This document shows positions 1 to 64,000 of a stretch of 64,000 nucleotides of DNA, one piece after another (position 1 is the stretch's first letter; every line of letters starts with the position of its first letter). The stretch is taken from contig NZ_CP066356.1 in assembly GCF_023278185.1 (NCBI RefSeq), positions 2,038,001 to 2,102,000 of the forward strand, read 5' to 3'. The translations under genes and the position numbers were made by a program. This stretch comes from Bradyrhizobium elkanii USDA 76 (lineage in GTDB: Bacteria; Pseudomonadota; Alphaproteobacteria; Rhizobiales; Xanthobacteraceae). The notes under the pieces were generated by a model. That model made no database searches. It saw only the letters and a list, made by a program, of their open reading frames with translations, and was not told the DNA's origin.

Positions 1-84
1 ATCCAGGTCTTCAACTCGCCGGAGGTCAAGCACTTCATCGAGGAGAAGCTGCCGGCGTTCATTCCGGCCGGCTTCGGCAGCTAG
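1..84 (+). CDS. C-terminal end of a substrate-binding lipoprotein, probably MetQ/NlpA-like (partial)
   Basis: Frame 1 is open from the window edge to a TAG at 82-84 and gives only 27 residues. They include NSPEVKHFIEEK followed by a short segment with AFIPAGF. That matches the last helix and tail of MetQ/NlpA-type ABC substrate-binding proteins, which usually read something like SPEVK-x-FI-x-E-x(5)-PA. The assignment rests on this short stretch alone, so another periplasmic binding family is possible. A strong hairpin repeat follows directly after the stop. Confidence 0.45.
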   Translation: MQVFNSPEVKHFIEEKLPAFIPAGFGS

Positions 85-184
85 AGCGTTGTCGAGCGAG
101 GTGGACACCGGCTCGCGCGAAGAAAGCGCGTCAGAGCAAAAGGCTGGAGTTTCGGTTCTGATTCAATCAGAGCCGAAGCCCTAG
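82..184 (+). repeat. Intergenic palindromic repeat with 3' hairpin, copy A
   Basis: The unit starts AGAGCGTTGTCGAGCGAG directly after the stop of the upstream gene and ends in a 12-bp stem (151-162 with 166-177, loop TCA, one G-T pair). A second copy lies at 7866-7970. Its 3' end also supplies the stop codon of the minus-strand FAD gene. The position suggests it serves as a bidirectional transcription terminator; the element type is familiar from Bradyrhizobium intergenic regions (recollection). Confidence 0.7.
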
Positions 185-1569
185 ATGCGCGCGGGGGATG
201 CGATTCGCCGCTCCTCGTCGGAACGAACCAGCAGAGCGGCAAGCTCGGCGCATTGGTTGCGGATGTCGGGAATTGCGCTGATTTCCCAGAACGCGGCGCG
301 CGTGAGCGGGCCGACGGCATACAGGCGGCGTGACGGGACGCCGTCGCGATCGATGATTGCGCAATTGCGATCGGTTTCTATGCCGAGGCGGAGCGGATCG
401 ACGCGCGCCAGGCCAAGCTCGAGCAGGCTGCGCACCGCGGGATTGGCGGTTGCGCGCGGATCCTTGACGATGCAGGTGCAGTCGACGATGGCGCCGACAT
501 GCATGTGATGGAGCCTGGTCTCGCCGCGCCGCCGGTAATTCACGGTCGCGCCTGTCCGGTCGGGCTCGGCCGAGATCAGCTTCGCGGCCATCGGGGTGAG
601 CCGGCCTCCATAGATCGCTTCGGTGATCCGGACCTCCACTTCCGGCGCCATCCGATGCCGATGCACGTCCCACCAGGCGCGTGCGTGCTCGAGGAACCGG
701 CGCTTGGACGAAAGCGGGAGCTCACGCCACAGCCGCTGGGTGTGGGGGCGAAGCCCGTCGATGACGCTGCGCCAGTCGCCGCCCGCTGCGATGTGCCGGT
801 CGATGCGGCCGCGAAGCCAGCGAAGCAGGCTGCCGATTCCGGAGCCGAAGGGGACCTCCGCCTCCTCGATGCGCACGGCGTCGACCCGGCGGTGCGGTTT
901 CGCTAGAAGGCCCCGGCGCGACATCGCAACGATCGGCCCGCGATGTCCGTCGCGCAGCAACGACAGCACGTAATCGACCATCGTCAAGCCCGTGCCGAGG
1001 ATCAGGACGGTCGCGTCGTCGGCGATCGCGGCGGCAGACGGTGCTGCCCAGGGATCGGCATGATCCGGACTGTTCGCGCGTGGATCGTGCCCGGTTGCGA
1101 GAACGACGGTGTCGCCGATCAGCTGCCGGCCGTCGTCGAGGCTGGCGGTGACGTCGCCTCGCCGTTCGCGGATGGCGATGCACCTGCCGTGCACGATCGA
1201 CAGGCGTTGGATGTCGGCCCGATCGGACGCATGTTGCTCGAGCAGGCTGGCAATGTAGTCGCCAATGATGCGCCGCGGCACGAAGCAATAGGGATCAGGG
1301 CAGAGCGGCGCGTCCGCCCCGCGCGAGACCAGCCAGTGCCAGAAATGATCCGGCTGGTCGGGCAGCGCGCTCATATTCGCGACGCGTACATTGAGCAAAT
1401 GATCCGGATTGCCGGTATGATAGGCGATGCCGCGCCCGATGTCGGGGCGCTGCTCGATCAGGCTGACGCGGACATCGTCCGTCGGTTGACGCAGTAGCTG
1501 GTGCGCCAGCAGGACGCCGCTCGCGCCCCCGCCGACGATGATGACGTGACGCGCTCGAGGAGCTGTCAT
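181..1569 (-). CDS. FAD/NAD(P)-binding oxidoreductase-like protein
   Basis: The 462-residue product begins with a Rossmann fold: VIIVGGGASG at residues 9-18. This is followed by the GRGIAY...LLNV...NMSALPDQPDHFW signature (about 45-77) of the FAD-NAD(P)-binding family (NAD_binding_9 type). A second dinucleotide-binding motif, ILGTGLTMVDYVLSL, lies near the middle. Such proteins are cytoplasmic flavoproteins of largely unknown substrate, related in architecture to amine/ornithine N-oxygenase-like enzymes. It is transcribed alone, with no good ribosome site upstream of the ATG, so the start is plausible rather than proven. The stop codon lies within repeat copy A. Confidence 0.75.
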   Translation of the reverse strand: MTAPRARHVIIVGGGASGVLLAHQLLRQPTDDVRVSLIEQRPDIGRGIAYHTGNPDHLLNVRVANMSALPDQPDHFWHWLVSRGADAPLCPDPYCFVPRRIIGDYIASLLEQHASDRADIQRLSIVHGRCIAIRERRGDVTASLDDGRQLIGDTVVLATGHDPRANSPDHADPWAAPSAAAIADDATVLILGTGLTMVDYVLSLLRDGHRGPIVAMSRRGLLAKPHRRVDAVRIEEAEVPFGSGIGSLLRWLRGRIDRHIAAGGDWRSVIDGLRPHTQRLWRELPLSSKRRFLEHARAWWDVHRHRMAPEVEVRITEAIYGGRLTPMAAKLISAEPDRTGATVNYRRRGETRLHHMHVGAIVDCTCIVKDPRATANPAVRSLLELGLARVDPLRLGIETDRNCAIIDRDGVPSRRLYAVGPLTRAAFWEISAIPDIRNQCAELAALLVRSDEERRIASPARI

Positions 1570-2152
1570 GTTATCGCTCTGTGCGTGATCCGGGCGCGCG
1601 ACATGCGCGGCGTGGGCAGACTGACGTCAGGGTGGCGATGGATCATATCTGCCGCGGTCTCGATTGGGCATGCGTCGAGGCAACCCGCAAATCAGCCGTG
1701 AGGACCAAACAGAAAGAGTTCGTGCATGTCCTTGCCGTCCGGGTTGGCAGCTCGGGCCAACCGCCGCTGCCATCTCTTCAGCCGGCGGGCCGCGCGACGA
1801 AGGACGTGGAGCCAAGAGGATGTCCGCACCCAGAGCCTCCTTCGCATTCCGAGCCGTTCGACGAACGATAACACGCCCCTGTTCGGGACGCGCGCGAAAC
1901 TCGGCGGCGCCACGAAGTTTGCAATCAGACGCGCATGGCGAGGCGTTTTGCAGCAGAGAGATGCTCTCGCGACGCGGCGCCAGGAAAATTCATTCCGGGC
2001 AATGTTGCCCGATCGCCGGGCTTATGGAATTGTCCGACCGGATGGTCAATAAATAGCGGTTCGGAGGCAGAGCTGTGGTCCCGGAACCTTGCGACTGTTG
2101 ACGGACATCCCTGGACGATGGCCGAACGGCCGCCTGGTGGAACGGACAAGAC
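1570..2152. other. Intergenic region with no recognisable gene
   Basis: This stretch lies between the divergent FAD gene and TetR gene. Short open frames in several phases overlap here, but none has a ribosome site or recognisable motif. The only element I can support is the dyad at 2029-2050, a probable operator. Confidence 0.5.
2029..2050. promoter_or_regulatory. Probable TetR (PaaR-like) operator upstream of the regulator gene
   Basis: This is a 22-bp dyad with ATTG/CAAT ends and a CCGG centre; 8 of 11 base pairs are symmetric. Read on the minus strand it matches the site at 5821-5842 in 19 of 22 positions. It lies 103 bp upstream of the TetR gene start, which suggests autoregulation. Confidence 0.6.
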
Positions 2153-2809
2153 ATGGCCCGATCGCGCGCCAAAGACTATGACGACAAGCGCCTCTCGATG
2201 CTGCATCGCTCGGCCGAGCTGTTTGCCGCATCGGGATATGTCGGCACGTCGATGAACACCATCGCCGACGCCTGCGGTGTCTCGAAGGCGCTGCTCTATC
2301 ACTATTATCCCGACAAGGAAGCGATCCTGTTCGATATCCTGTCGTCGCATCTCGCGAAGCTCGTGGCGGCGGTCCGCAAGGCGAGCGCACAGGCCGGCGA
2401 TCCGGTCGCACGCTTCGGGACGATCGTTGCGACCTTGCTCGAGCTCTACCGGCATGCCGACGCCGAGCATCAGGTCCAGATCTCAAGCCTCAAGCTGTTG
2501 CCGAAGGACAAGCAGCAGCCGCTGCTCGCAAACGAGCGGATCCTGGTCGGGATCATGTCGGATGCGCTCGCCGCCGCGGTGCCGGCGGCGAAGCAGAAGC
2601 GCGTGCTCAAGCCGCTGACGATGAGCGTCTTCGGCATGCTGAACTGGCATTACATGTGGTTTCGCGAGGGCGGGCCGATGACCCGCGCCGAATATGCCGG
2701 TTTCGTCGCGCAGCTCGTGCTGGCCGGCGCCGACGATGCCGCCGCCGCCACCCGGCCGCGCGGCAAGGCGAAATCGGCCGGCCGCAGCCGGCAGACCGCG
2801 TTGCTCTGA
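2153..2809 (+). CDS. TetR/AcrR family transcriptional regulator, probable regulator of phenylacetate genes
   Basis: The 218-residue protein has an N-terminal TetR helix-turn-helix: AASGYVGTSMNTIADA followed by CGVSKALLYHYYPDKEAIL, about residues 24-56. A variable ligand-binding domain follows. The C-terminus is basic. It is convergent with paaZ, with stops 9 bp apart. A dyad before this gene closely matches one in front of paaG, which is the best evidence that it acts as a PaaR-type repressor of the phenylacetate genes, typically induced by phenylacetyl-CoA. The ATG start sits in ...GACAAGACATGGCCCG without a strong Shine-Dalgarno sequence. Function as PaaR is inferred from operator and neighbours. 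Confidence 0.8.
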   Translation: MARSRAKDYDDKRLSMLHRSAELFAASGYVGTSMNTIADACGVSKALLYHYYPDKEAILFDILSSHLAKLVAAVRKASAQAGDPVARFGTIVATLLELYRHADAEHQVQISSLKLLPKDKQQPLLANERILVGIMSDALAAAVPAAKQKRVLKPLTMSVFGMLNWHYMWFREGGPMTRAEYAGFVAQLVLAGADDAAAATRPRGKAKSAGRSRQTALL

Positions 2810-2817
2810 CGCGCCCT

Positions 2818-4890
2818 TTAACCCCGCATCGCGTTCATGGTCAGCAGCTCGTAGGTCGCCGCGGTTTCGCCGGTACCGGTCGTGATCTCGACGTCCCAGC
2901 GTACCTCGCCATATTGCTTGTTGCGCGGCATCTTCTCCTTCGCGGTCAGCCGCACCTGGATCTGTTCGCCGGGTTGGACGGGTTTGACGAAGCGCAGCGA
3001 GTCGAGGCCGTAATTCGCCAGCACCGGCCCGTAGTCGGGATCGACGAACAGGCCGGCGGCAAACGACAGCAGCAGGTAGCCATGCGCGACACGGCCCGGG
3101 AAGAATGGATGCCCCTTGGTCGCTTCCTCGTCCATATGGGCGTAGAAGGTGTCGCCCGTGAAATGCGCGAAGTGCTCGATGTCGTCGAGCGTGATCTGCC
3201 GCGACTTCGAGACCAGCGTGCGGCCGATCTCGAGATCGTCATAGTGATAGCGGAACGGGTGCAGATCGCCTTCGAGCATCGGGCTGCCCTTGAACCAGCG
3301 GCCGGTGACGCCGCTCAGCATCGCCGGCGAGCCCTGCAAGGCGGTGCGCTGCATGTAGTGCTGGAGGCTGCGGACGCCGCCCAGTTCCTCGCCGCCGCCG
3401 GCCCGGCCGGGGCCGCCATGAACCATCTGCGGCATCGGCGAACCGTGTCCGGTGTGCTCGCTCGCGCAGTCGCGGTCGATGATCGCGACGCGGCCGTGAA
3501 AACTGCCGATGCCAAATGCCAGCTCGGTCGCAGCCGGGACGTCGTGCGTGTAGATGGATGCGACGAGGCCGCCGCCGCCGCGATTGGTCAGCGCGATGGC
3601 CTGATCCAGATCGTCATAGCCCATCACGGTGCTGACAGGGCCGAACGCCTCGATCTCGTGGACTGCGGTTGCGGCGAGCGGCTTCACGCAATGCAGCAGC
3701 AGCGGCGGAACGAAGGCGCCGCGCTTCGCGTCGGCATCGAGCAGCGCGAAGTTGCCGGGGTCGCCGGCCACCAGTTCGGCTTCGGCGCGAAGCTTCGCCA
3801 CATGGGCAAGCACATCGCTGCGCTGGCCGAGCCCGACCAGCGGCCCCATCCTGACCTTGTCGTTTTCGGGATTGCCGATCGTGACCTTGGCCAGACGGTC
3901 GCGCAGGGCCGTGATCACGGCGTCGAGCTGCGCCGACGGCACCAGCGCGCGGCGGATCGCGGTGCATTTCTGCCCCGCCTTGACCGTCATCTCCTTCGCC
4001 ACTTCCTTGACGAAGAGGTCGAACTCCGGGCTGCCCGGTACGGCGTCCGGAGCGAGGATTGCGGCGTTCAGCGAATCCCGTTCGGCGATGAACCTGACCG
4101 CCTCGCGCGCGATGACAGGATGCCGCTGCAGTTTTTGCGACGTGTCGGCCGAGCCTGTGAAGGACACCACGTCCTGGCAGGTTAGATGGTCCAACAGGTC
4201 GCCGGTCGATCCGACGATGAATTGCAGCGCGCCTTCGGGCAGCACGCCGGATTCGGTGATGATCCGGACCAGCTCGTAAGCGACATAGGAGGTGACCGTC
4301 GCGGGCTTGGTCACGACGGGCACGCCGGCCAGCAGCGCGGGCGCCAGCTTCTCCAGCATGCCCCAGCACGGGAAGTTGAACGCGTTGATGTGCACGGCGA
4401 CGCCGTGCAGCGGCGTCACGATATGCTGACCGGCGAATGCGCCACCCTTGGAGAGCCCCTCGACATTGCCGTCGAGCAGGAATTTGCTGTTCGGAAGCTC
4501 GCGACGTCCCTTGCCGGCATATGCGAGCAACGTGCCAATACCGCCGTCGACGTCGATGACGGCGTCAGTGCGGGTTGCGCCCGCATGGAACGACAGTTTG
4601 TAGAGCCGGTCCTTGTGCTTGGTCAGATAGTCGGCGAGCGCCTTCAGCAAGCCTGCGCGCTGGTGGAACGTCAGTTTTCCAAGATGCTTGCCGCCGACCG
4701 CGCGGCCATAGGCGAGGATCTCGCGCATGTCGAGATCGCTTCCGGTCGTGACCGCCACCACATCGCCGGTGACGGCACTGTGAATCTCGGCTGCCGGTTC
4801 GCCCGGGCCGGACCATTTTCCGCGCACGAAGCTGTCGAGCTTCATGACGTTGTCCGCCGTCCGTGCACCGCTGGATTGAGGCTGTGTCAT
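2818..4890 (-). CDS. paaZ: Bifunctional aldehyde dehydrogenase / oxepin-CoA hydrolase PaaZ
   Basis: The 690-residue protein joins an aldehyde dehydrogenase domain (about 1-520) to a C-terminal MaoC-type hydratase domain (about 535-680), the PaaZ arrangement. PaaZ opens the oxepin-CoA ring and oxidises the resulting semialdehyde in phenylacetyl-CoA degradation. The catalytic Glu (FIAERDSLN, E270) and Cys (KAGQKCTAIRR, C309) are spaced exactly as E256/C295 of E. coli PaaZ, offset by 14, so translation may instead begin at Met16 (4845). The MaoC part carries FTGDTFYAHMDEE and FPGRVAHGYLLLS. paaG lies upstream on the same strand with a 72-bp gap. Confidence 0.95.
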   Translation of the reverse strand: MTQPQSSGARTADNVMKLDSFVRGKWSGPGEPAAEIHSAVTGDVVAVTTGSDLDMREILAYGRAVGGKHLGKLTFHQRAGLLKALADYLTKHKDRLYKLSFHAGATRTDAVIDVDGGIGTLLAYAGKGRRELPNSKFLLDGNVEGLSKGGAFAGQHIVTPLHGVAVHINAFNFPCWGMLEKLAPALLAGVPVVTKPATVTSYVAYELVRIITESGVLPEGALQFIVGSTGDLLDHLTCQDVVSFTGSADTSQKLQRHPVIAREAVRFIAERDSLNAAILAPDAVPGSPEFDLFVKEVAKEMTVKAGQKCTAIRRALVPSAQLDAVITALRDRLAKVTIGNPENDKVRMGPLVGLGQRSDVLAHVAKLRAEAELVAGDPGNFALLDADAKRGAFVPPLLLHCVKPLAATAVHEIEAFGPVSTVMGYDDLDQAIALTNRGGGGLVASIYTHDVPAATELAFGIGSFHGRVAIIDRDCASEHTGHGSPMPQMVHGGPGRAGGGEELGGVRSLQHYMQRTALQGSPAMLSGVTGRWFKGSPMLEGDLHPFRYHYDDLEIGRTLVSKSRQITLDDIEHFAHFTGDTFYAHMDEEATKGHPFFPGRVAHGYLLLSFAAGLFVDPDYGPVLANYGLDSLRFVKPVQPGEQIQVRLTAKEKMPRNKQYGEVRWDVEITTGTGETAATYELLTMNAMRG

Positions 4891-4962
4891 CGCAATAGGA
4901 CCTTCTGACTTGTGATCAATGATGGGTCTCGCCTTGGCGGCGGAATGTTCAATCGGAAACGT

Positions 4963-5760
4963 TCAATCCTTGGCCCGTCCGACAAAGCGCGGGGCGCGCC
5001 TTTCGAGAAAGGCGGTGACGCCTTCGGCATAGTCCGCCGACCGGCCGGCACGGCCCTGCAACTCGCGCTCGAGATCGAGCTGCGCGTCGAGCGTGTTGGT
5101 CTCGGAGGCATCGAGCGCCTGCTTGATCAGCGCAAGACCATCGGTCGGCTGTGTCGCGAGCGAGGCGGCGAGGGCGTGGCCCTCGGCCATCAGGTCGGAA
5201 TCCTCGACCACCTTCCAGATCATGCCCCATGTCTCCGCCCGCTCGGCGGAGATCGGCTCGGCGAGCATGGCCAGTGCGCGCGCTCGCGCGCCGCCGACGA
5301 GCCGCGGCAGCAACCAGGTGCCGCCGGTGTCAGGGACGAGGCCAAGCTTGGCGAAGGCCTGGATGAACTTGGCCGACCGCGCGGCGATCACGATATCGCA
5401 AGCAAGGGCCAGGTTCGCGCCGGCACCCGCGGCGACGCCGTTGACGGCGCACACGACCGGCATCGGAATGCCGCGCAGCTTGCGCACCAGCGGATTGTAG
5501 AATTTTTCGATCGGTGCGGAGAGGTCCGGCGTTTCGCCCGGCGTGAACACGCCGTCCGAAAGATCCTGCCCGGCGCAGAATCCGCGTCCGGCTCCGGTCA
5601 GGATCAGCGCGCGGCAGGACTTGTCCTGCTCCGCCGCGATCAGCGCAGCCATCAGTGCGGCGTGCAGATCGGCGCTGAAGGTATTCAGGCGATCGGGCCT
5701 GTTGAGCGTCAGGACGCGATATCCGGCGCGGATATCGGTCAACACTAAATCGCTGACCAT
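4963..5760 (-). CDS. paaG: PaaG-type enoyl-CoA isomerase/hydratase
   Basis: This crotonase-fold protein of 265 residues begins MVSDLVLTD. It contains RGFCAGQDLSDG and NGVAAGAGANLALACD, the two oxyanion-hole segments, and the FAKLGLVPDTGGTWLLPRLVG segment typical of PaaG, the 1,2-epoxyphenylacetyl-CoA isomerase that makes oxepin-CoA. I chose the ATG at 5760 because GGGAGGT lies 8 bases upstream; an in-frame ATG at 5841 would put the start inside the operator. It is first in a paaG-paaZ transcription unit. The paaABCDE monooxygenase genes are not in this window. Confidence 0.9.
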   Translation of the reverse strand: MVSDLVLTDIRAGYRVLTLNRPDRLNTFSADLHAALMAALIAAEQDKSCRALILTGAGRGFCAGQDLSDGVFTPGETPDLSAPIEKFYNPLVRKLRGIPMPVVCAVNGVAAGAGANLALACDIVIAARSAKFIQAFAKLGLVPDTGGTWLLPRLVGGARARALAMLAEPISAERAETWGMIWKVVEDSDLMAEGHALAASLATQPTDGLALIKQALDASETNTLDAQLDLERELQGRAGRSADYAEGVTAFLERRAPRFVGRAKD

Positions 5761-5820
5761 GATGACCTCCCGTTGCGGCTTCTGGCGGCCGAAGGTTGCG
5801 CGACGTGCGTTTGGATTACT

Positions 5821-5842
5821 ATTGACCGTCCGGTCAGTCAAT
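5821..5842. promoter_or_regulatory. Probable PaaR-type operator upstream of paaG
   Basis: This is a 22-bp dyad running ATTGACCG...GTCAAT with 9 of 11 symmetric pairs. The related site at 2029-2050 precedes the TetR gene. It contains TTGACT on the minus strand, a candidate -35 element for paaG. The site lies about 60 bases upstream of the paaG start, a normal repressor position. Confidence 0.65.
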
Positions 5843-6077
5843 TATAATCCACGCGACGGCATGGATGACGACGCCGGGCAACATCGAGCGAGCACGATCT
5901 CGGTCTCGGTCGCGAATTCAGGCCCGACAAGAGTGTCAGGATGATCCGGCGCGCATCGCGTGTCTGCAGCAAAAGTTCCGACGCGTAAGCACGGTCCCGT
6001 GTATTCGAGCGGTGTGATGCTGCCACAAATCGGCCCGCATATCACCGGCGACCTCCCGCCGCCATGAGGATCAGCCG

Positions 6078-6387
6078 ATGACGATGCAGTCGCCGGATAT
6101 GACCGGGTTTCGGTTCTCGACCGCGGATTTCGGCGAGCGCGACCGCTTGCCGATCCTTCGCGAGGGCGGATGATCGAAAGCGTCGTTCGACATTCTCGGA
6201 ATTCGTGCTCGGCCAGCGCCTGGCGCGTGCGCATCATTTGCTGAACGACCCGCGCCACAGCGGCAGCACCATCGGTACGATCGCATTCGAAGTCGGGTTC
6301 GGCGATCTGTCCTACTTCAACCGCACCTTCCGCCGGCATTACGGCGTGACGCCGTCGGATATCCGCGCGGTGCCGCGGCGCTCCTGA
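6078..6387 (+). pseudogene. Remnant of an AraC-family regulator with a large internal deletion
   Basis: From ATG 6078 the first ~30 codons read ...GFRFSTADFGERDRLPI, the start of the AraC_binding_2 (FeaR-like) N-terminal domain, then hit a stop at about 6171-6176. In another frame, 6190-6387 encodes the C-terminal HTH of an AraC protein: EFVLGQRLARAHHLL, then TIGTIAFEVGFGDLSYFNRTFRR and YGVTPSDIR. About 200 residues between the two are missing and the frame has changed. It sits immediately upstream of a LivK-type gene that it may once have regulated. Confidence 0.75.
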
Positions 6388-6743
6388 CCGAACATCGCAA
6401 TTTCCCTGGCAGAGCGGCAGGTCGTTGCCTTCGGTCTGCCGCAACCGGCACGCGCCGATCATCCGCCGGCGGCGCGTCGCAAACAGCGCTCTCCGCCAGC
6501 CTGTGTGCTGTCGCGCACACAACATCGCCGCCAATCACGTCCGCTGCGGCGATTTCAGACGTCAATGCACGACAACGTGTTTCACATTGTTGCCCGATGT
6601 CGCATATCTCCAATCCCCCGTCGCCCCAGTCCGAGCCTGCCAATCGTCTCGCGCTTAAAAGGCAGCCCCCGGGAATCGTTGCAATCGATGGATTAGTCGA
6701 CTGCGATGCATTGAGGCGACTTGAGACCATCGAGGAGGATGTG
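6388..6743. other. Intergenic leader region of the LivK-type gene
   Basis: The 356 bases between the AraC remnant and the binding-protein start have no recognisable gene. It presumably holds the promoter of the downstream gene, but I could not identify convincing -35/-10 elements or a palindromic operator. Confidence 0.4.
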
Positions 6744-7862
6744 ATGAAGTCTGCACTTCGAGGATATTTTCTTGCGCTTGGCGCGAGCCTGGCCTTGTCC
6801 GGCGCCGCCATGGCACAGGATATCAGTGTTGCCGTGGTCGGGCCGATGACCGGCTCCGAGGCGAGCTTCGGCCAGCAGTTCAAGAACGGTGCTGATCTCG
6901 CGATCGCCGACATCAATGCGGCGGGCGGCGTGCTTGGCAAGAAGCTGAAGCTGGAGGTCGGCGACGATGCCTGCGATCCGAAGCAGGCGGTGTCGGTTGC
7001 CGAGAAGATGGCAGGCGCGAGGATTCCGTTCGTCGTTGGGCATTTCTGCTCATCGACCTCGATCCCTGCGTCGGACGCCTATGCCGAGGGCAATGTGCTG
7101 CAGATCACGCCGGGCTCGACCAATCCGCAATTCACCGAGCGCGGGTTGTGGAACACGTTCCGTGTCTGCGGCCGGGATGACCAGCAGGGCACGGTTGCGG
7201 CCGCCTACATTATCAAGAACTACAACACCAAGAACGTCGCGATCATCCACGACAAGACGACCTACGGCAAAGGCCTTGCCGACGAAACGAAGAAGGCCAT
7301 CAACGCCGCGGGCGTGAAGGAAAAGCTTTATGAGGCCTACACCAAGGGCGACAAGGATTTTGCCGCGCTGGTATCCCGCTTCAAGAAGGAGTCGATCGAT
7401 TTCGTCTATGTCGGCGGCTATTATGCCGAGGCAGCGTTGATCCTGCGCCAGATGCGCGAGCAGGGCGTCAATGCGGTGCTGATGGGCGGCGACGCCCTGG
7501 TCGACAAGCAGTTCGCCGCGATCGCAGGTCCGCTTGCTGAAGGCTCGCTGTTCACCTTCTCGCCCGACCCGCGCAAGAAGGCGACCGCGGCCGCGACGTT
7601 GAAGAAGTTCAAGGACAAGGGCATCGATCCCGACGGCTACACGCTCTACAGCTATGCAGCGTTCCAGATCTGGAGCCAGGCCGCAGCCCGTGCCCAAACC
7701 ACGGACGCCAAGAAGGTCGCGGCGGCCATCAAGGCCGGAAGCTGGGATACCGTGCTCGGCAAGATCAGCTACACGCCGAAGGGTGACATCACCCTGATCG
7801 ACTACGTCGTGTATCGCCGCGACAAGGACGGCAACTACGCCGAATTGCCGGCCGGTCAATGA
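6744..7862 (+). CDS. Branched-chain amino acid-type ABC transporter substrate-binding protein
   Basis: The 372-residue precursor has a cleavable signal peptide (MKSALRGYFLALGASLALSG followed by AAMA, cut before QDISVAV). It is a type I periplasmic binding protein of the LivK/Leu-Ile-Val family: VVGPMTGSEASFGQQF, then ADINAAGGVLGKKL, then a VGHFCSSTSIPASDAYAEG ligand-loop region. GAGGAGG six bases before ATG 6744 fixes the start; an open frame continues upstream but lacks signals. It stands alone, without permease genes beside it, so it must share a transporter encoded elsewhere. The neighbouring paa genes and decayed AraC gene hint at an aromatic acid ligand, but nothing in the sequence proves this. 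Confidence 0.9.
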   Translation: MKSALRGYFLALGASLALSGAAMAQDISVAVVGPMTGSEASFGQQFKNGADLAIADINAAGGVLGKKLKLEVGDDACDPKQAVSVAEKMAGARIPFVVGHFCSSTSIPASDAYAEGNVLQITPGSTNPQFTERGLWNTFRVCGRDDQQGTVAAAYIIKNYNTKNVAIIHDKTTYGKGLADETKKAINAAGVKEKLYEAYTKGDKDFAALVSRFKKESIDFVYVGGYYAEAALILRQMREQGVNAVLMGGDALVDKQFAAIAGPLAEGSLFTFSPDPRKKATAAATLKKFKDKGIDPDGYTLYSYAAFQIWSQAAARAQTTDAKKVAAAIKAGSWDTVLGKISYTPKGDITLIDYVVYRRDKDGNYAELPAGQ

Positions 7863-7865
7863 TCG

Positions 7866-7970
7866 CCAGAGCGTTTTCGAGCGAAGCGGGTACCGGTTCG
7901 CGTGAAGAAAGCGCGTCAAAGCAAAATCGAGAGCCTCCGTTCCGATGCAATCGGAACGAAGGCGACCCTG
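7866..7970 (+). repeat. Intergenic palindromic repeat with 3' hairpin, copy B
   Basis: This is homologous to the unit at 82-184: AGAGCGTTTTCGAGCGAA, then ACCGGTTCGCGTGAAGAA, then GCGCGTCAAAGCAAAA. It ends in a 9-bp perfect stem (7938-7946 with 7950-7958, loop GCA) extended by three more pairs. It begins 3 bases after the stop codon of the LivK-type gene and probably terminates its transcript. Confidence 0.7.
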
Positions 7971-8016
7971 GCCAGGCTGAATCGTTTCCCGCTGCGCCCG
8001 TGACCGGCGCATCCGG

Positions 8017-8436
8017 TCACACGTTCCGGGCAAAGCGCGCAGCGCCGGGGATCGGCGTGAGCCATGCGGCGGCGCGATCGGTATAGATCTCGGCTTGCGG
8101 CTGCAGTCCCTCCATGCTGTCGAGCGTGCCGGCTTTCACCACGACCTTGCCGGGCATCAATGCGGTTTTCGCAAGCAAAGGGGACCCGCAGCGCCCGCAG
8201 AAATGACGATGGACCGGATGGCCGCTGTCGCCCTTGTCGACGAACACCACCGTCTCGCCCGACTGCTGGTAGTCGGCTTCGCGGATCACGAGGTTGAACG
8301 AAAACAGGCTGCCGCTTTGCCGCTGGCAATGTGTGCAATGACAAACTGCGATGCTCCGCGGTTCGCTCTTGAGCGTGTAACGCACCGCGCCGCACAGGCA
8401 GCCGCCGTTCCGTTCCTGCATGCTGGTTTCTCCCAT
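8017..8436 (-). CDS. GFA family protein (Mss4-like zinc fold)
   Basis: The 139-residue protein has the Cys pattern of the GFA family: GGCLCGAVRY near the N-terminus, CHCTHCQRQSGS, and HFCGRCGSPL, which bind structural zinc ions in the Mss4-like fold. Family members were named for glutathione-dependent formaldehyde activation (S-hydroxymethylglutathione synthesis), but most have no proven activity. Met6 (MQERNGGCLCG, 8421) is an equally good start. It is followed closely upstream by a TetR gene on the same strand with a 35-bp gap. Confidence 0.85.
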   Translation of the reverse strand: MGETSMQERNGGCLCGAVRYTLKSEPRSIAVCHCTHCQRQSGSLFSFNLVIREADYQQSGETVVFVDKGDSGHPVHRHFCGRCGSPLLAKTALMPGKVVVKAGTLDSMEGLQPQAEIYTDRAAAWLTPIPGAARFARNV

Positions 8437-8471
8437 ACGATGACGCCGTCGCCGGGAACGGGGACGCCGCC

Positions 8472-9050
8472 TCAGGCGTCGCCAATCACGGCATCGATGA
8501 ATGTGGTGGCCGATTCCCTCAACTGCTTGCGGCTGTATCCGGCGCGTTCCATCACGGCGAGCCCGCGCGTGAACGTCACGATGACGCGCGCCAGCCGATT
8601 TGCATCGGCCGGGCTGCGCCTGTTCGGGGCCGCGCTGATGGCCTTGCCGACCAGCTGCTCGAGGCGGGTGAGCACGTCCTGCACGCGCTGACGCACATCC
8701 GCGCTCGAAATGGCGGCGTCCAGCGCGGTGCGCGTCGTCAGGCAGCCCCGCTGCGGCGTGCCGTCCGTCATGTTGACGATGATCATCTCAAAGAAGCTCC
8801 TCAGCCTCGCCGAGGTGTCGCCATGCGCGAGCGCGCTGCCGGCCGCGTCCAGGAATTGCGCGGCATACTGATCGAAGGCGCGCAGGAAGATCGCTTCCTT
8901 GTCGCCATAGGCGTTGTAGAGGCTGCCGCGCTGGACGCCGGTCGCGGCCGCGAGGTCCTGCATGGTCGCATCGTGCAGGCCCTTGCGCCAGAACACGTCG
9001 AGCGCGGTTGCGATCATCTCGTCCTCGTCGAACTGACGCACGCCCACCAT
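8472..9050 (-). CDS. TetR/AcrR family transcriptional regulator
   Basis: The 192-residue protein begins with FDEDEMIATALDVFWRKG then TMQDLAAATGVQRGSLYNAY and GDKEAIF, a TetR helix-turn-helix, and continues with a C-terminal domain containing QRGCLTTRTALD, as in the family typified by AcrR-like regulators of small oxidoreductases. GGAG lies 8 bases before the ATG. It is divergent from a YdhR-like monooxygenase gene across an 80-bp gap dominated by a 42-bp palindrome, its probable operator, so it likely represses both itself and that gene. Confidence 0.88.
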   Translation of the reverse strand: MVGVRQFDEDEMIATALDVFWRKGLHDATMQDLAAATGVQRGSLYNAYGDKEAIFLRAFDQYAAQFLDAAGSALAHGDTSARLRSFFEMIIVNMTDGTPQRGCLTTRTALDAAISSADVRQRVQDVLTRLEQLVGKAISAAPNRRSPADANRLARVIVTFTRGLAVMERAGYSRKQLRESATTFIDAVIGDA

Positions 9051-9070
9051 TCGATCTACTCCATCGGATC

Positions 9071-9112
9071 ATTCTTGACACAATCGTCAATATTGACAAT
9101 CATGTCAAGAAT
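9071..9112. promoter_or_regulatory. 42-bp palindromic operator between divergent TetR and YdhR-like genes
   Basis: The outer arms ATTCTTGACA (9071-9080) and TGTCAAGAAT (9103-9112) are perfect, and the core GTCAATATTGAC (9086-9097) shares the same centre; 18 of 21 pairs are symmetric overall. The site includes TTGACA on both strands, so a bound repressor would cover both promoters. The length would fit two TetR dimers. Confidence 0.75.
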
Positions 9113-9130
9113 GAACCCGAGGAGATCCGG

Positions 9131-9445
9131 ATGATTACCGCCGTCACGACGTTCAAGCTGCCGAAGCCGATCACGCGCGAGGAAGCCCGCAGCATCTTCC
9201 TGAGCACCGCGCCGATCTATCGCGGCATTGAGGGGCTGTTCCGAAAAACCTATGTGCTGTCCGAGGACGGGCTGACGGCCGGCGGCATCTATTTCTGGAG
9301 CTCGAGGGTGGAGGCGGAAGCGCTGTACACCGATGCGTGGCGCGCCCGCGCCCGGGAGAAATATGGCGCCGATCCGATCGTGACCTATTTCGAGAGTCCC
9401 GTGGTGGTCGACAACCTTGCCCAGCAGATTGTCGCCGACGATTAG
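9131..9445 (+). CDS. YdhR-like putative monooxygenase
   Basis: This protein of 104 residues has the dimeric ferredoxin-like fold of the YdhR family: MITAVTTFKLPKPITREEAR, then YRGIEGLFRKTYVLSEDG, then GGIYFWSSRVEAEALY. Such proteins are small, cofactor-independent putative monooxygenases. ATG 9131 is chosen because GAGGAG lies nine bases upstream and the homology starts there; the open frame extends upstream through the operator, where it would be meaningless. It is divergent from a TetR regulator that likely controls it. Confidence 0.85.
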   Translation: MITAVTTFKLPKPITREEARSIFLSTAPIYRGIEGLFRKTYVLSEDGLTAGGIYFWSSRVEAEALYTDAWRARAREKYGADPIVTYFESPVVVDNLAQQIVADD

Positions 9446-9472
9446 CAACGATGCAGTGGTGGCGGATGCGCA

Positions 9473-10675
9473 TTACAGCGCATTGAGCGCCTTGCGCGAC
9501 GGAGCGAGCGGCAGCCATTCCGGAATCTGCCGCCTGGCGAGCCAGTACGGCCGCCAGATCGCGCGCCAGGTCGGCCGGTCGAGAGGCGCGGTGCCCCACC
9601 TGCGTTGCTCGATCTCCATCCGCAACAGGTCGTGGCTATGCAGCCATTGGCGCGCTGCCCACCAGACCTCGCGCGGCATCTCGGCGTTCCGGATACCGGT
9701 GAGCTCGGCGATACCAGGCAAAGGACCCTCAAAACGCGCCGCAACTCTCAGAGTGGCGACCCGTTGCCCGCTCCGCCTGACGCTCCACAGCCGCGAGCGA
9801 TTGTGGGCGAGGTTGGGACCGTAGGTGCGCAGGCAATTCTGCATCGCTTCCGCCTCCTCCGAGATATCCGTGGTCGAGTTCAGCGGGATGAAGTCGTAAC
9901 CGTCAGCGCGGCCCGGCTGCAGCCACATATCCGCGATCTTCTCCGAGCCGAGGCTGACATGCAGCGCGATCATCGTGCTCCACGCATCGGCGGCCGCGAG
10001 CGCCGAGCCGATCCGCATGCTCGGCGTCCACCTCCGGTCGATCAGCGCATGTCCCAGCGTCGCCGGCTGCGTGGAGAACCACGCCCACAGGCCGACGAGC
10101 CGCAATCGCGCGGGATCGGTGCGCGGCGGCGCCCGGACCAGCTCGCGCGCGATCCAGACCGCCGCCGGTCCATGTGCGAGCTCGGCAACCGCCGCGACGG
10201 ATTTCAGCCAGATCGGCGCGAGCTTCGGTGACGGCGGCAGGTGGTTCGCGATCTGCCGGCGAAACAGCTCGTCATCGGGCAGTCCCGTGATCGGAGCGGT
10301 GAACGCTTCCGGCGGCAACCTTCGCAGCCACAGCGGAATGCCCGCCGCGGCCGCGGCGTCCGAGAGCGAGCGGCCGTCGATGACGCATGCGCGTGCGCGC
10401 GCTGAAGCGATCCCGGCTCGCGGGACCGCCAGCGCGAACAGCAGCGCAGGAAAGCTCGCGGCAAGGTCCGCAAGACGCGTGTGCCGCATGGCCAGCGCGC
10501 GGACCTTCCCCTGAACGTGCGGATGATACCTCCGCAGCTGACGTTCGAGCAGCACGGAGCGTGTGGCCTCCCGACGAGAGACCACCAGAAGCGTCGAGGT
10601 CATGACAAAAGTTCCGCAAGCGCGGAGCCGAAGGCGCGCGGCAGATTCGATTGCGTGTGGGTGTTGCGATTTCAC
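9473..10675 (-). CDS. Uncharacterised protein with a PcfJ-like segment
   Basis: The open frame encodes up to 400 residues; translation may start at Met25 (10603), since no clear ribosome site marks either. It is rich in Arg, Ala and Trp. The only familiar segment is EAEAMQNCLRTYGPNLAHNR followed by SRLWSVRRSGQRVATLRV, about residues 278-315, which resembles the core of PcfJ-like proteins (MHHCV...Y...G...IFSLR...G..VATLE). PcfJ-like proteins are found on mobile elements and phages, with no established activity. The C-terminus has several Trp-rich stretches. I cannot assign a function. It is transcribed alone. Confidence 0.65.
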   Translation of the reverse strand: MKSQHPHAIESAARLRLRACGTFVMTSTLLVVSRREATRSVLLERQLRRYHPHVQGKVRALAMRHTRLADLAASFPALLFALAVPRAGIASARARACVIDGRSLSDAAAAAGIPLWLRRLPPEAFTAPITGLPDDELFRRQIANHLPPSPKLAPIWLKSVAAVAELAHGPAAVWIARELVRAPPRTDPARLRLVGLWAWFSTQPATLGHALIDRRWTPSMRIGSALAAADAWSTMIALHVSLGSEKIADMWLQPGRADGYDFIPLNSTTDISEEAEAMQNCLRTYGPNLAHNRSRLWSVRRSGQRVATLRVAARFEGPLPGIAELTGIRNAEMPREVWWAARQWLHSHDLLRMEIEQRRWGTAPLDRPTWRAIWRPYWLARRQIPEWLPLAPSRKALNAL

Positions 10676-10852
10676 CCGGGATCCGATCCCGGGACGCGCG
10701 TCAAGTATCGCGCGGCGAACCCGGGAAGCGCACAGACCTGAACATCGTCGCCTCCTGCGTTGAAGTTACGGAGCGCTCCCATAGCCTATTTCCCGCCGCC
10801 AGGCAACGTGAAGCTGGGCATTGCATTTTAGCGATGTGGTGCGCGCGCGATG

Positions 10853-10889
10853 AGAGACCTCACTGCGGCATCGGCCGCCCAAGGTCTCT
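10853..10889. promoter_or_regulatory. Inverted repeat upstream of the aldo-keto reductase gene
   Basis: AGAGACCT (10853-10860) and AGGTCTCT (10882-10889) form a perfect 8-bp inverted repeat with a 21-base spacer, 67 bases before the start codon. It could be an operator or a leader hairpin. The rest of the 280-bp gap shows nothing recognisable. Confidence 0.35.
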
Positions 10890-10955
10890 TCACGATCCCG
10901 GTCAACGACGCTAGTCTGATCAGGGGCTAACAAGAAACGTAGGCGGGAGGCGACA

Positions 10956-12002
10956 ATGACCCAACAACAACCCTCCGATCGAGGCTCCCCGGCACTGCCA
11001 CGCCGCAGGCTCGGCTGCACCGGGCTCGATGTCTCCATTGTCGGCTTCGGCACCGCGCCGCTCGGCGACCTGTTCGCACGGCTCGACGACACTGCTGCGA
11101 TCGCAGCAGTGGAGCGGGCGTTTGCGCTGGGCGTCAACCTGCTGGATTCTTCGCCGCTCTACGGCCATGGCCTCGCCGAACACCGCAGCGGCACCGCGCT
11201 GCGCCGCGTGGCGCGCGACGACGTCGTCGTCTGCACCAAGGTCGGGCGCTGGATGGACCCGTTCCATGGCCGCGGCGACGGCTCCAATTTCGCCGGCGGC
11301 GCGCCGCATCGCGCGGTGTTCGACTATTCCTATGACGGCACCATGCGCTCGGTGGAGCAGTCGCTGCTGCGGCTCGGCACCGATCGCATCGACCTGCTTC
11401 TGATCCACGACGTCGACGTCTGGACCCACGGAGCTGACGCGATCGAGGCGCGGTTTCGCGAGGCGATGGAGGGCGCCTATGTCGCGCTCGACAAGTTGCG
11501 TTCCGAGCGCGTGGTCAGGGGCATCGGGATCGGCGTCAACGAGGCCGAGATGTGCGTGCGCTTCACCAAGGCCGGAACGTTCGACACCATGCTGCTTGCC
11601 GGCCGCTACTCGCTGCTCGAGCAACCCGCGCTCGCCGAATTCCTGCCGCTGGCGCAAGCCCAGGGCATCGGCATGATGCTCGGTGGCGTCTTCAACTCCG
11701 GCATCCTGGCGACCGGTGCGATTGCCGGCGCCAAGTACAATTACAAGGACGCGCCGCCCGACGTGATGCGGAAGGTGGCGGCGATCGATCGCGTCTGCCG
11801 CGCCCACAACGTGGCGCTGCCGACCGCCGCGCTGCACTTCGCGCTCGGCCATCCGGCGGTGGCAAGCCTCGTGCTCGGCGCGCAGACGCCGCAGGAGGTC
11901 GAGCGCAACGTCGCCGCGTTGTCGTCGCCCGTGCCTGCCGCGCTGTGGCGCGACCTGAAGGCAGAGGGGCTGCTCGACCAGCACGCGCCGGTGCCGGCAT
12001 GA
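10956..12002 (+). CDS. Aldo/keto reductase (D-threo-aldose / L-fucose dehydrogenase-like)
   Basis: The 348-residue protein has the aldo-keto reductase barrel with all catalytic residues: Asp64 and Tyr69 (LLDSSPLYGHG), Lys95 (VVCTKVGRW) and His151 (LLLIHDVDVW). The RRLGCTGLDVSIVGFGTAPLG start and SYDGTMRSVEQSLLRLG are typical of the branch that holds D-threo-aldose 1-dehydrogenase and pyridoxal dehydrogenase, which oxidise sugars or pyridoxal to lactones with NAD(P). GGGAGG precedes the ATG. Its stop overlaps the next gene's start (ATGA), and that gene is an amidohydrolase related to sugar lactonases, which supports a lactone-forming role. Confidence 0.88.
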   Translation: MTQQQPSDRGSPALPRRRLGCTGLDVSIVGFGTAPLGDLFARLDDTAAIAAVERAFALGVNLLDSSPLYGHGLAEHRSGTALRRVARDDVVVCTKVGRWMDPFHGRGDGSNFAGGAPHRAVFDYSYDGTMRSVEQSLLRLGTDRIDLLLIHDVDVWTHGADAIEARFREAMEGAYVALDKLRSERVVRGIGIGVNEAEMCVRFTKAGTFDTMLLAGRYSLLEQPALAEFLPLAQAQGIGMMLGGVFNSGILATGAIAGAKYNYKDAPPDVMRKVAAIDRVCRAHNVALPTAALHFALGHPAVASLVLGAQTPQEVERNVAALSSPVPAALWRDLKAEGLLDQHAPVPA

Positions 12003-12853
12003 TTCGGATCGACGCCCATCACCATGTCTGGACCCTGGCGCGCGCCGATTACGGTTGGCTGACGCCCGAACGCGGGCCGATCTACCGCGACTTCGGCCTG
12101 GCCGATCTGGCGCCGCATCTCGCCGCGGCCGGGATCGAAGGCACCATCCTGGTGCAGGCCGCACCGACCGAAGCGGAGACCGCATTTCTGCTTGATATCG
12201 CAAAAGGCGCCGAGCAGGTGCGCGGCGTGGTCGGCTGGATCGACTTCGATGCCGCCGACGCCGCGGCGCGGATCGATGCGATCGCCGGGCGCGAACTCCT
12301 GGTCGGTCTGCGGCCGATGGTGCAGGACATCGCCGATGACGACTGGCTGCTGCGCCCCGAACTGGCGGCGCCGCTCGAGGCCATGGCGCGGCATGACCTC
12401 GTCTTCGACGCGCTGGTGCTGCCGCGCCATCTGCAGCGGCTCATTCAGGTGGTCGATCGCCATCCGGACCTGCAATTCGTGCTCGACCATTTCGGCAAGC
12501 CGCACCTTGCGACCGGCGACATCGCGACCTGGAAGGACGACATCGCAAGCCTCGCCACACGATCCAACGTCGTCTGCAAACTCTCGGGCCTTGCGACCGA
12601 GGCGGCGCCGAACTGGCAGGTTGCCGATCTCAGCGAGGCCGTGGATCATGCACTGGCATGTTTCGGGCCGCAGCGGATGCTGTGGGGCAGCGACTGGCCC
12701 GTCGTCAATCTCGCCGGCGGCTATGGGCACTGGTTCGCGGCGGCGGAGACCTTGCTGGCTGATTTGTCAAGTGACGCGAGGGCTGCGATTTTCGGCGGCA
12801 ATGCGGCGCGCATCTATTTGTCAAGCTGCGGACGGCCAACATCCCGGAAATAG
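11999..12853 (+). CDS. Amidohydrolase family protein (L-fuconolactonase-like)
   Basis: The 284-residue TIM-barrel protein starts at the ATG overlapping the upstream stop codon. MIRIDAHHHVW supplies the first metal-site histidines, and FVLDHFGKPHL, NVVCKLSGL and MLWGSDWPVVNL are standard landmarks of the amidohydrolase-2 (2-pyrone-4,6-dicarboxylate lactonase / L-fuconolactonase) group. It probably hydrolyses the lactone made by the coupled aldo-keto reductase. The true substrate is not evident. A longer in-frame opening exists upstream inside the previous gene but is only the other frame of that gene. Confidence 0.88.
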   Translation: MIRIDAHHHVWTLARADYGWLTPERGPIYRDFGLADLAPHLAAAGIEGTILVQAAPTEAETAFLLDIAKGAEQVRGVVGWIDFDAADAAARIDAIAGRELLVGLRPMVQDIADDDWLLRPELAAPLEAMARHDLVFDALVLPRHLQRLIQVVDRHPDLQFVLDHFGKPHLATGDIATWKDDIASLATRSNVVCKLSGLATEAAPNWQVADLSEAVDHALACFGPQRMLWGSDWPVVNLAGGYGHWFAAAETLLADLSSDARAAIFGGNAARIYLSSCGRPTSRK

Positions 12854-12968
12854 ATTGCGAGTCGCGCCCAATTTGATCCACAGCGCGCCTTGATGAATCA
12901 ATCCGGGATGGTTCATAAGCGGCGTCCGCGCCATCGGTGATCCGGCGGCGCAATGGAATTTTAGAGAG

Positions 12969-15308
12969 ATGAGCGTGGCAAAGATTCATCATCAGATTGC
13001 GCAGGAGCTGGGGGTTCGCGACGAACAGGTCGAGGCGGCGGTGACGCTGCTCGATGGCGGCGCCACGGTGCCGTTCATCGCGCGATACCGCAAGGAGCTC
13101 ACCGGCGCGCTTGATGACGCCCAGCTGCGCACGCTGGAAGAACGGCTGACGTATTTGCGCGAGCTCGAGGAGCGCCGCACCGCGGTGCTCAATTCGATCC
13201 GCGAGCAGGGCAAGCTCGACGCCGCGCTCGAGGCCCAGATCATGGCCGCCGACAGCAAGGGCCGGCTCGAGGACATCTATCTGCCGTACAAGCCGAAGCG
13301 TCGCACCAAGGCCGAGATCGCAAAGGAGGCCGGCCTCGAGCCGCTCGCCGATCAGCTTCTGACGCAGCCCGAAAACGATCCGAACGAGGCCGCGACGCCC
13401 TTCGTCAATGCCGAGAAGCAGGTCGCCGACGTCGCCGCGGCGCTTGACGGCGCGCGCGCGATCCTGGTCGAGCGCTTCGCCGAGGATGCCGACCTGATCG
13501 GCGCGCTGCGCGAGGAGATGTGGTCGAACGGCATCATGGCCTCGACCGTCCGCACCGGCAAGAAGACCGAAGGCGAGAAGTTCAAGGACTATTTCGATTT
13601 CTCCGAGCCGCTGCCGAAGCTGCCGTCGCATCGCATCCTGGCGCTGTTCCGCGGCGAGAAGGAAGAGATCCTGGACCTCGCGATCAAGCCGGAGGCGCAG
13701 GAGCCGGTCGTAGGCCAGCCCGGTCTCTACGAGCTCAAGATCATGAACCGCTTTGCGATCTCCAACCAGGGCCGCAAGGGCGACAAGTGGCTGACCGAGA
13801 CGGTGCGCTGGGCCTGGCGCACCAAGATCCAGATCCATCTCAATATCGATTTGCGGCTGCGGCTGTGGACCGCGGCCGAGACCGAGGCGGTGCGCGTGTT
13901 CGCCTCGAATCTGCGCGACCTCTTGCTCGCGGCGCCGGCCGGCGCGCGCGCCACCATGGGGCTCGATCCCGGCTATCGCACCGGCGTCAAGGTCGCGGTG
14001 ATCGATGCGACCGGCAAGGTGGTGGCGCACACGGCGATCTTCCCGCACGAGCCGCAGCGGCGCTGGGATGAGGCGCTCGCCGTTCTCGGCAAGCTCGCGA
14101 TCGAGCATGGCGTCGAGCTGATCGCGATCGGCAACGGCACCGCCTCGCGCGAGACCGACAAGCTCGCCGCCGAGCTCGTGAAGCGGCTGCCCGAGCGCAA
14201 GATGACCAAGATCGTGGTCTCTGAAGCCGGCGCATCGGTCTACTCGGCCTCGGCCTTCGCCTCGAACGAACTGCCCGACCTCGACGTCACCATTCGCGGC
14301 GCGGTCTCGATCGCCCGGCGCCTGCAGGATCCCCTGGCTGAGCTGGTCAAGATCGATCCGAAGGCGATCGGCGTCGGCCAGTACCAGCACGATCTCGGCG
14401 AGTCCAAGCTCGCCCGCTCGCTCGATGCCGTGGTGGAAGACTGCGTGAACGCGGTCGGCGTCGATGCCAATACCGCATCGGTGCCGCTGCTCGCGCGAGT
14501 GTCGGGCATCGGCCAGGGACTGGCGCAGAGCATCGTGCAGCACCGCGATGCCAACGGCCCGTTCAAGTCGCGCAAGGCGTTGAAGGAGGTGCCGCGGCTC
14601 GGGCCGAAGGCGTTCGAGCAGTGCGCCGGCTTCCTGCGCATCAGCAATGGCGAGGACCCGCTCGATTCGTCCGGCGTGCATCCGGAAGCCTATCCGGTGG
14701 TGCGCCGCATCCTCGAGGCGACCAAGAGCGACATCAAGGCGCTGATCGGCAATGCCGACGTGGTGCGGGGTCTCAAGCCGCAATCCTTCGTCGACGATAC
14801 GTTCGGATTGCCGACCGTCACCGACATTCTGCGCGAGCTGGAAAAGCCCGGCCGCGACCCGCGTCCGGCGTTCAAGGCGGCGGTGTTCAAGGAAGGCGTC
14901 GAAGAGGTCAAGGACCTCAAGAAGGGCATGATCCTCGAGGGCACCGTGACCAACGTCGCCGCCTTCGGTGCCTTTGTCGATATCGGCGTGCACCAGGATG
15001 GGCTGGTGCACATCTCGGCGATGTCGCGGAATTTCATCAAGGACCCGCGCGAGGTGGTGAAACCGGGCGATATCGTCAAGGTCAAGGTGCTGGACGTCGA
15101 GGTCGCGCGCAAGCGCATCGCGCTGACGCTGCGGCTTGACGACGAGATCGGGCCGAAGAAGGACAATGCGGCGCCGTCGCGCGATTTCTCGCGCGGCAAG
15201 ATGACGTCGTCAGCTCCGCGCCGTCCGCAGGAGCAGTCCGGCGGCAGCGCGCTCGCCGACGCACTGCGCCGCGCGGCCGAGAAGAGCGGACGCGGCAAGC
15301 CGACCTGA
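12969..15308 (+). CDS. tex: Tex family RNA-binding transcription accessory protein
   Basis: The 779-residue protein matches Tex throughout: the N-terminal helical region ([20 protein letters not shown]), the YqgF-like RNase H fold beginning [19 protein letters not shown] (about 335-460), helix-hairpin-helix segments ([17 protein letters not shown]), and a C-terminal S1 RNA-binding domain from [20 protein letters not shown] (about 650-720). The last 55 residues are a low-complexity Ser/Arg/Gly tail. Tex is a cytoplasmic nucleic-acid-binding factor affecting transcription and stress tolerance. It stands alone; AGAGAGATGAGCGTG gives a modest ribosome site. Confidence 0.96.
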
Positions 15309-15319
15309 GCCGCGGAGGA

Positions 15320-15344
15320 GGGCGGCAAGCCGAGTTCGCCGCCC
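15320..15344 (+). terminator. Possible terminator hairpin after tex
   Basis: GGGCGGC (15320-15326) pairs with GCCGCCC (15338-15344) around an 11-base loop, starting 11 bases after the tex stop. Only a short mixed T stretch follows, so intrinsic termination is plausible but weak. Confidence 0.35.
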
Positions 15345-15406
15345 TGTTCGAAATCGGCCACCTGACGCTTCTGGCTGAGTTGCCTAAGCTGTCCCCGTCA
15401 TCCTGA

Positions 15407-16343
15407 GAGTCTGACTCAAAACAAGTCATTGAGATCTCATGCTCTGGCCAATCGGCGGGAGAGCAGGCGGATGCTTGCAATGAGAACCCAAGCCTCCGCG
15501 CTGGCGATGGTTGCCTCGAAGTCTTTGGCAAGTCGTCGATTGCGGCCGAACCAGGCAAAGGTACGCTCGACGACCCAACGTCGAGGCTCGGCCTTGAACG
15601 TTCCAACGCTCTGCGAGCGGGTGACGATTTCAATCGTCCATTGGCCCAAATCAGCGATGGCATCGAGCAGCTTAGGGCCACGGTAGACGCGATCGGCGAA
15701 GATGTGGCGCAGGTTGGGGAACAGGCGGCCGATGAGCCGCAACAGCGGGACTGCACCGTGATTGTCTTGAAGGTTGGCGGGATGCACCTGCACAGCCAGC
15801 AAGGAGCCCTCGGTGTCGGTGACGATATGACGCTTGCGTCCCTTGACCCGCTTGGCCATGTCAAACCCGCTTGGACCGCCATTTTCCGCGGTCTTCACGC
15901 TCTGGCTGTCGATGATCCCAGCCGTTGGAGTGGGGTTGCGTCCTTGCCGTTCGCGCATGCGTCGGACCAGGGCATCATTGACCCTGCGCCACAATCCAGA
16001 ACCGCGCCATTTGTAAAAATAGTACTGAACCGTCGAGCATGGTGGGAAGTCCTTTGGCAGCGCGCGCCATTGGCAGCCGCTGGCTCCAATGTAGAGAATT
16101 GCATTCATGATCACGCGCAGGCTGATCTCGCGCGGACGGCCGCGCCGGCATTGCGCAGGCATCAACGGCTCGATCAGTTCCCACTCCGCATCCGTCATGT
16201 CGCTTGCATAACGAAGTCCGTCGCGTCGATATTGTTGTCGGGTGATTTCGGTCCAACACATGTTGTGCTCCCTCGAGTCTTCGCAAACACGAAGGAATCA
16301 CAACGGGCTGAAATCACTCAACTTTCTTTTTAAAGCAGGCTCT
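15407..16343 (-). mobile_element. IS5-family insertion sequence
   Basis: The element is about 937 bp. Its ends are imperfect inverted repeats: GAGTCTGACTCAAAAC on the left and, read inward from the right, GAGCCTGCTTTAAAAA, with 11 of the first 16 positions identical. TGA flanks both sides (15404-15406 and 16344-16346), consistent with the TNA target duplications of the IS1031-like branch of IS5. One intact transposase gene fills it. It has landed inside a palindromic repeat. Confidence 0.85.
15437..16261 (-). CDS. IS5-family transposase
   Basis: The 274-residue protein has the DUF4096 N-terminal domain (DMTDAEWELIEPLMPAQCRR, then RVIMNAILYIGASGCQWRAL) and a DDE transposase domain: first Asp in GIIDSQSVKT, second in HIFADRVYRGPKLLD, and the Glu in RRWVVERTFAWFGRNRRL. 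The frame is intact, so the element may still be active. The start MCWTEITRQQY lies 82 bases from the right end of the element. Confidence 0.93.
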   Translation of the reverse strand: MCWTEITRQQYRRDGLRYASDMTDAEWELIEPLMPAQCRRGRPREISLRVIMNAILYIGASGCQWRALPKDFPPCSTVQYYFYKWRGSGLWRRVNDALVRRMRERQGRNPTPTAGIIDSQSVKTAENGGPSGFDMAKRVKGRKRHIVTDTEGSLLAVQVHPANLQDNHGAVPLLRLIGRLFPNLRHIFADRVYRGPKLLDAIADLGQWTIEIVTRSQSVGTFKAEPRRWVVERTFAWFGRNRRLAKDFEATIASAEAWVLIASIRLLSRRLARA

Positions 16344-16461
16344 TGAGGTGCGAGCTCTTGCGAGCCTCGAAGGATGCACGGCCCCATCTCTGGCCGATTC
16401 ATCCTTCGAGGCCCGCTCCGCGGGCACCTCAGGATGACGGGGCCGAAGGGGGCCGTCCTGG

Positions 16462-17925
16462 CTACAGCATTCCGGCGGCGAACCTCGCCAGCGCATCCGC
16501 GACGCCCTTGCCGTAGGCCGGGTCGGCCTTGCTGCAATTCGCAACATGCCGTTCCTGGATGTGCTTCGACGCCTGGCCGACTTGACGGGCGGTGTTGTCG
16601 AACAGGGCCTGCTTTTGGGTGGCATTCATCTTGCGGAACAGGTCGCCCGGCTGCTGCCAGTGGTCGTCATCCAGGCGATGATCCCAATGCGCGGCTGCGC
16701 CTGACAATTCGAGTGGCGGCTCGTTCAGGTGCGGCTGGTCGGTCCACTCGCCATGGCTGTTCGGCCAGTAGGTCAGCGTGGCGCCCAGATTGCCGTCGGT
16801 GCGCATCGCGCCGTCGCGATGATAGCTGTGGAACGGGCATTTCGGCGCGTTGACCGGGATCTGGTGGTGGTTGACGCCGAGCCGGTAGCGCTGGGCGTCG
16901 CCATAGGAGAACAGGCGGGCTTGCAGCATCTTGTCCGGCGAATAGCCGATGCCGGGCACGACATTCGCCGGCGTGAACGCCGCCTGCTCGACCTCGGCGA
17001 AGAAGTTCTCCGGATTGCGATTCAGCTCGAAATAGCCGACCTCGATCAGCGGATAATCCGCCTTCGGCCACACCTTGGTCAGATCGAACGGATTGAACGG
17101 GAATGCCTTGGCCTGTGCATCCGTCATCACCTGGATGAACAGCGTCCAGCGCGGGAAGTCGCCGCGCTCGATGCTGTTGAACAAATCGCGCTGGTGGCTC
17201 TCGCGGTCCTTGCCGACCAGCGCCTCGGCCTCGGCATCGGTCAGGTTCTGGACGCCCTGCCGGGTGCGGAAATGGAATTTCACCCAGACGCGCTCGTTCT
17301 CGGCATTGATCATGCTGTAGGTGTGGCTGCCGAAGCCGTGCTGGTGACGGAAGCTTTTCGGGATGCCGCGCTCGCTCATGACGATGGTGACCTGGTGCAG
17401 CGCTTCCGGCAGCAGCGTCCAGAAATCCCAGTTCATGTCGGGGTCGCGCACCCCCGTGCGCGGATGCCGCTTGATGGCGTGGTTGAGGTCGATGAAGCGC
17501 AAGGGGTCGCGGAAGAAGAACACCGGGGTGTTGTTGCCGACCACGTCCCAATTGCCTTCATCGGTGTAGAATTTCAGCGCGAAGCCGCGGATGTCGCGCT
17601 CGGCGTCCGCCGCGCCGCGCTCGCCGGCGACCGTCGAGAACCGCGCGAACATCGGCGTCTGCTTGCCGATCTCAGAGAAGATGCTGGCCTTGGTGTAACG
17701 CGTGACGTCGCGGGTGACGGTGAAGGTGCCGTGCGCGCCGGCGCCCTTGGCGTGCATCCGCCGCTCCGGAATCACCTCGCGGTGAAAGTGCGCCAGCTTC
17801 TCGATCAGCCAGACATCCTGCAGCAGTGCGGGCCCGCGCGGCCCTGCCGTCAGGATGTTCACATTGTCGGCAACGGGGGTGCCGGAGGCGTGGGTCAGAA
17901 AAGGTCTTTTGGTCTCGTCGTTCAT
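16462..17925 (-). CDS. katA: Catalase (monofunctional, heme)
   Basis: The 487-residue protein is a clade-3-size catalase. The distal histidine is in [12 protein letters not shown], the Asn in [14 protein letters not shown], and the proximal heme-ligand tyrosine in [34 protein letters not shown] is a family landmark. It dismutates hydrogen peroxide in the cytoplasm. ATG 17925 is preferred to the upstream in-frame ATG (17952) because AAGGAGC lies at the right distance. The IS-split palindrome follows the stop. The upstream region is shared divergently with a small secreted-protein gene; I saw no convincing OxyR site. Confidence 0.95.
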
Positions 17926-18359
17926 CGAAAGCTCCTTGCTGAAGGTCAGCACTTTGCCGTCCTGGCGCCCGTAGGGAGGCCAGGTGAAGGGCGATTGCGT
18001 CGCGGATTGGATGACGGCCGGCGAGGAGGGGAGAGCCCGGTGATCGACAAATTGTGAAGCGGGTTTGCGATCCCTCGACGTCGTCGTTGTTCTCCGATAG
18101 CTGCAGGATTAAGAACCGTGGCCGATCGATTCAACGAGCGCTATCCGCCGATTCCAGCCAAATGTCCGTCGATCCCGGCCAACGCAATCGTGGCCGCCGA
18201 TCCAGGCATTTGCCGCTCGGCATGCCGGCACGCCAATTCTAAATCCGGTGTCAGAAACTGGCGCATTTGTCAGTTGAAGTCGCGCATCGGCTTGCGTCTT
18301 CTGATCATGCTCGCGTGCGGCGATACGAGTTTGCCGCGGTCCCAATCAGGGAGGGTTTC
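17926..18359. other. Divergent intergenic region with an IS21-like relic
   Basis: No gene is recognisable here. Between 18115 and 18215 the motif CGAT(T/C)C, usually preceded by CCG(C/T), recurs at 18127, 18149, 18170 and 18198, spacing 21-28 bases. This recalls the multiple transposase-binding repeats near the ends of IS21-family elements, but no transposase fragment accompanies it, so the call is weak. The promoters of katA and of the Gly-rich protein must also lie here. Confidence 0.35.
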
Positions 18360-18872
18360 ATGAAGAACAGGCTTCTCACGTGTCTCACGGCAGCGACGCT
18401 CGCTGTCAGCGTTGCGCTTGCACCCGCTGCCCTCGCCAGAGGCGGCGGTGGTGGTGGCGGACATGGCGGCGGTGGCTTCGGTGGCGGCCACGGTGGTGCC
18501 ATGGGTGCCATGGGTGGCGGCATGCATGGTGGTGGCTTTGGAGGCGGCATGCATGGCGGTGGTTTCGGCGGCGGGATGCGTGGTGGCGGCGCGGCGTTCG
18601 CCGCCATGGGCGGCGGCGGCCATTTCGCTGGCGGGCGCTTTGGTGGTCCACGCTTCGTCGGTGCACCGGCAATCGGCCCGCGGTTTGCCGGCGCCGGATT
18701 CCGCGGTTCGCGCTTCTTCAAGCATGGCGGCTTCTTCCGCCATCACCGCTTCCATCGCTTCGCGTTCATCGGCGCGCCCTATGTCTATGCCGGCTATGAC
18801 TACGGCTGCTACCGCAGGGTATGGACGGCTTACGGTCTGCAATGGGTCAATGTGTGCGGGGACTATTGGTGA
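18360..18872 (+). CDS. Small exported Gly/His/Met-rich protein
   Basis: The 170-residue precursor has a signal peptide (MKNRLLTCLTAATLAVSVAL followed by APAALA, cut before RGGGG). The next ~90 residues are almost entirely Gly with His, Phe and Met in GGGFGGG/GGGMHGGG repeats, followed by Phe/Arg/His-rich sequence and a C-terminus with tyrosines (GAPYVYAGYDYGCYRRVW). Similar proteins are annotated as sulfur-globule-like or hypothetical in Bradyrhizobium; no function is established. GGGAGGG precedes the ATG. It lies upstream of a two-component system with a 150-bp gap. Confidence 0.75.
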   Translation: MKNRLLTCLTAATLAVSVALAPAALARGGGGGGGHGGGGFGGGHGGAMGAMGGGMHGGGFGGGMHGGGFGGGMRGGGAAFAAMGGGGHFAGGRFGGPRFVGAPAIGPRFAGAGFRGSRFFKHGGFFRHHRFHRFAFIGAPYVYAGYDYGCYRRVWTAYGLQWVNVCGDYW

Positions 18873-18968
18873 TCGCCCAACCAACCGCACCGTTGTCGCG
18901 GTCGTCGCCAGACGTTCCATCCTGCCCCGGAATGGGATAGTCTGGCGGCGATCGTCGCGGGGCGGCCG

Positions 18969-19015
18969 CTCGGAGAGTTTGAGAACTCGGAGAGTTCGAC
19001 ACAGCTCGGAGAGTT
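18969..19015 (+). promoter_or_regulatory. Three direct repeats CTCGGAGAGTT before the response regulator gene
   Basis: Identical 11-mers occur at 18969-18979, 18986-18996 and 19005-19015, 17 and 19 bases apart start to start. OmpR-family regulators bind tandem direct repeats, so these may be autoregulatory sites. The third copy also supplies GGAG close to the start codon of the next gene. Confidence 0.5.
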
Positions 19016-19022
19016 CAGGAAT

Positions 19023-19715
19023 ATGACCGGTGCTCACCGCCGCATTCTCGTCGTCGAGGACGATCCGGAAACCGCAGGTCAGCTCGTCGAGGAGCTCACC
19101 ACCAGCGGTTATGATGTGGATCTGGCAGCCAACGGCCGCGAGGCGCTGAGCCAGGGTGCGGCGCGCGACTATGCCGTGATCACCATCGATCGCATGCTGC
19201 CCGATATCGACGGCATCACGGTGATGCGTCAGATGCGCGACGGCGGCATCGCAGTGCCGTTCCTGATCATCAGTGCGCTCGGCGAAATCGACGACCGGGT
19301 GCGGGGCTTGCGCGCCGGCGGCGACGACTATCTGGTCAAGCCGTTCTCCTTCGTCGAACTGCTGGCGCGGCTGGAGGCGCTCGGCCGCCGCAGCGAGACC
19401 GTTGCCAAGGAGACCATCCTGCGGGTCGGCGATCTCGCGATCGATCTGATTTCGCGCACGGCGAGCCGCCGCGGTCGCAAGATTCCGCTGCTGCCGAAGG
19501 AATTCCAGCTGCTCGAATACCTCGCGCGCAACGAAGGCCGCGTGGTGTCGCGCGCCATGTTGCTGCGGCATGTGTGGGACCTGCACTTCGATCCCTCGAC
19601 CAACATCATCGACGTCTATGTCGGGCGTTTGCGCCGCAAGGTCGACGACCAGCAAGCCTACCCGCTGATCCACACGATCCGCGGCATCGGATACTGCCTC
19701 CGTGCTCCTGGCTAA
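19023..19715 (+). CDS. OmpR-family response regulator
   Basis: The 230-residue protein has a receiver domain (acidic pocket VVEDDPE, phospho-acceptor Asp56 in ITIDRMLPD, Lys in LVKPFSF) and a winged-helix DNA-binding domain (PLLPKEFQLLEYLARNEG, then VDDQQAYPLIHTIRGIGY). It is paired with the histidine kinase that follows, overlapping it by 14 bases. The sequence resembles QseB/IrlR/CusR-type regulators, but the signal is unknown. Three direct repeats upstream are candidate autoregulatory sites. Confidence 0.93.
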   Translation: MTGAHRRILVVEDDPETAGQLVEELTTSGYDVDLAANGREALSQGAARDYAVITIDRMLPDIDGITVMRQMRDGGIAVPFLIISALGEIDDRVRGLRAGGDDYLVKPFSFVELLARLEALGRRSETVAKETILRVGDLAIDLISRTASRRGRKIPLLPKEFQLLEYLARNEGRVVSRAMLLRHVWDLHFDPSTNIIDVYVGRLRRKVDDQQAYPLIHTIRGIGYCLRAPG

Positions 19716-21075
19716 GACCTTCAAGTCGTCGACGTTCCGCCTGGCGTTGATCGCCATCGGGGCCTTCGGCCTGATCGTCTCCGCGATCTTCGCCTATGTC
19801 TACTGGTCGACGTTGTCCTATGTGCGCGACAGGTCCGACCGCGCGATCATGACCGAGCAGGCGAGCCTGGCTGACGCCTATTCGCGGTCCGGGCGCGATG
19901 GCCTGACCGCGTTGATCGCGCAACGCGTCGCGGACAAGGGCTTTGCCGATCATGTGTATTTGTTGGTCGGTCCCGGATCGACCGTGCTGGCGGGAAATCT
20001 CAGGCAGTGGCCGGCGGGCGCCGCCGAGAAGGGATGGGCTGAATTTCGTGCCTCCCTGCCACAGCTTTCCTCGGGAACCTCCCTGCTGCGCGGCGCGACG
20101 GAAACGCTGTCAAACGGCGATCGGCTGCTGGTCGGCCGTGATATCAGCGATCTCGACGGCTTCATGGCGCAGATCAGGGCCGCCGGCATTGCCGTCGTCG
20201 TGCTGATCATCGGGCTTGCGGCTGCTGCCAGCATCGGCGTCACGCGGCGAACGGTCGGCCGGATCGAGTCGATCAACGCGACCAGTCGCGCCATCATGCT
20301 CTCCGGCCTCGACCAGCGCATCCCGCTTCGCGGCAGCCATGACGAATGGGACCGCGTCGCCGAGAATCTCAATCTGATGCTGGACCGGATCCAGACCCTG
20401 ATGGGGGACGTCAAGCAGGTCAGCGAAAATATCGCCCACGACCTGCGCACGCCACTGACCCGGATGCGCGGCCGGCTCGAGAAAGCTTATCACGCCCCGC
20501 GGAGCGGGGAGGGCGATGCCGCGCTGATCGGCGACACCATCGCCGATCTCGACGCGGTGCTCGGGATGTTCGCGTCGATCACGCGGATTTCCGAGATCGA
20601 GACGCGAGCCCGCAAGGGTGCGTTCCGCACCGTCAATCTCGTCGAGATTGCGGGCGAGGTGGTCGAACTCTACGACGCCGCCGCCGAACAGGTGACCACG
20701 CGCCTCGATCTTGCCGGCGATCACGCGGTGCTGGTCACCGGCGACCGCGACCTGCTGTTCGACGCCATCGCCAATCTCGTCGACAACGCCATCAAGCACG
20801 GCCGCCCGGGCGGACGGGTGACGGTGACTTGCGACAACGACGAGCGAGGCGCGGTGATTTCGATCGCCGATGACGGCCCGGGCATTCCCGCCGACCAGCA
20901 CGACCGCGTCTTCAAGCGCTTCTACCGGCTCGAGCAGAGCCGCTACACGCCCGGCAACGGCCTCGGCCTCAGCCTGGTTGCGGCCGTCGCGAGCCTGCAC
21001 GGCGCGCGGATCGAGTTGCGCGACAACGCGCCGGGATTGTTGTGCAGGCTGGTGTTTCCCGCGGCGGAAACGTAG
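19702..21075 (+). CDS. Membrane sensor histidine kinase
   Basis: The 457-residue protein starts at a GTG inside the response regulator gene. It has two membrane segments (about 13-36 and 161-181) around a ~125-residue periplasmic sensor domain, a HAMP linker (VGRIESINATSRAIM), a HisKA domain with His246 (ENIAHDLRTPLTRMRG), and an ATPase domain (NLVDNAIKHG, SIADDGPGIP, GNGLGLSLVAAV). It forms a classical EnvZ-like kinase that phosphorylates the upstream-encoded regulator. The periplasmic part has no recognisable ligand motif. Confidence 0.93.
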   Translation: MLLAKTFKSSTFRLALIAIGAFGLIVSAIFAYVYWSTLSYVRDRSDRAIMTEQASLADAYSRSGRDGLTALIAQRVADKGFADHVYLLVGPGSTVLAGNLRQWPAGAAEKGWAEFRASLPQLSSGTSLLRGATETLSNGDRLLVGRDISDLDGFMAQIRAAGIAVVVLIIGLAAAASIGVTRRTVGRIESINATSRAIMLSGLDQRIPLRGSHDEWDRVAENLNLMLDRIQTLMGDVKQVSENIAHDLRTPLTRMRGRLEKAYHAPRSGEGDAALIGDTIADLDAVLGMFASITRISEIETRARKGAFRTVNLVEIAGEVVELYDAAAEQVTTRLDLAGDHAVLVTGDRDLLFDAIANLVDNAIKHGRPGGRVTVTCDNDERGAVISIADDGPGIPADQHDRVFKRFYRLEQSRYTPGNGLGLSLVAAVASLHGARIELRDNAPGLLCRLVFPAAET

Positions 21076-21113
21076 GCACGCGGCTCGGGCTCCCACTCGC
21101 CGCGCCGCACACT

Positions 21114-21241
21114 CGCCGTCGTCCTGGCGAAAGCCAGGACCTATTGCCCCGAATGACAATTGTTATGCCGCGCTGGGGCCACGATCCCGTTCACAATCAA
21201 ATTCGGTGGTGTGGGTCCTGGCTTTTGCCAGGACGACGGCG
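21114..21241. repeat. Large inverted repeat between convergent genes
   Basis: The 27-base arms at 21114-21140 and 21215-21241 are complementary at 26 positions. Each arm also folds alone (GTCCTGG..CCAGGAC). The element lies between the histidine kinase stop and the azoreductase stop and probably terminates both transcripts. Such GTCCTGGCGAAAGCCAGGAC units recur in Bradyrhizobium intergenic DNA (recollection). Confidence 0.75.
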
Positions 21242-21254
21242 TGGTGAGAGCGGC

Positions 21255-21881
21255 TCAAAACTTCGCTGCTATCTCCGCAAGCCGGCGATGCGCCGCCTCG
21301 CGGGCGGCGCGGATCGGCTCGGTGGGCCCGGTGGTCGGGCCGATCGGCACGAAGCGCACGTCGCTGATGCCGATGAAGCGCAGCGCTTCGCGCAGATAGG
21401 GTGTTGCCATGTCGATGCGGCCGCGGTTCATGCCGGTGACGAAGTCGCTGCCGCTTGCGAGGATCACGATCGTCGGGCGGTCCTTGAGCAGCGGCAGATA
21501 GCCCTGCGCCGGGTCGAAGCGGAAGGCCAGCCCGGGCTGGATGATGACGTCGAGCCACTGCTTGAGCTTGTAGGGAATGCCGAAGTTCCACATCGGCGTT
21601 GAGATCAGCACACGATCGGCCAGCGACAGCCGCAGCGCGAGGCGCTCGGCGATTGCGAAGGCGTCGTGCTGCGAATTGGTGAAGCTCTTGCCGCCGATCC
21701 GGGCGTATTTGGCCTCGAGCAGATAACCCTCGAATTCCGGCAGCGGCTCGCGCCAGAGGTTCATCCCGTCGATCTCCCAGTCCGGCCGCGCCTGACGGAA
21801 GCGATCGAGAAAGACACGCGCGCCGGCCGCCGATTCCGAATCGGCGCGCGGTGAGCAGTTAAGATGCAGCAGCTTCGACAC
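21255..21881 (-). CDS. azoR: FMN-dependent NADH-azoreductase-like flavodoxin-fold protein
   Basis: The 208-residue protein begins MSKLLHLNCSPRADSESAAG, the FMN phosphate-binding start of AzoR, and has ISTPMWNFGIPYKLKQWLD and ASGSDFVTGMN later. AzoR proteins reduce azo bonds and quinones with NADH in the cytoplasm. It is the last gene of the long minus-strand cluster, 9 bp after the SMP-30/isochorismatase gene, so it may reduce a quinone or similar intermediate of the same pathway (inference). A large inverted repeat follows its stop. Confidence 0.9.
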   Translation of the reverse strand: MSKLLHLNCSPRADSESAAGARVFLDRFRQARPDWEIDGMNLWREPLPEFEGYLLEAKYARIGGKSFTNSQHDAFAIAERLALRLSLADRVLISTPMWNFGIPYKLKQWLDVIIQPGLAFRFDPAQGYLPLLKDRPTIVILASGSDFVTGMNRGRIDMATPYLREALRFIGISDVRFVPIGPTTGPTEPIRAAREAAHRRLAEIAAKF

Positions 21882-21890
21882 CGCGCCTCC

Positions 21891-23462
21891 CTAGCCGAGC
21901 GCCTTGATCACGGTGTCGGCGTTGGTCACGACGGAGACGTTCTGGAGCGCGAAGTTGATCGCGGCGTTGTGCCAGTCGGCATTCATGGTCGAGCAGCAAT
22001 CCTCCGGCACGATCATGAAATAGCCCTTGTCGGCGCCGGTGCGCGCTGTGTGCTCCACCGACATGTTGGTCCAGGCCCCGGTGTTGATGATCATGTCGCG
22101 GCCGGTCGCCTTCAGGATGGTCTCGAGCCGCGTGCCTTCCCAGGCGCTCATCCGCATCTTCTCGACCACGAAGTCGCCCAGGCGCGGCTCGAGTCCCGAA
22201 ACCGGTGCCGCGCCCCAACTGCCGCGCACCATCGCCTTGCTGTCGACTAGCCCCTCGAACAGCGGCGCGTTCAAGGTGACGCCGGGCGCGCCTGGCTCGA
22301 CGACGAACCAGACATGGATGATGGCGACGCCGCGCGCTCGCGCAGCCTCCGCCACGCGGCGGACATTGTCGACGACATGCTGCTGGCGGGCGTGCGCGGG
22401 CGCACCGGACTCGGCGAACGCGCCGCCGTCCATGATGACGTCGTTCTGCATGTCCTGGATGATCATCGCGCAGCGTTGCGGATCGAGCTGCATCTCGCCG
22501 GCGGTCAGGTTCGGCGCAGGCGTGGACGATGTGGCACTCGCGCCGCCGCGCTTGCCGCTCATATAGGGCTCATGGCGCGGACCGACCTTGGTCGGGATCG
22601 CATAGACCGAATGGGTGGCGGTCAGATAGAGCGTGCGGAAGTCGGCGCCGCCCCAGGCGAGGTTGGCGACGAGCTCCGGCAGGCGGACCTTGCCGAGCAG
22701 GTCGCCGCCGGGTGAATAGACCCAGACGCCGCCGGGCGCAGTGACCCAGACATTGCCGCGCTGGTCGCACTTCATGCCGTCGGGCAGGCCGGGCTCGAGC
22801 TCGGAGCGGATGCCGGAGGCGAACACGCGCGGATTGGCAAGCGAGCCGTCGGCGCTGACGTCGAAGGCGCGGATTAGCGCCTGCACGGTGTCGTTGACAT
22901 AGAGGATGCGCTCGTCCGGCGAGAAGCACAGCCCGTTCGGTTGCTCGAACAGATAGCGGTCGACCAGCAGTTTCGGCGCGCCGCCGCCGGGCGGCACGCG
23001 GTAGACGCCCTGGAAGCCGAGCTGGCGCGGCCGTTCGACGCCATAGACCGGCATCCGGCCGTACCATGGATCGGAGAAATAGATCGCGCCGGAGGAATGC
23101 ACGCAGACGTCGTTCGGACTGTTGAGCTCCTGGTTCTCGTAATGCGAGACCAGCACCTCGCGCCGCCCGTCGGGCCGCTCGCGGATCAGCGACGACGTTG
23201 CGTGCTCGCAGACGATCAGATTGAGGTCCGCGTCATAGGTCATGCCGTTGCATTTGTTCGACGGCCGCTTGACCTCGACGACGCCGCGCCGCGCATCCCA
23301 GCGCCGCCGTACGTCGCCGGGCATGTCGGAGAACAGCAGGAAGTGATCGAGCGGATGCCAGATCGGTCCCTCCGTGAAATCAAAGCCGGTCCCGACCTGG
23401 CCGACCGGCGCGTAGGGATCGATCAGGCCTTCGAACTCGCTGCGCAGCGTGACATGCGTCAT
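21891..23462 (-). CDS. SMP-30/gluconolactonase-like domain fused to an isochorismatase-like domain
   Basis: The 523-residue protein is a fusion. Residues ~1-300 form a six-bladed SMP-30/gluconolactonase propeller, with metal-site candidates in FTEGPIWHPL (Glu), ELNSPNDVCV (Asn) and GLPDGMKCDQRGN (Asp). After a Ser/Thr/Ala/Pro linker, residues ~330-523 form an isochorismatase-family hydrolase: Asp337 in IIQDMQND and Lys435 in VVEKMRMSAW are kept, but the nucleophile position reads NMSVEHTAR, so Ser468 replaces the usual Cys. The amidase chemistry of the family is therefore doubtful, while a lactonase activity of the first domain is plausible. It is cotranscribed with the MBL lactonase gene (12-bp gap). 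Confidence 0.88.
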   Translation of the reverse strand: MTHVTLRSEFEGLIDPYAPVGQVGTGFDFTEGPIWHPLDHFLLFSDMPGDVRRRWDARRGVVEVKRPSNKCNGMTYDADLNLIVCEHATSSLIRERPDGRREVLVSHYENQELNSPNDVCVHSSGAIYFSDPWYGRMPVYGVERPRQLGFQGVYRVPPGGGAPKLLVDRYLFEQPNGLCFSPDERILYVNDTVQALIRAFDVSADGSLANPRVFASGIRSELEPGLPDGMKCDQRGNVWVTAPGGVWVYSPGGDLLGKVRLPELVANLAWGGADFRTLYLTATHSVYAIPTKVGPRHEPYMSGKRGGASATSSTPAPNLTAGEMQLDPQRCAMIIQDMQNDVIMDGGAFAESGAPAHARQQHVVDNVRRVAEAARARGVAIIHVWFVVEPGAPGVTLNAPLFEGLVDSKAMVRGSWGAAPVSGLEPRLGDFVVEKMRMSAWEGTRLETILKATGRDMIINTGAWTNMSVEHTARTGADKGYFMIVPEDCCSTMNADWHNAAINFALQNVSVVTNADTVIKALG

Positions 23463-23474
23463 CGCCTCGATCCT

Positions 23475-24326
23475 CTACGCCGGGAACCAATTGCGCTGCG
23501 GTAGGCTCTGCACGACAGGCCCGGGTACCTGGTCGTGCAGCCGGCCGACCACCATGCCGCCCTCGATCTTGGCCGGGCGATCATGCACCGGAAGCAGATA
23601 GCGTGAGCTCGAGAGCAGCTTCTTGATCGCGGCCTTCTCGGCGCGCTTGCTGGTGCCGTGGTTGCCCGTGGTGCGCGGCTCGGCGTCGTGGATCTCGTTA
23701 AAGGGATTCACGATCTGGTCGTTGAAATCATAGATCACGTCGCCGCAGATCGTGGCGATGCCGTCGGCGGTGTGGACGTGGATGTTCATCGAGCCTTCGG
23801 TGTGGGCGTTGGCGGCGTCGCAATAGACGCCCGGCATCAGCTCGACCGGGCCGGTGATTTCGAGGTCGAGAAAGCGCAGCGCGCTCTTGGTGTGCAGGCG
23901 GTCGATCAGATGCTTGATGTCCGGCGCCGGATACTGCGGGTGCATCAGGCCGGAGACGGAGTATTCCAGCTCCTTGCGGTTCAGCACGACCGTGGTGTTC
24001 ATCGGGAACAGGTCGTCCTTGCCGGCATGATCGATGTGCAGATGGGTGTGGCAGACGAAACGGACGTCGCCCATCCGCACGCCGTGGCGGGCGAGTTGGT
24101 TCTCGATCATGTTCTCGTGGAACTGGAGCCCGCGCATGCCGAGCGTCTCCATGATCTGGTTGGAGCGATATCCGGTGTCGACCAGCACGGGGTAGGGGCC
24201 GCCGAGGATCAGGAAGCCGAGCGTCAGCACGCGGCGGGTGCGGCCGCAATTGTGCCCGAGCACGAGGAAGCTCGATTCCAGCTCGATATCGCCATAGTCC
24301 AGAATCTTGATCTCCAACGGCATCAT
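23475..24326 (-). CDS. N-acyl-homoserine-lactonase-family metallo-hydrolase
   Basis: The 283-residue protein is a metallo-beta-lactamase-fold enzyme. The metal motif HTHLHIDHAG (H95, H97, D99, H100) is intact, with further ligands in DAANAHTEGS and GDVIYD. The N-terminal MPLEIKILDYG and LILGGPYPVLVDTGY match the AhlD/AttM lactonase branch. Members hydrolyse acyl-homoserine lactones or other lactones. In this catabolic setting a pathway lactone is at least as likely as quorum quenching. GGGAGGGAGA precedes two adjacent ATGs; the second (24323) has better spacing. Confidence 0.88.
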   Translation of the reverse strand: MMPLEIKILDYGDIELESSFLVLGHNCGRTRRVLTLGFLILGGPYPVLVDTGYRSNQIMETLGMRGLQFHENMIENQLARHGVRMGDVRFVCHTHLHIDHAGKDDLFPMNTTVVLNRKELEYSVSGLMHPQYPAPDIKHLIDRLHTKSALRFLDLEITGPVELMPGVYCDAANAHTEGSMNIHVHTADGIATICGDVIYDFNDQIVNPFNEIHDAEPRTTGNHGTSKRAEKAAIKKLLSSSRYLLPVHDRPAKIEGGMVVGRLHDQVPGPVVQSLPQRNWFPA

Positions 24327-24374
24327 TCTCCCTCCCGATTCGTGTTCGTTGTTATGTTCGTGCCCGCGGTGCGG

Positions 24375-25265
24375 CTATGGCTCCAGCCGATAGACCCGCG
24401 CCGCCGTCGTGCTGAAGATCGCCTCGCGCTGTTCGGGGCTGAGCCGTTCGGCTGCCGTCTTGAAAGCGGCGACGAGATCGCGATAGCTGGTCCACAGCTT
24501 CTCGATCGGAAAGTTCGAGCCGAACAGGCAGCGGTCGGCGCCGAAGATCGCGACGGTATCGGTCATCACGCCGGCGATATGCGCGGCATCGTTGCGATGG
24601 ATGAAGGTGCCGAGCCCGGACAGCTTCGACACCACATTCGGACATCGCGCGAGCCGCGTCATCCCGGTGCGCCAGGCGGCGCGGCCCCGCGGCGACAGAT
24701 CCTCCAGCATGCCGGCATGCTGCAGGATGAACGTCACGTCAGGGCAGGCCTCCGCAAGGCCGGCCGCATCGGCCATCTGCGGCGCGAACACCTGCAGGTC
24801 AAAACTCCAGCTGTAGTCGGCGAGATGGCCGACATTGCGCCGGATCACGGGATCGGTGCAGAGATCGGCACGGGCGGCGAAGCGGTACAACGGGTTTTCG
24901 TGCCAGTGCAGCTGCATGCGCACGCCGCGCACCAGCGGATAGCGCTTCAACCGATCGAGGTGCGGCCGGACGTCGGCGACCGAGAAATCGGCATAGGCGA
25001 CGAGAGCGTGCGGCCAGCCGTGCGCGTCCGCGGTCTGCTGCACCCAGGCCGCCTCGTCCTCGAACTGGCCGTTCGGCCAGTTGGTCTGGACATAGACCGA
25101 GCGGGTGACGCCGGTGCCCTTGAGGTCGTCGAGATATTCCTCGATCGGATAGTCGCGCCGGATCGGCTCGTAGGGGCCGAAGATGCGCGGCTGCATCGGG
25201 CCGGACAGCCAGGCGAGATCGGCCTGCCGCCAGATGTGATGATGTCCGTCGACAATACCAGTCAC
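24375..25265 (-). CDS. Amidohydrolase family protein (amidohydrolase-2 type)
   Basis: The 296-residue TIM-barrel protein starts with GTG overlapping the stop of the VWA gene (GTGA). MTGIVDGHHHIWRQADLAW holds the first metal histidines; FILQHAGMLEDL, NVVSKLSGL and CLFGSNFPIEKLW match the lactonase/decarboxylase branch of amidohydrolases. It is a distant relative of the amidohydrolase at 11999-12853. It likely hydrolyses a lactone or cyclic intermediate of the pathway encoded by this operon; substrate unknown. Confidence 0.88.
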   Translation of the reverse strand: MTGIVDGHHHIWRQADLAWLSGPMQPRIFGPYEPIRRDYPIEEYLDDLKGTGVTRSVYVQTNWPNGQFEDEAAWVQQTADAHGWPHALVAYADFSVADVRPHLDRLKRYPLVRGVRMQLHWHENPLYRFAARADLCTDPVIRRNVGHLADYSWSFDLQVFAPQMADAAGLAEACPDVTFILQHAGMLEDLSPRGRAAWRTGMTRLARCPNVVSKLSGLGTFIHRNDAAHIAGVMTDTVAIFGADRCLFGSNFPIEKLWTSYRDLVAAFKTAAERLSPEQREAIFSTTAARVYRLEP

Positions 25266-26380
25266 GCAGCTCTCCTTGTTCCAAGCGACAGCAGATGCGC
25301 GACAACAGCCGCGCTGGATCCGCCGTCCACGAGATCGTCGACGAAGCGCTGGATCGCGATCAGCGCCTCGGTTTGCGGCGTGAAGCCGGGCGAGGTTGCG
25401 AGCGGCGTCAGCCAGCTGACGCGCCAGGCCCGCCGCGACAGCTTGGCGACCGCATCGCGCAGTGCCGCCGGGTCGCCGCGCTCGAGGCCATCGGAGACGA
25501 TCACGACCGCGGCGCCGCGGGCATACCCGCCGAACCGCGGCACCGCGAGGAACGCCTGCAACGCGTCGCCGATCCTTGTGCCGCCATCCCAGTCGCTGAC
25601 CAGGAAGGAGGCCGCGTTCAGCGCCTGCTCGCGCCGCTTCAGCCGCAGCGCCGGCGTGACGCGGGTCAGCCTTGTGCCGAAGGTGAAGACCTCGACATTG
25701 CCGGCCGCCTGCACCAGCACATGCGCGAGCTTCATGTTCTCCTCGGTGCGCGCCTTCATCGAGCCGGAGACGTCGATCAGGAACAGGATCTTGCGCGGAC
25801 GCTGGCGGCGGCGCATCCGCCCGAGCCGCAGCACCTCGCCGTCATTGCGCACGCTGTCGCGTAGCGTGCGGCGCAGATCGGCGAACGGGCCACTCCGTGC
25901 GCGACGGCGCCGGTGGCCGCGCCGTCGCGGCAGCCGCCGTGCCGCCTCGCGCGACAGTTTTCGCAGCGGATCGCTGGTCGCCGCCTGTGCAAAGCGGCGC
26001 TCGACCAATGCCTCGGCGCGCGCCGCGGCGAGGCCGGACTCATTGGCCTCGTCGGCGAGCGGCGGCTCGTCCTCGCCGCGGCCTTCCTCCTGCAGGCGGA
26101 CGGTCTCCTCGTCCTCGCCTTCGGCCTGTTCGATCGCCTCGGCGCCGCGAAAATGGATGTCGAACAGCCGGTCATACGTCGCACGGCGTTCCGGCGGTGG
26201 CGCCAGCGTCGCTAGCCCGGCCAGGCGGACGTGCTCGAGGCTGCGCGGCCCGAGCAACTCGATCGCCGCGAGGAAGCTCGTCGTCTGCTCCGGCGCGACC
26301 GCGAAGCCGTTGGCGCGCAGCAGAGCGACGAACGAGACAAATATCCGCGCGGCGCGCGGCAGCTGCAGGTCGTCGCTCAC
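25262..26380 (-). CDS. VWA domain protein, CoxE-like
   Basis: The 372-residue protein has a C-terminal von Willebrand A domain with a complete MIDAS start (KILFLIDVSGSMKARTEEN) and a CoxE-like N-terminal half with an acidic Glu-rich region (EGEDEETVRLQEEGRGEDE). CoxE and its partner ATPase CoxD help insert or activate the bimetallic centre of CO dehydrogenase. Here it overlaps the MoxR gene by 4 bp (GTG start) and follows molybdenum hydroxylase genes, so a similar maturation role for this hydroxylase is likely. Cytoplasmic; no signal peptide. Confidence 0.88.
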   Translation of the reverse strand: MSDDLQLPRAARIFVSFVALLRANGFAVAPEQTTSFLAAIELLGPRSLEHVRLAGLATLAPPPERRATYDRLFDIHFRGAEAIEQAEGEDEETVRLQEEGRGEDEPPLADEANESGLAAARAEALVERRFAQAATSDPLRKLSREAARRLPRRRGHRRRRARSGPFADLRRTLRDSVRNDGEVLRLGRMRRRQRPRKILFLIDVSGSMKARTEENMKLAHVLVQAAGNVEVFTFGTRLTRVTPALRLKRREQALNAASFLVSDWDGGTRIGDALQAFLAVPRFGGYARGAAVVIVSDGLERGDPAALRDAVAKLSRRAWRVSWLTPLATSPGFTPQTEALIAIQRFVDDLVDGGSSAAVVAHLLSLGTRRAA

Positions 26381-27258
26381 GCGGCCGCCTCCGCGATGAT
26401 CGCATCGAGCCGGGGTGAGATGAAATGCAGGTCCTCCTCATCCTTCAGCGCGACGCCGATCGAACGCTTGAACGCGTCCGGCCAGCGCGCGCCGCCCTTG
26501 TTGAGCAAGGTCGCGGCCTCCGCCCAGTCGACCGCCTCGGCGATCCCGGGCGCCTTGCTCAGCGGCTCGCGGCGCAGCCGACCGACCGCGGCGACCACCG
26601 CGCGGGCGGTGGCCTCGGCGACACTGGACGCCCGCATCATCACGATCCGAGCCTCGCGCTCGGCATTCGGATAATCGATCCAGTGATAGACGCAGCGCCG
26701 CCGCAGCGCCTCGTGCAGATCGCGCGTCCGGTTCGAGGTCAGCACCACGACGGGATGTTCGGCAGCGCGCACCGTGCCGCGCTCGGGGATAGAGATCTGG
26801 AAGTCGGAGAGGAATTCGAGCAGGAAGGCCTCGAACTCCTGATCGGCGCGGTCGATTTCGTCGATCAGCAGCACGGTCGCGTCGGGCGCGCGCAGCGCGG
26901 CCAGCATCGGCCGTTCGATCAGGAAGGCATCGCCATAGATGTCGATGCTCTCTTCGCCGGCCTGCCGGATCGCCAGCATCTGGCGCGGGTAGTTCCATTC
27001 GTAGAGCGCAGCGGCGGCGTCGATGCCCTCATAGCATTGCAAGCGGATCAGCTTGCGGCCGAGCACGGCGGCGATCGCTTTCGCGGCCTCGGTCTTGCCG
27101 ACACCCGGCGCGCCCTCGAGCAGCAGCGGCTTGCCGAGCGCCAGCGAGAGATAGGAGGCCGTCGCGATGCCGTCGTCGGCGAGGTAATAGGCCGCGCGCA
27201 GCGCCCTCTCGAGCGCTTCGGGGCTGTCGATGCCGACGATGTTGCTGCGGATCGGCAT
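26377..27258 (-). CDS. MoxR-type AAA+ ATPase, CoxD-like
   Basis: The 293-residue ATPase has Walker A GAPGVGKT at 49-56, Walker B VLLIDEIDRADQEFEAFL, sensor segment VVLTSNRTRDLHEALRRR, and the C-terminal lid. It belongs to the MoxR group; the partner downstream is a VWA protein, the universal MoxR pairing. Together such pairs act as chaperones that remodel metalloenzymes, as CoxD/CoxE do for CO dehydrogenase. It begins 9 bp after the stop of the molybdenum hydroxylase C-half. Confidence 0.92.
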   Translation of the reverse strand: MPIRSNIVGIDSPEALERALRAAYYLADDGIATASYLSLALGKPLLLEGAPGVGKTEAAKAIAAVLGRKLIRLQCYEGIDAAAALYEWNYPRQMLAIRQAGEESIDIYGDAFLIERPMLAALRAPDATVLLIDEIDRADQEFEAFLLEFLSDFQISIPERGTVRAAEHPVVVLTSNRTRDLHEALRRRCVYHWIDYPNAEREARIVMMRASSVAEATARAVVAAVGRLRREPLSKAPGIAEAVDWAEAATLLNKGGARWPDAFKRSIGVALKDEEDLHFISPRLDAIIAEAAA

Positions 27259-27267
27259 GGCGAGACC

Positions 27268-28290
27268 TCAGCGCCGCGGCTGCGGCCGCGCGCCGCCCTG
27301 CGCCTTGATCGCGCGCAGCACCTTCTCCGGCGTGATCGGCAGATCGTCGATCCGTACCCCGACCGCGTTGAAGATCGCGTTGGCGATCGCAGGCAGCACC
27401 GGATTGGCGCACATCTCGCCCGGTCCCTTGGCGCCGAACGGACCGTCGGGCGCCGGGCGTTCCAGCACCGCGATGTCGTGCGGGCAGATGTCGCCCGGAC
27501 CCGGCATCAGATATTCGACGAAGTCGCGCGGACCGTGCACCGGCTCCGGATAATAGGGCTCCGGCGTCTCATAGAGCGCGTGGCTGACGCCCATCCAGGC
27601 GCCGCCGACCAGCTGCTGCTCGACCAGCCGCGGATTGAGCGCGCGGCCGAGCTCATAGGCGGAGTCCATCCGGACCATGTCGACCTCGCCGGTCTCGTCG
27701 TCGACCTCGACCTCGGCGACGAGGCAGGCATGCGCGTAGCATGTCGCCGGCGACATCTCGCCGGTCTCGGGATCGACGTCGGACAGCGGCACCAGGAAGA
27801 TGCCGCGGCCGGAGATCGTCTTGCCCTGCTTGAACTGCGCGGCGATCGCGACGTCCTTGGTCGAGATCGAGCGATGCGGCGCGCCCTTGACGTGGATGTT
27901 GCCGCGGCCGTCGGTCTCGAGGTCGGCGGCATTCACCTCCAGCTCCTCGGCGGCCGCCTCCATCATCACCCCGCGCGCCTCGCGCGCCGCCGCCATCACG
28001 GCGTTGCCGACGCGATGTGTGCCGCGCGAGGCGAACGAGCCCATGCAGTGCGGGCCGGTGTCGGAATCCGCGGTGTCGACATAGACGTCCTCGACCGGCA
28101 CGCCGAGCGTCTCGGCGCAGATCTGCCGCGTCACCGACTTCATGCCCTGGCCGAGATCAATCGACGACAGCGCCACGGTGAACTTGCCGCTGGGGTTGGA
28201 ATGCACCAGCGCCTGGCTCGGATCGCCGCCAAGATTCATGCCGATGGGATAATTGACCGACGCGATGCCGCGCCCACGATGCCGGGTCAT
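27268..28290 (-). CDS. Molybdenum hydroxylase large subunit, C-terminal half (separate gene)
   Basis: The 340-residue protein corresponds to the second half of a xanthine-dehydrogenase/CoxL-type large subunit. It holds the molybdopterin-binding segments VALSSIDLGQGMKSVTRQIC and GSFASRGTHRVGNAV, and the active-site glutamate in FGAKGPGEMCANPVLPAIAN. The start ATG follows AGGAGGCGC, 2 bp after the stop of the gene for the first half, so it is translated as a separate polypeptide by coupling. It must assemble with the N-half to make a working enzyme. Confidence 0.88.
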   Translation of the reverse strand: MTRHRGRGIASVNYPIGMNLGGDPSQALVHSNPSGKFTVALSSIDLGQGMKSVTRQICAETLGVPVEDVYVDTADSDTGPHCMGSFASRGTHRVGNAVMAAAREARGVMMEAAAEELEVNAADLETDGRGNIHVKGAPHRSISTKDVAIAAQFKQGKTISGRGIFLVPLSDVDPETGEMSPATCYAHACLVAEVEVDDETGEVDMVRMDSAYELGRALNPRLVEQQLVGGAWMGVSHALYETPEPYYPEPVHGPRDFVEYLMPGPGDICPHDIAVLERPAPDGPFGAKGPGEMCANPVLPAIANAIFNAVGVRIDDLPITPEKVLRAIKAQGGARPQPRR

Positions 28291-28292
28291 GG

Positions 28293-29885
28293 TCAGCGCC
28301 TCCTGGTGCCGAAGACGGAAGAGAAGCGGGTGGCGCCATGCGACGGCGCGGCCGGCCGCGGCGGCGGAGAGGACGGTGGCGGCGAAGAGGGCGGCGGTGG
28401 CGGCGGCTCGCGGGTCGCGGCCGGCGCGCGGTCATAGGTCGTGCGTTGCTGGGACGGTGCGGCCGGTCGCGCATGCGGCTCGCGCGGGGTCGGCGTCACG
28501 GCGGCGCGGGCGCCGCCGCCATCCTTGCGCGACGACATCCGCTTGAAGTCCTCGCGGAGCGGCCACTTGGCTTTCTCCGCGGCGACCTGCACGCATTCGA
28601 TCAGCGCCGTGTTCTTGGCCTCGCGGCGGTGCGCTTTCATGTCGCCGTCGCGATACGCATTGAGGATCCGGAACTCCATCGGGTCCATGCCGACGAGATG
28701 GGCGAGCTTGTCCATCTGGCATTCGATGGCGAAATCCATCGCCGTGACGCCGAAGCCGCGCATTGCGGTCGCGGGCGTGCGGTTGGTGAAGACGCAATAA
28801 ACGTCGCCATGGACGTTCGGGATCGTGTAGGGACCGGGCAGATGGGCGGCGCATTTCACCGCCGCATAGCTCGACAGCCGCGTATAGGCGCCGCTGTCGA
28901 AATAGGCGCGCACCTTGCGGGCAACGATGCGGCCGTCGCGCATCACGCCGTCCTTGATGTAGATGCGCTCGGCGCCGCGCGGCGGGCCGTACTGCATTTC
29001 CTCCTCGCGCCCGAACAAATAGCGCACCGGGCGACCGGTCAGCATCGCGCCGAGGATGCAGAGCGGCTCGGTCAGGGTATCGACCTTGCCGCCGAACCCG
29101 CCACCGACGGTGCCGCCGATGAAGTGGAAGGTGTTGGACGGCACGTCGAGGATCTTCGCGCAGGTGTCAACCGAGAAGAACAGCGCCTGCGTCGAGGTGT
29201 AGACGATGTAGCGGCCGTTGGTATCGGGCGCTGCGATCGAGCCATTGGTCTCGGTCGGCGCGTGCTCGATCGGCGACATCTGGTAGCGCTGTTCCAGCAC
29301 ATGGTCGGCCGTCGCAAGCGCGCGGTCGGCATCGCCGAAGCGCAGCTGCTGGTGGTCATAGGTCTCGTGATAGGTGAAGGTGTTCTTCGGATAGACCTCG
29401 TTGACCACGGGCGCACCCGGCTTCAGCGCCTCCTCGACATCGAACACCGCCGGCAGCGGCTCATAGTCGATCTTGACCTTGGCAATCGCCTCAAAGGCCT
29501 CGCGCGGGCTGTCGGCGACGATCGCGACGATCGGCTCGCCCTTGTAGCGCACCTTGTCGACCGCGAGCGACGGCTCGTCGTCCTTGCCGAAATTGATCAG
29601 GCTGAGCAGCGTGTTCAGGTTGCGCGGCACGTCGGAGGCACGGATCACGCGCCGGACCCCCGGCGACCGCTCGGCCTCGGAGGTGTCGATGCGGCGGAGT
29701 CTTGCATGGGGATGCGCGCTGCGCACCACCTTCAAATGCAGCATGCCCTGCAGCTTGTGGTCGTCGAAATAGGGTGAGGTGCCGGTGACATGGCCGAGCA
29801 TGTCCTGGCGCTGCGTGCCTTTGCCGATCTCCTTCAGATTGTCGTCGCGCTCGTCGGCGAAGATGTCCTTGCGCAGTTCCAGCAT
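28293..29885 (-). CDS. Molybdenum hydroxylase large subunit, N-terminal half with Pro-rich tail
   Basis: Residues 1-450 contain the hammerhead domain (GKGTQRQDMLGHVTGTSPYF, AHPHARLRRIDTSEA) and the first molybdopterin-binding domain (GGTVGGGFGGKVDTLTEP, TPATAMRGFGVTAMDFAIE). The CoxL selenium/copper-loop motif AYxCSFR is absent, which argues against CO dehydrogenase. Residues 451-530 form an 80-residue Pro/Ser/Arg tail with runs of prolines not usual in the family, ending FSSVFGTRRR. The second half of the subunit is the next gene. The substrate is unknown; hydroxylation of a heterocycle or aldehyde is the family chemistry. Confidence 0.88.
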   Translation of the reverse strand: MLELRKDIFADERDDNLKEIGKGTQRQDMLGHVTGTSPYFDDHKLQGMLHLKVVRSAHPHARLRRIDTSEAERSPGVRRVIRASDVPRNLNTLLSLINFGKDDEPSLAVDKVRYKGEPIVAIVADSPREAFEAIAKVKIDYEPLPAVFDVEEALKPGAPVVNEVYPKNTFTYHETYDHQQLRFGDADRALATADHVLEQRYQMSPIEHAPTETNGSIAAPDTNGRYIVYTSTQALFFSVDTCAKILDVPSNTFHFIGGTVGGGFGGKVDTLTEPLCILGAMLTGRPVRYLFGREEEMQYGPPRGAERIYIKDGVMRDGRIVARKVRAYFDSGAYTRLSSYAAVKCAAHLPGPYTIPNVHGDVYCVFTNRTPATAMRGFGVTAMDFAIECQMDKLAHLVGMDPMEFRILNAYRDGDMKAHRREAKNTALIECVQVAAEKAKWPLREDFKRMSSRKDGGGARAAVTPTPREPHARPAAPSQQRTTYDRAPAATREPPPPPPSSPPPSSPPPRPAAPSHGATRFSSVFGTRRR

Positions 29886-29897
29886 GGCACTGTTTCC

Positions 29898-30380
29898 TTA
29901 CGCGCGCGCCCGGCCGCCGGAAGCGGCAGCCAGCACGGCGTTGATGATCGGCTCATAGCCGGTGCAGCGGCAGATATTGCCGGAGATCGCCTCGACGACC
30001 TCGGCGCGGCTCGGCTGCGGATTGCGGTCGAGCAGCGCTTTCGCGGCCATCAGCATGCCCGGCGTGCAGTAGCCGCACTGCGCGGCAAAATTGTCGGCGA
30101 ACGCGCGCTGCAGCGGGTGCAGATTGGGACCATCCTTGATGCCGTCGAGCGTCTCGACCGAACGACCGGCAACCGTCTCGGCGAGCGTCAGGCAGGAGAG
30201 GTGCAATTCGCCGTCGATCAGCACGCTGCAGGTACCGCAGCCGCCCTGGCCGCAGCCGAACTTGGGCGTCATGTCGCCGATCAGCTCGCGCAGCGCGACC
30301 AGAAGGTTGGTGCCGCCGTCAACGAAGATCGCGACGTCACGGCCGTTATGCTGGAATTGAAGGGCAGTCTTGGCCATCAC
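29898..30380 (-). CDS. (2Fe-2S) small subunit of molybdenum hydroxylase
   Basis: The 160-residue protein has all eight cluster cysteines: C43, C48, C51 and C63 (FGCGQGGCGTCSVL ... HLSC) for the plant-ferredoxin-type cluster, and C102, C105, C137, C139 (CGYCTPGML ... NICRCTGYEPI) for the second. It transfers electrons from the molybdenum centre to the FAD subunit. It follows the FAD gene by 3 bp and precedes the N-half of the large subunit by 12 bp. Confidence 0.94.
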   Translation of the reverse strand: MMAKTALQFQHNGRDVAIFVDGGTNLLVALRELIGDMTPKFGCGQGGCGTCSVLIDGELHLSCLTLAETVAGRSVETLDGIKDGPNLHPLQRAFADNFAAQCGYCTPGMLMAAKALLDRNPQPSRAEVVEAISGNICRCTGYEPIINAVLAAASGGRARA

Positions 30381-30383
30381 GAT

Positions 30384-31202
30384 TTATTCCTGATCGGACA
30401 ACAGGCGGTGGAGATGCACGCCGACGATCTCGCGGCGATACCAGGCGCTGGCGAGCGCATTGTCGCCGGGCGACGTTCCTTCGACCGCTGCCGCAGCGGC
30501 CGCGCTGATGGTGGAGGCGTCGAGCGCGCGGCCTTCCAGCGCGCGCTCGGCGGCGCGGGCGCGGACCGGCGTCGGCGCCATCGAGCCCAGCGCGACGCGG
30601 GCGCCGACGATGCGGCTGCCGTTGACCGGCAGGTGCGCTGCGAGCGTGACCACCGCGCCGCCCTTGGGCTTGATCCGCGCGATCTTGCGGTAGCGGAAGG
30701 CCTCAGTGCTGCCGGGCCTGGCAAAGGAGATCGCCAGCACCAGCGATCCGGCCTGCCGGTCGCGCGATTGCAGGAACTCCTCGATCGGGATATCGCGCCC
30801 ACCGAGGCCGCCCTGCACCGACACCGTGGCGTCAAGCGCGAGCATCGCGACCGTGAAGTCGCCATACGGCACCGGCGCGAACAGATTGCCGCCGACGGTA
30901 CCCATGTTGCGCACCGCCGGTCCGCCGATCGAGCGAGCAGGCGCGTGCAGGAAGGCGAGGTCGCGGTCGGCCAGGACGCGCGCGAAGGTGACGCCGGCAC
31001 CCAGCGTGATGCGCGAGCCCGTGGCATCGATCCGTGTCATCGCATGGTCGCTGGCGCGGACGACGGTCGAGATCGAGATGTCGCCCTCGTTCAGCGCTCG
31101 CATCACCAGCGTGCCGCCGCCGAGATAGCGGGCGCTGCGATCCGAGGACAGCGCCGCCGCGGCGTCGTGGGTGTTGGTGAAGGTCTTCACCGTGATTGGC
31201 AT
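30384..31202 (-). CDS. FAD-binding medium subunit of molybdenum hydroxylase
   Basis: The 272-residue protein has the FAD_binding_5 fold of CoxM/XDH medium subunits: YLGGGTLVMRALNEGDIS, then RSIGGPAVRNMGTVGGNLFA for the FAD pyrophosphate and isoalloxazine contacts, and a C-terminal CO_deh_flav_C domain (IVGARVALGSMAPTPVRAR). It accepts electrons from the 2Fe-2S subunit. It lies 13 bp after the second SRPBCC gene. Confidence 0.93.
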   Translation of the reverse strand: MPITVKTFTNTHDAAAALSSDRSARYLGGGTLVMRALNEGDISISTVVRASDHAMTRIDATGSRITLGAGVTFARVLADRDLAFLHAPARSIGGPAVRNMGTVGGNLFAPVPYGDFTVAMLALDATVSVQGGLGGRDIPIEEFLQSRDRQAGSLVLAISFARPGSTEAFRYRKIARIKPKGGAVVTLAAHLPVNGSRIVGARVALGSMAPTPVRARAAERALEGRALDASTISAAAAAAVEGTSPGDNALASAWYRREIVGVHLHRLLSDQE

Positions 31203-31215
31203 GATGTCCTTCCGC

Positions 31216-31659
31216 TTACGCGGCCTCCTTCAGATGCCGGCGGATGGCATCGAAGCCGGCCTGGTAGATGTCTTCCGAAACCATCTGCGTGATGCGCTTG
31301 CTATCTTCGGTCCGCGTCGTGAAGCGCGACTCCCAATGCCAGAAGGTGCGGTCGCCGTCGGTGACCGGCAGCAGGTGGACATGCGCCACGTAGTTGAACA
31401 TCGGGATCGGCGTATCGAGCAGGCAGTAGCTGAACGATTGCTCAAGATCGGACAGCGCCAGCAATTGCTCGCGCAGCTCGGCGCCGTCCTTCAGCTTGAA
31501 GCGCCTGACGCAGCCGATCTTGTCGGACGGCTGTGCGCGCTCGATGCCGCTGGTTGCGACCGCAGGATGCCATCGGTCATGACCGTTGAAATCGCGCAGC
31601 ACGGCCCACACCGCATCGGTCGGTGCATCCAGAATCGTGCTTTTGACGATATGCGGCAC
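31216..31659 (-). CDS. SRPBCC family protein (CoxG/polyketide-cyclase-like), copy 2
   Basis: The 147-residue protein begins MPHIVKSTILDAPTDAVWAV and RDFNGHDRWHPAV, the START/SRPBCC lipid- or ligand-binding fold. It is a clear paralogue of the product of the gene before it, sharing PSDKIGCVR-x-F-x-L-x(2)-G and the LLP-V-TDGD segment. CoxG-type members of this superfamily accompany CO dehydrogenase-type enzymes and are implicated in membrane attachment of the enzyme; that is the most likely role here (inference). It is 3 bp from its paralogue. Confidence 0.82.
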   Translation of the reverse strand: MPHIVKSTILDAPTDAVWAVLRDFNGHDRWHPAVATSGIERAQPSDKIGCVRRFKLKDGAELREQLLALSDLEQSFSYCLLDTPIPMFNYVAHVHLLPVTDGDRTFWHWESRFTTRTEDSKRITQMVSEDIYQAGFDAIRRHLKEAA

Positions 31660-31662
31660 GGC

Positions 31663-32100
31663 CTATCCCCCGAACGCCCGCTTCAGCGCGTCGAAGCCGC
31701 CCTGGAACACGCCGCCGCCGATATTGTTGACGAGCTCCGCCTCGCGTTCCGGCGCGCAGTCGAATTCGGCGGTCCATTCCAGGAAGGTCTGGTCGCCGTC
31801 GGTGACCGGCGTGAGCCGCAACGTCGCGACATAGTTCTCGACACCCATCGGCGATTCCAGGATCGAATAGGTGCAGAACATGTCGTAGTCGGACAGCCCG
31901 AGCAGCTTCTCGCGGATGCGATCGCCGTTGCGCAGCCGGAAATCCCTGACGCAGCCGATCTTGTCGGAGGGCTCGCCGCCCTCGATCCGGCTTTCCGCGA
32001 TCGCGGGATGCCAGTTCGGCAGCCCGTTGAAATCGCGGACGCGGGCCCAGACCCGGTCGTTGCGGGCGTTGACGACGGTGGAGACGTAAACCCGTGCCAT
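31663..32100 (-). CDS. SRPBCC family protein (CoxG/polyketide-cyclase-like), copy 1
   Basis: The 145-residue protein starts MARVYVSTVVNARNDRVWAR and RDFNGLPNWHPAI, again a SRPBCC fold, with GGEPSDKIGCVRDFRLRNG in the middle. It is paralogous to the next gene, evidently by tandem duplication followed by divergence at the C-terminus. It is in the same transcription unit, between the flotillin-like gene (9-bp gap) and copy 2. A role in ligand handling or in docking the molybdenum hydroxylase to the membrane fits the context, but no active-site residues identify a reaction. Confidence 0.82.
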   Translation of the reverse strand: MARVYVSTVVNARNDRVWARVRDFNGLPNWHPAIAESRIEGGEPSDKIGCVRDFRLRNGDRIREKLLGLSDYDMFCTYSILESPMGVENYVATLRLTPVTDGDQTFLEWTAEFDCAPEREAELVNNIGGGVFQGGFDALKRAFGG

Positions 32101-32109
32101 GGCGTCAGC

Positions 32110-35004
32110 TCAGTCCTTCTTGCGCGGCGTGCGCTCAGGGCGCGCCGGCTCGCCGCCGCCCTCGGGCGCGGCCGGCTTGGCGTCGCCGCCGCTCTTGCGC
32201 GCGGAGTCCTTGATGCCTTGCATGTCTCGGGCTTCGCGGATCAGGCCGGGCATCTTGGCGAGGCTGCCGCCCTCGACGCCGATGTCCGACAGGATCGAGT
32301 CGATCAGCGGCGCCTGCACGCGGTAGCGCAGCGCCGAGTCGATCACCTCGTCGGTGGCGCTGCGGCCGGTGCCGTTGCCATGGCCATTGCCGTTGAGGCC
32401 GTCGACCTGGAGGATGCGGATGCCTTCGATCTTCTCCATCGGCTTGACGCTCTCGCGCACGATGCCTTCGATGCGGTCGAGCAGCTTGCGGCGGAACAGC
32501 GAGTAGCGCGCCTGGTCGGTGAGCACGTTCTCGGCTTCGTTGAGCAGGCGCTGGGCCTCGGCCTCGACAGCGGCGCGAACGCGTTCGGCTTCCGCGGCGA
32601 TCCGTGTCTCCTCGGCCTGCTTCTCGGCCAGCAGCACCTCGACCGTCTTTCGCCGCTTGGCGATCTCGCTTTCGCGCGCGGTGACGACGCGCTCGGCCGC
32701 TTCGGTCGCGCGGATCCGGGCGTCCTCGGCGGCGGCGCGCGCCGCGGATTCCTCCAGCGATTTCTGATGCAGCGCAATGGCCTTTTCCATCAGCGCGGTC
32801 TCGACATCCTTCTCGCGGTTGACCTCGAGCTTGCGCAGCTCGCGCTCCCGGCCGATCCGGGCCTCGTCGAGGCCACGGTCGGAGGCGATGCGGGCGCGCT
32901 CGACCTCCTCGCGGGCGACGATCTCGGCCTCCTGCAGCGACTGGTTGCGGGCGACCTCGAGCTGCTCGATCGCACGGCGCCGCTCGATGCGGGCCGCCTC
33001 CAGCGCCTGTTCGCGCGAGACGTCGGTGGTGTCGATGTCCTTGCGCGCCACAATCTCGGCCTGCCGGACCTGCCGGTCGGCATCGATCCGCTCGGAGCGC
33101 TTGGCGGCGAGCGCGATCACGCGCTCCTCGTCGGCGAGCTCGATCGCCTTCTTCTGGTCGATGTTGAGCACCTCGCGGGTCCTGCAGGAGGCGATCCGCT
33201 CGCTCTCCAGCGTCAGCTCGACATCGATGCGCTGGCGCTCGACCGTGTCGCGGCGCTTCAGCTCGGCGGCCTCGATCGCCCCGGTGCGCTCGATCTCGAG
33301 CGCGCGGGTCTCGCGCTCGGCGCGGATGCGCTGCGCGGCGACCGACTTCTCCTGCGAGATGCGCGCCGCCTCGATCGCCTCGCGGGAGGCGATATCGGCT
33401 TCCTCGATCGCACGGGTGCGCGCGATTTCGAGCGCCCGGACGTGCTCTTCCTGGGCGATCCGCGACGCTTCGGTGGCTTCGCGGGCACTGATCCCGGCGA
33501 TCTCGACCGCCTGGTTGCGCTCGATCTCGAGCTTGCGCGTGGTGTGGTCGGCGGCGATGCGTTCGGCGGCCAGCATCTTCTCGCGGGCGATCCGGGCGGC
33601 CTCGACCGCCTTCTGCGCTTCGATCTCGGCTTCCTGGATGGTGCGGACCTGCTGGATCTCCAGCGCGCGGGTGCGCTCGTCCGAGGAGATGCGCTCGACA
33701 TTGACCGTCATGGTCTGGGCGATCCGCGCCTTCTCGGTGGCCTCGCGGGCCGCGATCTCGGCCTCGTCGACCGCGCGGGTGCGCTCGATCTCGCGGCGCC
33801 GGGTCTCCTCCTCATTGGCGATGCGGGCATCGGTGACGACGCGATCCTGCTGGATGCGGGCCTTCTCGATCGCCTCGCGGGCGGCGATCTCGGCCTCCTC
33901 GACGGTCCGCATCCGCTCGATCTCGCGCTGGCGCACCTCGCGCTCGGAGGCGATGCGGGTGGTGTCGACCGAGCGCTGGTTGGCGATCCGGACCTTCTCG
34001 ATCTCCTCGCGGGCCAGCAGCTCCTTCTCTTCGACCGCCCGCGTCCGCTCGATCTCCTTGTGCCGGGTCTCGCGCTCCGAGGCGATTCGGGCCTCGGTGA
34101 TCGCCTGCTCGTTGGCGATGCGCGCCTTCTCGATGGCTTCGCGCGCCGCAATCTGGGCCTGCTCCGACTCGGTCTCGCGCAAGGCGCGCTCGCGGGCGAC
34201 TTCGGTACGCTGCAGGGCACGGCGCATCTCGATATCGCGTTCCTGCTCGAGACGGGCGGTTTCGCTCTCGCGCTCGATCTCCAGCGCCTGCCGCTCAGCC
34301 TCGAGATTGCGGGAGCGGATCTTGATCATCGAGTCCTGCTCGATGTCGTTGCGCAGCTTGCGCTTGGCCTCGATGTCCTCCATCAGGCGGGTCAGGCCTT
34401 CGGCGTCGAAGCGGTTCGAGGGATTGAAATATTCGAGGTCGGTCTGGTCGAGATCGGTGATCGCGACCGACTCCAGCTCGAGGCCGTTCTGCGCCAGCGC
34501 CTCGGCGGCATTGGCCTTGACGCGCGCGACATAGTCGCCGCGCTGCTCGTGCATCTGCTCCATGGTCATCTCGGAGGCGACCGAGCGGATCGCGGAGATG
34601 AACTTGCCGGAGAGCAGGGTGTGCAGCTGCTGCGGCTCCATGGTGCGGCGGCCGAGCGTGGCGGCGGCGATCGAGACCGCCTCGCGGGTCGGCTCAACCC
34701 GGACGTAGAAATCTGCCTCGATGTCGACGCGCATCCGGTCGCGGGTGATCACCGCGTCTTGCCGTGAGCGCACGATCCCCATCGGCAGCACGTTCATGTT
34801 GACCGGCGTGTAGTCGTGGATGAACGGCAGCACGAAGGCGCCGCCATTGATCACCACGCGCTCACCGAGGAAACCGGTGCGGACGAAGGAGACCTCCTTC
34901 GACGACCGGTGATACAGCCAGTTCACGACATAGACGATGATGACGATCGCGACGATTGCGACGATGAGCCAGAGGATCAATTCACCGACCAGCATCCCCG
35001 ACAT
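32110..35004 (-). CDS. Very long flotillin-like membrane protein with 11-residue coiled-coil repeats
   Basis: The 964-residue protein has one N-terminal membrane segment (about 8-30), then an SPFH/flotillin domain (about 35-220: SFVRTGFLGERVVINGGAFV, VRVEPTREAVSIAAATLGRR). From ~230 to ~800 it is a charged Ala/Glu/Arg/Ile coiled coil built of units of 44 and 33 residues, multiples of 11, each resembling REAIEKARIA ... ERTRAVEEAEIAA. The C-terminus is flotillin-like, then a disordered Gly/Pro/Lys tail. Usual YqiK-type flotillins are ~500-670 residues. Flotillins scaffold membrane microdomains; it probably gathers the products of this operon at the membrane (inference). Confidence 0.9.
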   Translation of the reverse strand: MSGMLVGELILWLIVAIVAIVIIVYVVNWLYHRSSKEVSFVRTGFLGERVVINGGAFVLPFIHDYTPVNMNVLPMGIVRSRQDAVITRDRMRVDIEADFYVRVEPTREAVSIAAATLGRRTMEPQQLHTLLSGKFISAIRSVASEMTMEQMHEQRGDYVARVKANAAEALAQNGLELESVAITDLDQTDLEYFNPSNRFDAEGLTRLMEDIEAKRKLRNDIEQDSMIKIRSRNLEAERQALEIERESETARLEQERDIEMRRALQRTEVARERALRETESEQAQIAAREAIEKARIANEQAITEARIASERETRHKEIERTRAVEEKELLAREEIEKVRIANQRSVDTTRIASEREVRQREIERMRTVEEAEIAAREAIEKARIQQDRVVTDARIANEEETRRREIERTRAVDEAEIAAREATEKARIAQTMTVNVERISSDERTRALEIQQVRTIQEAEIEAQKAVEAARIAREKMLAAERIAADHTTRKLEIERNQAVEIAGISAREATEASRIAQEEHVRALEIARTRAIEEADIASREAIEAARISQEKSVAAQRIRAERETRALEIERTGAIEAAELKRRDTVERQRIDVELTLESERIASCRTREVLNIDQKKAIELADEERVIALAAKRSERIDADRQVRQAEIVARKDIDTTDVSREQALEAARIERRRAIEQLEVARNQSLQEAEIVAREEVERARIASDRGLDEARIGRERELRKLEVNREKDVETALMEKAIALHQKSLEESAARAAAEDARIRATEAAERVVTARESEIAKRRKTVEVLLAEKQAEETRIAAEAERVRAAVEAEAQRLLNEAENVLTDQARYSLFRRKLLDRIEGIVRESVKPMEKIEGIRILQVDGLNGNGHGNGTGRSATDEVIDSALRYRVQAPLIDSILSDIGVEGGSLAKMPGLIREARDMQGIKDSARKSGGDAKPAAPEGGGEPARPERTPRKKD

Positions 35005-35028
35005 CTCTTCCTCCCTTGGTCACGGCGG

Positions 35029-35862
35029 CTAGCGTGCGCCGATCGCCTTGAATTTGCGAACCTGATCCGTCAGCGCCCGCTCGACCGGCAGGCGCTCCAT
35101 CGAGGAGGCGCCGTAGAAGCCGTGGCAGTTGCGGGTCTGCTTCATGATGAAATCGGCATCGGCGGGGTCCGCGATCGGACCGCCATGCGCGAGCACGATA
35201 ATGTTCGAATTGACGCTGAGGGCGGCCTCGGCCCAGGCCTCGATGCGGGCAGGGCAGTCGGCAAGTCTTGGCGCGGTCTGCGCGCCGATCGTGCCGCCGG
35301 TGGTCAGGCCCATGTGGCAGACGATGATGTCGGCGCCGGCGATCGCCATCGCGGCGGCTTCCTGCTCGCTGAACACATAGGGCGTGGTCAGCATATTCTT
35401 CTCATGCGCCTTCGCGATCATGTCGATCTCGAGCGCATAGGACATTCCGGTCTCTTCGAGATTGGCGCGGAAGGTGCCGTCGATCAGGCCGACGGTCGGG
35501 AAGTTCTGCACGCCAGCAAAGCCGAGCGCCTTGAGCTGGTCGAGGAACACATCCATGTCGCGGAACGGATCGGTGCCGTTGACGCCGGCGAGCACCGGCG
35601 TTTTGGTCACGACCGGCAGCACCTCGCCGGCCATCTCGACGACGATCGCGTTGGCATCGCCATAGGGCATCAGGCCGGCGAGCGAGCCACGGCCGGCCAT
35701 GCGGTAGCGGCCGGAATTGTAGATCACGATCAGGTCGACGCCGCCGGCCTCCTCGCATTTCGCCGACAGTCCCGTGCCGGCACCGCCCCCGACGATCGGC
35801 TCGCCGCGTGCGATCATGGCGTGAAACCTCTTCAACAGCGCCGTGCGTTCAAACCTGGCCAT
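35029..35862 (-). CDS. Phosphoenolpyruvate-hydrolase-family TIM-barrel protein
   Basis: The 277-residue protein is a TIM barrel of the PEP_hydrolase/TIM-barrel signal-transduction family: [20 protein letters not shown], then [37 protein letters not shown] and [16 protein letters not shown]. Its plant counterpart is the C-terminal part of Tm-1-like proteins, whose N-terminal part is the UPF0261 domain. Here the UPF0261 domain is encoded by the gene just upstream (3-bp gap), so the two probably act as a complex. The substrate is unknown despite the family name. Confidence 0.88.
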
Positions 35863-35865
35863 TGG

Positions 35866-38076
35866 TCACCTCGCGACTCTCCGCCGACCACCGGCGCGTC
35901 CGAGCAAGGGGCGGAACGCGCTGACGATGGCGGCGGTGAACTCGGGATCGTTGATGTTGCGCTTGATGCGGATGATCTGCCGGTTGCCGGTCTGGCGCAC
36001 GGTGCGCTCCAGCGCGCGGAACAACGCCGCATCGGCCTCCGGGTCCCAGAACGGCTGGCCGGGTGCATCGAGCGCGGAGACGCCGCCCTCGGCCAGGAAG
36101 AAGCGCACCGGTCCGTCCATCTGGTTGAGCCGTTCGCCGATCCAGCGGCCCATGTGCTCGTTCTCTTCCGGCGTGGTCCGCATCAACGTGACCTGCGGAT
36201 TGTGGACGTGGAATTTGCGTTGCCGATAGCGCTCCGGGATCGTGTCGGGTGCGCCGAAGTTCACCATGTCAAGCGCGCCGACCGAGCCGACATAGGGCAC
36301 GCGGCTGCGGATGATGGCGCCGAAGCGATCCTCGGTCGCCGGGAACACGCCGCCCATCAGCAGGTCGCAGACCTCGGTCGTGGTGAGGTCGATCACGCCG
36401 GCGAGTTGCCCGGACTCGACCAGCTTCTCCATCGAGCGGCCGCCGACGCCGGTGGCGTGGAAGACGAGGCACTCGAAATCCTCGCGCAGGTCGGCCGCAA
36501 TCCTCTGCACGGCCGGCGTGGTGACGCCGAACATGGTGATGCCGATCGCCGGAAGATGAGCGCCTGCATCGCGCTGCTTGCCGGCCTGCTCATCGAGCCG
36601 CGCCTTGACCATACCGACCAGCGCATTCGCGCCGTTGCCGAGCACCGTGCGCGAAATCGAGTTGAGACCCTGCACGTCGGTCACCGAATACATCATGGTG
36701 ATGTCGGCGGGACCGACATAGGGACCGACGTCGCCGGACGCGACCGAGGAGATGATCAGCTTCGGCATGCCAACGGGCAGCGCGCGCATACCGGGCGCGA
36801 CCAGCGATGCGCCGCCGGAGCCGCCCGCGGAGATGATCCCGGCGATATTGCCCTGGCGGCGCAGCCATCGCTCGAAGGCGTCCGCCATCGCCGTCACCGA
36901 GGCGCCGCGATCGGCGCCGAACACGCCGGAGCCGCCGCGGCCGTGGTTCAGTGCGATCTCCTGCGCGGTCACATCGCAGCTCGCCGCCTTGCCGCTGGTC
37001 GAGACGTCGACCAGTCGGGTGCGCAGGCCGCTGCCGGCGATAATATCGCGGATGAAGCGCAGCTCGGCACCCTTGGTGTCGAGCGTGCCGACGATGAGGA
37101 CGACCGGAGGCCCGGAAGTTCGGGAGGTCGTCGGTTCGCGTCGCTGCCGCGTTGCCTCCTCGAGCCGCGTGACCCCGGCGGACTGCGTCCGCGCGGCGGC
37201 CTCGATGCGGGCGATCGGCACCGGCTGCGACCAGCGGGTCGGCAGCACCGGATTGGAGATGTAGATGCGTGTCGGCCCCTTGCGTTCGGGCTGCGGCGCA
37301 CCGGCCGCTTCAGCCTTCGCCGGCGCTGGCTCGGCGTCGGTCTCGTCGGCGCCATGGGTGCCGACACCCAGCAACCGCTGCTGCAGCTCGCGGTCGCTTG
37401 CAAGGCGCGCGGAATCGATGATGCGGTTGATCCGGCCATTGACCATGATGGCGACGTTGCGCGACACCGCCGTCGCCACGCCGATGTTCTGCTCGATGAC
37501 CAGGACGGAGATGTCGCCTTCGTCGCCGAGGCGCAGCAGCATGTCCTCGACCTGGGCGACGATCACGGGCGCGAGGCCTTCGGTCGGCTCGTCCATGATC
37601 AAGAGATGCGGATTGGTCAGCAGCGCGCGCGCGATCGCGAGCATCTGCTGCTCGCCGCCGGACAGCTGGTTGCCGCCATTGCTCTTGCGCTCGGCGAGGC
37701 GCGGGAAGGTGTCGTAGATCCGCTCGATGGTCCAGGCGCCGCGGCGCAATCCGCCGGCGAGGGCAAGGTGCTCGTCGACGGTCAGCGAGCGCCACAGGCG
37801 GCGGCCCTGCGGCACATAGCCGACGCCGAGCCGGGCGATCCGCGCCGGATTGAGCCGCGTGACCTCCTCGCCGCGGATCCGGATCGAGCCGCCGCTGGCA
37901 CGCACGAGGCCCATGATCGCCTTGCACAGCGTGGTTTTGCCCATGCCGTTGCGGCCGACCACCGAGAACACGCCGGACTCGAGCGTGAGATCGACGCCCT
38001 GCAACGCGTGCGAATGGCCGTAATAGACGTCGAGGCCTTTCACCTCGAGTGCGGGCACGGCGCGACGGTCATTCAT
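35866..38076 (-). CDS. LivF-type ABC ATPase fused to a Tm-1-like (UPF0261) domain
   Basis: The 736-residue protein has two parts. Residues 1-240 form a complete LivF ATPase: Walker A GRNGMGKT 41-48, Q-loop Q90, signature LSGGEQ 138-143, Walker B LLIMDEP 158-164. After an Ala/Pro/Glu/Arg-rich linker (~240-322) residues 325-736 are a UPF0261/Tm-1-like ATP-binding domain, starting VVLIVGTLDTKGAELRFIRD and containing SAGGSGGASLVAPGMRALPV and SSVASGDVGPYVGPADITMM. I know of LivF and UPF0261 only as separate proteins. It overlaps livG by 8 bp, and the reading frame is continuous across the linker. Confidence 0.92.
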   Translation of the reverse strand: MNDRRAVPALEVKGLDVYYGHSHALQGVDLTLESGVFSVVGRNGMGKTTLCKAIMGLVRASGGSIRIRGEEVTRLNPARIARLGVGYVPQGRRLWRSLTVDEHLALAGGLRRGAWTIERIYDTFPRLAERKSNGGNQLSGGEQQMLAIARALLTNPHLLIMDEPTEGLAPVIVAQVEDMLLRLGDEGDISVLVIEQNIGVATAVSRNVAIMVNGRINRIIDSARLASDRELQQRLLGVGTHGADETDAEPAPAKAEAAGAPQPERKGPTRIYISNPVLPTRWSQPVPIARIEAAARTQSAGVTRLEEATRQRREPTTSRTSGPPVVLIVGTLDTKGAELRFIRDIIAGSGLRTRLVDVSTSGKAASCDVTAQEIALNHGRGGSGVFGADRGASVTAMADAFERWLRRQGNIAGIISAGGSGGASLVAPGMRALPVGMPKLIISSVASGDVGPYVGPADITMMYSVTDVQGLNSISRTVLGNGANALVGMVKARLDEQAGKQRDAGAHLPAIGITMFGVTTPAVQRIAADLREDFECLVFHATGVGGRSMEKLVESGQLAGVIDLTTTEVCDLLMGGVFPATEDRFGAIIRSRVPYVGSVGALDMVNFGAPDTIPERYRQRKFHVHNPQVTLMRTTPEENEHMGRWIGERLNQMDGPVRFFLAEGGVSALDAPGQPFWDPEADAALFRALERTVRQTGNRQIIRIKRNINDPEFTAAIVSAFRPLLGRAGGRRRVAR

Positions 38077-38851
38077 GGCCGCCTCCGAGATAAAGCTCCT
38101 GCACCTCGGGATCGGATTCGATCTCGCGCGGCAGGCCTTCCTTGAAGATGCGGCCGTTGTGCATCATCGTCACGCTCTCGACGACGCGCAGCGCGACGTC
38201 CATGTCGTGCTCGATGATGATGTAGCCGATATGCGCCGGCAGCGAGGTCAGGATCTCGATCAGCTCGCGCCGTTCGGTCCGCGACAATCCCGCCGCCGGC
38301 TCGTCGAACAGGATGAAGCGCGGCGCGCCGGCGAGCGCCAGCGCGATCTCGAGCTGCCGCTGCTGGCCATGTGCGAGCTCGGCGACGCGCTGGTCCTTCA
38401 CGCCGCTGAGGTGCACCGCCTGCACCAGCGTTTCGGTCGCGTGCATCAGCGCATCGTTCTGCCCCGGGCGCAGGAACGAGAAGCGGCCGCGCGAGACGCC
38501 GCGGCAGGCGAGGTAGACATTGTCCTGCACGGTCAGGCCGGGGAACAGTGCCGAGATCTGATAGGTGCGGCGCAAGCCCCGGCGGATCCGCTCATAGGGA
38601 GGGAATTGGGTGATGTCCTCGCCGAAGAAGCGGATCGTGCCGGAGGAGGGCGGAAAGTCGCCGGTAATGCAGTTGAACAGCGTCGTTTTGCCGGCGCCGT
38701 TCGAGCCGAGCACCGCGCGCCTTTCGCCGGGCCGCACCGTGATGGTGACATCGGTCAGCGCCGCCAGCGCGCCGAACAGCCGCGTCACGCCGCGCAGCTC
38801 GAGCGCCGCGCCGGCGCCGACCACGGACAGCCGCTGCGCGACGCTATCCAT
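38069..38851 (-). CDS. LivG-type ABC transporter ATP-binding protein
   Basis: The 260-residue ATPase has Walker A GSNGAGKTTLFNCI, the LivG-type signature LAHGQQRQLEIALALAG, Walker B FILFDEPAAGLSRTERRELI and the switch histidine in YIIIEHDMDVALRVVE. It is the partner of the LivF half of the downstream fusion and powers the LivH/LivM channel in the inner membrane. It overlaps both neighbours by 8 bp. Confidence 0.94.
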   Translation of the reverse strand: MDSVAQRLSVVGAGAALELRGVTRLFGALAALTDVTITVRPGERRAVLGSNGAGKTTLFNCITGDFPPSSGTIRFFGEDITQFPPYERIRRGLRRTYQISALFPGLTVQDNVYLACRGVSRGRFSFLRPGQNDALMHATETLVQAVHLSGVKDQRVAELAHGQQRQLEIALALAGAPRFILFDEPAAGLSRTERRELIEILTSLPAHIGYIIIEHDMDVALRVVESVTMMHNGRIFKEGLPREIESDPEVQELYLGGGHE

Positions 38852-39929
38852 GGCCGCCTCCGCCTGAACGTTTCGTCGAGGACGCGCTGCGGCGCCGCCA
38901 GCGTTCCCACAGGCCGATCACGCCGTCGGACGACCAGAACACGATGGCGAGGAAGCCGAGCCCGATCAGCAGCCGGAAGCGGTTGCCGTCGAGGCCGAAC
39001 TTGATCAGCACGTCGAGCGCGAAGGTCCGCAGCAGCACGAAGATCAGCGCGCCGATGAAGGGTCCGATCGGCCGCGTGATGCCGCCGACCACGGCGATGA
39101 TCAGGACGTCGATGCAGGCGCCGACGCTGACCGAGCCGGGCGAGATCTGCCGGTAGTTCCAGACCTGCAGCACGCCGCCGAGCGCGGCGATGAAGGCGGC
39201 GAAGGCGTAGGCCGCAATGCGGTGCGCATTGGGGTTGAAGCCGAGCGCCGCCATGCGGCGGGAATTGTCGCGGACGCCCTGCAACGCGAGGCCGAACGGC
39301 GCGCGCGAGACATACTGGACGGCGAAGTAGCAGATCGCGGCGACGCCGAGCGTGACATAATAGAAGGCGATATCGGCGCGCCAGTCGACGCCCCAGAAAT
39401 ACGGCGTCGCGACGGTGTTGATGCCGGTGTGGCCGTTGAAGATCGCCCAATTCTGGTTGGTGAAGTAGTAGAACGCGGCGCCGATCGCCAGCGTAATCAT
39501 GATGGTGTAGATGCCCTCGGTGCGCACCGCGAGCGCGCCGCCGAGCGTGCCGAACAGCGTCGCCAGCGCCAGCGCCATCGGGGTCGCCAGCCACCACGGC
39601 CAGCCGAGGCTGATATTGGCGTTGCCGCTCACGCCGAACACCGCAACCATGTAGCCGGCGAAGCCCGCGATCGTGAGCTGCATCAGGCTGACCATGCCGC
39701 CATAGCCGGCGAGGAACATCAGGCTGAGCGCGATGATGCCGAGGATCAGCGTGGTGGCGAAGATCTCGATCAGGAAGAAGCCGTTGGCGATCAGCGGCAT
39801 GATCACGAGGATCAGCGCGACCAGCCAGGCCACAGGGTTCTGGAATTCCGGCCAGGCACGGACCAAGGCGCGGCGGGTCGCGTTGGCGGATGGATCGGGG
39901 CGGAATTGGGTGCTCTGGAGCAGCGACAT
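38844..39929 (-). CDS. LivM-type ABC transporter permease
   Basis: The 361-residue protein has about ten hydrophobic segments beginning with PVAWLVALILVIMPLIANGF. It carries the LivM cytoplasmic-loop motif (GPFGLALQGVRDNSRRMAAL, then GFNPNAHRIAAYAFAAFIAA). It forms the channel with LivH. The N-terminal ~25 residues are hydrophilic. It lies 3 bp after livH and overlaps livG. Confidence 0.94.
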   Translation of the reverse strand: MSLLQSTQFRPDPSANATRRALVRAWPEFQNPVAWLVALILVIMPLIANGFFLIEIFATTLILGIIALSLMFLAGYGGMVSLMQLTIAGFAGYMVAVFGVSGNANISLGWPWWLATPMALALATLFGTLGGALAVRTEGIYTIMITLAIGAAFYYFTNQNWAIFNGHTGINTVATPYFWGVDWRADIAFYYVTLGVAAICYFAVQYVSRAPFGLALQGVRDNSRRMAALGFNPNAHRIAAYAFAAFIAALGGVLQVWNYRQISPGSVSVGACIDVLIIAVVGGITRPIGPFIGALIFVLLRTFALDVLIKFGLDGNRFRLLIGLGFLAIVFWSSDGVIGLWERWRRRSASSTKRSGGGGHG

Positions 39930-39932
39930 CGG

Positions 39933-40943
39933 TCATCGCCTCGCGAGCAGGCCCTGCGGCCGCAGCGCCAGCACCAGCACCATGATCAGGAAGGTGACGA
40001 CGATGGCGTAGGTCGGGATGTAGACCGAGCCGAGCTGCTCGGCGAGGCCGATGATGACTGCGCCGAGCGCCGCTCCCGGGATCGAGCCCATGCCGCCGAC
40101 GATCACGACGACGAGGGAGGCGAGCAGGAACCGCGTATCCTCGCCCGGCGACAGCGACTGGAAGGTGCCGCCGACCACGCCGGCAATGCCGGCAAGGCCC
40201 GCGCCGAGCGCGAACACCAGCACGAACACCAGCTGGATCCGCACCCCGGTCGCGGCCAGGATGTCGCGGTCGTCGACGCCCGCGCGCACGATCATGCCGA
40301 TCCGGGTGCGGTTGAGCGCCAGCCACATCGCGATTCCGATCACGACGGAGGCCGCGAAGATCACCAGCCGCACCAGCGGATATTGCAGATAGACCGGCTC
40401 GCCCGATGATTTGATCGCGGTCAGCAACGGCAGTTGGATCGGGCCGATCAGCCAGCTCGGGGTCTGGATCTGGTAGAAGTCGCCTCCGAACACCCAGAGC
40501 ATCAGATCGGCGAACACGATCGAGAGCCCGATCGTCACCATGGTCTGCCTGAGGTCCTGACCCTCCATGCGCCGGAACACCACGAGCTGCAGGATCACGC
40601 CGACCAGCGCCACCGCGACGAAGGCGACGATGAAGCTGAGGAGCCACGACCCGGTCCAGCTGCTGATCGCGTAGCCGACATAGCCGCCGAACAGATAGAG
40701 CGAGCCGTGCGCAAGGTTGACGTTGCGCATCAGGCCGAAGATCAGCGTGAAGCCGCTGGCCACCAGGAAGTACAGCCCGCCGAGCGTGATGCCGTTCAGC
40801 ACCGCGTTGAGGAACACGCGCTTGCGGCCGATCGCGGCCTCCAGCCCCGGCGGCCAGATCGCGACCACCAGCCACGCGAGCACCGCGACCGCGATGATCA
40901 CGATCAGCGCCCAGGCCGGATGGCGTTCGATGAACCTAGCCAT
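39933..40943 (-). CDS. LivH-type ABC transporter permease
   Basis: The 336-residue protein has an N-terminal membrane segment (WALIVIIAVAVLAWLVVAIW) ahead of the usual eight, and shows the LivH landmarks NAVLNGITLGGLYFLVASGF, MRNVNLAHGSLYLFGGYVGY and a coupling loop with RTRIGMIVRAGVDDRDILAA. With LivM it imports the operon's substrate, delivered by the binding protein encoded at 42019-43269. Confidence 0.94.
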   Translation of the reverse strand: MARFIERHPAWALIVIIAVAVLAWLVVAIWPPGLEAAIGRKRVFLNAVLNGITLGGLYFLVASGFTLIFGLMRNVNLAHGSLYLFGGYVGYAISSWTGSWLLSFIVAFVAVALVGVILQLVVFRRMEGQDLRQTMVTIGLSIVFADLMLWVFGGDFYQIQTPSWLIGPIQLPLLTAIKSSGEPVYLQYPLVRLVIFAASVVIGIAMWLALNRTRIGMIVRAGVDDRDILAATGVRIQLVFVLVFALGAGLAGIAGVVGGTFQSLSPGEDTRFLLASLVVVIVGGMGSIPGAALGAVIIGLAEQLGSVYIPTYAIVVTFLIMVLVLALRPQGLLARR

Positions 40944-41063
40944 CTCCGTCGCGTTCCCTCACTGGTCGCGGCCGTCTGCCGGGCCGCGTGTCCAATATCC
41001 TATCGAGGGCGAAAGCTCAGGATTTGATCGACAGTATCTTTTATCGTGTGCTCCGGAACTGCT

Positions 41064-41882
41064 TCACGGCCGCAACACCTTGGCGGCGCGGCGATAGTCG
41101 GTCGGCGCCATGCCGACATTGGCGGCGAAGAAGCGGGTGAAGCCGCTCTGCGAGGAGAAGCCGAGGTCGAAGCCGATATCGGCGATCGGCGTCTCGGTCG
41201 CCACCAGCGCATCCAGCGCCTGTTCCATGATCAGCGTGTTCATGTAGAGGTGAGGGGTGACGCCGGTCTGGGTGCGGAACAGCCGGTAGAAATGCGGCCG
41301 CGACAGCCCGGCCTCGCGCGCGATCGCATCGAGCTCGATCTCGGCGCCGGGGCTTTCCGACATCAGCTTGATCGATTTGCGCACCCTGAAATCGGTCACC
41401 GCGGCCGCCGCGCGCGCGTCCTGCGCCGCCTGCCAGCTCTCCTCGTAGCAGGAGTCGATCAGCTGCCGGAGCTCGCAATCGAGGCTGCGCAGCGACGGCG
41501 CGCCGCACACCAGTGCTGCGGTGCGGCGGATCAGCCGGTCGAGCGCTTCGGTGCGCGGAAAGAAGGTGCGGCCGAACCGCAGCCCCTGTGCCGTCGCGGG
41601 CTGCGGCGCGAACCATTCGGCGTTGACATAGAGCACGAAGAAGATCGCGCCGTGGTCCATGTCGGTCGGCAGAAAATTGTGCGGTTCCCACGGGTTGACC
41701 GCGACCACGGTATCGTCCTTGAGCAGCAGCCGTTGCTCCGAGACGTCGATCTGCGCCGGCGTTCCGCCGACATGAAAGATCAGATGCCCTTCGCGATGCG
41801 CATGCACGTTGAAGGGACGGTTCAACTGATAGACCGTCGCGCGACCGAACCGGCCGTGGAAGACGGCAAGCGCCCTGCTCAT
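41064..41882 (-). CDS. AraC-family transcriptional regulator
   Basis: The 272-residue protein has an N-terminal cupin-type sensing domain (RPFNVHAHREGHLIFHVGG, DTVVAVNPWEPHNF) and two C-terminal helix-turn-helix motifs (IELDAIAREAGLSRPHFYRL and TPIADIGFDLGFSSQSGFTR). It lies between the substrate-binding protein gene and livH on the same strand and is the obvious candidate activator of the whole cluster, responding to the imported compound. It is separated from its neighbours by 120 and 136 bp, so each block may have its own promoter. Confidence 0.9.
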   Translation of the reverse strand: MSRALAVFHGRFGRATVYQLNRPFNVHAHREGHLIFHVGGTPAQIDVSEQRLLLKDDTVVAVNPWEPHNFLPTDMDHGAIFFVLYVNAEWFAPQPATAQGLRFGRTFFPRTEALDRLIRRTAALVCGAPSLRSLDCELRQLIDSCYEESWQAAQDARAAAAVTDFRVRKSIKLMSESPGAEIELDAIAREAGLSRPHFYRLFRTQTGVTPHLYMNTLIMEQALDALVATETPIADIGFDLGFSSQSGFTRFFAANVGMAPTDYRRAAKVLRP

Positions 41883-42018
41883 GCCTCCCCTCCCGCGGGA
41901 TGTTCTTGTCTTTTCGACAAGCGTTCATCATCCGCCCGCGGAAAGCAAGGGCGAGCAGGGCGCATCATGCAACCGCGCGCCGTCGCCACGGTCGCGTGCT
42001 TGCACTGCAGCAAATACG

Positions 42019-43269
42019 TCAGTACTTCTTGCACTCCGGGACCGTGCGGCTCGGCAGGCCGATCTTGGCGAACACCGCCGGATCGTAGCCCAGCGTCTGG
42101 TTGACGTTCGGGATCACCTTGACGACCTTGCTGAACAGCGCGCCCTTGCCGTCATCGACCACCTCGGTGACGAAATTGGTGCCGATCGCCTGGCGGTTGG
42201 AGTCGAGCTTGATCTTGCCGTTCGGCGCGTCGATCTCGATCTTGGCCAGCGCCTCCTTGAGCTTGGCCTGGTTGTTGGAAAGATCGCCGTTGACCTGCCG
42301 CAGCGCCAGGATCAGCGCCATGGTCGAGCCGTAATAGTTGGTGGCGAGCAGCGACGGGCTCGGGAAGCGCTTGGCCGGCGGGAAGGCATCCTGATAAGCC
42401 TTCACGAATTTCTGCCAGCCCGGATCCTCCCAGGTATCGGCCTGGCCGCTCGCGGCGATGGTGCCGATCAGCGCGTTCTTGGCGTTGCCCTTCGACGACA
42501 GGATGGTCTGGTCGATCATGATCGAGCCGCCCATCAGATGCGCCTTGCCGCCGGCCTGCTGATATTGGTTGAGGAAGTTGACGGCATCGGCGCCGCCGAG
42601 GCCGAGATAGATCGCGTCGACGTCGTCGGGCAGCGCGGCGATCACCGAGGCAAAGTCCTTGGTGCCGAGCGGCACCCATTGCCGGTTGGTGACTTGGCCG
42701 CCGGCGCCGCAGAATTCGAGCACCAGGCCGAACACCTGAGTGTAGATGAAGGAGTAGTCTTCGCCGACGGTCGCGATCTTTCGATATCCCTTGGTCTCAT
42801 AGGCGTACTTGCCAAGGCCGACCTGCCACTGCGCGCCGTCCATGTTGAAGCGGAAGAAGTTCGGCGCCGGATCGACATAGGTCGTCTCCTGCGCGCCGGA
42901 GGCGGCGTTGACGAAGGTCAGCTCCGGATGGGTTTTTGCAAAATTCTTCACCGCGATGCCTTCGTCGCCGGACAGCGGCGACAGCAGGATCTGCACCTTG
43001 TCCTGCTCGATCAGCTTGCGCACCGCGCGCACCGCGGAATCCGGCGTCGCATCGGTCGAGGCGACGACGAATTCGAGCTCCTTGTCGCCGATCTTCTTGC
43101 CGAGCACGTTGAGCGCCGTCTGGTGGCCGCGCATGCCATCTTCGCCGAGCACCGTATAGGTGCCCTCGAGCGTCGCGGTGACGCCGACCTTGATCTTCTC
43201 CTGAGCGAACGCCGTGCCCGAAAGCAACAGGCTGCTCAACGCAATCAGTCCCAAACTGCCTTTCAACAT
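42019..43269 (-). CDS. ABC transporter substrate-binding protein (LivK-like)
   Basis: The 416-residue precursor has a signal peptide (MLKGSLGLIALSSLLLSG, then TAFA, cut before QEKIKVG) and the type I binding-protein fold: VGVTATLEGTYTVLGEDGMR, LSPLSGDEGIAVKNFAK, and KIATVGEDYSFIYTQVFGLV. It is longer than typical LivK (about 370). GGGAGGAG seven bases upstream fixes the ATG. It presumably delivers the ligand to the LivHMGF transporter encoded downstream. Nothing in the sequence identifies the ligand. Confidence 0.93.
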   Translation of the reverse strand: MLKGSLGLIALSSLLLSGTAFAQEKIKVGVTATLEGTYTVLGEDGMRGHQTALNVLGKKIGDKELEFVVASTDATPDSAVRAVRKLIEQDKVQILLSPLSGDEGIAVKNFAKTHPELTFVNAASGAQETTYVDPAPNFFRFNMDGAQWQVGLGKYAYETKGYRKIATVGEDYSFIYTQVFGLVLEFCGAGGQVTNRQWVPLGTKDFASVIAALPDDVDAIYLGLGGADAVNFLNQYQQAGGKAHLMGGSIMIDQTILSSKGNAKNALIGTIAASGQADTWEDPGWQKFVKAYQDAFPPAKRFPSPSLLATNYYGSTMALILALRQVNGDLSNNQAKLKEALAKIEIDAPNGKIKLDSNRQAIGTNFVTEVVDDGKGALFSKVVKVIPNVNQTLGYDPAVFAKIGLPSRTVPECKKY

Positions 43270-44142
43270 CGCGCTCCTCCCTCTGTGTTGTCGCCGGCGT
43301 CCACTTGGCGTGCGAAGGCTGATGGGCGTCCGGTTGTTGCCGGCAAAGCTAGCCGAAGGCGGGCGCGGCGCGGATGTCGTCGGCGCGCAATCGCTTAACG
43401 GGCAGTCTCATTTTGATTGTTGCGCCGCAGCGCGGTTCGCGACGCAATGCCGCGGAGCTTGTTCAGCGTCATCACCCGCGCATGCGGGTGATCCAGTATT
43501 CGAGAGACAGCGGTGCTGGAGCCGAGAGGCTGGGGCGTCCTGGATCGCCCGTCTTCTCGGGCATGATACCGGGGAGAATGAGAGCATACGACTCCCTCCC
43601 CGCGTCGTCCCTGCGAAAGCAGTATTGCGCTGCCGGTGAGTCATAGATGCGCATTCTCGCGACATGAATTGCCCGAGCTTTGGATTTCGTTTCGCCGCTC
43701 CGAGAGCAGAGGGCGCAGGGAAAGCCGGGTGCCGATCGCACCCATGGGCCCCGAGCAAAAGGTAGAAAGCTCGGGGGTAGGACCACAGGTGTAACCGGAA
43801 ACAACCCGGCTTTCCCTGCGCGATGGTTTTCGGCTTATACGTGCTCGCCCCGGTGAGACTGGGCTTTTTTGTCACCGTCTTCACAAGACGCACTCGCGTT
43901 TTGTGAAAAGACACCTGCCGCTAGGGCGTCAGGTCTGCACGACTTCGCCGTCCGCCGCATGCGCACTCGTCAGTTGCACACTCGGCGTCCACCGCATCTC
44001 ACCGCAACACCCGTGACGATGCGCAGCGCCCCTCGATCGGGTGAGACGGGGAAACCATACACCGAGTTGCTCTTCGGATAAAGCGAAATATTTTTTGCTG
44101 TGGGGCTTGCGTCGTCGGGCAAATCGGTGGCAAGGGGCACGC
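43270..44142. other. Intergenic mosaic of structured repeats, no gene
   Basis: No credible gene is present. A 9-bp hairpin (ATCACCCGC 43471-43479 with GCGGGTGAT 43484-43492) marks a REP-like unit, and 43713-43821 forms a long nested hairpin described separately. Downstream, 43820-44060 has the look of a conserved repeat without coding character. The promoter of the binding-protein gene must lie near 43270-43400. Confidence 0.55.
43713..43821 (+). ncRNA. Candidate structured RNA / repeat element with nested hairpins
   Basis: A perfect 18-bp stem joins GCGCAGGGAAAGCCGGGT (43713-43730) to its complement at 43804-43821. Inside it, CCCCGAGC (43749-43756) pairs with GCTCGGGG (43769-43776). The strand is not established. 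It resembles an intergenic element I recall as repeated in Bradyrhizobium and relatives; whether it is transcribed is unknown. Confidence 0.45.
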
Positions 44143-44886
44143 TCACGCCAGCTCCAATCCGCCGTCGACGGTCATGATCTGACCGGTCATCCATTGCGTG
44201 GCAGGACCGGCGAGCCGCACGATCCATCCGGCGACCTCATCCGGAAGGCCGCGTCGTCCAAGCGGGATGCGTGCGCGTTCCTGCTCCTTGACGGCTGCCG
44301 CCTGCTCGTCGCTGAGACCCATCATGCCGGTGAGTGCGCCGGATTCGGTGGGCCCCGCCGCAACCGCGTTCACTCTCACGCCGAGCGGCGCAAGCTCGAG
44401 CGCCCAGCAGCGGGTCAAATGCTCCAGCGCCGCCTTGCTCGCCGCATAGTGCGACAGGCCCGCCGCCGGTTTGTGTCCGTAGGTGCTGGAGACGTTGACG
44501 ATGGCGCCGCGCGTCGCCCTCAGGTGCGGAAGCGCGGCTGCGGCGAGCAGGCTCGGCCCGACCACATTGACCGCGAAGATGTCCGCGATCCGGTCGGCCG
44601 TCGCGTCTTCCAGCGGCAGGATCGCACCGGCGCCGGCATTGTTGATGACGGCATCGAGCCTGCCCCAGGCCTCGATCGCCTTGGCGACCGTGCGCCGCGC
44701 GTCATCGGCGGAGGCGGCATCCGCGATCAGGCCCGCGATGTTCGGATGCTCGGCAACCGTTTCCTCAAGAGGGCCGGGCCGGCGGCCGGTGACCAGCACC
44801 TTGTCGCCTTGCCGTGCGAAGGCGAGCGCGGCCGCGCGGCCGATGCCGGAGGTGCCACCGGTCAGGATGATGACCTTGTCGTTCAT
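44143..44886 (-). CDS. SDR family NAD(P)-dependent oxidoreductase
   Basis: The 247-residue protein is a classical short-chain dehydrogenase: cofactor motif ILTGGTSGIGRAAALAFA (residues 7-24), NNAGAG, catalytic Ser in NVSSTYGHKPAAG, and Tyr/Lys in HYAASKAALEHL. ATG 44886 is chosen because AAGGAC precedes it and the homology starts at MNDKVIILTGG; an in-frame ATG 63 bases upstream has no such signal. It lies downstream of the alpha/beta hydrolase gene on the same strand. Confidence 0.9.
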   Translation of the reverse strand: MNDKVIILTGGTSGIGRAAALAFARQGDKVLVTGRRPGPLEETVAEHPNIAGLIADAASADDARRTVAKAIEAWGRLDAVINNAGAGAILPLEDATADRIADIFAVNVVGPSLLAAAALPHLRATRGAIVNVSSTYGHKPAAGLSHYAASKAALEHLTRCWALELAPLGVRVNAVAAGPTESGALTGMMGLSDEQAAAVKEQERARIPLGRRGLPDEVAGWIVRLAGPATQWMTGQIMTVDGGLELA

Positions 44887-44937
44887 GTGATTGTCCTTAC
44901 GAAACTGCGATTGAGGTGAAGTCGAGCGCGAGCAGCA

Positions 44938-44969
44938 AGAGAGGTTCACCTCTCCCCATCGAGAAGAGG
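44938..44969 (-). terminator. Possible hairpin between hydrolase and SDR genes
   Basis: GAGAGG-TTCA-CCTCTC (44938-44953 approximately) is a 6-bp stem, and ACCTCT and AGAGGT further right allow an alternative stem. It lies between two genes on the same strand and may attenuate or terminate the hydrolase transcript. No T-run is obvious. Confidence 0.3.
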
Positions 44970-45003
44970 TAAGCCTAGGCCGGGCTCGACACCCGATTCA
45001 TCA

Positions 45004-46002
45004 TCAGGCCCTTCGGGCCGAGATGAACGCGAGAATGTCGGCGTTGACGATGCCGGGTTGCGTGGTGCAGAGGCCGTGCGGCAGCAGGTCGTAGATCTTG
45101 AGCTGGCTGTGTTGCAGCAGCTTGGCCGACAGCACGGCGGAATCGGAGACCGGCACGATCTGGTCGTCGCCACCATGCAGAACGAGCGTGGGAACGGCGA
45201 TGGCCTTCAGGTCATCGGTGAAGTCGGTTTCCGAAAAGGCCTTGATGCAGTCGAGGTGCGCCTTGGCGCTCCCGCTCATGCCCTGGCGCCACCAATTCCA
45301 GATCACCGCCTGCGATGTTTCGGCACCGGGACGATTGTAGCCGTAGAACGGGCCGGACGCGAAATCGAAATAGAATTGCGCGCGGTTGGCGGCGAGCTGA
45401 TTGCGCAGGTTGTCGAAGACTTCGATGGGCAGGCCGCCGGGATTGGTCTCGGTCTTCAACATCAGCGGCGGCACCGCACCGATCAGGACCAGCTTCGCCA
45501 CACGATCCTTGCCGTGCCGCGCGACATAACGCGCGGCCTCGCCGCCGCCCGTGGAGTGGCCGATGTGAATGGCATTGCGAAGATCGAGATGCTCGGTGAG
45601 GGCCGCGACATCAGTCGCGTAGTGATCCATGTCGTGCCCCTCGCTGACCTGGCTCGACCTGCCGTGGCCGCGTCGATCATGGGCGATGACGCGGTAGCCC
45701 CGGCTGAGGAAGAACAGCATCTGGGCATCCCAGTCGTCGGAGCTGAGCGGCCAGCCGTGGTGGAAGACGATCGGCTGGGCAGATTTCGGTCCCCAATCTT
45801 TGTAAAAGATGTGCACGCCATCCCTTGTCATGATCGAGGTGACGGGCGGCGTCGTTTCGCCGGTGCCGGTCGGAGCTTTTGTTTCCTTGCCGACGGCGGA
45901 TGTCGAGCGAATTGTCAGCGACATTGCCGACATGATGGAAGCCGTGAGCAGCTTTCGTCGCGACGTCCGCGCGAGGCGGGCGACCGAGTTGTTCCAAACC
46001 AT
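45004..46002 (-). CDS. Alpha/beta hydrolase with probable Tat signal (chloroperoxidase-like)
   Basis: The 332-residue protein has a twin-arginine export signal ([20 protein letters not shown]) and an alpha/beta hydrolase of the non-heme chloroperoxidase/arylesterase branch: [27 protein letters not shown], nucleophile Ser in [13 protein letters not shown], Asp in [11 protein letters not shown]. The last His is probably in [14 protein letters not shown] 46002 follows GGAG; an earlier in-frame ATG (46125) would place a poor leader in front of the Tat signal. An AraC gene precedes it with a 101-bp gap. Confidence 0.88.
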
Positions 46003-46103
46003 CTTGTTCGTCTCCGTGTTGTTGGCGTGGGCATGCTGCTGATTTACGCCGTCAATTGCGCCGCTGCCCCAGAGCGATTGAGACCGTTGCAGCGCAATTG
46101 CTG

Positions 46104-47087
46104 CTAGCGCATGCGGCGCCGCCAACTGCTCGGCGTATCGCCGGTCAACCGCCTGAAGGCCGCAGCAAACGCGGTCTGGGAGGCGTAGCCGAGCGCGGCC
46201 GACACCGTGACGACGGACGCCTCGGTGTCGCGCAGCATCTTCATGGCTTGCTCGAGCCGGTGCTGGCGCAGGAAGGCATGCGGCGAGAGCCCGGTGCTTT
46301 CCTTGAAGGCGCGGCAGAAGTGGAAGCGTGACAGCCCCGCATCGGACGCCAGCGCAGCGAGCGAGACGTCCGTATCGCTGTCCGAGCGCAAGCGCTCGAT
46401 GGCGCGACGAAGCACCGCGGGCGACAGCCCGCCGACCGCCGGCGGTACCTTGATAGCCGAGCCGGAATGCGCGACCAGCAGGCGCGTTGCCAGCAGGTCC
46501 GTCAGCTGTTGCCTGAACAGGGTATCCAGAGCGGTGTTGTTCTCAAGGAGATCGGCCCCGCTGGTCAGCAATCGCGCCGTGATGGCGTCGGGATGTCCGA
46601 TCCGCTCGGTCAGATCAGCCGGAGCACCCAGATCGGCTTCGCTCGCGATGCGCTCAAGCGTGGTGTGCGGAAGATAGAGCTGGATCAGATTCAGCAGTTG
46701 AGGCGAATCTGCTCGACCCGCCGAACCGGCCGCAACGACATCCCACCGCGAGGTCGCGCCGGCGGGAATGACCGTCACCACCCCGGGGCGCGCGGTGCCG
46801 ATCGCAACCGATTTTCCACTCCGGCGCTCGAGCCGTTGAATGCCGGCGGGATAGGCCATGATGACATGGTCGGCCATCGGCTTGACAATCTCATGCACCG
46901 GATCGTGTTGCCAATATGCGATCGAGCCGCCGGACGGCTCCAGCGCAAAGCGAACCGGCCTCGTCTTCAGCACGCGTGCCATTTCGGTATTAGCCGAGTG
47001 CTGGCCGGGAAGCGGCGAGCCATCCGGGCGGTCGTCCGATGTAGCCGGCCGATCGTTCGGAAGGTTGTGCGGGACAGGCTTGCTCAT
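46104..47087 (-). CDS. AraC-family transcriptional regulator (cupin_6 type)
   Basis: The 327-residue protein begins [16 protein letters not shown] precedes this ATG, and the longer open frame upstream lacks homology. It has an N-terminal effector domain and C-terminal helix-turn-helix motifs: [20 protein letters not shown], then [40 protein letters not shown]. It lies upstream of the Tat-exported hydrolase and SDR genes on the same strand, and probably regulates them. It is divergent from the PAS histidine kinase gene. Confidence 0.88.
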
Positions 47088-47399
47088 GGATTTGCCTTCG
47101 CGCCGCTGACTGTGCCAGTGATATCGAGCATGACGGCTTTCCCGGATCGTGAGTGCGCGGCCGGCATGCCAGTCGGCCGCGATGCGGGGAAAAAGGCACG
47201 GTTTCCGAGACGGCGATACTGTGCCGCGGGATAGTCTCTGTTCGCCAGTCGTCAGGTCGTCCCGCGTCCGCCGCTGTGGCGATTGGTCCGGATTGCGAAC
47301 GAGACGCCGGCGTACATGGGTTTCCATGAGGTGCGGCCGGGGCGCGGCGGGGGTACAATCGGGGCGTAAACCGCCCAGCTCCTCAACTCCGGCACTCAT
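47088..47399. other. Divergent intergenic region between AraC and histidine kinase genes
   Basis: The 312 bases hold no recognisable gene, repeat or palindromic operator. Promoters for both flanking genes must lie here. The kinase start is an uncertain TTG at 47400, so part of this region may be coding if an unconventional earlier start is used. Confidence 0.35.
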
Positions 47400-49703
47400 T
47401 TGACCAATAGCGCCAAACACAACGCTGCAGATCTTAAGGCTGGTCCCAGAATTGAGCCCAAGGTCGAGCCCAAGATTGATCCCAAGGCTTACCTTTTGCG
47501 GACAGGGCAGCCCAACACGCAGCGCGCTTTGCTTGCGATCGCGGCCTGCCTCGCCGGCGCTACCGCAAGCTGGCTCACGAAATCGCCCTTCGGCCTGCTG
47601 GCCGTGGTTGCCGCTCTCTACCTCCATGTCGACCGACGGGCCGCCCTGCTGCTGCGTGTCGCGTGGGGCCTCGCGTTCGTCGGGGCGATTGCCGTGCATT
47701 TCCATGCGCACGACCCCCAGAGCGCTGCGCTATCGCTGGCGCTGTTTGCCGTCCTCGCGCTTTGCATCGGCGAGATCGTCGCGATCCCGTCGTCGGCAAA
47801 GCTGAGCGCCGATGCGGTACAGGCCATGCGGATCATCGAGAGCATGCCGGCCTATACCTGGTCGGCAAGCCCGGATGGTCACATCACCCATGTGAGTGCG
47901 AGTACGCTGTCCTATCTCGGCGAGCTCGCTGACAAGACCGGGCTGTTTCACATTCTGGACAATGCCGGCTGGCGGCGCGCGATCCATCCCGACGACTATG
48001 CGCAGGTGATGGAGATCCGCCGCCATTCGCTGAAGACCGGTCTCCCGTTCGACGCCGAGTATCGGGTACGCGGCTCGGACGGGACCTATCGCTGGTTTCG
48101 GTCGTTCGGTTCGCTGTCGCGCGATGAGCAGGGCGAGCTGGCCGGCTGGTACGGCACGATGATCGATATCGAGGCGAAGAAGCAGGCGGAGGACGCGCTG
48201 CGCAAGAGCGAACGCCAGCTTCAGCAACTGATCGACGCGGTGCCCGCGCTGATCTGGAGCACGACGCCGCATGGAACACCGACCTATGTCAACAAGCGGT
48301 TCAAGGTCGCAACCGGTGCTTCCCTCGAAGACATCACGGCGCCCGACGGATCGCCCTCGCTGAGTGTCGTTCACCCGGACGACAGGGCGGCCGCGATTGC
48401 GGCGATCACCCACTCGTTCAGGACGGGCGAGCCTTACGTCATGATCTATCGCCAGCTCCGCGCCGGGGGTGCCTACCATTGGACGGAGACCCGCGCCGAG
48501 CCGCTACGTGACGATGCCGGCGATATCATCCAGTGGTACGGCGTGAGCGTCGATATCCACGACCTGGTGACGGCGCAGGAAGCGGTGAAGGAGAGCGAGC
48601 GATCGCTGCGCCAACTCGTCGAGACATTGCCGGCCATGATCGATTGCGCCGCGCCGGATGGCGAGCCGATCTATCGCAGCCGCCAGCTCCGCGAGTTTCT
48701 CGGATACAATCTCGAGGAACTCGACGGCAATGAGAAGGGGCGCCTCGAAGCGACGCTCGACGCCGGCGTCCATCCCGACGACCTTGACGGCGTCAAGGAG
48801 CGATACGCGCACTCATTGGCGTCGGGCGAGCCATATGCGCGCAGGCACCGTCTGCGGCGTTTCGACGGCGAGTATCGCTGGGTCGAGACCCGCGCCGGCG
48901 CGATGCGCAACGCCGATGGCGCCATCGTGCAGTGGAACGTGATCTGTCTGGACATCGACGCCGAGGTGCGGACACAGGAAGAGTTACGAATGGCGCAGGC
49001 TGAGCTTGCCGGTGCAAGCCAGGCGGCGAGCCTTGCGGAGCTCTCCGCCTCGATCGCGCACGAGGTGAACCAGCCGCTGGCCGCCGTCGTGGCCAATTCG
49101 CACGCCTGCCAGCGCTGGTTGACAGCGGACCCGCCAAACCTGGAGCGGGCGCGCAAGACGGTCGAACGGATCATCCGCGATGCGAACGGCGCCGCCGAAG
49201 TCGTGAGCCGCATCCGTGCGTTGTTCAGGCAATCGCTCGACAAGCGAAACAGTGCGGAGCTGGGTAGCATCATCGCCGAAGTGCGCGAGCTGATGTCCGA
49301 AGAGGCCGTGCGGCGCCGCATCCGGCTCGATATCGATGTCGAATCCGCCATACCGCCCGTGAAAGTCGATCGCGTCCAGATCCAGCAGGTTCTGAGCAAC
49401 CTGATCCGCAACGGCATGGAGGCCATGGAGCGGGCCGTCGGCGACAGATCGATCCGGATCCGCCTCGATCGGATCGAGGATGCGGTTCGGGTCAGGATCA
49501 GCGACCGCGGTCCGGGCGTCGAATTCCCTGACCGGGTTTTTCAGCCGTTCTTCACGACGAAGGAGTCCGGGATGGGCATGGGCCTCGCAATCTGCCGCTC
49601 GATCGTCGAGTCGCATGGCGGGCATTTGTGGGCGGAAGAAAATGAGCCGCACGGCGCCAGCTTCATTTTCACATTGCCGATCGAGGCGAACAGGGTGACA
49701 TGA
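47400..49703 (+). CDS. PAS-domain sensor histidine kinase
   Basis: The 767-residue protein (TTG start, poor ribosome site, so the first ~30 residues are uncertain) has three or four hydrophobic segments in the first 110 residues, then three PAS/PAC units (about 135-270, 270-395, 400-530; note VHPDDRAAAIAAI and YRWVETRAGAMR), a HisKA domain with His554 (LSASIAHEVNQPLAAVVANS) and an ATPase domain ending GMGMGLAICRSIVESHGGHL. This is the FixL/DctB-like HPK4 type. The next gene overlaps it by 4 bp (ATGA). Confidence 0.92.
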   Translation: MTNSAKHNAADLKAGPRIEPKVEPKIDPKAYLLRTGQPNTQRALLAIAACLAGATASWLTKSPFGLLAVVAALYLHVDRRAALLLRVAWGLAFVGAIAVHFHAHDPQSAALSLALFAVLALCIGEIVAIPSSAKLSADAVQAMRIIESMPAYTWSASPDGHITHVSASTLSYLGELADKTGLFHILDNAGWRRAIHPDDYAQVMEIRRHSLKTGLPFDAEYRVRGSDGTYRWFRSFGSLSRDEQGELAGWYGTMIDIEAKKQAEDALRKSERQLQQLIDAVPALIWSTTPHGTPTYVNKRFKVATGASLEDITAPDGSPSLSVVHPDDRAAAIAAITHSFRTGEPYVMIYRQLRAGGAYHWTETRAEPLRDDAGDIIQWYGVSVDIHDLVTAQEAVKESERSLRQLVETLPAMIDCAAPDGEPIYRSRQLREFLGYNLEELDGNEKGRLEATLDAGVHPDDLDGVKERYAHSLASGEPYARRHRLRRFDGEYRWVETRAGAMRNADGAIVQWNVICLDIDAEVRTQEELRMAQAELAGASQAASLAELSASIAHEVNQPLAAVVANSHACQRWLTADPPNLERARKTVERIIRDANGAAEVVSRIRALFRQSLDKRNSAELGSIIAEVRELMSEEAVRRRIRLDIDVESAIPPVKVDRVQIQQVLSNLIRNGMEAMERAVGDRSIRIRLDRIEDAVRVRISDRGPGVEFPDRVFQPFFTTKESGMGMGLAICRSIVESHGGHLWAEENEPHGASFIFTLPIEANRVT

Positions 49704-50350
49704 CGGCCGAGGAGCAGATTGTCTTCATCGTGGACGACGACGAGCGCATTCGCGAGGCGTTGAGTGAGCTGCTGGCCTCGCATGGCGTCGAGACCGCGAC
49801 GTTCGCTTCGGCCGGGGCGTATATCGATGCCGAGAAGCCGGACCTGCCGGCCTGCCTGGTGCTCGACGTCGAGCTGCCCGACATCAACGGGCTCGATCTG
49901 CAGGGGCAGATCGCGCAGGGCGATCATCCGCCGATCGTGTTCATCACCGGGCATGGCGATATCCCGTCGTCGGTTCGTGCCATCAAGCATGGCGCGCTGG
50001 ATTTCCTGACCAAGCCGTTCAGCGATGACGACGTGATGGCTGCGATCCGGGTGGCGATCGCCCAGGACCGGGTCAGGAGGGCGGATCGCGCCGAACTCTG
50101 CGGGTTGCGGCAGCGTTACCTCAGCCTGACGCCGCGCGAGCGTGACGTGCTGCCGCTCGTGGTCAGCGGCCTCATGAACAAGCAGGCGGCGGCGGAACTC
50201 GGCATCAGCGAGGTGACGCTCCAGATCCATCGAAGGAATGTGATGCAGAAAATGGCGGCGGCATCGCTCGCCGACCTCGTGCGCAGTGCGCAACGGCTGG
50301 AAATTCCCGTCACCCACTCCCGGCGCGGCGGAGGGACCGATCGTGAGTAA
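49700..50350 (+). CDS. FixJ-type response regulator
   Basis: The 216-residue protein has a receiver domain (VDDDERIRE, Asp56 in LVLDVELPDINGL, Lys in LTKPFSDDD) and a LuxR-type helix-turn-helix (LTPRERDVLPLVVSGLMNKQ, then GISEVTLQIHRRNVMQKM). It is the likely main partner of the PAS kinase it overlaps. Confidence 0.93.
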   Translation: MTAEEQIVFIVDDDERIREALSELLASHGVETATFASAGAYIDAEKPDLPACLVLDVELPDINGLDLQGQIAQGDHPPIVFITGHGDIPSSVRAIKHGALDFLTKPFSDDDVMAAIRVAIAQDRVRRADRAELCGLRQRYLSLTPRERDVLPLVVSGLMNKQAAAELGISEVTLQIHRRNVMQKMAAASLADLVRSAQRLEIPVTHSRRGGGTDRE

Positions 50351-50729
50351 GGGTGGGCGGGTTGTCGCAGTTGTCGACGACGATCCGAGGCTGGTTGAAT
50401 CGCTCGCGGAGCTGCTGGAATCCGCGGGCTATCAGACATGCTGTTTCTCGTCGGCGCAGGCGCTGCTCGCTGCCGGCTTTGCCAACATGGACGTGCTCAT
50501 CACCGATGTCGGCATTCCCGGTGTCGATGGCTTCGAGCTTCGCAGGCGCGCCTTGAAGCAGCGGCCGGACCTGCCGGTGTTCCTGATCAGCGGCCGCCAT
50601 GAGGTGGCGGATCAGAGCCGTGCGCAGGGATTGAGCGGATTCTTCCGCAAGCCGTTCGATGGCCGGGCGCTGCTCGCCGCGGTGGATGATGCCCTGCGCG
50701 GCGGAGGGGAGGAGAAGAATGAGGATTGA
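50343..50729 (+). CDS. Single-domain response regulator
   Basis: The 128-residue protein consists of a receiver domain only: VAVVDDDPRLVESLAELLES, Asp55 in VLITDVGIPGVDGF, Lys in FFRKPFDG. The GTG start follows GGAGGG and lies in the end of the previous gene. Stand-alone receivers beside HPK4 kinases often act as phosphate sinks or direct protein regulators (inference). It overlaps the next gene by 11 bp. Confidence 0.9.
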   Translation: MSKGGRVVAVVDDDPRLVESLAELLESAGYQTCCFSSAQALLAAGFANMDVLITDVGIPGVDGFELRRRALKQRPDLPVFLISGRHEVADQSRAQGLSGFFRKPFDGRALLAAVDDALRGGGEEKNED

Positions 50730-51414
50730 TGCGCCGCTGCAACGACGACCGCCGTCAACCCGGCCGCTGTCGGGCGACAATGCCGCGCAACCCGTCGTCC
50801 TGATCGTCGATGACGATGCGTCGGTGCGGGAGGCGCTATCCGAATTGATCCTGTCGGTCGGCTTCCAGTCGATCGGCTTCGCTTCCACCAGGGAGTTGCT
50901 CGAGGCGGATGTCCTGCAACGCCCCGGCTGCCTCATCCTCGACGTGCGGATGCCGGGTTCCAGCGGTCTCGACCTGCAAGCCGATCTGGTCCAGAACGGC
51001 AATCCCAAGCCGATCATCTTCCTGACCGGACATGGCGACATTCCGATGACCGTGCAAGCGATGAAGGCCGGCGCCATCGACTTCCTCACCAAGCCGGTGC
51101 GGGACCAGGCGCTGCTCGACGCCGTGCTCGCCGGCATCACGATGGATGCGGCGCGCCGACAGCAGGCCCTGGTCGTCAAGGGATATCTCGAACGCGTCAG
51201 GACGCTGACGCCGCGCGAACGCGAAGTGCTTCACAGGGTTGCGCATGGTGGCGTCAACAAGCAGATCGCCTTCGAGCTCGGGATCAGCGAGGTGACGGTG
51301 AAGCTGCATCGCTCCAACGTCATGCGCAAGCTGCAGGCCACTTCGATCGGCGACCTCATCCGGATCTGGGAGGCGCTGCCGAAAGCGGTGCGCGAGACCG
51401 CCGTCGACGGATGA
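50719..51414 (+). CDS. FixJ-type response regulator
   Basis: The 231-residue protein has a 25-residue Arg/Pro-rich lead, then a receiver (VLIVDDDASVREALSEL, Asp75 in CLILDVRMPGSSGL, Lys in LTKPVRDQAL) and a LuxR-type DNA-binding domain (LTPREREVLHRVAHGGVNKQ, then GISEVTVKLHRSNVMRKL). ATG 50719 follows GGAGGGGAGGAG. It is a paralogue of the product of the gene at 49700-50350 and completes a one-kinase, three-regulator unit. Confidence 0.92.
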   Translation: MRIDAPLQRRPPSTRPLSGDNAAQPVVLIVDDDASVREALSELILSVGFQSIGFASTRELLEADVLQRPGCLILDVRMPGSSGLDLQADLVQNGNPKPIIFLTGHGDIPMTVQAMKAGAIDFLTKPVRDQALLDAVLAGITMDAARRQQALVVKGYLERVRTLTPREREVLHRVAHGGVNKQIAFELGISEVTVKLHRSNVMRKLQATSIGDLIRIWEALPKAVRETAVDG

Positions 51415-51761
51415 TCCTGGCGGAAGCGAAGCAGGCACTCTTCCGCCAGGCTGAGCAAGAACTCGATCAGCCGTTGGAACAACATTTCGCCCGATGACGC
51501 GGCTCTCGGCTGATCTGCCGACGGTTCCAGCGTCAGTGCCAGGCGATGCTGATGGCGCGACGCGTGTGACGGATTGTTTGCAAGATGTGGTTGCCGGAAC
51601 CGATGGTGGCGCGCATCGGAGATTGGATAACTGCGACGAACATCGAGGTTCCCTTGGGTTTGCCCAACATTGTCCATCATGAGTCTATCAACTTCGCGTG
51701 TGGTGCCTGTTGAACGCGGAGACAGGGGATCGCCGGAACCCGAGGTGCAAAGACTCGGGTC
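51415..51761 (+). other. Intergenic region upstream of tamA with no gene
   Basis: No gene is recognisable in these 347 bases. The last 60 bases take part in a nested hairpin that extends to 51774 and is listed separately. The tamA promoter is presumably here. Confidence 0.4.
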
Positions 51762-51774
51762 GTGTCAACAGGCA
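51704..51774 (+). promoter_or_regulatory. Nested leader hairpin before tamA
   Basis: TGCCTGTTGA (51704-51713) pairs perfectly with TCAACAGGCA (51765-51774), enclosing ACCCGAG (51738-51744) paired with CTCGGGT (51754-51760). The structure would cover the first possible tamA start codon (GTG 51762), which suggests either a regulated leader or that translation starts downstream. Confidence 0.5.
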
Positions 51775-53825
51775 GGCGGAGCGGAACAATCAAGCAAATT
51801 GTGGTGCGACGATGCCTGCCATCTTTGCTGGGGCGGGCAAGGCAAAGGTATTTCATCGCTGCAGCGCGACGCGTTCTGCGTTCAGCGTGCGTCGCTGTCG
51901 TCGGTTGCTCGCTGTGCGAGCAGGCCCACGCGCTCGATTTCTTTGGTCTGTTCGGTTCCGACGATCCGCCGCCGGTCAGCGCCACGACGCTGTCCTATCG
52001 GTTGGAGATCGAAGCCAAGACGCCGGAGGGCAAGAACGATAGCGACGCCGAACAGGCATTGCGCGATGCCGCCGGCACCTATCGCCTCCGACAGGAACCG
52101 CCGCCGGACGGGGAAGGTCTCGCGCGCCGGCTGCAGGCGGATATCAATCCGCTGCTCGATGCCCTTTGGGGGCTTGGCCGCTACAACGCCCAGATCGATG
52201 TGACGATAGATGGAGTTCCAATCTCCCTCGACGAGATCGGGCTTGCCGCGGCGGCGCGTCGGGCCGACAGCTTTCGCAATCGGACCGTTGTGCCCGTCAA
52301 GGTGATCGCGCGACTTGGTCCGTTGTTCAAGCTGCGCGCCGTTGATGTAGACTATCCGCGCGACCAAGCGCCGCAGGGATTGCCGCGCCGCGCGTTTGCG
52401 CTGAAGTTCGGCGATCCCGCGATCTCTGCCGACCTGCGCGCCGCGCAGGTGAAGCTCGTCGACTGGTTCCGCAGCAACGGACATCCGCTCGCGAAGGTCG
52501 CCGACGTCAAGGCCACCGTCGATCATGCCGCCGCCGCGATGGACCTCCGGTTGCGGGTCGAAGCGGGCCCCAAGGCCGGCATCGGCGCCGTGACGATCTC
52601 GGGCGGAGATGTCGATCCGCGAGTGGTGGCCACGCACGTTTACCTGAGGGAGGGCGAGCCCTATTCGCCGGAGCGGCTCGTCTTGGCGAAAACCTCGATC
52701 GCAAAGATCCCGGCCATCGGGGGAATTCGCGTCCGCGAGGCCGACAAGCTCGACGCCAATGGCAACCTGCCGGTCTTCATCGATTTGACGGAAAGGCCCA
52801 GGCACGCGGTGGGCCTCTCGGCAAAATATTCCACTGTCGATGGTCCCGGCATTGCAGGCTATTACGAGGATCGGAACATATTCGGCGGCGGCGAGCGCCT
52901 GAGGCTCGAAGCGTCCGCCTCACTCCTGCAACGGATCGACGGCACGTCCTTTACCGGCTTCAATAATCTGAGCGGCTCGGATTTCGGCGCACGGTTTACC
53001 GGCACCTTCATCAAGCCAGGCTTGTTCGGTACGGCCAACGATCTTCTGATCGAGGCCACCGCGTTCCGCGAGCGTGTCGGCAACAACGACCTCGGCGGTT
53101 ACACTGACGACACGGTGCGCGGCACGTTCGGCGTGATCCATCGCTTTTCGGAGGCGGCTTCGCTGCAGGCCGGTCTCCAGGTCGAGCAATCGAAATCGCA
53201 GGACGTGCTGGGGCGGGTCGATGCGACATTGATCGGCTTCACGGCGACCGGCCGCTACGACACGACAGACAATCCGCTCGACCCGACGCGCGGTGTGCGC
53301 CTCTCGGCGACCGTCAATGCCTATCCGAAGCTGATGGGTTCCACGATCGATCTGTTCGAAGCGCGGGTTGCGGGCTCGGCCTACTATGCGCTCGACGAGC
53401 AGGCCGACTACGTGCTTGCGGGTCGGTTGGCCGCAGGCTCGCTTGCGGGCGCGCCGCTCGACCAGATTCCGGATGCACATCGCTTCTTCGCCGGCGGCGG
53501 CGGATCCGTGCGCGGTTACGGCTTCAACACCATTTCGCCGATGATGTTCGGTCAGATCACCGGTGGTCGCGGCCTGATCGAGGGCTCCGCCGAGGTGCGG
53601 GTCAGGATCACGCCCACCATCGGTCTCGTGCCATTCTTCGACTTTGGCACCGCCTCCCGATCGTCCCTGCCGGGCTTCGACGATTATGTGGGCTACGGCG
53701 CGGGACTTGGCTTGCGTTATCTCACGCCGGTCGGCCCGATCCGCCTTGACGTTGCAACACCGCTGAACCCTCGCCCCGGCGACAGCCGCTACGCGATCTA
53801 TGTCAGCATTGGGCAGGCCTTCTGA
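51762..53825 (+). CDS. tamA: TamA-like Omp85 outer-membrane assembly protein
   Basis: The product (up to 687 residues) has a signal-type segment (VLRSACVAVVGCSLCEQAHA), POTRA domains (about 75-350, with LGRYNAQIDVTIDG and HVYLREGEPYSPERL) and an Omp85 beta-barrel with DRNIFGGGERLRLEASAS, a GGGGSVRGYGF loop matching the conserved Omp85 L6 R-G-Y/F motif, and a terminal aromatic residue (SIGQAF). It forms the outer-membrane half of the TAM complex. The start is uncertain: GTG 51762 lies in a hairpin, and GTG 51801 or 51804 gives a tidier signal peptide. tamB overlaps its stop. Confidence 0.92.
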   Translation: MSTGRRSGTIKQIVVRRCLPSLLGRARQRYFIAAARRVLRSACVAVVGCSLCEQAHALDFFGLFGSDDPPPVSATTLSYRLEIEAKTPEGKNDSDAEQALRDAAGTYRLRQEPPPDGEGLARRLQADINPLLDALWGLGRYNAQIDVTIDGVPISLDEIGLAAAARRADSFRNRTVVPVKVIARLGPLFKLRAVDVDYPRDQAPQGLPRRAFALKFGDPAISADLRAAQVKLVDWFRSNGHPLAKVADVKATVDHAAAAMDLRLRVEAGPKAGIGAVTISGGDVDPRVVATHVYLREGEPYSPERLVLAKTSIAKIPAIGGIRVREADKLDANGNLPVFIDLTERPRHAVGLSAKYSTVDGPGIAGYYEDRNIFGGGERLRLEASASLLQRIDGTSFTGFNNLSGSDFGARFTGTFIKPGLFGTANDLLIEATAFRERVGNNDLGGYTDDTVRGTFGVIHRFSEAASLQAGLQVEQSKSQDVLGRVDATLIGFTATGRYDTTDNPLDPTRGVRLSATVNAYPKLMGSTIDLFEARVAGSAYYALDEQADYVLAGRLAAGSLAGAPLDQIPDAHRFFAGGGGSVRGYGFNTISPMMFGQITGGRGLIEGSAEVRVRITPTIGLVPFFDFGTASRSSLPGFDDYVGYGAGLGLRYLTPVGPIRLDVATPLNPRPGDSRYAIYVSIGQAF

Positions 53826-56800
53826 TGCGCATCCGACGGCTGTTCATTGTCGGTTCCGCCGTCGCGGCCTTGGGCCTCATCGCTGCCGCAGTGCTCGGTA
53901 TCGTTCTCTACGGAATGGCGGGCGGGAGCGGCGAGAACCAGCAGGATGTGCTGGCTAGTCTTGTCTCGCGGACGCTTTCGACGCCGGCGACCCAGGTCCA
54001 TGTCGGCGCCGTCGATGGCGTGCTGTCCTCGGATGCCACGGTCCGCGACGTCAGCATCACCGACAAGGACGGCGTCTGGCTGACGCTCGACAAGGCGCGC
54101 CTCGTCTGGCGACGCAGCGCACTGTTGCTGGGGCGGCTGGAAATCGACCGCCTCGAGATCGGCACGCTCGAGATCAAGCGAAAACCACTTCCGTCCGACC
54201 AGCCTGCCGCCGAGTCCGATCAGCCGATCCTGCCCGACCTTCCGGTGAAGGTGCAGGTGAGGGCTTTCGACCTGCGGGCCTTGACGCTGGGACAGTCGAT
54301 TCTGGGTGAAGCCTTGAGTGTCGCGGCGACCGGCAATACCGAGCTCGGCTCGCCCTCGGAAGGGCTCGTCTTCAACCTCGATGCCACCCGCAAGGATTTC
54401 CCGGGCCACTTCAAGGCCGCTCTCGCCTACGTTCCGCAGGGAAATGCGCTTACCCTCGACGTCACGCTCGACGAGCCGGCCCACGGACTCATGTCGAAGC
54501 TCGGCCATCTGCCGGGCGAGCCGCCCGTCACATTCGCACTGGGCGGCAAGGGCACGCTCGACAGCTTTCGTGGTGCCCTGAAGTTGCAGGCCGGCCCCAC
54601 GATCGATGCGACCGGCACGATTACGCTTGACCGAAACGGGCCGGGCCGAGTGCTCGCAACGCGCCTTGCCAGCCATCTCGAACCGTTGTTGCCGGCGATC
54701 GCCGCGCCGGTTTTCGCCGGTGAAACCCATCTCGACAGTACGACGCATTTTGGTGACGACGGCAGCGTCGCCCTGGACGGGCTGACGCTGACGAGCCGCC
54801 TCGCGCGGCTCGACGCGAAAGGTCTGCTCCGAGCCGACAAGGTCGTGGATTTCGCGGCCTCCATCCGCGCCTTGCCAAGCAACGGCGACGTGACCGAGAC
54901 TGACCAAGGCTCGATCCGCAGCCTCGTCTTCGACAGCCGCGTCAACGGCCCAATCAAGGCTCCCGCAGCATCGATCAAGCTCACGCTGTCGGGTGCTCAT
55001 CTGCCGGACGGAGACGTCGAGGCGCTTGATGCTTCCATCACGGCCGTTCCTCGTGCCGAGGCCAGCGATCCGGCAACGCGCATCATCCTTGACGCGAACC
55101 TGCGCGCTTCCGGCATTGCGCCACGCGACGCGAGTTTGGCGGCCGCGATCGGCGACACCGCGTCGCTCGTGCTCCACGGCGATACGGACCTGGGCGGCCG
55201 CGCCAGGATCGAGCGTCTCGAGATCGGCACATCAACGGTTCAGGCAACCTATGCAGGTGATGTCAGCGCCGGTCGCCTGAATGGCCGGGCAACCGGAACG
55301 GTGCCCGACCTCGGCGCCTTTGCCGACCTTGCCGGGCTGAAGCTCAAGGGCTCGGTGGCGTTCGGCCTCGATCTCGACACGGATCTCCAGCGTGGCAGCT
55401 TTGATATCAGGATGTCAGGTGCCGGCGAGAAGCTTGCGACGGGACTTGCGCCGCTCGATGGGCTCGCGGGGGCGCGGCTCGCACTCGCAGCCGACATCTC
55501 TGGCGACGGCCGCGACACTTACACGGTCCGCGGCGCGTCGATCGATGGTGCCCATGTTGCGGTTCGCGCCAAAGGAACAGTGACGCGCGACTCGAGCGAC
55601 CTGTCGGTGCGTGTGGACTTGCCGGATCTCGCGGCGGCCGATGCGCGCCTCACCGGTACGGGAGCTCTCGACGTCGGTCTCACCGGCGGGCTCGCGCATC
55701 CCGGGGTTTCGTTCGCGGCCTCGGTGGATCGCGCCACCGCCATGCGGCGCCCGATTCCGCATCTGGCGCTCGCCGCGACAGTCAACGACATCAACGGGGT
55801 CTGTGCTGTCGAGGCCAAGCTCGACGGCTCCGTCGACGGCAAGCCGGCGCGCGGGATTGTCCAGGTGAGCCGTCGATCGTCGGAGCCCGACGATCGCGCA
55901 GCTCCCGCCTTTGCCGGATGGCACGCAGAGACCATCGACATCGCGATCGGATCGGTATCCCTGAAGGGGGCAGCAACGATCGACGCACAGAGATTCGGCA
56001 GCGGGCAGATTCGCTTGGCAGCCGGGGCGCTCGCCGACCTCTCGCCGCTTGCCCTCACAGAGCTCGCCGGTTCGGCCTCACTCGATCTTGCCGCTTCGGC
56101 CGATGGCGGCCAGCAGTCGGTTCGGCTTGCCGGTAAGGGTGCCGGAATCCGCGCCGCGGGCACGGCCGTCCGCAGTTTCGATCTGCGCGCCGATGGCGCC
56201 GATCTCTACGGCCATCCGGTGCTCAATGCTGATGCGCAGGTCAACGGTGCCGAGTTCGGCGGTCAGACGGTCTCAAATGTCACGCTAACGGCCAAGGGCA
56301 ATGCCGATGCGAGCACGATCGGTCTGTCCGCCAAGGCTGCCGGCTTCGATCTCGATGCCGCGGGTGCACTGACCACCAGGGAGCGGGTGCGGTTCGATCT
56401 CAACCGCTTCACTGCGCGGCGTGGCGCCAAGGGAATCGCGCTGCAGGGCCCCGCGGGCTTCACGCTCGACGATGGCACGGTGTTGATCGAGCATCTGGCG
56501 CTCGCGATTGGACGTGGCCGCTTCACGGTGGATGGCAAAGCCGGCCAGGTGCTCGACCTCAAGGCCATGGCCACCGCGATCCCGCTCAGCGAGGCCGATG
56601 TCGCGATACCCGGTTTGGGCCTGAGCGGGAGCCTCGACGCGTCAGCCGCGATCGCGGGCTCCATGAGCGCGCCGATCGGCCAGTACAAGGTCGCGGTCAG
56701 GCAGCTCGCCGCGCCGCAGACCAGAAGCGCCGGCCTGCCGCCGATCGACGTTGCCGCGGACGGACGGCTCGATGGCAGCCGCGCGAGCCTGAACACCACA

Positions 56801-58174
56801 ATTGCCGCGGGAAGAGCCGGCGCGATCACGGCGTCGGGCACGGTGCCGCTCGACGCCACGGGTCCGATCGCGCTGACCGCGAAGGGCCGCCTCGATGCCG
56901 CCATCGCCAATGCCGCGCTTTCCGCCTCCGGCCGTACCGTATCCGGCAGCGTCGCGCTCGATGCCCATGTCGGCGGCACGCGCACCAAGCCTCAGATCGG
57001 CGGTGTCGCCAACTTGAGCGGGGGTACCTTCCGCGACAGCATGCTCGGCACGCGCCTCGACGCCGTCGAGGCGAAAATCACCGCCGAAGGAGAGCGCGTC
57101 GTGGTGGAGCGCCTGGCCGCGGTGACGCCCAACGGCGGCACGTTGTCCGGCTCCGGTCAGGTGCGGGTCGCTCCGGATGCAGGCTTTCCAGGCACGGTCT
57201 CGATTCGTGGTCAGCAGGCGACGCTTGCCTCCAGCGCGCTGGCGACCGCGCAGGCCAATCTCGCCATTGACGTCACAGGCGCCCTGGCGCGCGATCCGCG
57301 GATCGTCGGTCGCGTCGACTTGACCCGCGTCAACGTCGATATCCCGGATCGCCTGCCGTCGACGCTGAAGCCGATCGAGGGCATCAACCATGTGAACGCC
57401 TCGGGACAGGCCGCTGCACGGCTCGCGGCTGCGCGCAAGGCCGAGACGCCGAAAGGCAACATGAAGCGTCCGGCGCTCTTCAACGCAGCGCTCGACGTGA
57501 CAGTTTCGGCGCCGAACCACGTCTTCATCCATGGCCGCGGGGTAACCGCGGAACTCGGCGGCTCCGTTCATGTTGGCGGCACGAGCAATGCGCCGGTTCC
57601 GAAGGGAGCCTTCTCGCTCTATCAGGGCAAGCTGGTGGTGCTCGGAAAGACGCTGACCTTCACCAAGGGCAATCTCTCCTTCAATGGCGATCTCGCGCCC
57701 GAGCTCGATTTCGCGGCAGAGATACAGGCCTCCGACATCACCGCGCAGGTCGGAATCTCGGGCCCGGCGGCCGCGCCGGCCTTCGCCTTCCATTCGCAGC
57801 CCGAGTTGCCGCAGGACGAGATCCTGTCGCGCATTCTCTTTCAGAAAGCTTCGGGCAGCCTGACGACCTCGCAGGCCGTGCAGCTCGCAGGGGCCGCGGC
57901 TCAGTTCGCCAGCGGTGGCGAGGGAACGGTGGACCGCATGCGCCGCTCGCTCGGGGTCGACAATCTGGACGTCGGCGCCGGGGCGGGCGGTCCGATGGTC
58001 GGCGCCTCGCGCGCGATCGGCGACAGGCTGAGCGTGGGTGTGCGGACGGGCGCGAGCGCCAGTCAGTCAGGAGTGTCGGCCAATGTCGACGTGACGCGCC
58101 ATATCCGCGTCGAGTCGGATGTCGATGCGAAGGGCTCGACATCCGTCGGAGTCGGCACGCGATTCGAATGGTAA
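53825..58174 (+). CDS. tamB: TamB-like inner-membrane translocation and assembly protein
   Basis: The 1449-residue protein has one N-terminal membrane anchor (LFIVGSAVAALGLIAAAVLG, residues 6-25), a very long periplasmic beta-rich region and a C-terminal TamB domain (from about 1100, with ELDFAAEIQASDITAQVGIS and QPELPQDEILSRILFQ, ending VGVGTRFEW). It bridges the envelope to TamA and is thought to support outer-membrane protein or lipid transport. ATG overlaps the tamA stop by one base (TGATG), so the two are translationally coupled. Confidence 0.94.
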   Translation: MRIRRLFIVGSAVAALGLIAAAVLGIVLYGMAGGSGENQQDVLASLVSRTLSTPATQVHVGAVDGVLSSDATVRDVSITDKDGVWLTLDKARLVWRRSALLLGRLEIDRLEIGTLEIKRKPLPSDQPAAESDQPILPDLPVKVQVRAFDLRALTLGQSILGEALSVAATGNTELGSPSEGLVFNLDATRKDFPGHFKAALAYVPQGNALTLDVTLDEPAHGLMSKLGHLPGEPPVTFALGGKGTLDSFRGALKLQAGPTIDATGTITLDRNGPGRVLATRLASHLEPLLPAIAAPVFAGETHLDSTTHFGDDGSVALDGLTLTSRLARLDAKGLLRADKVVDFAASIRALPSNGDVTETDQGSIRSLVFDSRVNGPIKAPAASIKLTLSGAHLPDGDVEALDASITAVPRAEASDPATRIILDANLRASGIAPRDASLAAAIGDTASLVLHGDTDLGGRARIERLEIGTSTVQATYAGDVSAGRLNGRATGTVPDLGAFADLAGLKLKGSVAFGLDLDTDLQRGSFDIRMSGAGEKLATGLAPLDGLAGARLALAADISGDGRDTYTVRGASIDGAHVAVRAKGTVTRDSSDLSVRVDLPDLAAADARLTGTGALDVGLTGGLAHPGVSFAASVDRATAMRRPIPHLALAATVNDINGVCAVEAKLDGSVDGKPARGIVQVSRRSSEPDDRAAPAFAGWHAETIDIAIGSVSLKGAATIDAQRFGSGQIRLAAGALADLSPLALTELAGSASLDLAASADGGQQSVRLAGKGAGIRAAGTAVRSFDLRADGADLYGHPVLNADAQVNGAEFGGQTVSNVTLTAKGNADASTIGLSAKAAGFDLDAAGALTTRERVRFDLNRFTARRGAKGIALQGPAGFTLDDGTVLIEHLALAIGRGRFTVDGKAGQVLDLKAMATAIPLSEADVAIPGLGLSGSLDASAAIAGSMSAPIGQYKVAVRQLAAPQTRSAGLPPIDVAADGRLDGSRASLNTTIAAGRAGAITASGTVPLDATGPIALTAKGRLDAAIANAALSASGRTVSGSVALDAHVGGTRTKPQIGGVANLSGGTFRDSMLGTRLDAVEAKITAEGERVVVERLAAVTPNGGTLSGSGQVRVAPDAGFPGTVSIRGQQATLASSALATAQANLAIDVTGALARDPRIVGRVDLTRVNVDIPDRLPSTLKPIEGINHVNASGQAAARLAAARKAETPKGNMKRPALFNAALDVTVSAPNHVFIHGRGVTAELGGSVHVGGTSNAPVPKGAFSLYQGKLVVLGKTLTFTKGNLSFNGDLAPELDFAAEIQASDITAQVGISGPAAAPAFAFHSQPELPQDEILSRILFQKASGSLTTSQAVQLAGAAAQFASGGEGTVDRMRRSLGVDNLDVGAGAGGPMVGASRAIGDRLSVGVRTGASASQSGVSANVDVTRHIRVESDVDAKGSTSVGVGTRFEW

Positions 58175-58193
58175 AGGTGACCGAGATCGCGCC

Positions 58194-58967
58194 TCACTTC
58201 GTGGTGTAGCCGCCGTTGACGAGGATGGTCTGGCCGGTCATCCACCAGCCGTCCGACACCAGCAGGCGGATCCACGGCACGATATCCTTGATATCGGTGA
58301 GGCCGGTCCTGGAGAAGCCTGACAGCGCCGCCGCCGATTTGTGATAGGCGACCGCGTCCGCGCCTTCGGCCGGATAGAAGAACGGCGTGTCCATCGGACC
58401 GGGGCCGATCGCGGTAACCGAGATGCCGCGCGCGCCGAACTCCTTCGATGCCGCGCGGGTGAAGTGCTCGACCGGCGCCTTGGTGCCGGCATAGGCGGCA
58501 TAGAACGGCGTGTAGGCGCCGAGCAGCGAGGTCACCAGCGTGCAGATCTTGCCGTTGTCGTTGACGTGACGGCCGGCCTCCTTGAGGAAGAAGAACGCGG
58601 ACTTGGCGTTGACCGCGCTCATCGCGTCATGTTCAGCCTCCGAGATCTCGACCATCGGCTTCTTCAGCACCTTGCCGACGGTGTTGATCGCGATGTCGGG
58701 ACGGCCGATCGCGGCGACCGCGTCGGTGAACAGCTTCTCCATCGCGCCCGATGTCGTGAGGTTGGCCTGGAAGGCGACTGCCTTGCTGCCTGCGGCCTGC
58801 AGCGCCGCCACCGTCGCGTCGGCATCGGCCTTGGTTGCCGCGCTGTTGTAGTGGATCGCAATCGCCTTGGCGCCGTGGGCGGCGAGATCGCGCGCGATCA
58901 AGCCGCCCAGATTCTTGGCGCCGCCGGCGATGATGACGGTCTTGTCCTTGATGCTGTGGTCGGTCAT
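58194..58967 (-). CDS. SDR family oxidoreductase
   Basis: The 257-residue protein is a short-chain dehydrogenase with a slightly unusual cofactor motif (IIAGGAKNLGGLIARDLA in place of TGxxxGxG), and the catalytic Tyr-Lys pair in FYAAYAGTKAPVEHF. GKICTLVTSLLGAYTP carries the Ser. It is convergent with tamB, and divergent from a LysR-type gene that is now frameshifted, so it may have lost its regulator. Substrate unknown. Confidence 0.9.
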   Translation of the reverse strand: MTDHSIKDKTVIIAGGAKNLGGLIARDLAAHGAKAIAIHYNSAATKADADATVAALQAAGSKAVAFQANLTTSGAMEKLFTDAVAAIGRPDIAINTVGKVLKKPMVEISEAEHDAMSAVNAKSAFFFLKEAGRHVNDNGKICTLVTSLLGAYTPFYAAYAGTKAPVEHFTRAASKEFGARGISVTAIGPGPMDTPFFYPAEGADAVAYHKSAAALSGFSRTGLTDIKDIVPWIRLLVSDGWWMTGQTILVNGGYTTK

Positions 58968-59021
58968 GGCATTCGCCTCTCCAGGTCTCGCGGCCGCGCC
59001 CTGCGGCCGCTTTCTGGAGAC

Positions 59022-59033
59022 GACGATATCGTC
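59022..59033. promoter_or_regulatory. 12-bp palindrome between SDR and LysR genes
   Basis: GACGATATCGTC is a perfect palindrome centred 55 bases upstream of the SDR start and about 75 bases before the LysR start. It is a reasonable candidate for part of the LysR binding site. Confidence 0.4.
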
Positions 59034-59102
59034 TAGGATTTGCCGATAAAGCCATGCATTCTGATCTCACTTGTCAGAAATGGCGAACAATCGGGGACGA
59101 TT

Positions 59103-60012
59103 TTGGACCGCGTCGACCTGTTCCGTATCTTCGCCCGCGTCGTCGAGTGCGCGAGTTTTACGCGGGCGGCCGACACGCTGGGCCTGCCGCGCTCATCGGT
59201 CTCGTCGGCGGTCGCGGAGCTGGAGCAGCGCGTCGGCGCGCGGCTGCTGCATCGCACGACGCGAAAGGGTGTCGCCCACGCATGACGGCGCGGCCTTCTA
59301 CGAGCGAGCCTTGCGCGTCGTTGCCGATGTCGAGGAGGCCGAGACCCTGTTCCGCCATGCCGCCGCTGAACCGTCGGGCAGGCTCAGGGTCGACGTGCCC
59401 GGGCGGATCGGCCGCCTGATCATCGCGCCGGCGTTGCCGGCTTTCCTTGATCGCTATCCGCAGATCGACATCGATCTCGGCGTCACCGACCGTGCCATCA
59501 ACCTGATCGAAGACTCCGTCGATTGCGTCGTGCGCGTCGGCCCGCTGGGCGATTCCGGTCTGATCGCGCGGCCGCTCGGCAATCTGACGCTGATCAATGT
59601 CGCAAGCCCCGGATATCTCGCGCGCCACGGCACGCCGCGCACGCCCGACGATCTCGGCGCGCATTGGGCGGTCAACTACGCCTCGCCCTCCACCGGCCGC
59701 ATCGAGGAGTGGGAGTGGAGCGAGCAGGGCGCGTCGCGCAGCATCGCGATGCGCGGCCGCGTCACCGCCAACAGCGCCGAGGCCTATATCGCCTGCTGCC
59801 TCGCCGGCCTCGGGCTGATCCAGATTCCCGTCTACGACGTGAAGCGGCATATCGATGCAGGAGAGCTCGTCGAGCTGATGCCGCGGCACCGCGCCGCGCC
59901 GATGCCGATGACCTTGCTCTATCCGCACCGTCAGCATCTGTCGCGGCGGCTGCAGGTGTTTGCCGACTGGCTGACGGATCTACTGAAACAGAAGCTGCTC
60001 GCGGCGGAGTAG
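59103..60012 (+). pseudogene. LysR-family regulator disrupted by a one-base frameshift
   Basis: From TTG 59103 the frame encodes a normal LysR HTH (DRVDLFRIFARVVECASFTR, then GLPRSSVSSAVAELEQRV) as far as LLHRTTRK, then continues as GVAHA and stops at TGA. The rest, starting SPTHDGAAFYERALRV and running to LLKQKLLAAE, is in the next frame. Removing one G from GGG at 59267-59269 restores one continuous protein of about 303 residues with the LysR effector domain. This is either a real inactivating mutation or a sequencing error. It is divergent from the SDR gene it presumably controlled. Confidence 0.85.
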
Positions 60013-60076
60013 GGGGCGCAGGCTGGCGTTCCCGGTCGGTGGGACGTATAATCCCGCCGCTCGTGACGGTAACCTG

Positions 60077-60697
60077 ATGACCACTTTGGTAAGTAAACTC
60101 GGCCCCGCAATCGCAGTGTTGGCGCTGTGCCTGAGCGGCCAACAGGCCAATGCCCAGGCCGGCCCGGTGCGCTACTGGACGCCGGGCTCGCTGTTCGGCT
60201 TCGGCGGCAGCCTCGCCGACGGCCAGAAGGCGGATACTTACGGAAACTTTCCGAGCTTTGACGCCGCCGGCGCGCAAGGCGGCGATTTCTCATATCTGAA
60301 CGGCCGGCCCGACGGCTGGTTCGCCGGCAGCGAAGGCGGTCGCGTTGGCTGGAACGCGCTCGGCCAATCGGCGGCGTTCGGCTCGCTGGAATATCAGGGC
60401 GCGCAGTTCGGCTACAACTTCAGGGGTGTCGGCAATACGCCCGTGACCTTCTTCGCCGGCTTCGACACCCTGAAATACAATCCGCCCGGTGCCGGCGGGC
60501 CGCTGGCGCCGTTCAGCGGCAATCCCGGCGTCAACGCCGGCTATTCTGCGCGCGCGGGCCTCGAGTTCCGGCCGACTTCGAATCTCAGCCTGTCCTTCGG
60601 CGCGAGCTTTACCCAGCAGGGGGCGGAGCGCATGGACAGCGACATCCATTCGCAGCTGCTGCCCGGCCAGTCTCCGGTCCTGTTCGGCGGCCGGTAA
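60077..60697 (+). CDS. Secreted outer-membrane-type protein of unknown function
   Basis: The 206-residue precursor has a signal peptide (LGPAIAVLALCLSGQQANA, cut before QAGP). The mature part is rich in Gly, aromatic and alternating residues (SLEYQGAQFGYNFRGVGN, VTFFAGFDTLKYNPPG, AGYSARAGLEFRPTSNLSLS), the pattern of a small beta-barrel or autotransporter-like outer-membrane protein. It ends QSPVLFGGR, without a terminal aromatic residue. No function is assignable. A strong hairpin overlaps and follows its stop codon. Confidence 0.7.
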   Translation: MTTLVSKLGPAIAVLALCLSGQQANAQAGPVRYWTPGSLFGFGGSLADGQKADTYGNFPSFDAAGAQGGDFSYLNGRPDGWFAGSEGGRVGWNALGQSAAFGSLEYQGAQFGYNFRGVGNTPVTFFAGFDTLKYNPPGAGGPLAPFSGNPGVNAGYSARAGLEFRPTSNLSLSFGASFTQQGAERMDSDIHSQLLPGQSPVLFGGR

Positions 60698-60725
60698 AGC
60701 GCGATGAGAATCGTCATCGCGCTTT
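60696..60725 (+). terminator. Intrinsic terminator-like hairpin
   Basis: AAAGCGCGATGA (60696-60707) pairs perfectly with TCATCGCGCTTT (60714-60725) around a 6-base loop, overlapping the stop codon of the upstream gene by two bases. The stem ends in TTT and is followed by AGCTCTTTGTTT. Confidence 0.65.
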
Positions 60726-60738
60726 AGCTCTTTGTTTG

Positions 60739-60812
60739 AGCATGATCTCCGCGCAAACGCGTCCCGCGTTTGTCGCGAGGGAAAACCGCTTCGCACTTTT
60801 CCGGATCATGCT
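60739..60812. repeat. Intergenic palindromic repeat with AGCATGATC ends
   Basis: AGCATGATC (60739-60747) and GATCATGCT (60804-60812) are inverted ends. The interior has a further hairpin, GCAAACGCG with CGCGTTTGT. The sequence resembles a short repeat that I recall being widespread in Bradyrhizobium intergenic DNA. Confidence 0.55.
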
Positions 60813-60913
60813 TTAGCGCGTTAGCGCAAGACCGCGGCGCGGCGGTCCTGATTCAACCCAAACCTTCAGCACCCAAGAAGGCTCGAAGTCACGGGCACAG
60901 TCAGGATCGAAAC

Positions 60914-61687
60914 ATGGACATGCAGGGCAAGATCGCACTCGTCACCGCCGCAGCGTCGGGCGCCGGCCGCGCCGGGGCGCGCATCCTCGCGCGCGAGGGC
61001 GCGGCAGTCGCGGTGGTCGACCAGAACGAGGCCGGCGCGAAGGCGGTGGTCGACGAGATCAAAAAGGGCGGCGGGCGCGCGCTGGCGCTGACCGGCGATC
61101 TGCGCGACGACGGCTTTGCGCGCGATATCGTCACTGCGACGGTGAAGGAATTCGGCGCGCTCGACTGCGTGTGGAATCATCTCGGCATTCCCGGTCCGTC
61201 CGTGATCGACGATCTGGAAGGCTGGGATCTCAGCGTCGATCTCAATCTGCGCTCGCAGCTGATCACCACCAACGCGGCGCTCGGCCAGATGACCGCGCGG
61301 CGCCAGGGCAGCATCCTGTTCACCGCATCGACCTCGGGCCTGGTCGGCTCGCCGTGGAGCCCGACTTATTCCGCGGCCAAGGCCGGCGTGATCGGCCTTG
61401 CGCGCGCGCTCGCCAAGCGCCACGCCAAGGACGGCGTCCGCGTCAACGCGATCTGCCCCGGTGCGATCGACACGCCGATGCTGCGGGTGTTCGTCAACCG
61501 GCCGGACCAGCCGGGCCACAACGAGGCCGACGCGGAGGAACTGATCAAGGCCGCGGTCACCCGCAATCCGATGGGCCGCGCGGCGCGCCCCGAGGAGATC
61601 GCGGAGGTCGCGGTGTTCCTGCTGTCGGACAAGGCGTCGTTCGTCACCGGCATCGCGATGCCGGTCGACGGCGGGACGGTGGCGTAG
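60914..61687 (+). CDS. SDR family oxidoreductase
   Basis: The 257-residue protein is a classical SDR: ALVTAAASGAGRAGARILA (the first Gly of TGxxxGxG is Ala), catalytic Ser in LFTASTSGLVGS, Tyr/Lys in TYSAAKAGVIGLARALA, and the C-terminal FVTGIAMPVDGG. ATG 60914 is chosen because homology begins there; AGGATCGAA is a weak ribosome site and the longer upstream frame runs through the repeat. It is convergent with the TonB receptor gene (12 bp between stops). Substrate unknown. Confidence 0.9.
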   Translation: MDMQGKIALVTAAASGAGRAGARILAREGAAVAVVDQNEAGAKAVVDEIKKGGGRALALTGDLRDDGFARDIVTATVKEFGALDCVWNHLGIPGPSVIDDLEGWDLSVDLNLRSQLITTNAALGQMTARRQGSILFTASTSGLVGSPWSPTYSAAKAGVIGLARALAKRHAKDGVRVNAICPGAIDTPMLRVFVNRPDQPGHNEADAEELIKAAVTRNPMGRAARPEEIAEVAVFLLSDKASFVTGIAMPVDGGTVA

Positions 61688-61699
61688 CGGGCGACTTAC

Positions 61700-64000
61700 C
61701 TAGAACTTCGCCCGGATGCCGGCATAGGCGGCGAGCGGCATGCCGGGCACGAAGGTGCGCGGATCGGTCAGCTGGGCCATCAGATTGGGCGCGGCTCCGG
61801 CGCTGGCAAAGCCGCCGGTCTCGTAGAACGCGCCGCCGAGATAATAATGCTGGTTGAAGACGTTGTTGATCAGGCCGAACACCTCGATATTCGGCGTGAT
61901 CTTGTAGGAGGTGTGCAGGTTCACGACCGCGTAGGCCGGGACCTTCTGGCTCTGGTTGGTGTCGTCGCCGACGAGCCACTGGCTGCCGACGACGTTGACG
62001 TCGGCGCCGATCTTCCATGCGTCGGTGGCGAGGTACTCGACACCGGCCTTGAAGCGGTGCGCAGGAATGCCCGGGATATGGTCGCCCGGCTTGACGTTGA
62101 TGAACCGGACGTCATCGTTGTTCGGGTCGGTCAGGGCGTTCGGGTTGTCGGGAGCCGGCAACGTATTTGCGCTTCGATAGGTCGCGTCGATGAAGGTGTA
62201 GTTGGCATAGGCGTTCCAGCGATCGACGCGGTAGTCGAGCTTGGCCTCGATGCCCTGCCGCAGGGTCTGCCCCGCATTCTGGAAATAGCCGAAATTGCCT
62301 GTGCCGATGGGGCTCTGCACCCGGATGATGTCGTCGTCGGACAGAGTGTGGAACGCGCCGATGCCCCAGCTCAGCATGCCGGTCCTGGCATCGCGGCCCC
62401 AGCTGCCGCGGAAGCCGGCCTCGACAGTGTGCGACACCACCTGCTTGAGCGGCGGATCGGACACCAGGAAGGAATCGATGACGCAGGGGCGTGCCGGATC
62501 GGAGCAGCCGAGCTCAAGCGGCGTCGGCGCGCGGTTGGCCTCCGAATAGCCGGCATAGAAGGTGAGGTTCGGCGTGATCTTGTAGGTGCCGCCGATCACC
62601 GGGTTGAACCGCTGGAAGCGATTGTTGCTGTTGAGCTGCGGGTTGGTCCCGGTCTGGTCCTGGAGATCGATCTCGGCATAGTTGAATCGTCCACCTCCGG
62701 TGACCGAGAACCTGTTCGTCACGTCGAAGGTATCGGTGAGATAGACGCCGGTGTAGGTATTGGTGGCGCGCAGGTCGACCGGGGCGAGACCGGCGTCGGG
62801 CTGGTCGATGAAAATGCCGGTGCCTGTCACGAACAGGTTGTTCGGATCGATGGTGCCGAGCTCGCTGGTCGCCGTGAATTTCGTATTGCCGTGGTCGACG
62901 CTGACGCCCATCACGACGTGGTTGTCGTGCCCGAACAGCTTGTCCGAGTTGGTCAGCTGGGCCGTGCCGCCGAAGCTGTTGGTCGCGGCCCGGTTGCGGT
63001 CGACTTCGCCAAGGAAGGCGTTGCCCAGCGTGTTCGGAACCGAGGGACCTCCCGCCGGACCGAAAATCGGCAGGTCGTCGCCGATGCACAAACTGTCTCC
63101 CCCGTCGCAGGCATGCACGTCGGTGCCGTTGCCGTCGACATGGGTCTGTCGGAAGCCGCGGAAATAGGCGTTGCCCTGGAAGGACCACGTGTCGGAGAAA
63201 TTGTGGTTCAACGTCGCGTTGACGAAGGCGAGCTGAAGCAGCGTCGTCTGCGGCCAGGTGTAGACGCTCGACCAGCGTTGATTGAGCATCTGCACCGGCG
63301 TTGCCGCGACATTGCCGAGGAGGTTGCTGGCGCCGGTGAAATTGATGTGGAATTCGGTCTGGTCGTTGCGCGCGCCGACGTCGATATACATGCGGTTGAT
63401 GTGCGACGAATTGGCGTAGTCGCGCCAGCCGCGATCGTAGGCGGATTCGAACGCAGCGTAGGCGGAGATGTTGTCCCTCTGGCCGCCGGCCTGCACGCTC
63501 CCCTGCACCCGCCCGTAAGAGCCACCGAACAGTTCAGCCTCGGAGCCCTGATAGGTGAAGCCGTTCTTCATCTGGATGCTCAGCGCGCCGCCGATCGCAT
63601 TGAGGCCGAACACCGGATTGTTGGGAAACAGCGCAACGCTGTCGATGGCCTTTTCCGGGATGAAATCCCAATTGACGACGTCGCCCCAGGATTCGTTGAT
63701 GCGCACGCCGTTCTGATAGACCGCGATGCCCTGCGGCGTGCCCTGCACCGGCGAGGCGGTGAAGCCGCGGTAGTCGAGATTGCGCTGGAACGGATTGCCG
63801 GTCTGGTCGGTGAGCGTGACGCCGGGCAGCTTGCGGTTCACAGCATCGAGGAAGTTGGTCGAGTAGTTGTGGCTGAAATCCTGCGTCGTCATCACCGCGG
63901 TGTTGGACGGGACCTTGTCGCGATCAATCAGGGTGGAGTCGCGGTCGGAGGGGCCGGGTGCAGCGGTGCCGACATCGGGTCCCGCTGCCGGAGCAGCAGG
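61700..64000 (-). CDS. TonB-dependent outer-membrane receptor (N-terminus beyond the window)
   Basis: The frame is open from the stop at 61700 to the window edge, so the gene is 5'-truncated here; an internal ATG at 63895 is not its start. The visible part begins with a Pro/Ala-rich stretch, then a plug domain (NFLDAVNRKLPGVTLTDQTG, RGFTASPVQGTPQGIAVYQN, FGLNAIGGALSIQMKNG) and a ~550-residue beta-barrel (YAGYSEANRAPTPLELGCSD) ending LAAYAGIRAKF, with the terminal Phe of outer-membrane proteins. Such receptors import siderophores, cobalamin or other large ligands with energy from TonB; the ligand is not evident. Confidence 0.92.
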   Translation of the reverse strand, partial: PAAPAAGPDVGTAAPGPSDRDSTLIDRDKVPSNTAVMTTQDFSHNYSTNFLDAVNRKLPGVTLTDQTGNPFQRNLDYRGFTASPVQGTPQGIAVYQNGVRINESWGDVVNWDFIPEKAIDSVALFPNNPVFGLNAIGGALSIQMKNGFTYQGSEAELFGGSYGRVQGSVQAGGQRDNISAYAAFESAYDRGWRDYANSSHINRMYIDVGARNDQTEFHINFTGASNLLGNVAATPVQMLNQRWSSVYTWPQTTLLQLAFVNATLNHNFSDTWSFQGNAYFRGFRQTHVDGNGTDVHACDGGDSLCIGDDLPIFGPAGGPSVPNTLGNAFLGEVDRNRAATNSFGGTAQLTNSDKLFGHDNHVVMGVSVDHGNTKFTATSELGTIDPNNLFVTGTGIFIDQPDAGLAPVDLRATNTYTGVYLTDTFDVTNRFSVTGGGRFNYAEIDLQDQTGTNPQLNSNNRFQRFNPVIGGTYKITPNLTFYAGYSEANRAPTPLELGCSDPARPCVIDSFLVSDPPLKQVVSHTVEAGFRGSWGRDARTGMLSWGIGAFHTLSDDDIIRVQSPIGTGNFGYFQNAGQTLRQGIEAKLDYRVDRWNAYANYTFIDATYRSANTLPAPDNPNALTDPNNDDVRFINVKPGDHIPGIPAHRFKAGVEYLATDAWKIGADVNVVGSQWLVGDDTNQSQKVPAYAVVNLHTSYKITPNIEVFGLINNVFNQHYYLGGAFYETGGFASAGAAPNLMAQLTDPRTFVPGMPLAAYAGIRAKF

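Follow-up and report, generated by a model that had tools for sequence, protein, structure and literature searches.

Introduction

Flotillins are reported to scaffold membrane processes in bacteria; to our knowledge, dedicated flotillin clients have rarely been defined genetically. Among the molybdenum hydroxylases, CO dehydrogenase has the active-site motif AYxCSFR, and the split nicotinate dehydrogenase (PDB 3hrd) is from Eubacterium barkeri. The ascorbate catabolic pathway of Cupriavidus necator combines lactonases of the gluconolactonase and amidohydrolase families, as does the cluster described here; a Mo-hydroxylase, a flotillin, and UPF0261 are not known to be part of that pathway. CoxG, which has been placed in the SRPBCC superfamily, is a proposed membrane recruitment factor for CO dehydrogenase (PMC4240915). 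Plant Tm-1-like proteins unite UPF0261 and a TIM barrel in one protein (PMC5028733). In the excerpts of the listed literature on UPF0261, CoxG/SRPBCC, and flotillin scaffolds or metabolons, we found no published account of the present cluster.

A tightly packed cluster with conserved gene order

We analyzed a 64,000-nt stretch of DNA from Bradyrhizobium elkanii USDA 76 (NZ_CP066356.1), referred to here as the window. It contains a minus-strand cluster of 20 ORFs (positions 21255 to 43269; all coordinates below are positions in the window). A preliminary description had assigned 20 minus-strand genes to named families and noted their tight packing; every ORF is present, and Pfam agrees with the families given. 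From livH (40943) to azoR (21255), neighboring genes overlap by no more than 8 bases or are separated by no more than 48. Upstream of livH, gaps of 120 and 136 bases occur at the AraC-type regulator gene and the binding-protein gene. A scan of positions 20900 to 40800, which constitutes weak evidence, yielded no sigma-70-like promoter match (1.7 expected) and a single minus-strand terminator-like match (26359 to 26345).

We then compared gene order among related genomes. Of the loci that contain coxL2, 55 have 10 or more of the cluster genes (53 without two duplicates); all 55 are collinear on one strand in the order seen in the window, and 49 have no internal gap. Within this set, L081 and L110 skip amh2, and L185 and L229 skip the metallo-beta-lactamase-fold gene; in L063 and its duplicate, L228, coxL1 was unmatched in the order search and was found by tail comparison. 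The conserved block comprises about 19 genes and occurs in many Alphaproteobacteria, with both soil and marine hosts. Since an order conserved nowhere among relatives was not what we found, the view that uptake, oxidation, and hydrolysis form one conserved unit is well supported. The gene at the downstream end, azoR (21255 to 21881), encodes an AzoR-like flavodoxin-fold reductase (Flavodoxin_2, PF02525). It had been counted as part of the cluster, and this is true within the genus (4/4 loci); it was found in none of 22 other loci, and we therefore treat it as a genus-level add-on and not as a core gene. The arrangement of the Mo enzyme followed by MoxR, VWA, and Amidohydro_2 genes was also found in an actinobacterium and in a flotillin-free Sinorhizobium plasmid locus.

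Import genes and a transporter ATPase fused to UPF0261

The uptake side begins with a periplasmic substrate-binding protein of the Liv/Urt type (42019 to 43269; Peripla_BP_6, PF13458); among proteins of solved structure, its best relatives are binding proteins of the Liv type. An AraC-family regulator follows (41064 to 41882; HTH_18), a gene call that replaces a longer ORF at 41041 to 41931; relatives of this regulator occur in 45 of 58 full-type loci. Two permeases, livH type (39933 to 40943) and livM type (38844 to 39929), both match BPD_transp_2 (PF02653), and the livG-type ATPase (38069 to 38851) matches ABC_tran (PF00005). With the second ATPase, of the LivF type, and the type I binding protein, Pfam thus reports every component of a LivFGHM-type ABC importer. 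The LivF-type ATPase (35866 to 38076; PF00005, PF06792, and PF23189 for the whole protein) is fused to a Tm-1-like UPF0261 protein, both domains of which are present. This fusion was found in 76 of 76 flotillin loci, whereas LivF and UPF0261 are separate in all three informative flotillin-free loci. The adjacent gene (35029 to 35862) encodes a PEP_hydrolase-like TIM-barrel protein (PF09370, 436 bits; solved relative, 2p10). Elsewhere, the triad of UPF0261, PEP_hydrolase, and SRPBCC genes has sugar-type neighbors.

A long flotillin and two SRPBCC proteins

The long flotillin (32110 to 35004) has both Band_7 (SPFH) and Flot domains by Pfam, with a predicted N-terminal membrane helix ahead of the SPFH domain and a long helical part. 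The helical part has an 11/44-residue periodicity, with a self-identity of 0.349 at lag 44 (highest value among shuffles, 0.176). A monomer model placed a helix at residues 2 to 34, followed by an SPFH-type fold (pLDDT, about 80) and a long helical part; overall, the model has a mean pLDDT of 63 and a pTM of 0.29 and is poor in the coil.

Two SRPBCC proteins follow, SRP1 (31663 to 32100), which is 97% identical in five same-genus loci, and SRP2 (31216 to 31659). Both had been labeled CoxG-like. We withdraw this label: at an E value of ≤0.001, Pfam reported only Polyketide_cyc2 (PF10604) for either protein, and the CoxG model (PF06240) was not matched. We also rejected a role as a catalytic lyase, as named relatives such as lachrymatory-factor synthase were weak only. 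In 11 loci of a sister type, SRP2 relatives are fused to a quinone oxidoreductase; these loci retain UPF0261, PEP_hydrolase, flotillin, and SRPBCC genes, and the Mo enzyme was not seen in them.

A split molybdenum hydroxylase that is not a CO dehydrogenase

The next four genes encode an FAD subunit (30384 to 31202; FAD_binding_5 and CO_deh_flav_C, PF00941 and PF03450), a [2Fe-2S] subunit (29898 to 30380; Fer2 and Fer2_2, the latter PF01799), and two halves of a Mo subunit. The N-terminal half, coxL1 (28293 to 29885), matches Ald_Xan_dh_C and MoCoBD_1 (PF01315 and PF02738) and carries a Pro/Ala-rich tail; the C-terminal half, coxL2 (27268 to 28290), matches MoCoBD_2 (PF20256). Their nearest solved relatives are chains A and B, respectively, of the split nicotinate dehydrogenase 3hrd, in keeping with the split molybdenum hydroxylase proposed previously. 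The catalytic-type Glu of coxL2 is present in 62 of 62 aligned sequences. Downstream lie a CoxD-like MoxR-type ATPase (26377 to 27258; AAA_5) and a CoxE-like VWA protein (25262 to 26380; VWA_CoxE, PF05762).

The MoxR/VWA pair and the FAD/FeS/Mo subunit plan would suit a CO-dehydrogenase-like energy enzyme that uses an atmospheric trace gas and has unrelated neighbors. The active site argues otherwise: in the loci scanned, duplicates included, AYxCSFR occurs 0 times and AMRGFG 64 times. Moreover, the two halves scored 165 and 148 bits against the NCBIfam CoxL model (NF040766; cutoff, 950), each covering only part of the model. The nearest relationship of the split halves to nicotinate dehydrogenase and the continued linkage of hydrolases and transporter also weigh against this explanation, which we regard as extremely improbable. 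The motif and the model score rule out CO dehydrogenase itself, and the earlier "CoxL" and CO-dehydrogenase-like designations do not hold. In a search of coxL2 against 5.8 billion proteins, the names among the 120 listed of 4,736 matches were limited to CO/xanthine dehydrogenase or Mo-binding subunit.

Lactonase-type hydrolases downstream of the Mo enzyme

Three hydrolase genes follow. The first, amh2 (24375 to 25265; Amidohydro_2, PF04909), encodes a lactonase-like protein that scored 105 bits against the L-fuconolactonase model (cutoff, 400). The second (23475 to 24326; Lactamase_B, PF00753) encodes a lactonase-like hydrolase of the metallo-beta-lactamase fold with the metal motif HxHxDH in 30 of 30 aligned sequences (from 31 matched loci). 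The third (21891 to 23462) encodes an SGL lactonase fused to an isochorismatase-like domain (PF08450 and PF00857). Isochorismatase-like cysteine hydrolases use an Asp-Lys-Cys triad. Among 32 matched loci, the Asp is present in 30/30 and the Lys in 29/29 aligned domains, whereas Ser replaces the usual nucleophile Cys in 29/29.

Fe-ADH genes occur in 16 of 58 full-type loci. One that we tested scored above the 4-hydroxybutyrate dehydrogenase cutoff (504.5 versus 500), and a tested ALDH scored below that of its nearest named model (522 versus 770). Both dehydrogenases were found in a minority of loci, and neither in the cluster of the window. Substrate hints diverge between these accessory dehydrogenases and the sugar-type neighbors of the triad and favor none of the substrates considered (nicotinate, a furan, a sugar acid, and a lactone).

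The tail of the Mo subunit occurs together with flotillin

In the window, the coxL1 tail (28293 to 28550) spans 85 codons plus the stop and ends in RFSSVFGTRRR. A Pro/Ala-rich tail of 83 to 193 residues was found in 55 of 55 flotillin loci, ending in a single motif in 49 and in a variant in 6, and in none of six flotillin-free sequences from five organisms. Two whole flotillin-free genomes were open to search (G344 and G437), and neither had a flotillin match. Three joinings thus follow flotillin, namely LivF-UPF0261, the tail, and SRP2-quinone oxidoreductase; this observation is new here.

It is possible, though on balance improbable, that this is an ordinary catabolic operon for Liv-type uptake and Mo-hydroxylation, in which flotillin does no more than modulate the fluidity of the membrane or the stability of the transporter, and the tail and fusions are neutral and lineage specific. 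The coxL2 tree separates 53 flotillin-bearing rows from six flotillin-free ones (support, 93/90 and 86/0). Tail and flotillin, falling on this one split, may therefore have a single origin and reflect one event rather than a functional link. The tail is also low in complexity and variable (identity, 0.185 at positions 36 to 60 from the end). However, three separate joinings in flotillin clusters are not readily explained in this way, nor is the RFSSxxG end, which is kept in most tails although codons vary.

We consider it unlikely that the tail directly binds the membrane or a respiratory partner, or else the SRPBCC proteins, instead of flotillin. The end peptide is basic and aromatic, and CoxG, of the same superfamily as the SRPBCC proteins, is proposed to bring CO dehydrogenase to the membrane (PMC4240915). 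However, in two tailless relatives (L196 and L198), the Mo-enzyme genes are accompanied by an adjacent SRPBCC gene, and the basic end is largely explained by an overlapping Shine-Dalgarno (SD)-like site: the terminal RRR codons overlap such a site for coxL2 in 43 of 45 parsed sequences (of 56; 11 were missed by the search pattern). We therefore dropped RRR as a docking signal, and only RFSSxxG argues for a protein motif.

Discussion

We propose, with roughly even confidence, that the cluster is a conserved operon through which one small compound is catabolized, with its flotillin organizing the set at the membrane and the Mo enzyme held by its tail. Gene content, gene order, fusions, and the tail are the established part of this proposal; we infer docking of the tail to flotillin. 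The binding protein and Liv transporter would import the compound. Its first processing would occur at the transporter, through UPF0261, which is fused to the inner ATPase, together with the PEP_hydrolase-like barrel. The SRPBCC proteins might hold or pass a lipophilic intermediate or quinone. Once the MoxR/VWA pair has matured it, the split Mo-hydroxylase would oxidize the compound to a lactone- or lactam-type product, which the Amidohydro_2 protein, the metallo-hydrolase, and the lactonase-isochorismatase fusion would open. In some relatives, operon-linked 4-hydroxybutyrate- and semialdehyde-type dehydrogenases could carry a C4/C5 product into central metabolism. The operon's own flotillin would organize these proteins, with the Mo enzyme on a flexible tether.

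The preliminary description had envisaged uptake and membrane-associated oxidation of a cyclic compound. Uptake and oxidation within one conserved unit are well supported; membrane association is supported indirectly, by the LivF-UPF0261 fusion and the flotillin's predicted N-terminal helix. A ring-like substrate is plausible, because lactonase-type hydrolases come after the Mo-hydroxylase. A more speculative idea, which we consider doubtful, is a shell-free catabolic compartment: on a membrane cage or platform built by the operon's flotillin, a transporter-fused first enzyme, lipid-pocket carriers, and a Mo-hydroxylase docked through its flexible tail and short terminal motif would pass on an imported compound stepwise. 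Its cargo side would be swappable, using a tail in one cluster type and a carrier-protein fusion in the other.

The proposed catabolic operon, conserved across loci, thus contains both a flotillin and candidate clients of it that are tailed or fused only in the flotillin-bearing version, making client recruitment directly testable. It also gives a metabolic setting to the uncharacterized UPF0261/PEP_hydrolase pair. In plant Tm-1-like proteins, these two kinds of domain form one chain (PMC5028733); in the cluster they lie side by side, and the fusion partner of UPF0261 is a transporter ATPase rather than the barrel. Like the flotillins of bacterial functional membrane microdomains, that of the cluster has SPFH and Flot domains and a predicted N-terminal helix, but its gene is part of a catabolic operon in which neighboring proteins are fused or tailed, an arrangement with no case in the excerpts of the literature matches listed. 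The cox cluster of aerobic CO dehydrogenase likewise encodes FAD, FeS, and Mo subunits, and it shares the maturation genes of the CoxD and CoxE types. In contrast, the present cluster lacks the CO dehydrogenase active-site motif, a CoxG model match, and a recognized CoxF-type gene; its Mo subunit is split, and a transporter and lactonases are linked to it. Nicotinate dehydrogenase shares with the cluster enzyme a Mo-binding part divided into two subunits; the cluster enzyme is not known to act on nicotinate. The cluster differs in the long tail on its N-terminal half and in adding a MoxR/VWA pair, hydrolases, a transporter, and a flotillin.

Organization and distribution of the cluster

All 20 minus-strand genes of the cluster (21255 to 43269) are present, and their families agree with those named in the preliminary description. 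The tight packing described from livH down to azoR also holds, with overlaps of no more than 8 bases or gaps of 2 to 48 bases. Two wider gaps lie farther upstream, one of 120 bases before the AraC gene (41064 to 41882) and one of 136 bases before the binding protein gene. A transposase-like open reading frame (ORF), judged by its first residues, is found at 15437 to 16261, ~5 kb past the end of azoR.

We searched 149 genomes of the family with the PEP_hydrolase protein, a TIM barrel encoded next to the LivF-UPF0261 gene, and found a match in 16, including the window's own genome. The cluster was seen in 10 of the 16 regions fetched around these matches; 3 of these 10 (L030, L034, and L035) were cut by contig ends. 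Named genomes were then scanned with a PEP_hydrolase alignment, and 80 loci were retained among the 565 relatives listed. A synteny search had been proposed, and gene order was indeed kept: all 55 loci, from the scan or otherwise fetched, with at least 10 cluster genes and coxL2 (C-terminal molybdenum [Mo] subunit; 27268 to 28290, minus strand) were collinear with the window on one strand (the same contig is counted twice for L029/L052 and L063/L228). The Amidohydro_2 hydrolase gene was skipped in 2 of the 55, and the metallo-beta-lactamase-fold (MBL) hydrolase gene was skipped in 2. The proposed role in uptake and membrane-associated oxidation is partly supported. Outside the genus, azoR does not belong to the conserved set: it was next in 4 of 4 same-genus loci extending that far and in none of the 22 others in which 4.6 kb or more of downstream sequence was available. 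The cluster is most likely an import-and-oxidation operon arranged on its own flotillin.

Hosts include Bradyrhizobium, Bosea, Phreatobacter, Roseibium, Hoeflea, Jannaschia, Sedimentitalea, and Acuticoccus; the clusters of Shinella (MBL absent) and Yoonia are plasmid borne. At ≥73% identity, the cluster-type metallo-hydrolase was found in 11 of 398 genomes of the phylum, namely, 9 of 10 same-genus genomes (own included) and 2 from one other family. A coxL2 match at an E value of ≤1e-60 was found in 8 of 376 genomes of the class (at most five candidates per genome scored). Given this host range and these genome counts, we conclude that the cluster is widespread yet patchy. In L056, on a contig labelled Frankia sp. 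RB7, the cluster nests among Bradyrhizobium in the coxL2 tree; the contig is probably mislabelled or contaminated.

Protein joinings follow the flotillin

Three tethers follow the flotillin: the LivF-UPF0261 fusion (transporter ATPase joined to a Tm-1-like domain), a Pro/Ala-rich tail on the N-terminal Mo subunit (coxL1; 28293 to 29885, minus strand), and a fusion of the second SRPBCC protein (SRP2) to a quinone oxidoreductase. LivF and UPF0261 formed a single reading frame in all 76 flotillin loci showing both. Among six loci scored without flotillin, they were separate in L102, L109, and L114 and fused in L064, L118, and L123, whose contigs stop at or before the flotillin place (the L118 edge holds a flotillin piece).

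Every flotillin locus in which the end of the subunit is complete (55 of 55, two duplicates counted) has the tail, which spans 83 to 193 residues. Five N-terminal Mo subunits (L196, L197, L232, L233, and L234; L232 and L233 are one genome) are tailless, ending 13 to 16 residues beyond the conserved part, as is L198, judged by eye in a frame-broken gene (Sinorhizobium sp. BG8, break near 13700 to 14000); L122, an unsplit 31% relative, is excluded from this count. A flotillin search of two entire genomes, G344 and G437, and of the plasmid records from Salinigranum and Sinorhizobium gave no match (the Nonomuraea record lay outside this search); the same query does match the window's own genome. 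In the coxL2 tree, 53 flotillin-bearing rows (93/90) separate from six flotillin-free rows (86/0), and the tail-flotillin association may therefore be a single event.

Tails end in RFSSVFGTRRR or variants. All 55 terminate in R[RK]R; 49 fit an RF.S..G-type motif, and six vary (e.g., SRFLSGSRRR). The terminal RRR codons, mostly AGG AGG CGC, lie where the coxL1 end (28293 to 28330) overlaps a Shine-Dalgarno-like AGGAGG for coxL2 (43 of 45 sequences parsed), and RRR therefore proves nothing at the protein level. The eight residues before RRR have an identity of 0.61 between distinct tails, versus 0.34 to 0.38 just upstream and 0.19 farther up, and their codons vary synonymously; the last 11 tail codons occur in 38 DNA versions encoding 13 peptides. 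Among 1,521 ORFs of the window and relative loci, 43 carry the tail end: 42 are labelled Mo subunit, and the 43rd (L063) is also one by a separate check.

A second, sister cluster type has the transporter, LivF-UPF0261, PEP_hydrolase, flotillin, SRP1, and SRP2; no Mo enzyme was seen in it, and SRP2 is joined to a zinc-type quinone oxidoreductase. This fusion occurs in 11 of 19 loci having flotillin and SRP1 without a strong coxL2 match. Of the other 8, L034, L035, L050, L073, L079, L087, and L095 stop short of the coxL2 place, and in L085 the fusion was not seen. FAA-hydrolase, alpha/beta-hydrolase, and Amidohydro_1 genes recur near sister clusters. In a third type, UPF0261, PEP_hydrolase, and SRPBCC occur together but flotillin is absent, and some of these clusters have sugar or BMP-type transporters.

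At L111:513-2264, a PEP_hydrolase-type barrel is joined to an AAA lid and a Fis-type helix-turn-helix, resembling a sigma-54 activator; this domain arrangement suggests that such a barrel can serve as a ligand sensor. Long ORFs beside clusters in L074, L100, L109, L114, and L115 match PEP_hydrolase by BLAST only.

Mo enzyme, hydrolases, and accessory genes

MoxR, VWA, and Amidohydro_2 are retained in minimal versions (Nonomuraea and Sinorhizobium BG8); none was found beside the Mo enzyme in L232 to L234 (L232 and L233 are close to contig ends). Among plasmid records, coxL2 is 62 to 82% identical in five, among them one from a haloarchaeon and one from an actinobacterium, and 36% in the next among the matches listed; class genomes G344 and G437 (57 to 60%) partly bridge this gap. 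The haloarchaeal plasmid version (L196; 62%), beside a cyclase-family gene and an SRPBCC gene, suggests transfer between domains.

The metallo-hydrolase HxHxDH is conserved in 30 of 30 aligned sequences, and the first histidines of Amidohydro_2 are conserved in 41 of 41. The catalytic residue of isochorismatase-like domains is Cys. The isochorismatase-like domain here retains Asp and Lys and has Ser at the Cys position in 29 of 29 aligned sequences, so an amidase label is unsafe.

Among 58 loci, some ending before the relevant place, extra genes encode an iron alcohol dehydrogenase (16 loci) and two kinds of aldehyde dehydrogenase (10 and 3 loci). One alcohol dehydrogenase tested scored above the NCBIfam 4-hydroxybutyrate dehydrogenase cutoff (504.5 versus 500). 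For the aldehyde dehydrogenase tested, the nearest model was alpha-ketoglutaric semialdehyde, yet the score was under the cutoff (522 versus 770); another gave 628 bits to 3v4c. Downstream of the Yoonia plasmid cluster are SDR, fumarylacetoacetate-hydrolase-family, and SDR genes. The window's cluster has neither these nor the accessory dehydrogenases. The relatives' accessory genes hint at a C4/C5 semialdehyde outlet.

The flotillin and comparison with known systems

Flotillin lengths are 865 to 1,322 amino acids (aa) after five entries of 579 to 809 aa (L103, L047, L112, L108, and L073; cut contigs or another type) were set aside, and 501 to 793 aa in 11 sister-type loci (start codons uncurated in both sets). 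The coil has periodicities of 11 and 44 residues (lag 44, 0.349 versus 0.176, highest of 200 shuffles). The monomer model (mean pLDDT, 63; pTM, 0.29) comprises a helix (residues 2 to 34), a confident SPFH-like part, ~600 residues of helix, and a disordered end. Elsewhere in the genome there is another flotillin-like gene, of ordinary size (G000:C1:4440402-4442006; a 585-aa open frame, 40% identity across query residues 8 to 305).

Among solved structures, the nicotinate dehydrogenase large and medium subunits are the best matches to the two parts of the split Mo subunit. The carbon monoxide dehydrogenase motif AYxCSFR was not found in the loci scanned; AMRGFG is present, and the GE-motif Glu is conserved in 62 of 62 aligned sequences. 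We propose that this enzyme would be docked at the flotillin assembly. SPFH proteins assemble into rings and domes, and cargo within SPFH cages has been discussed (PMC12624060).
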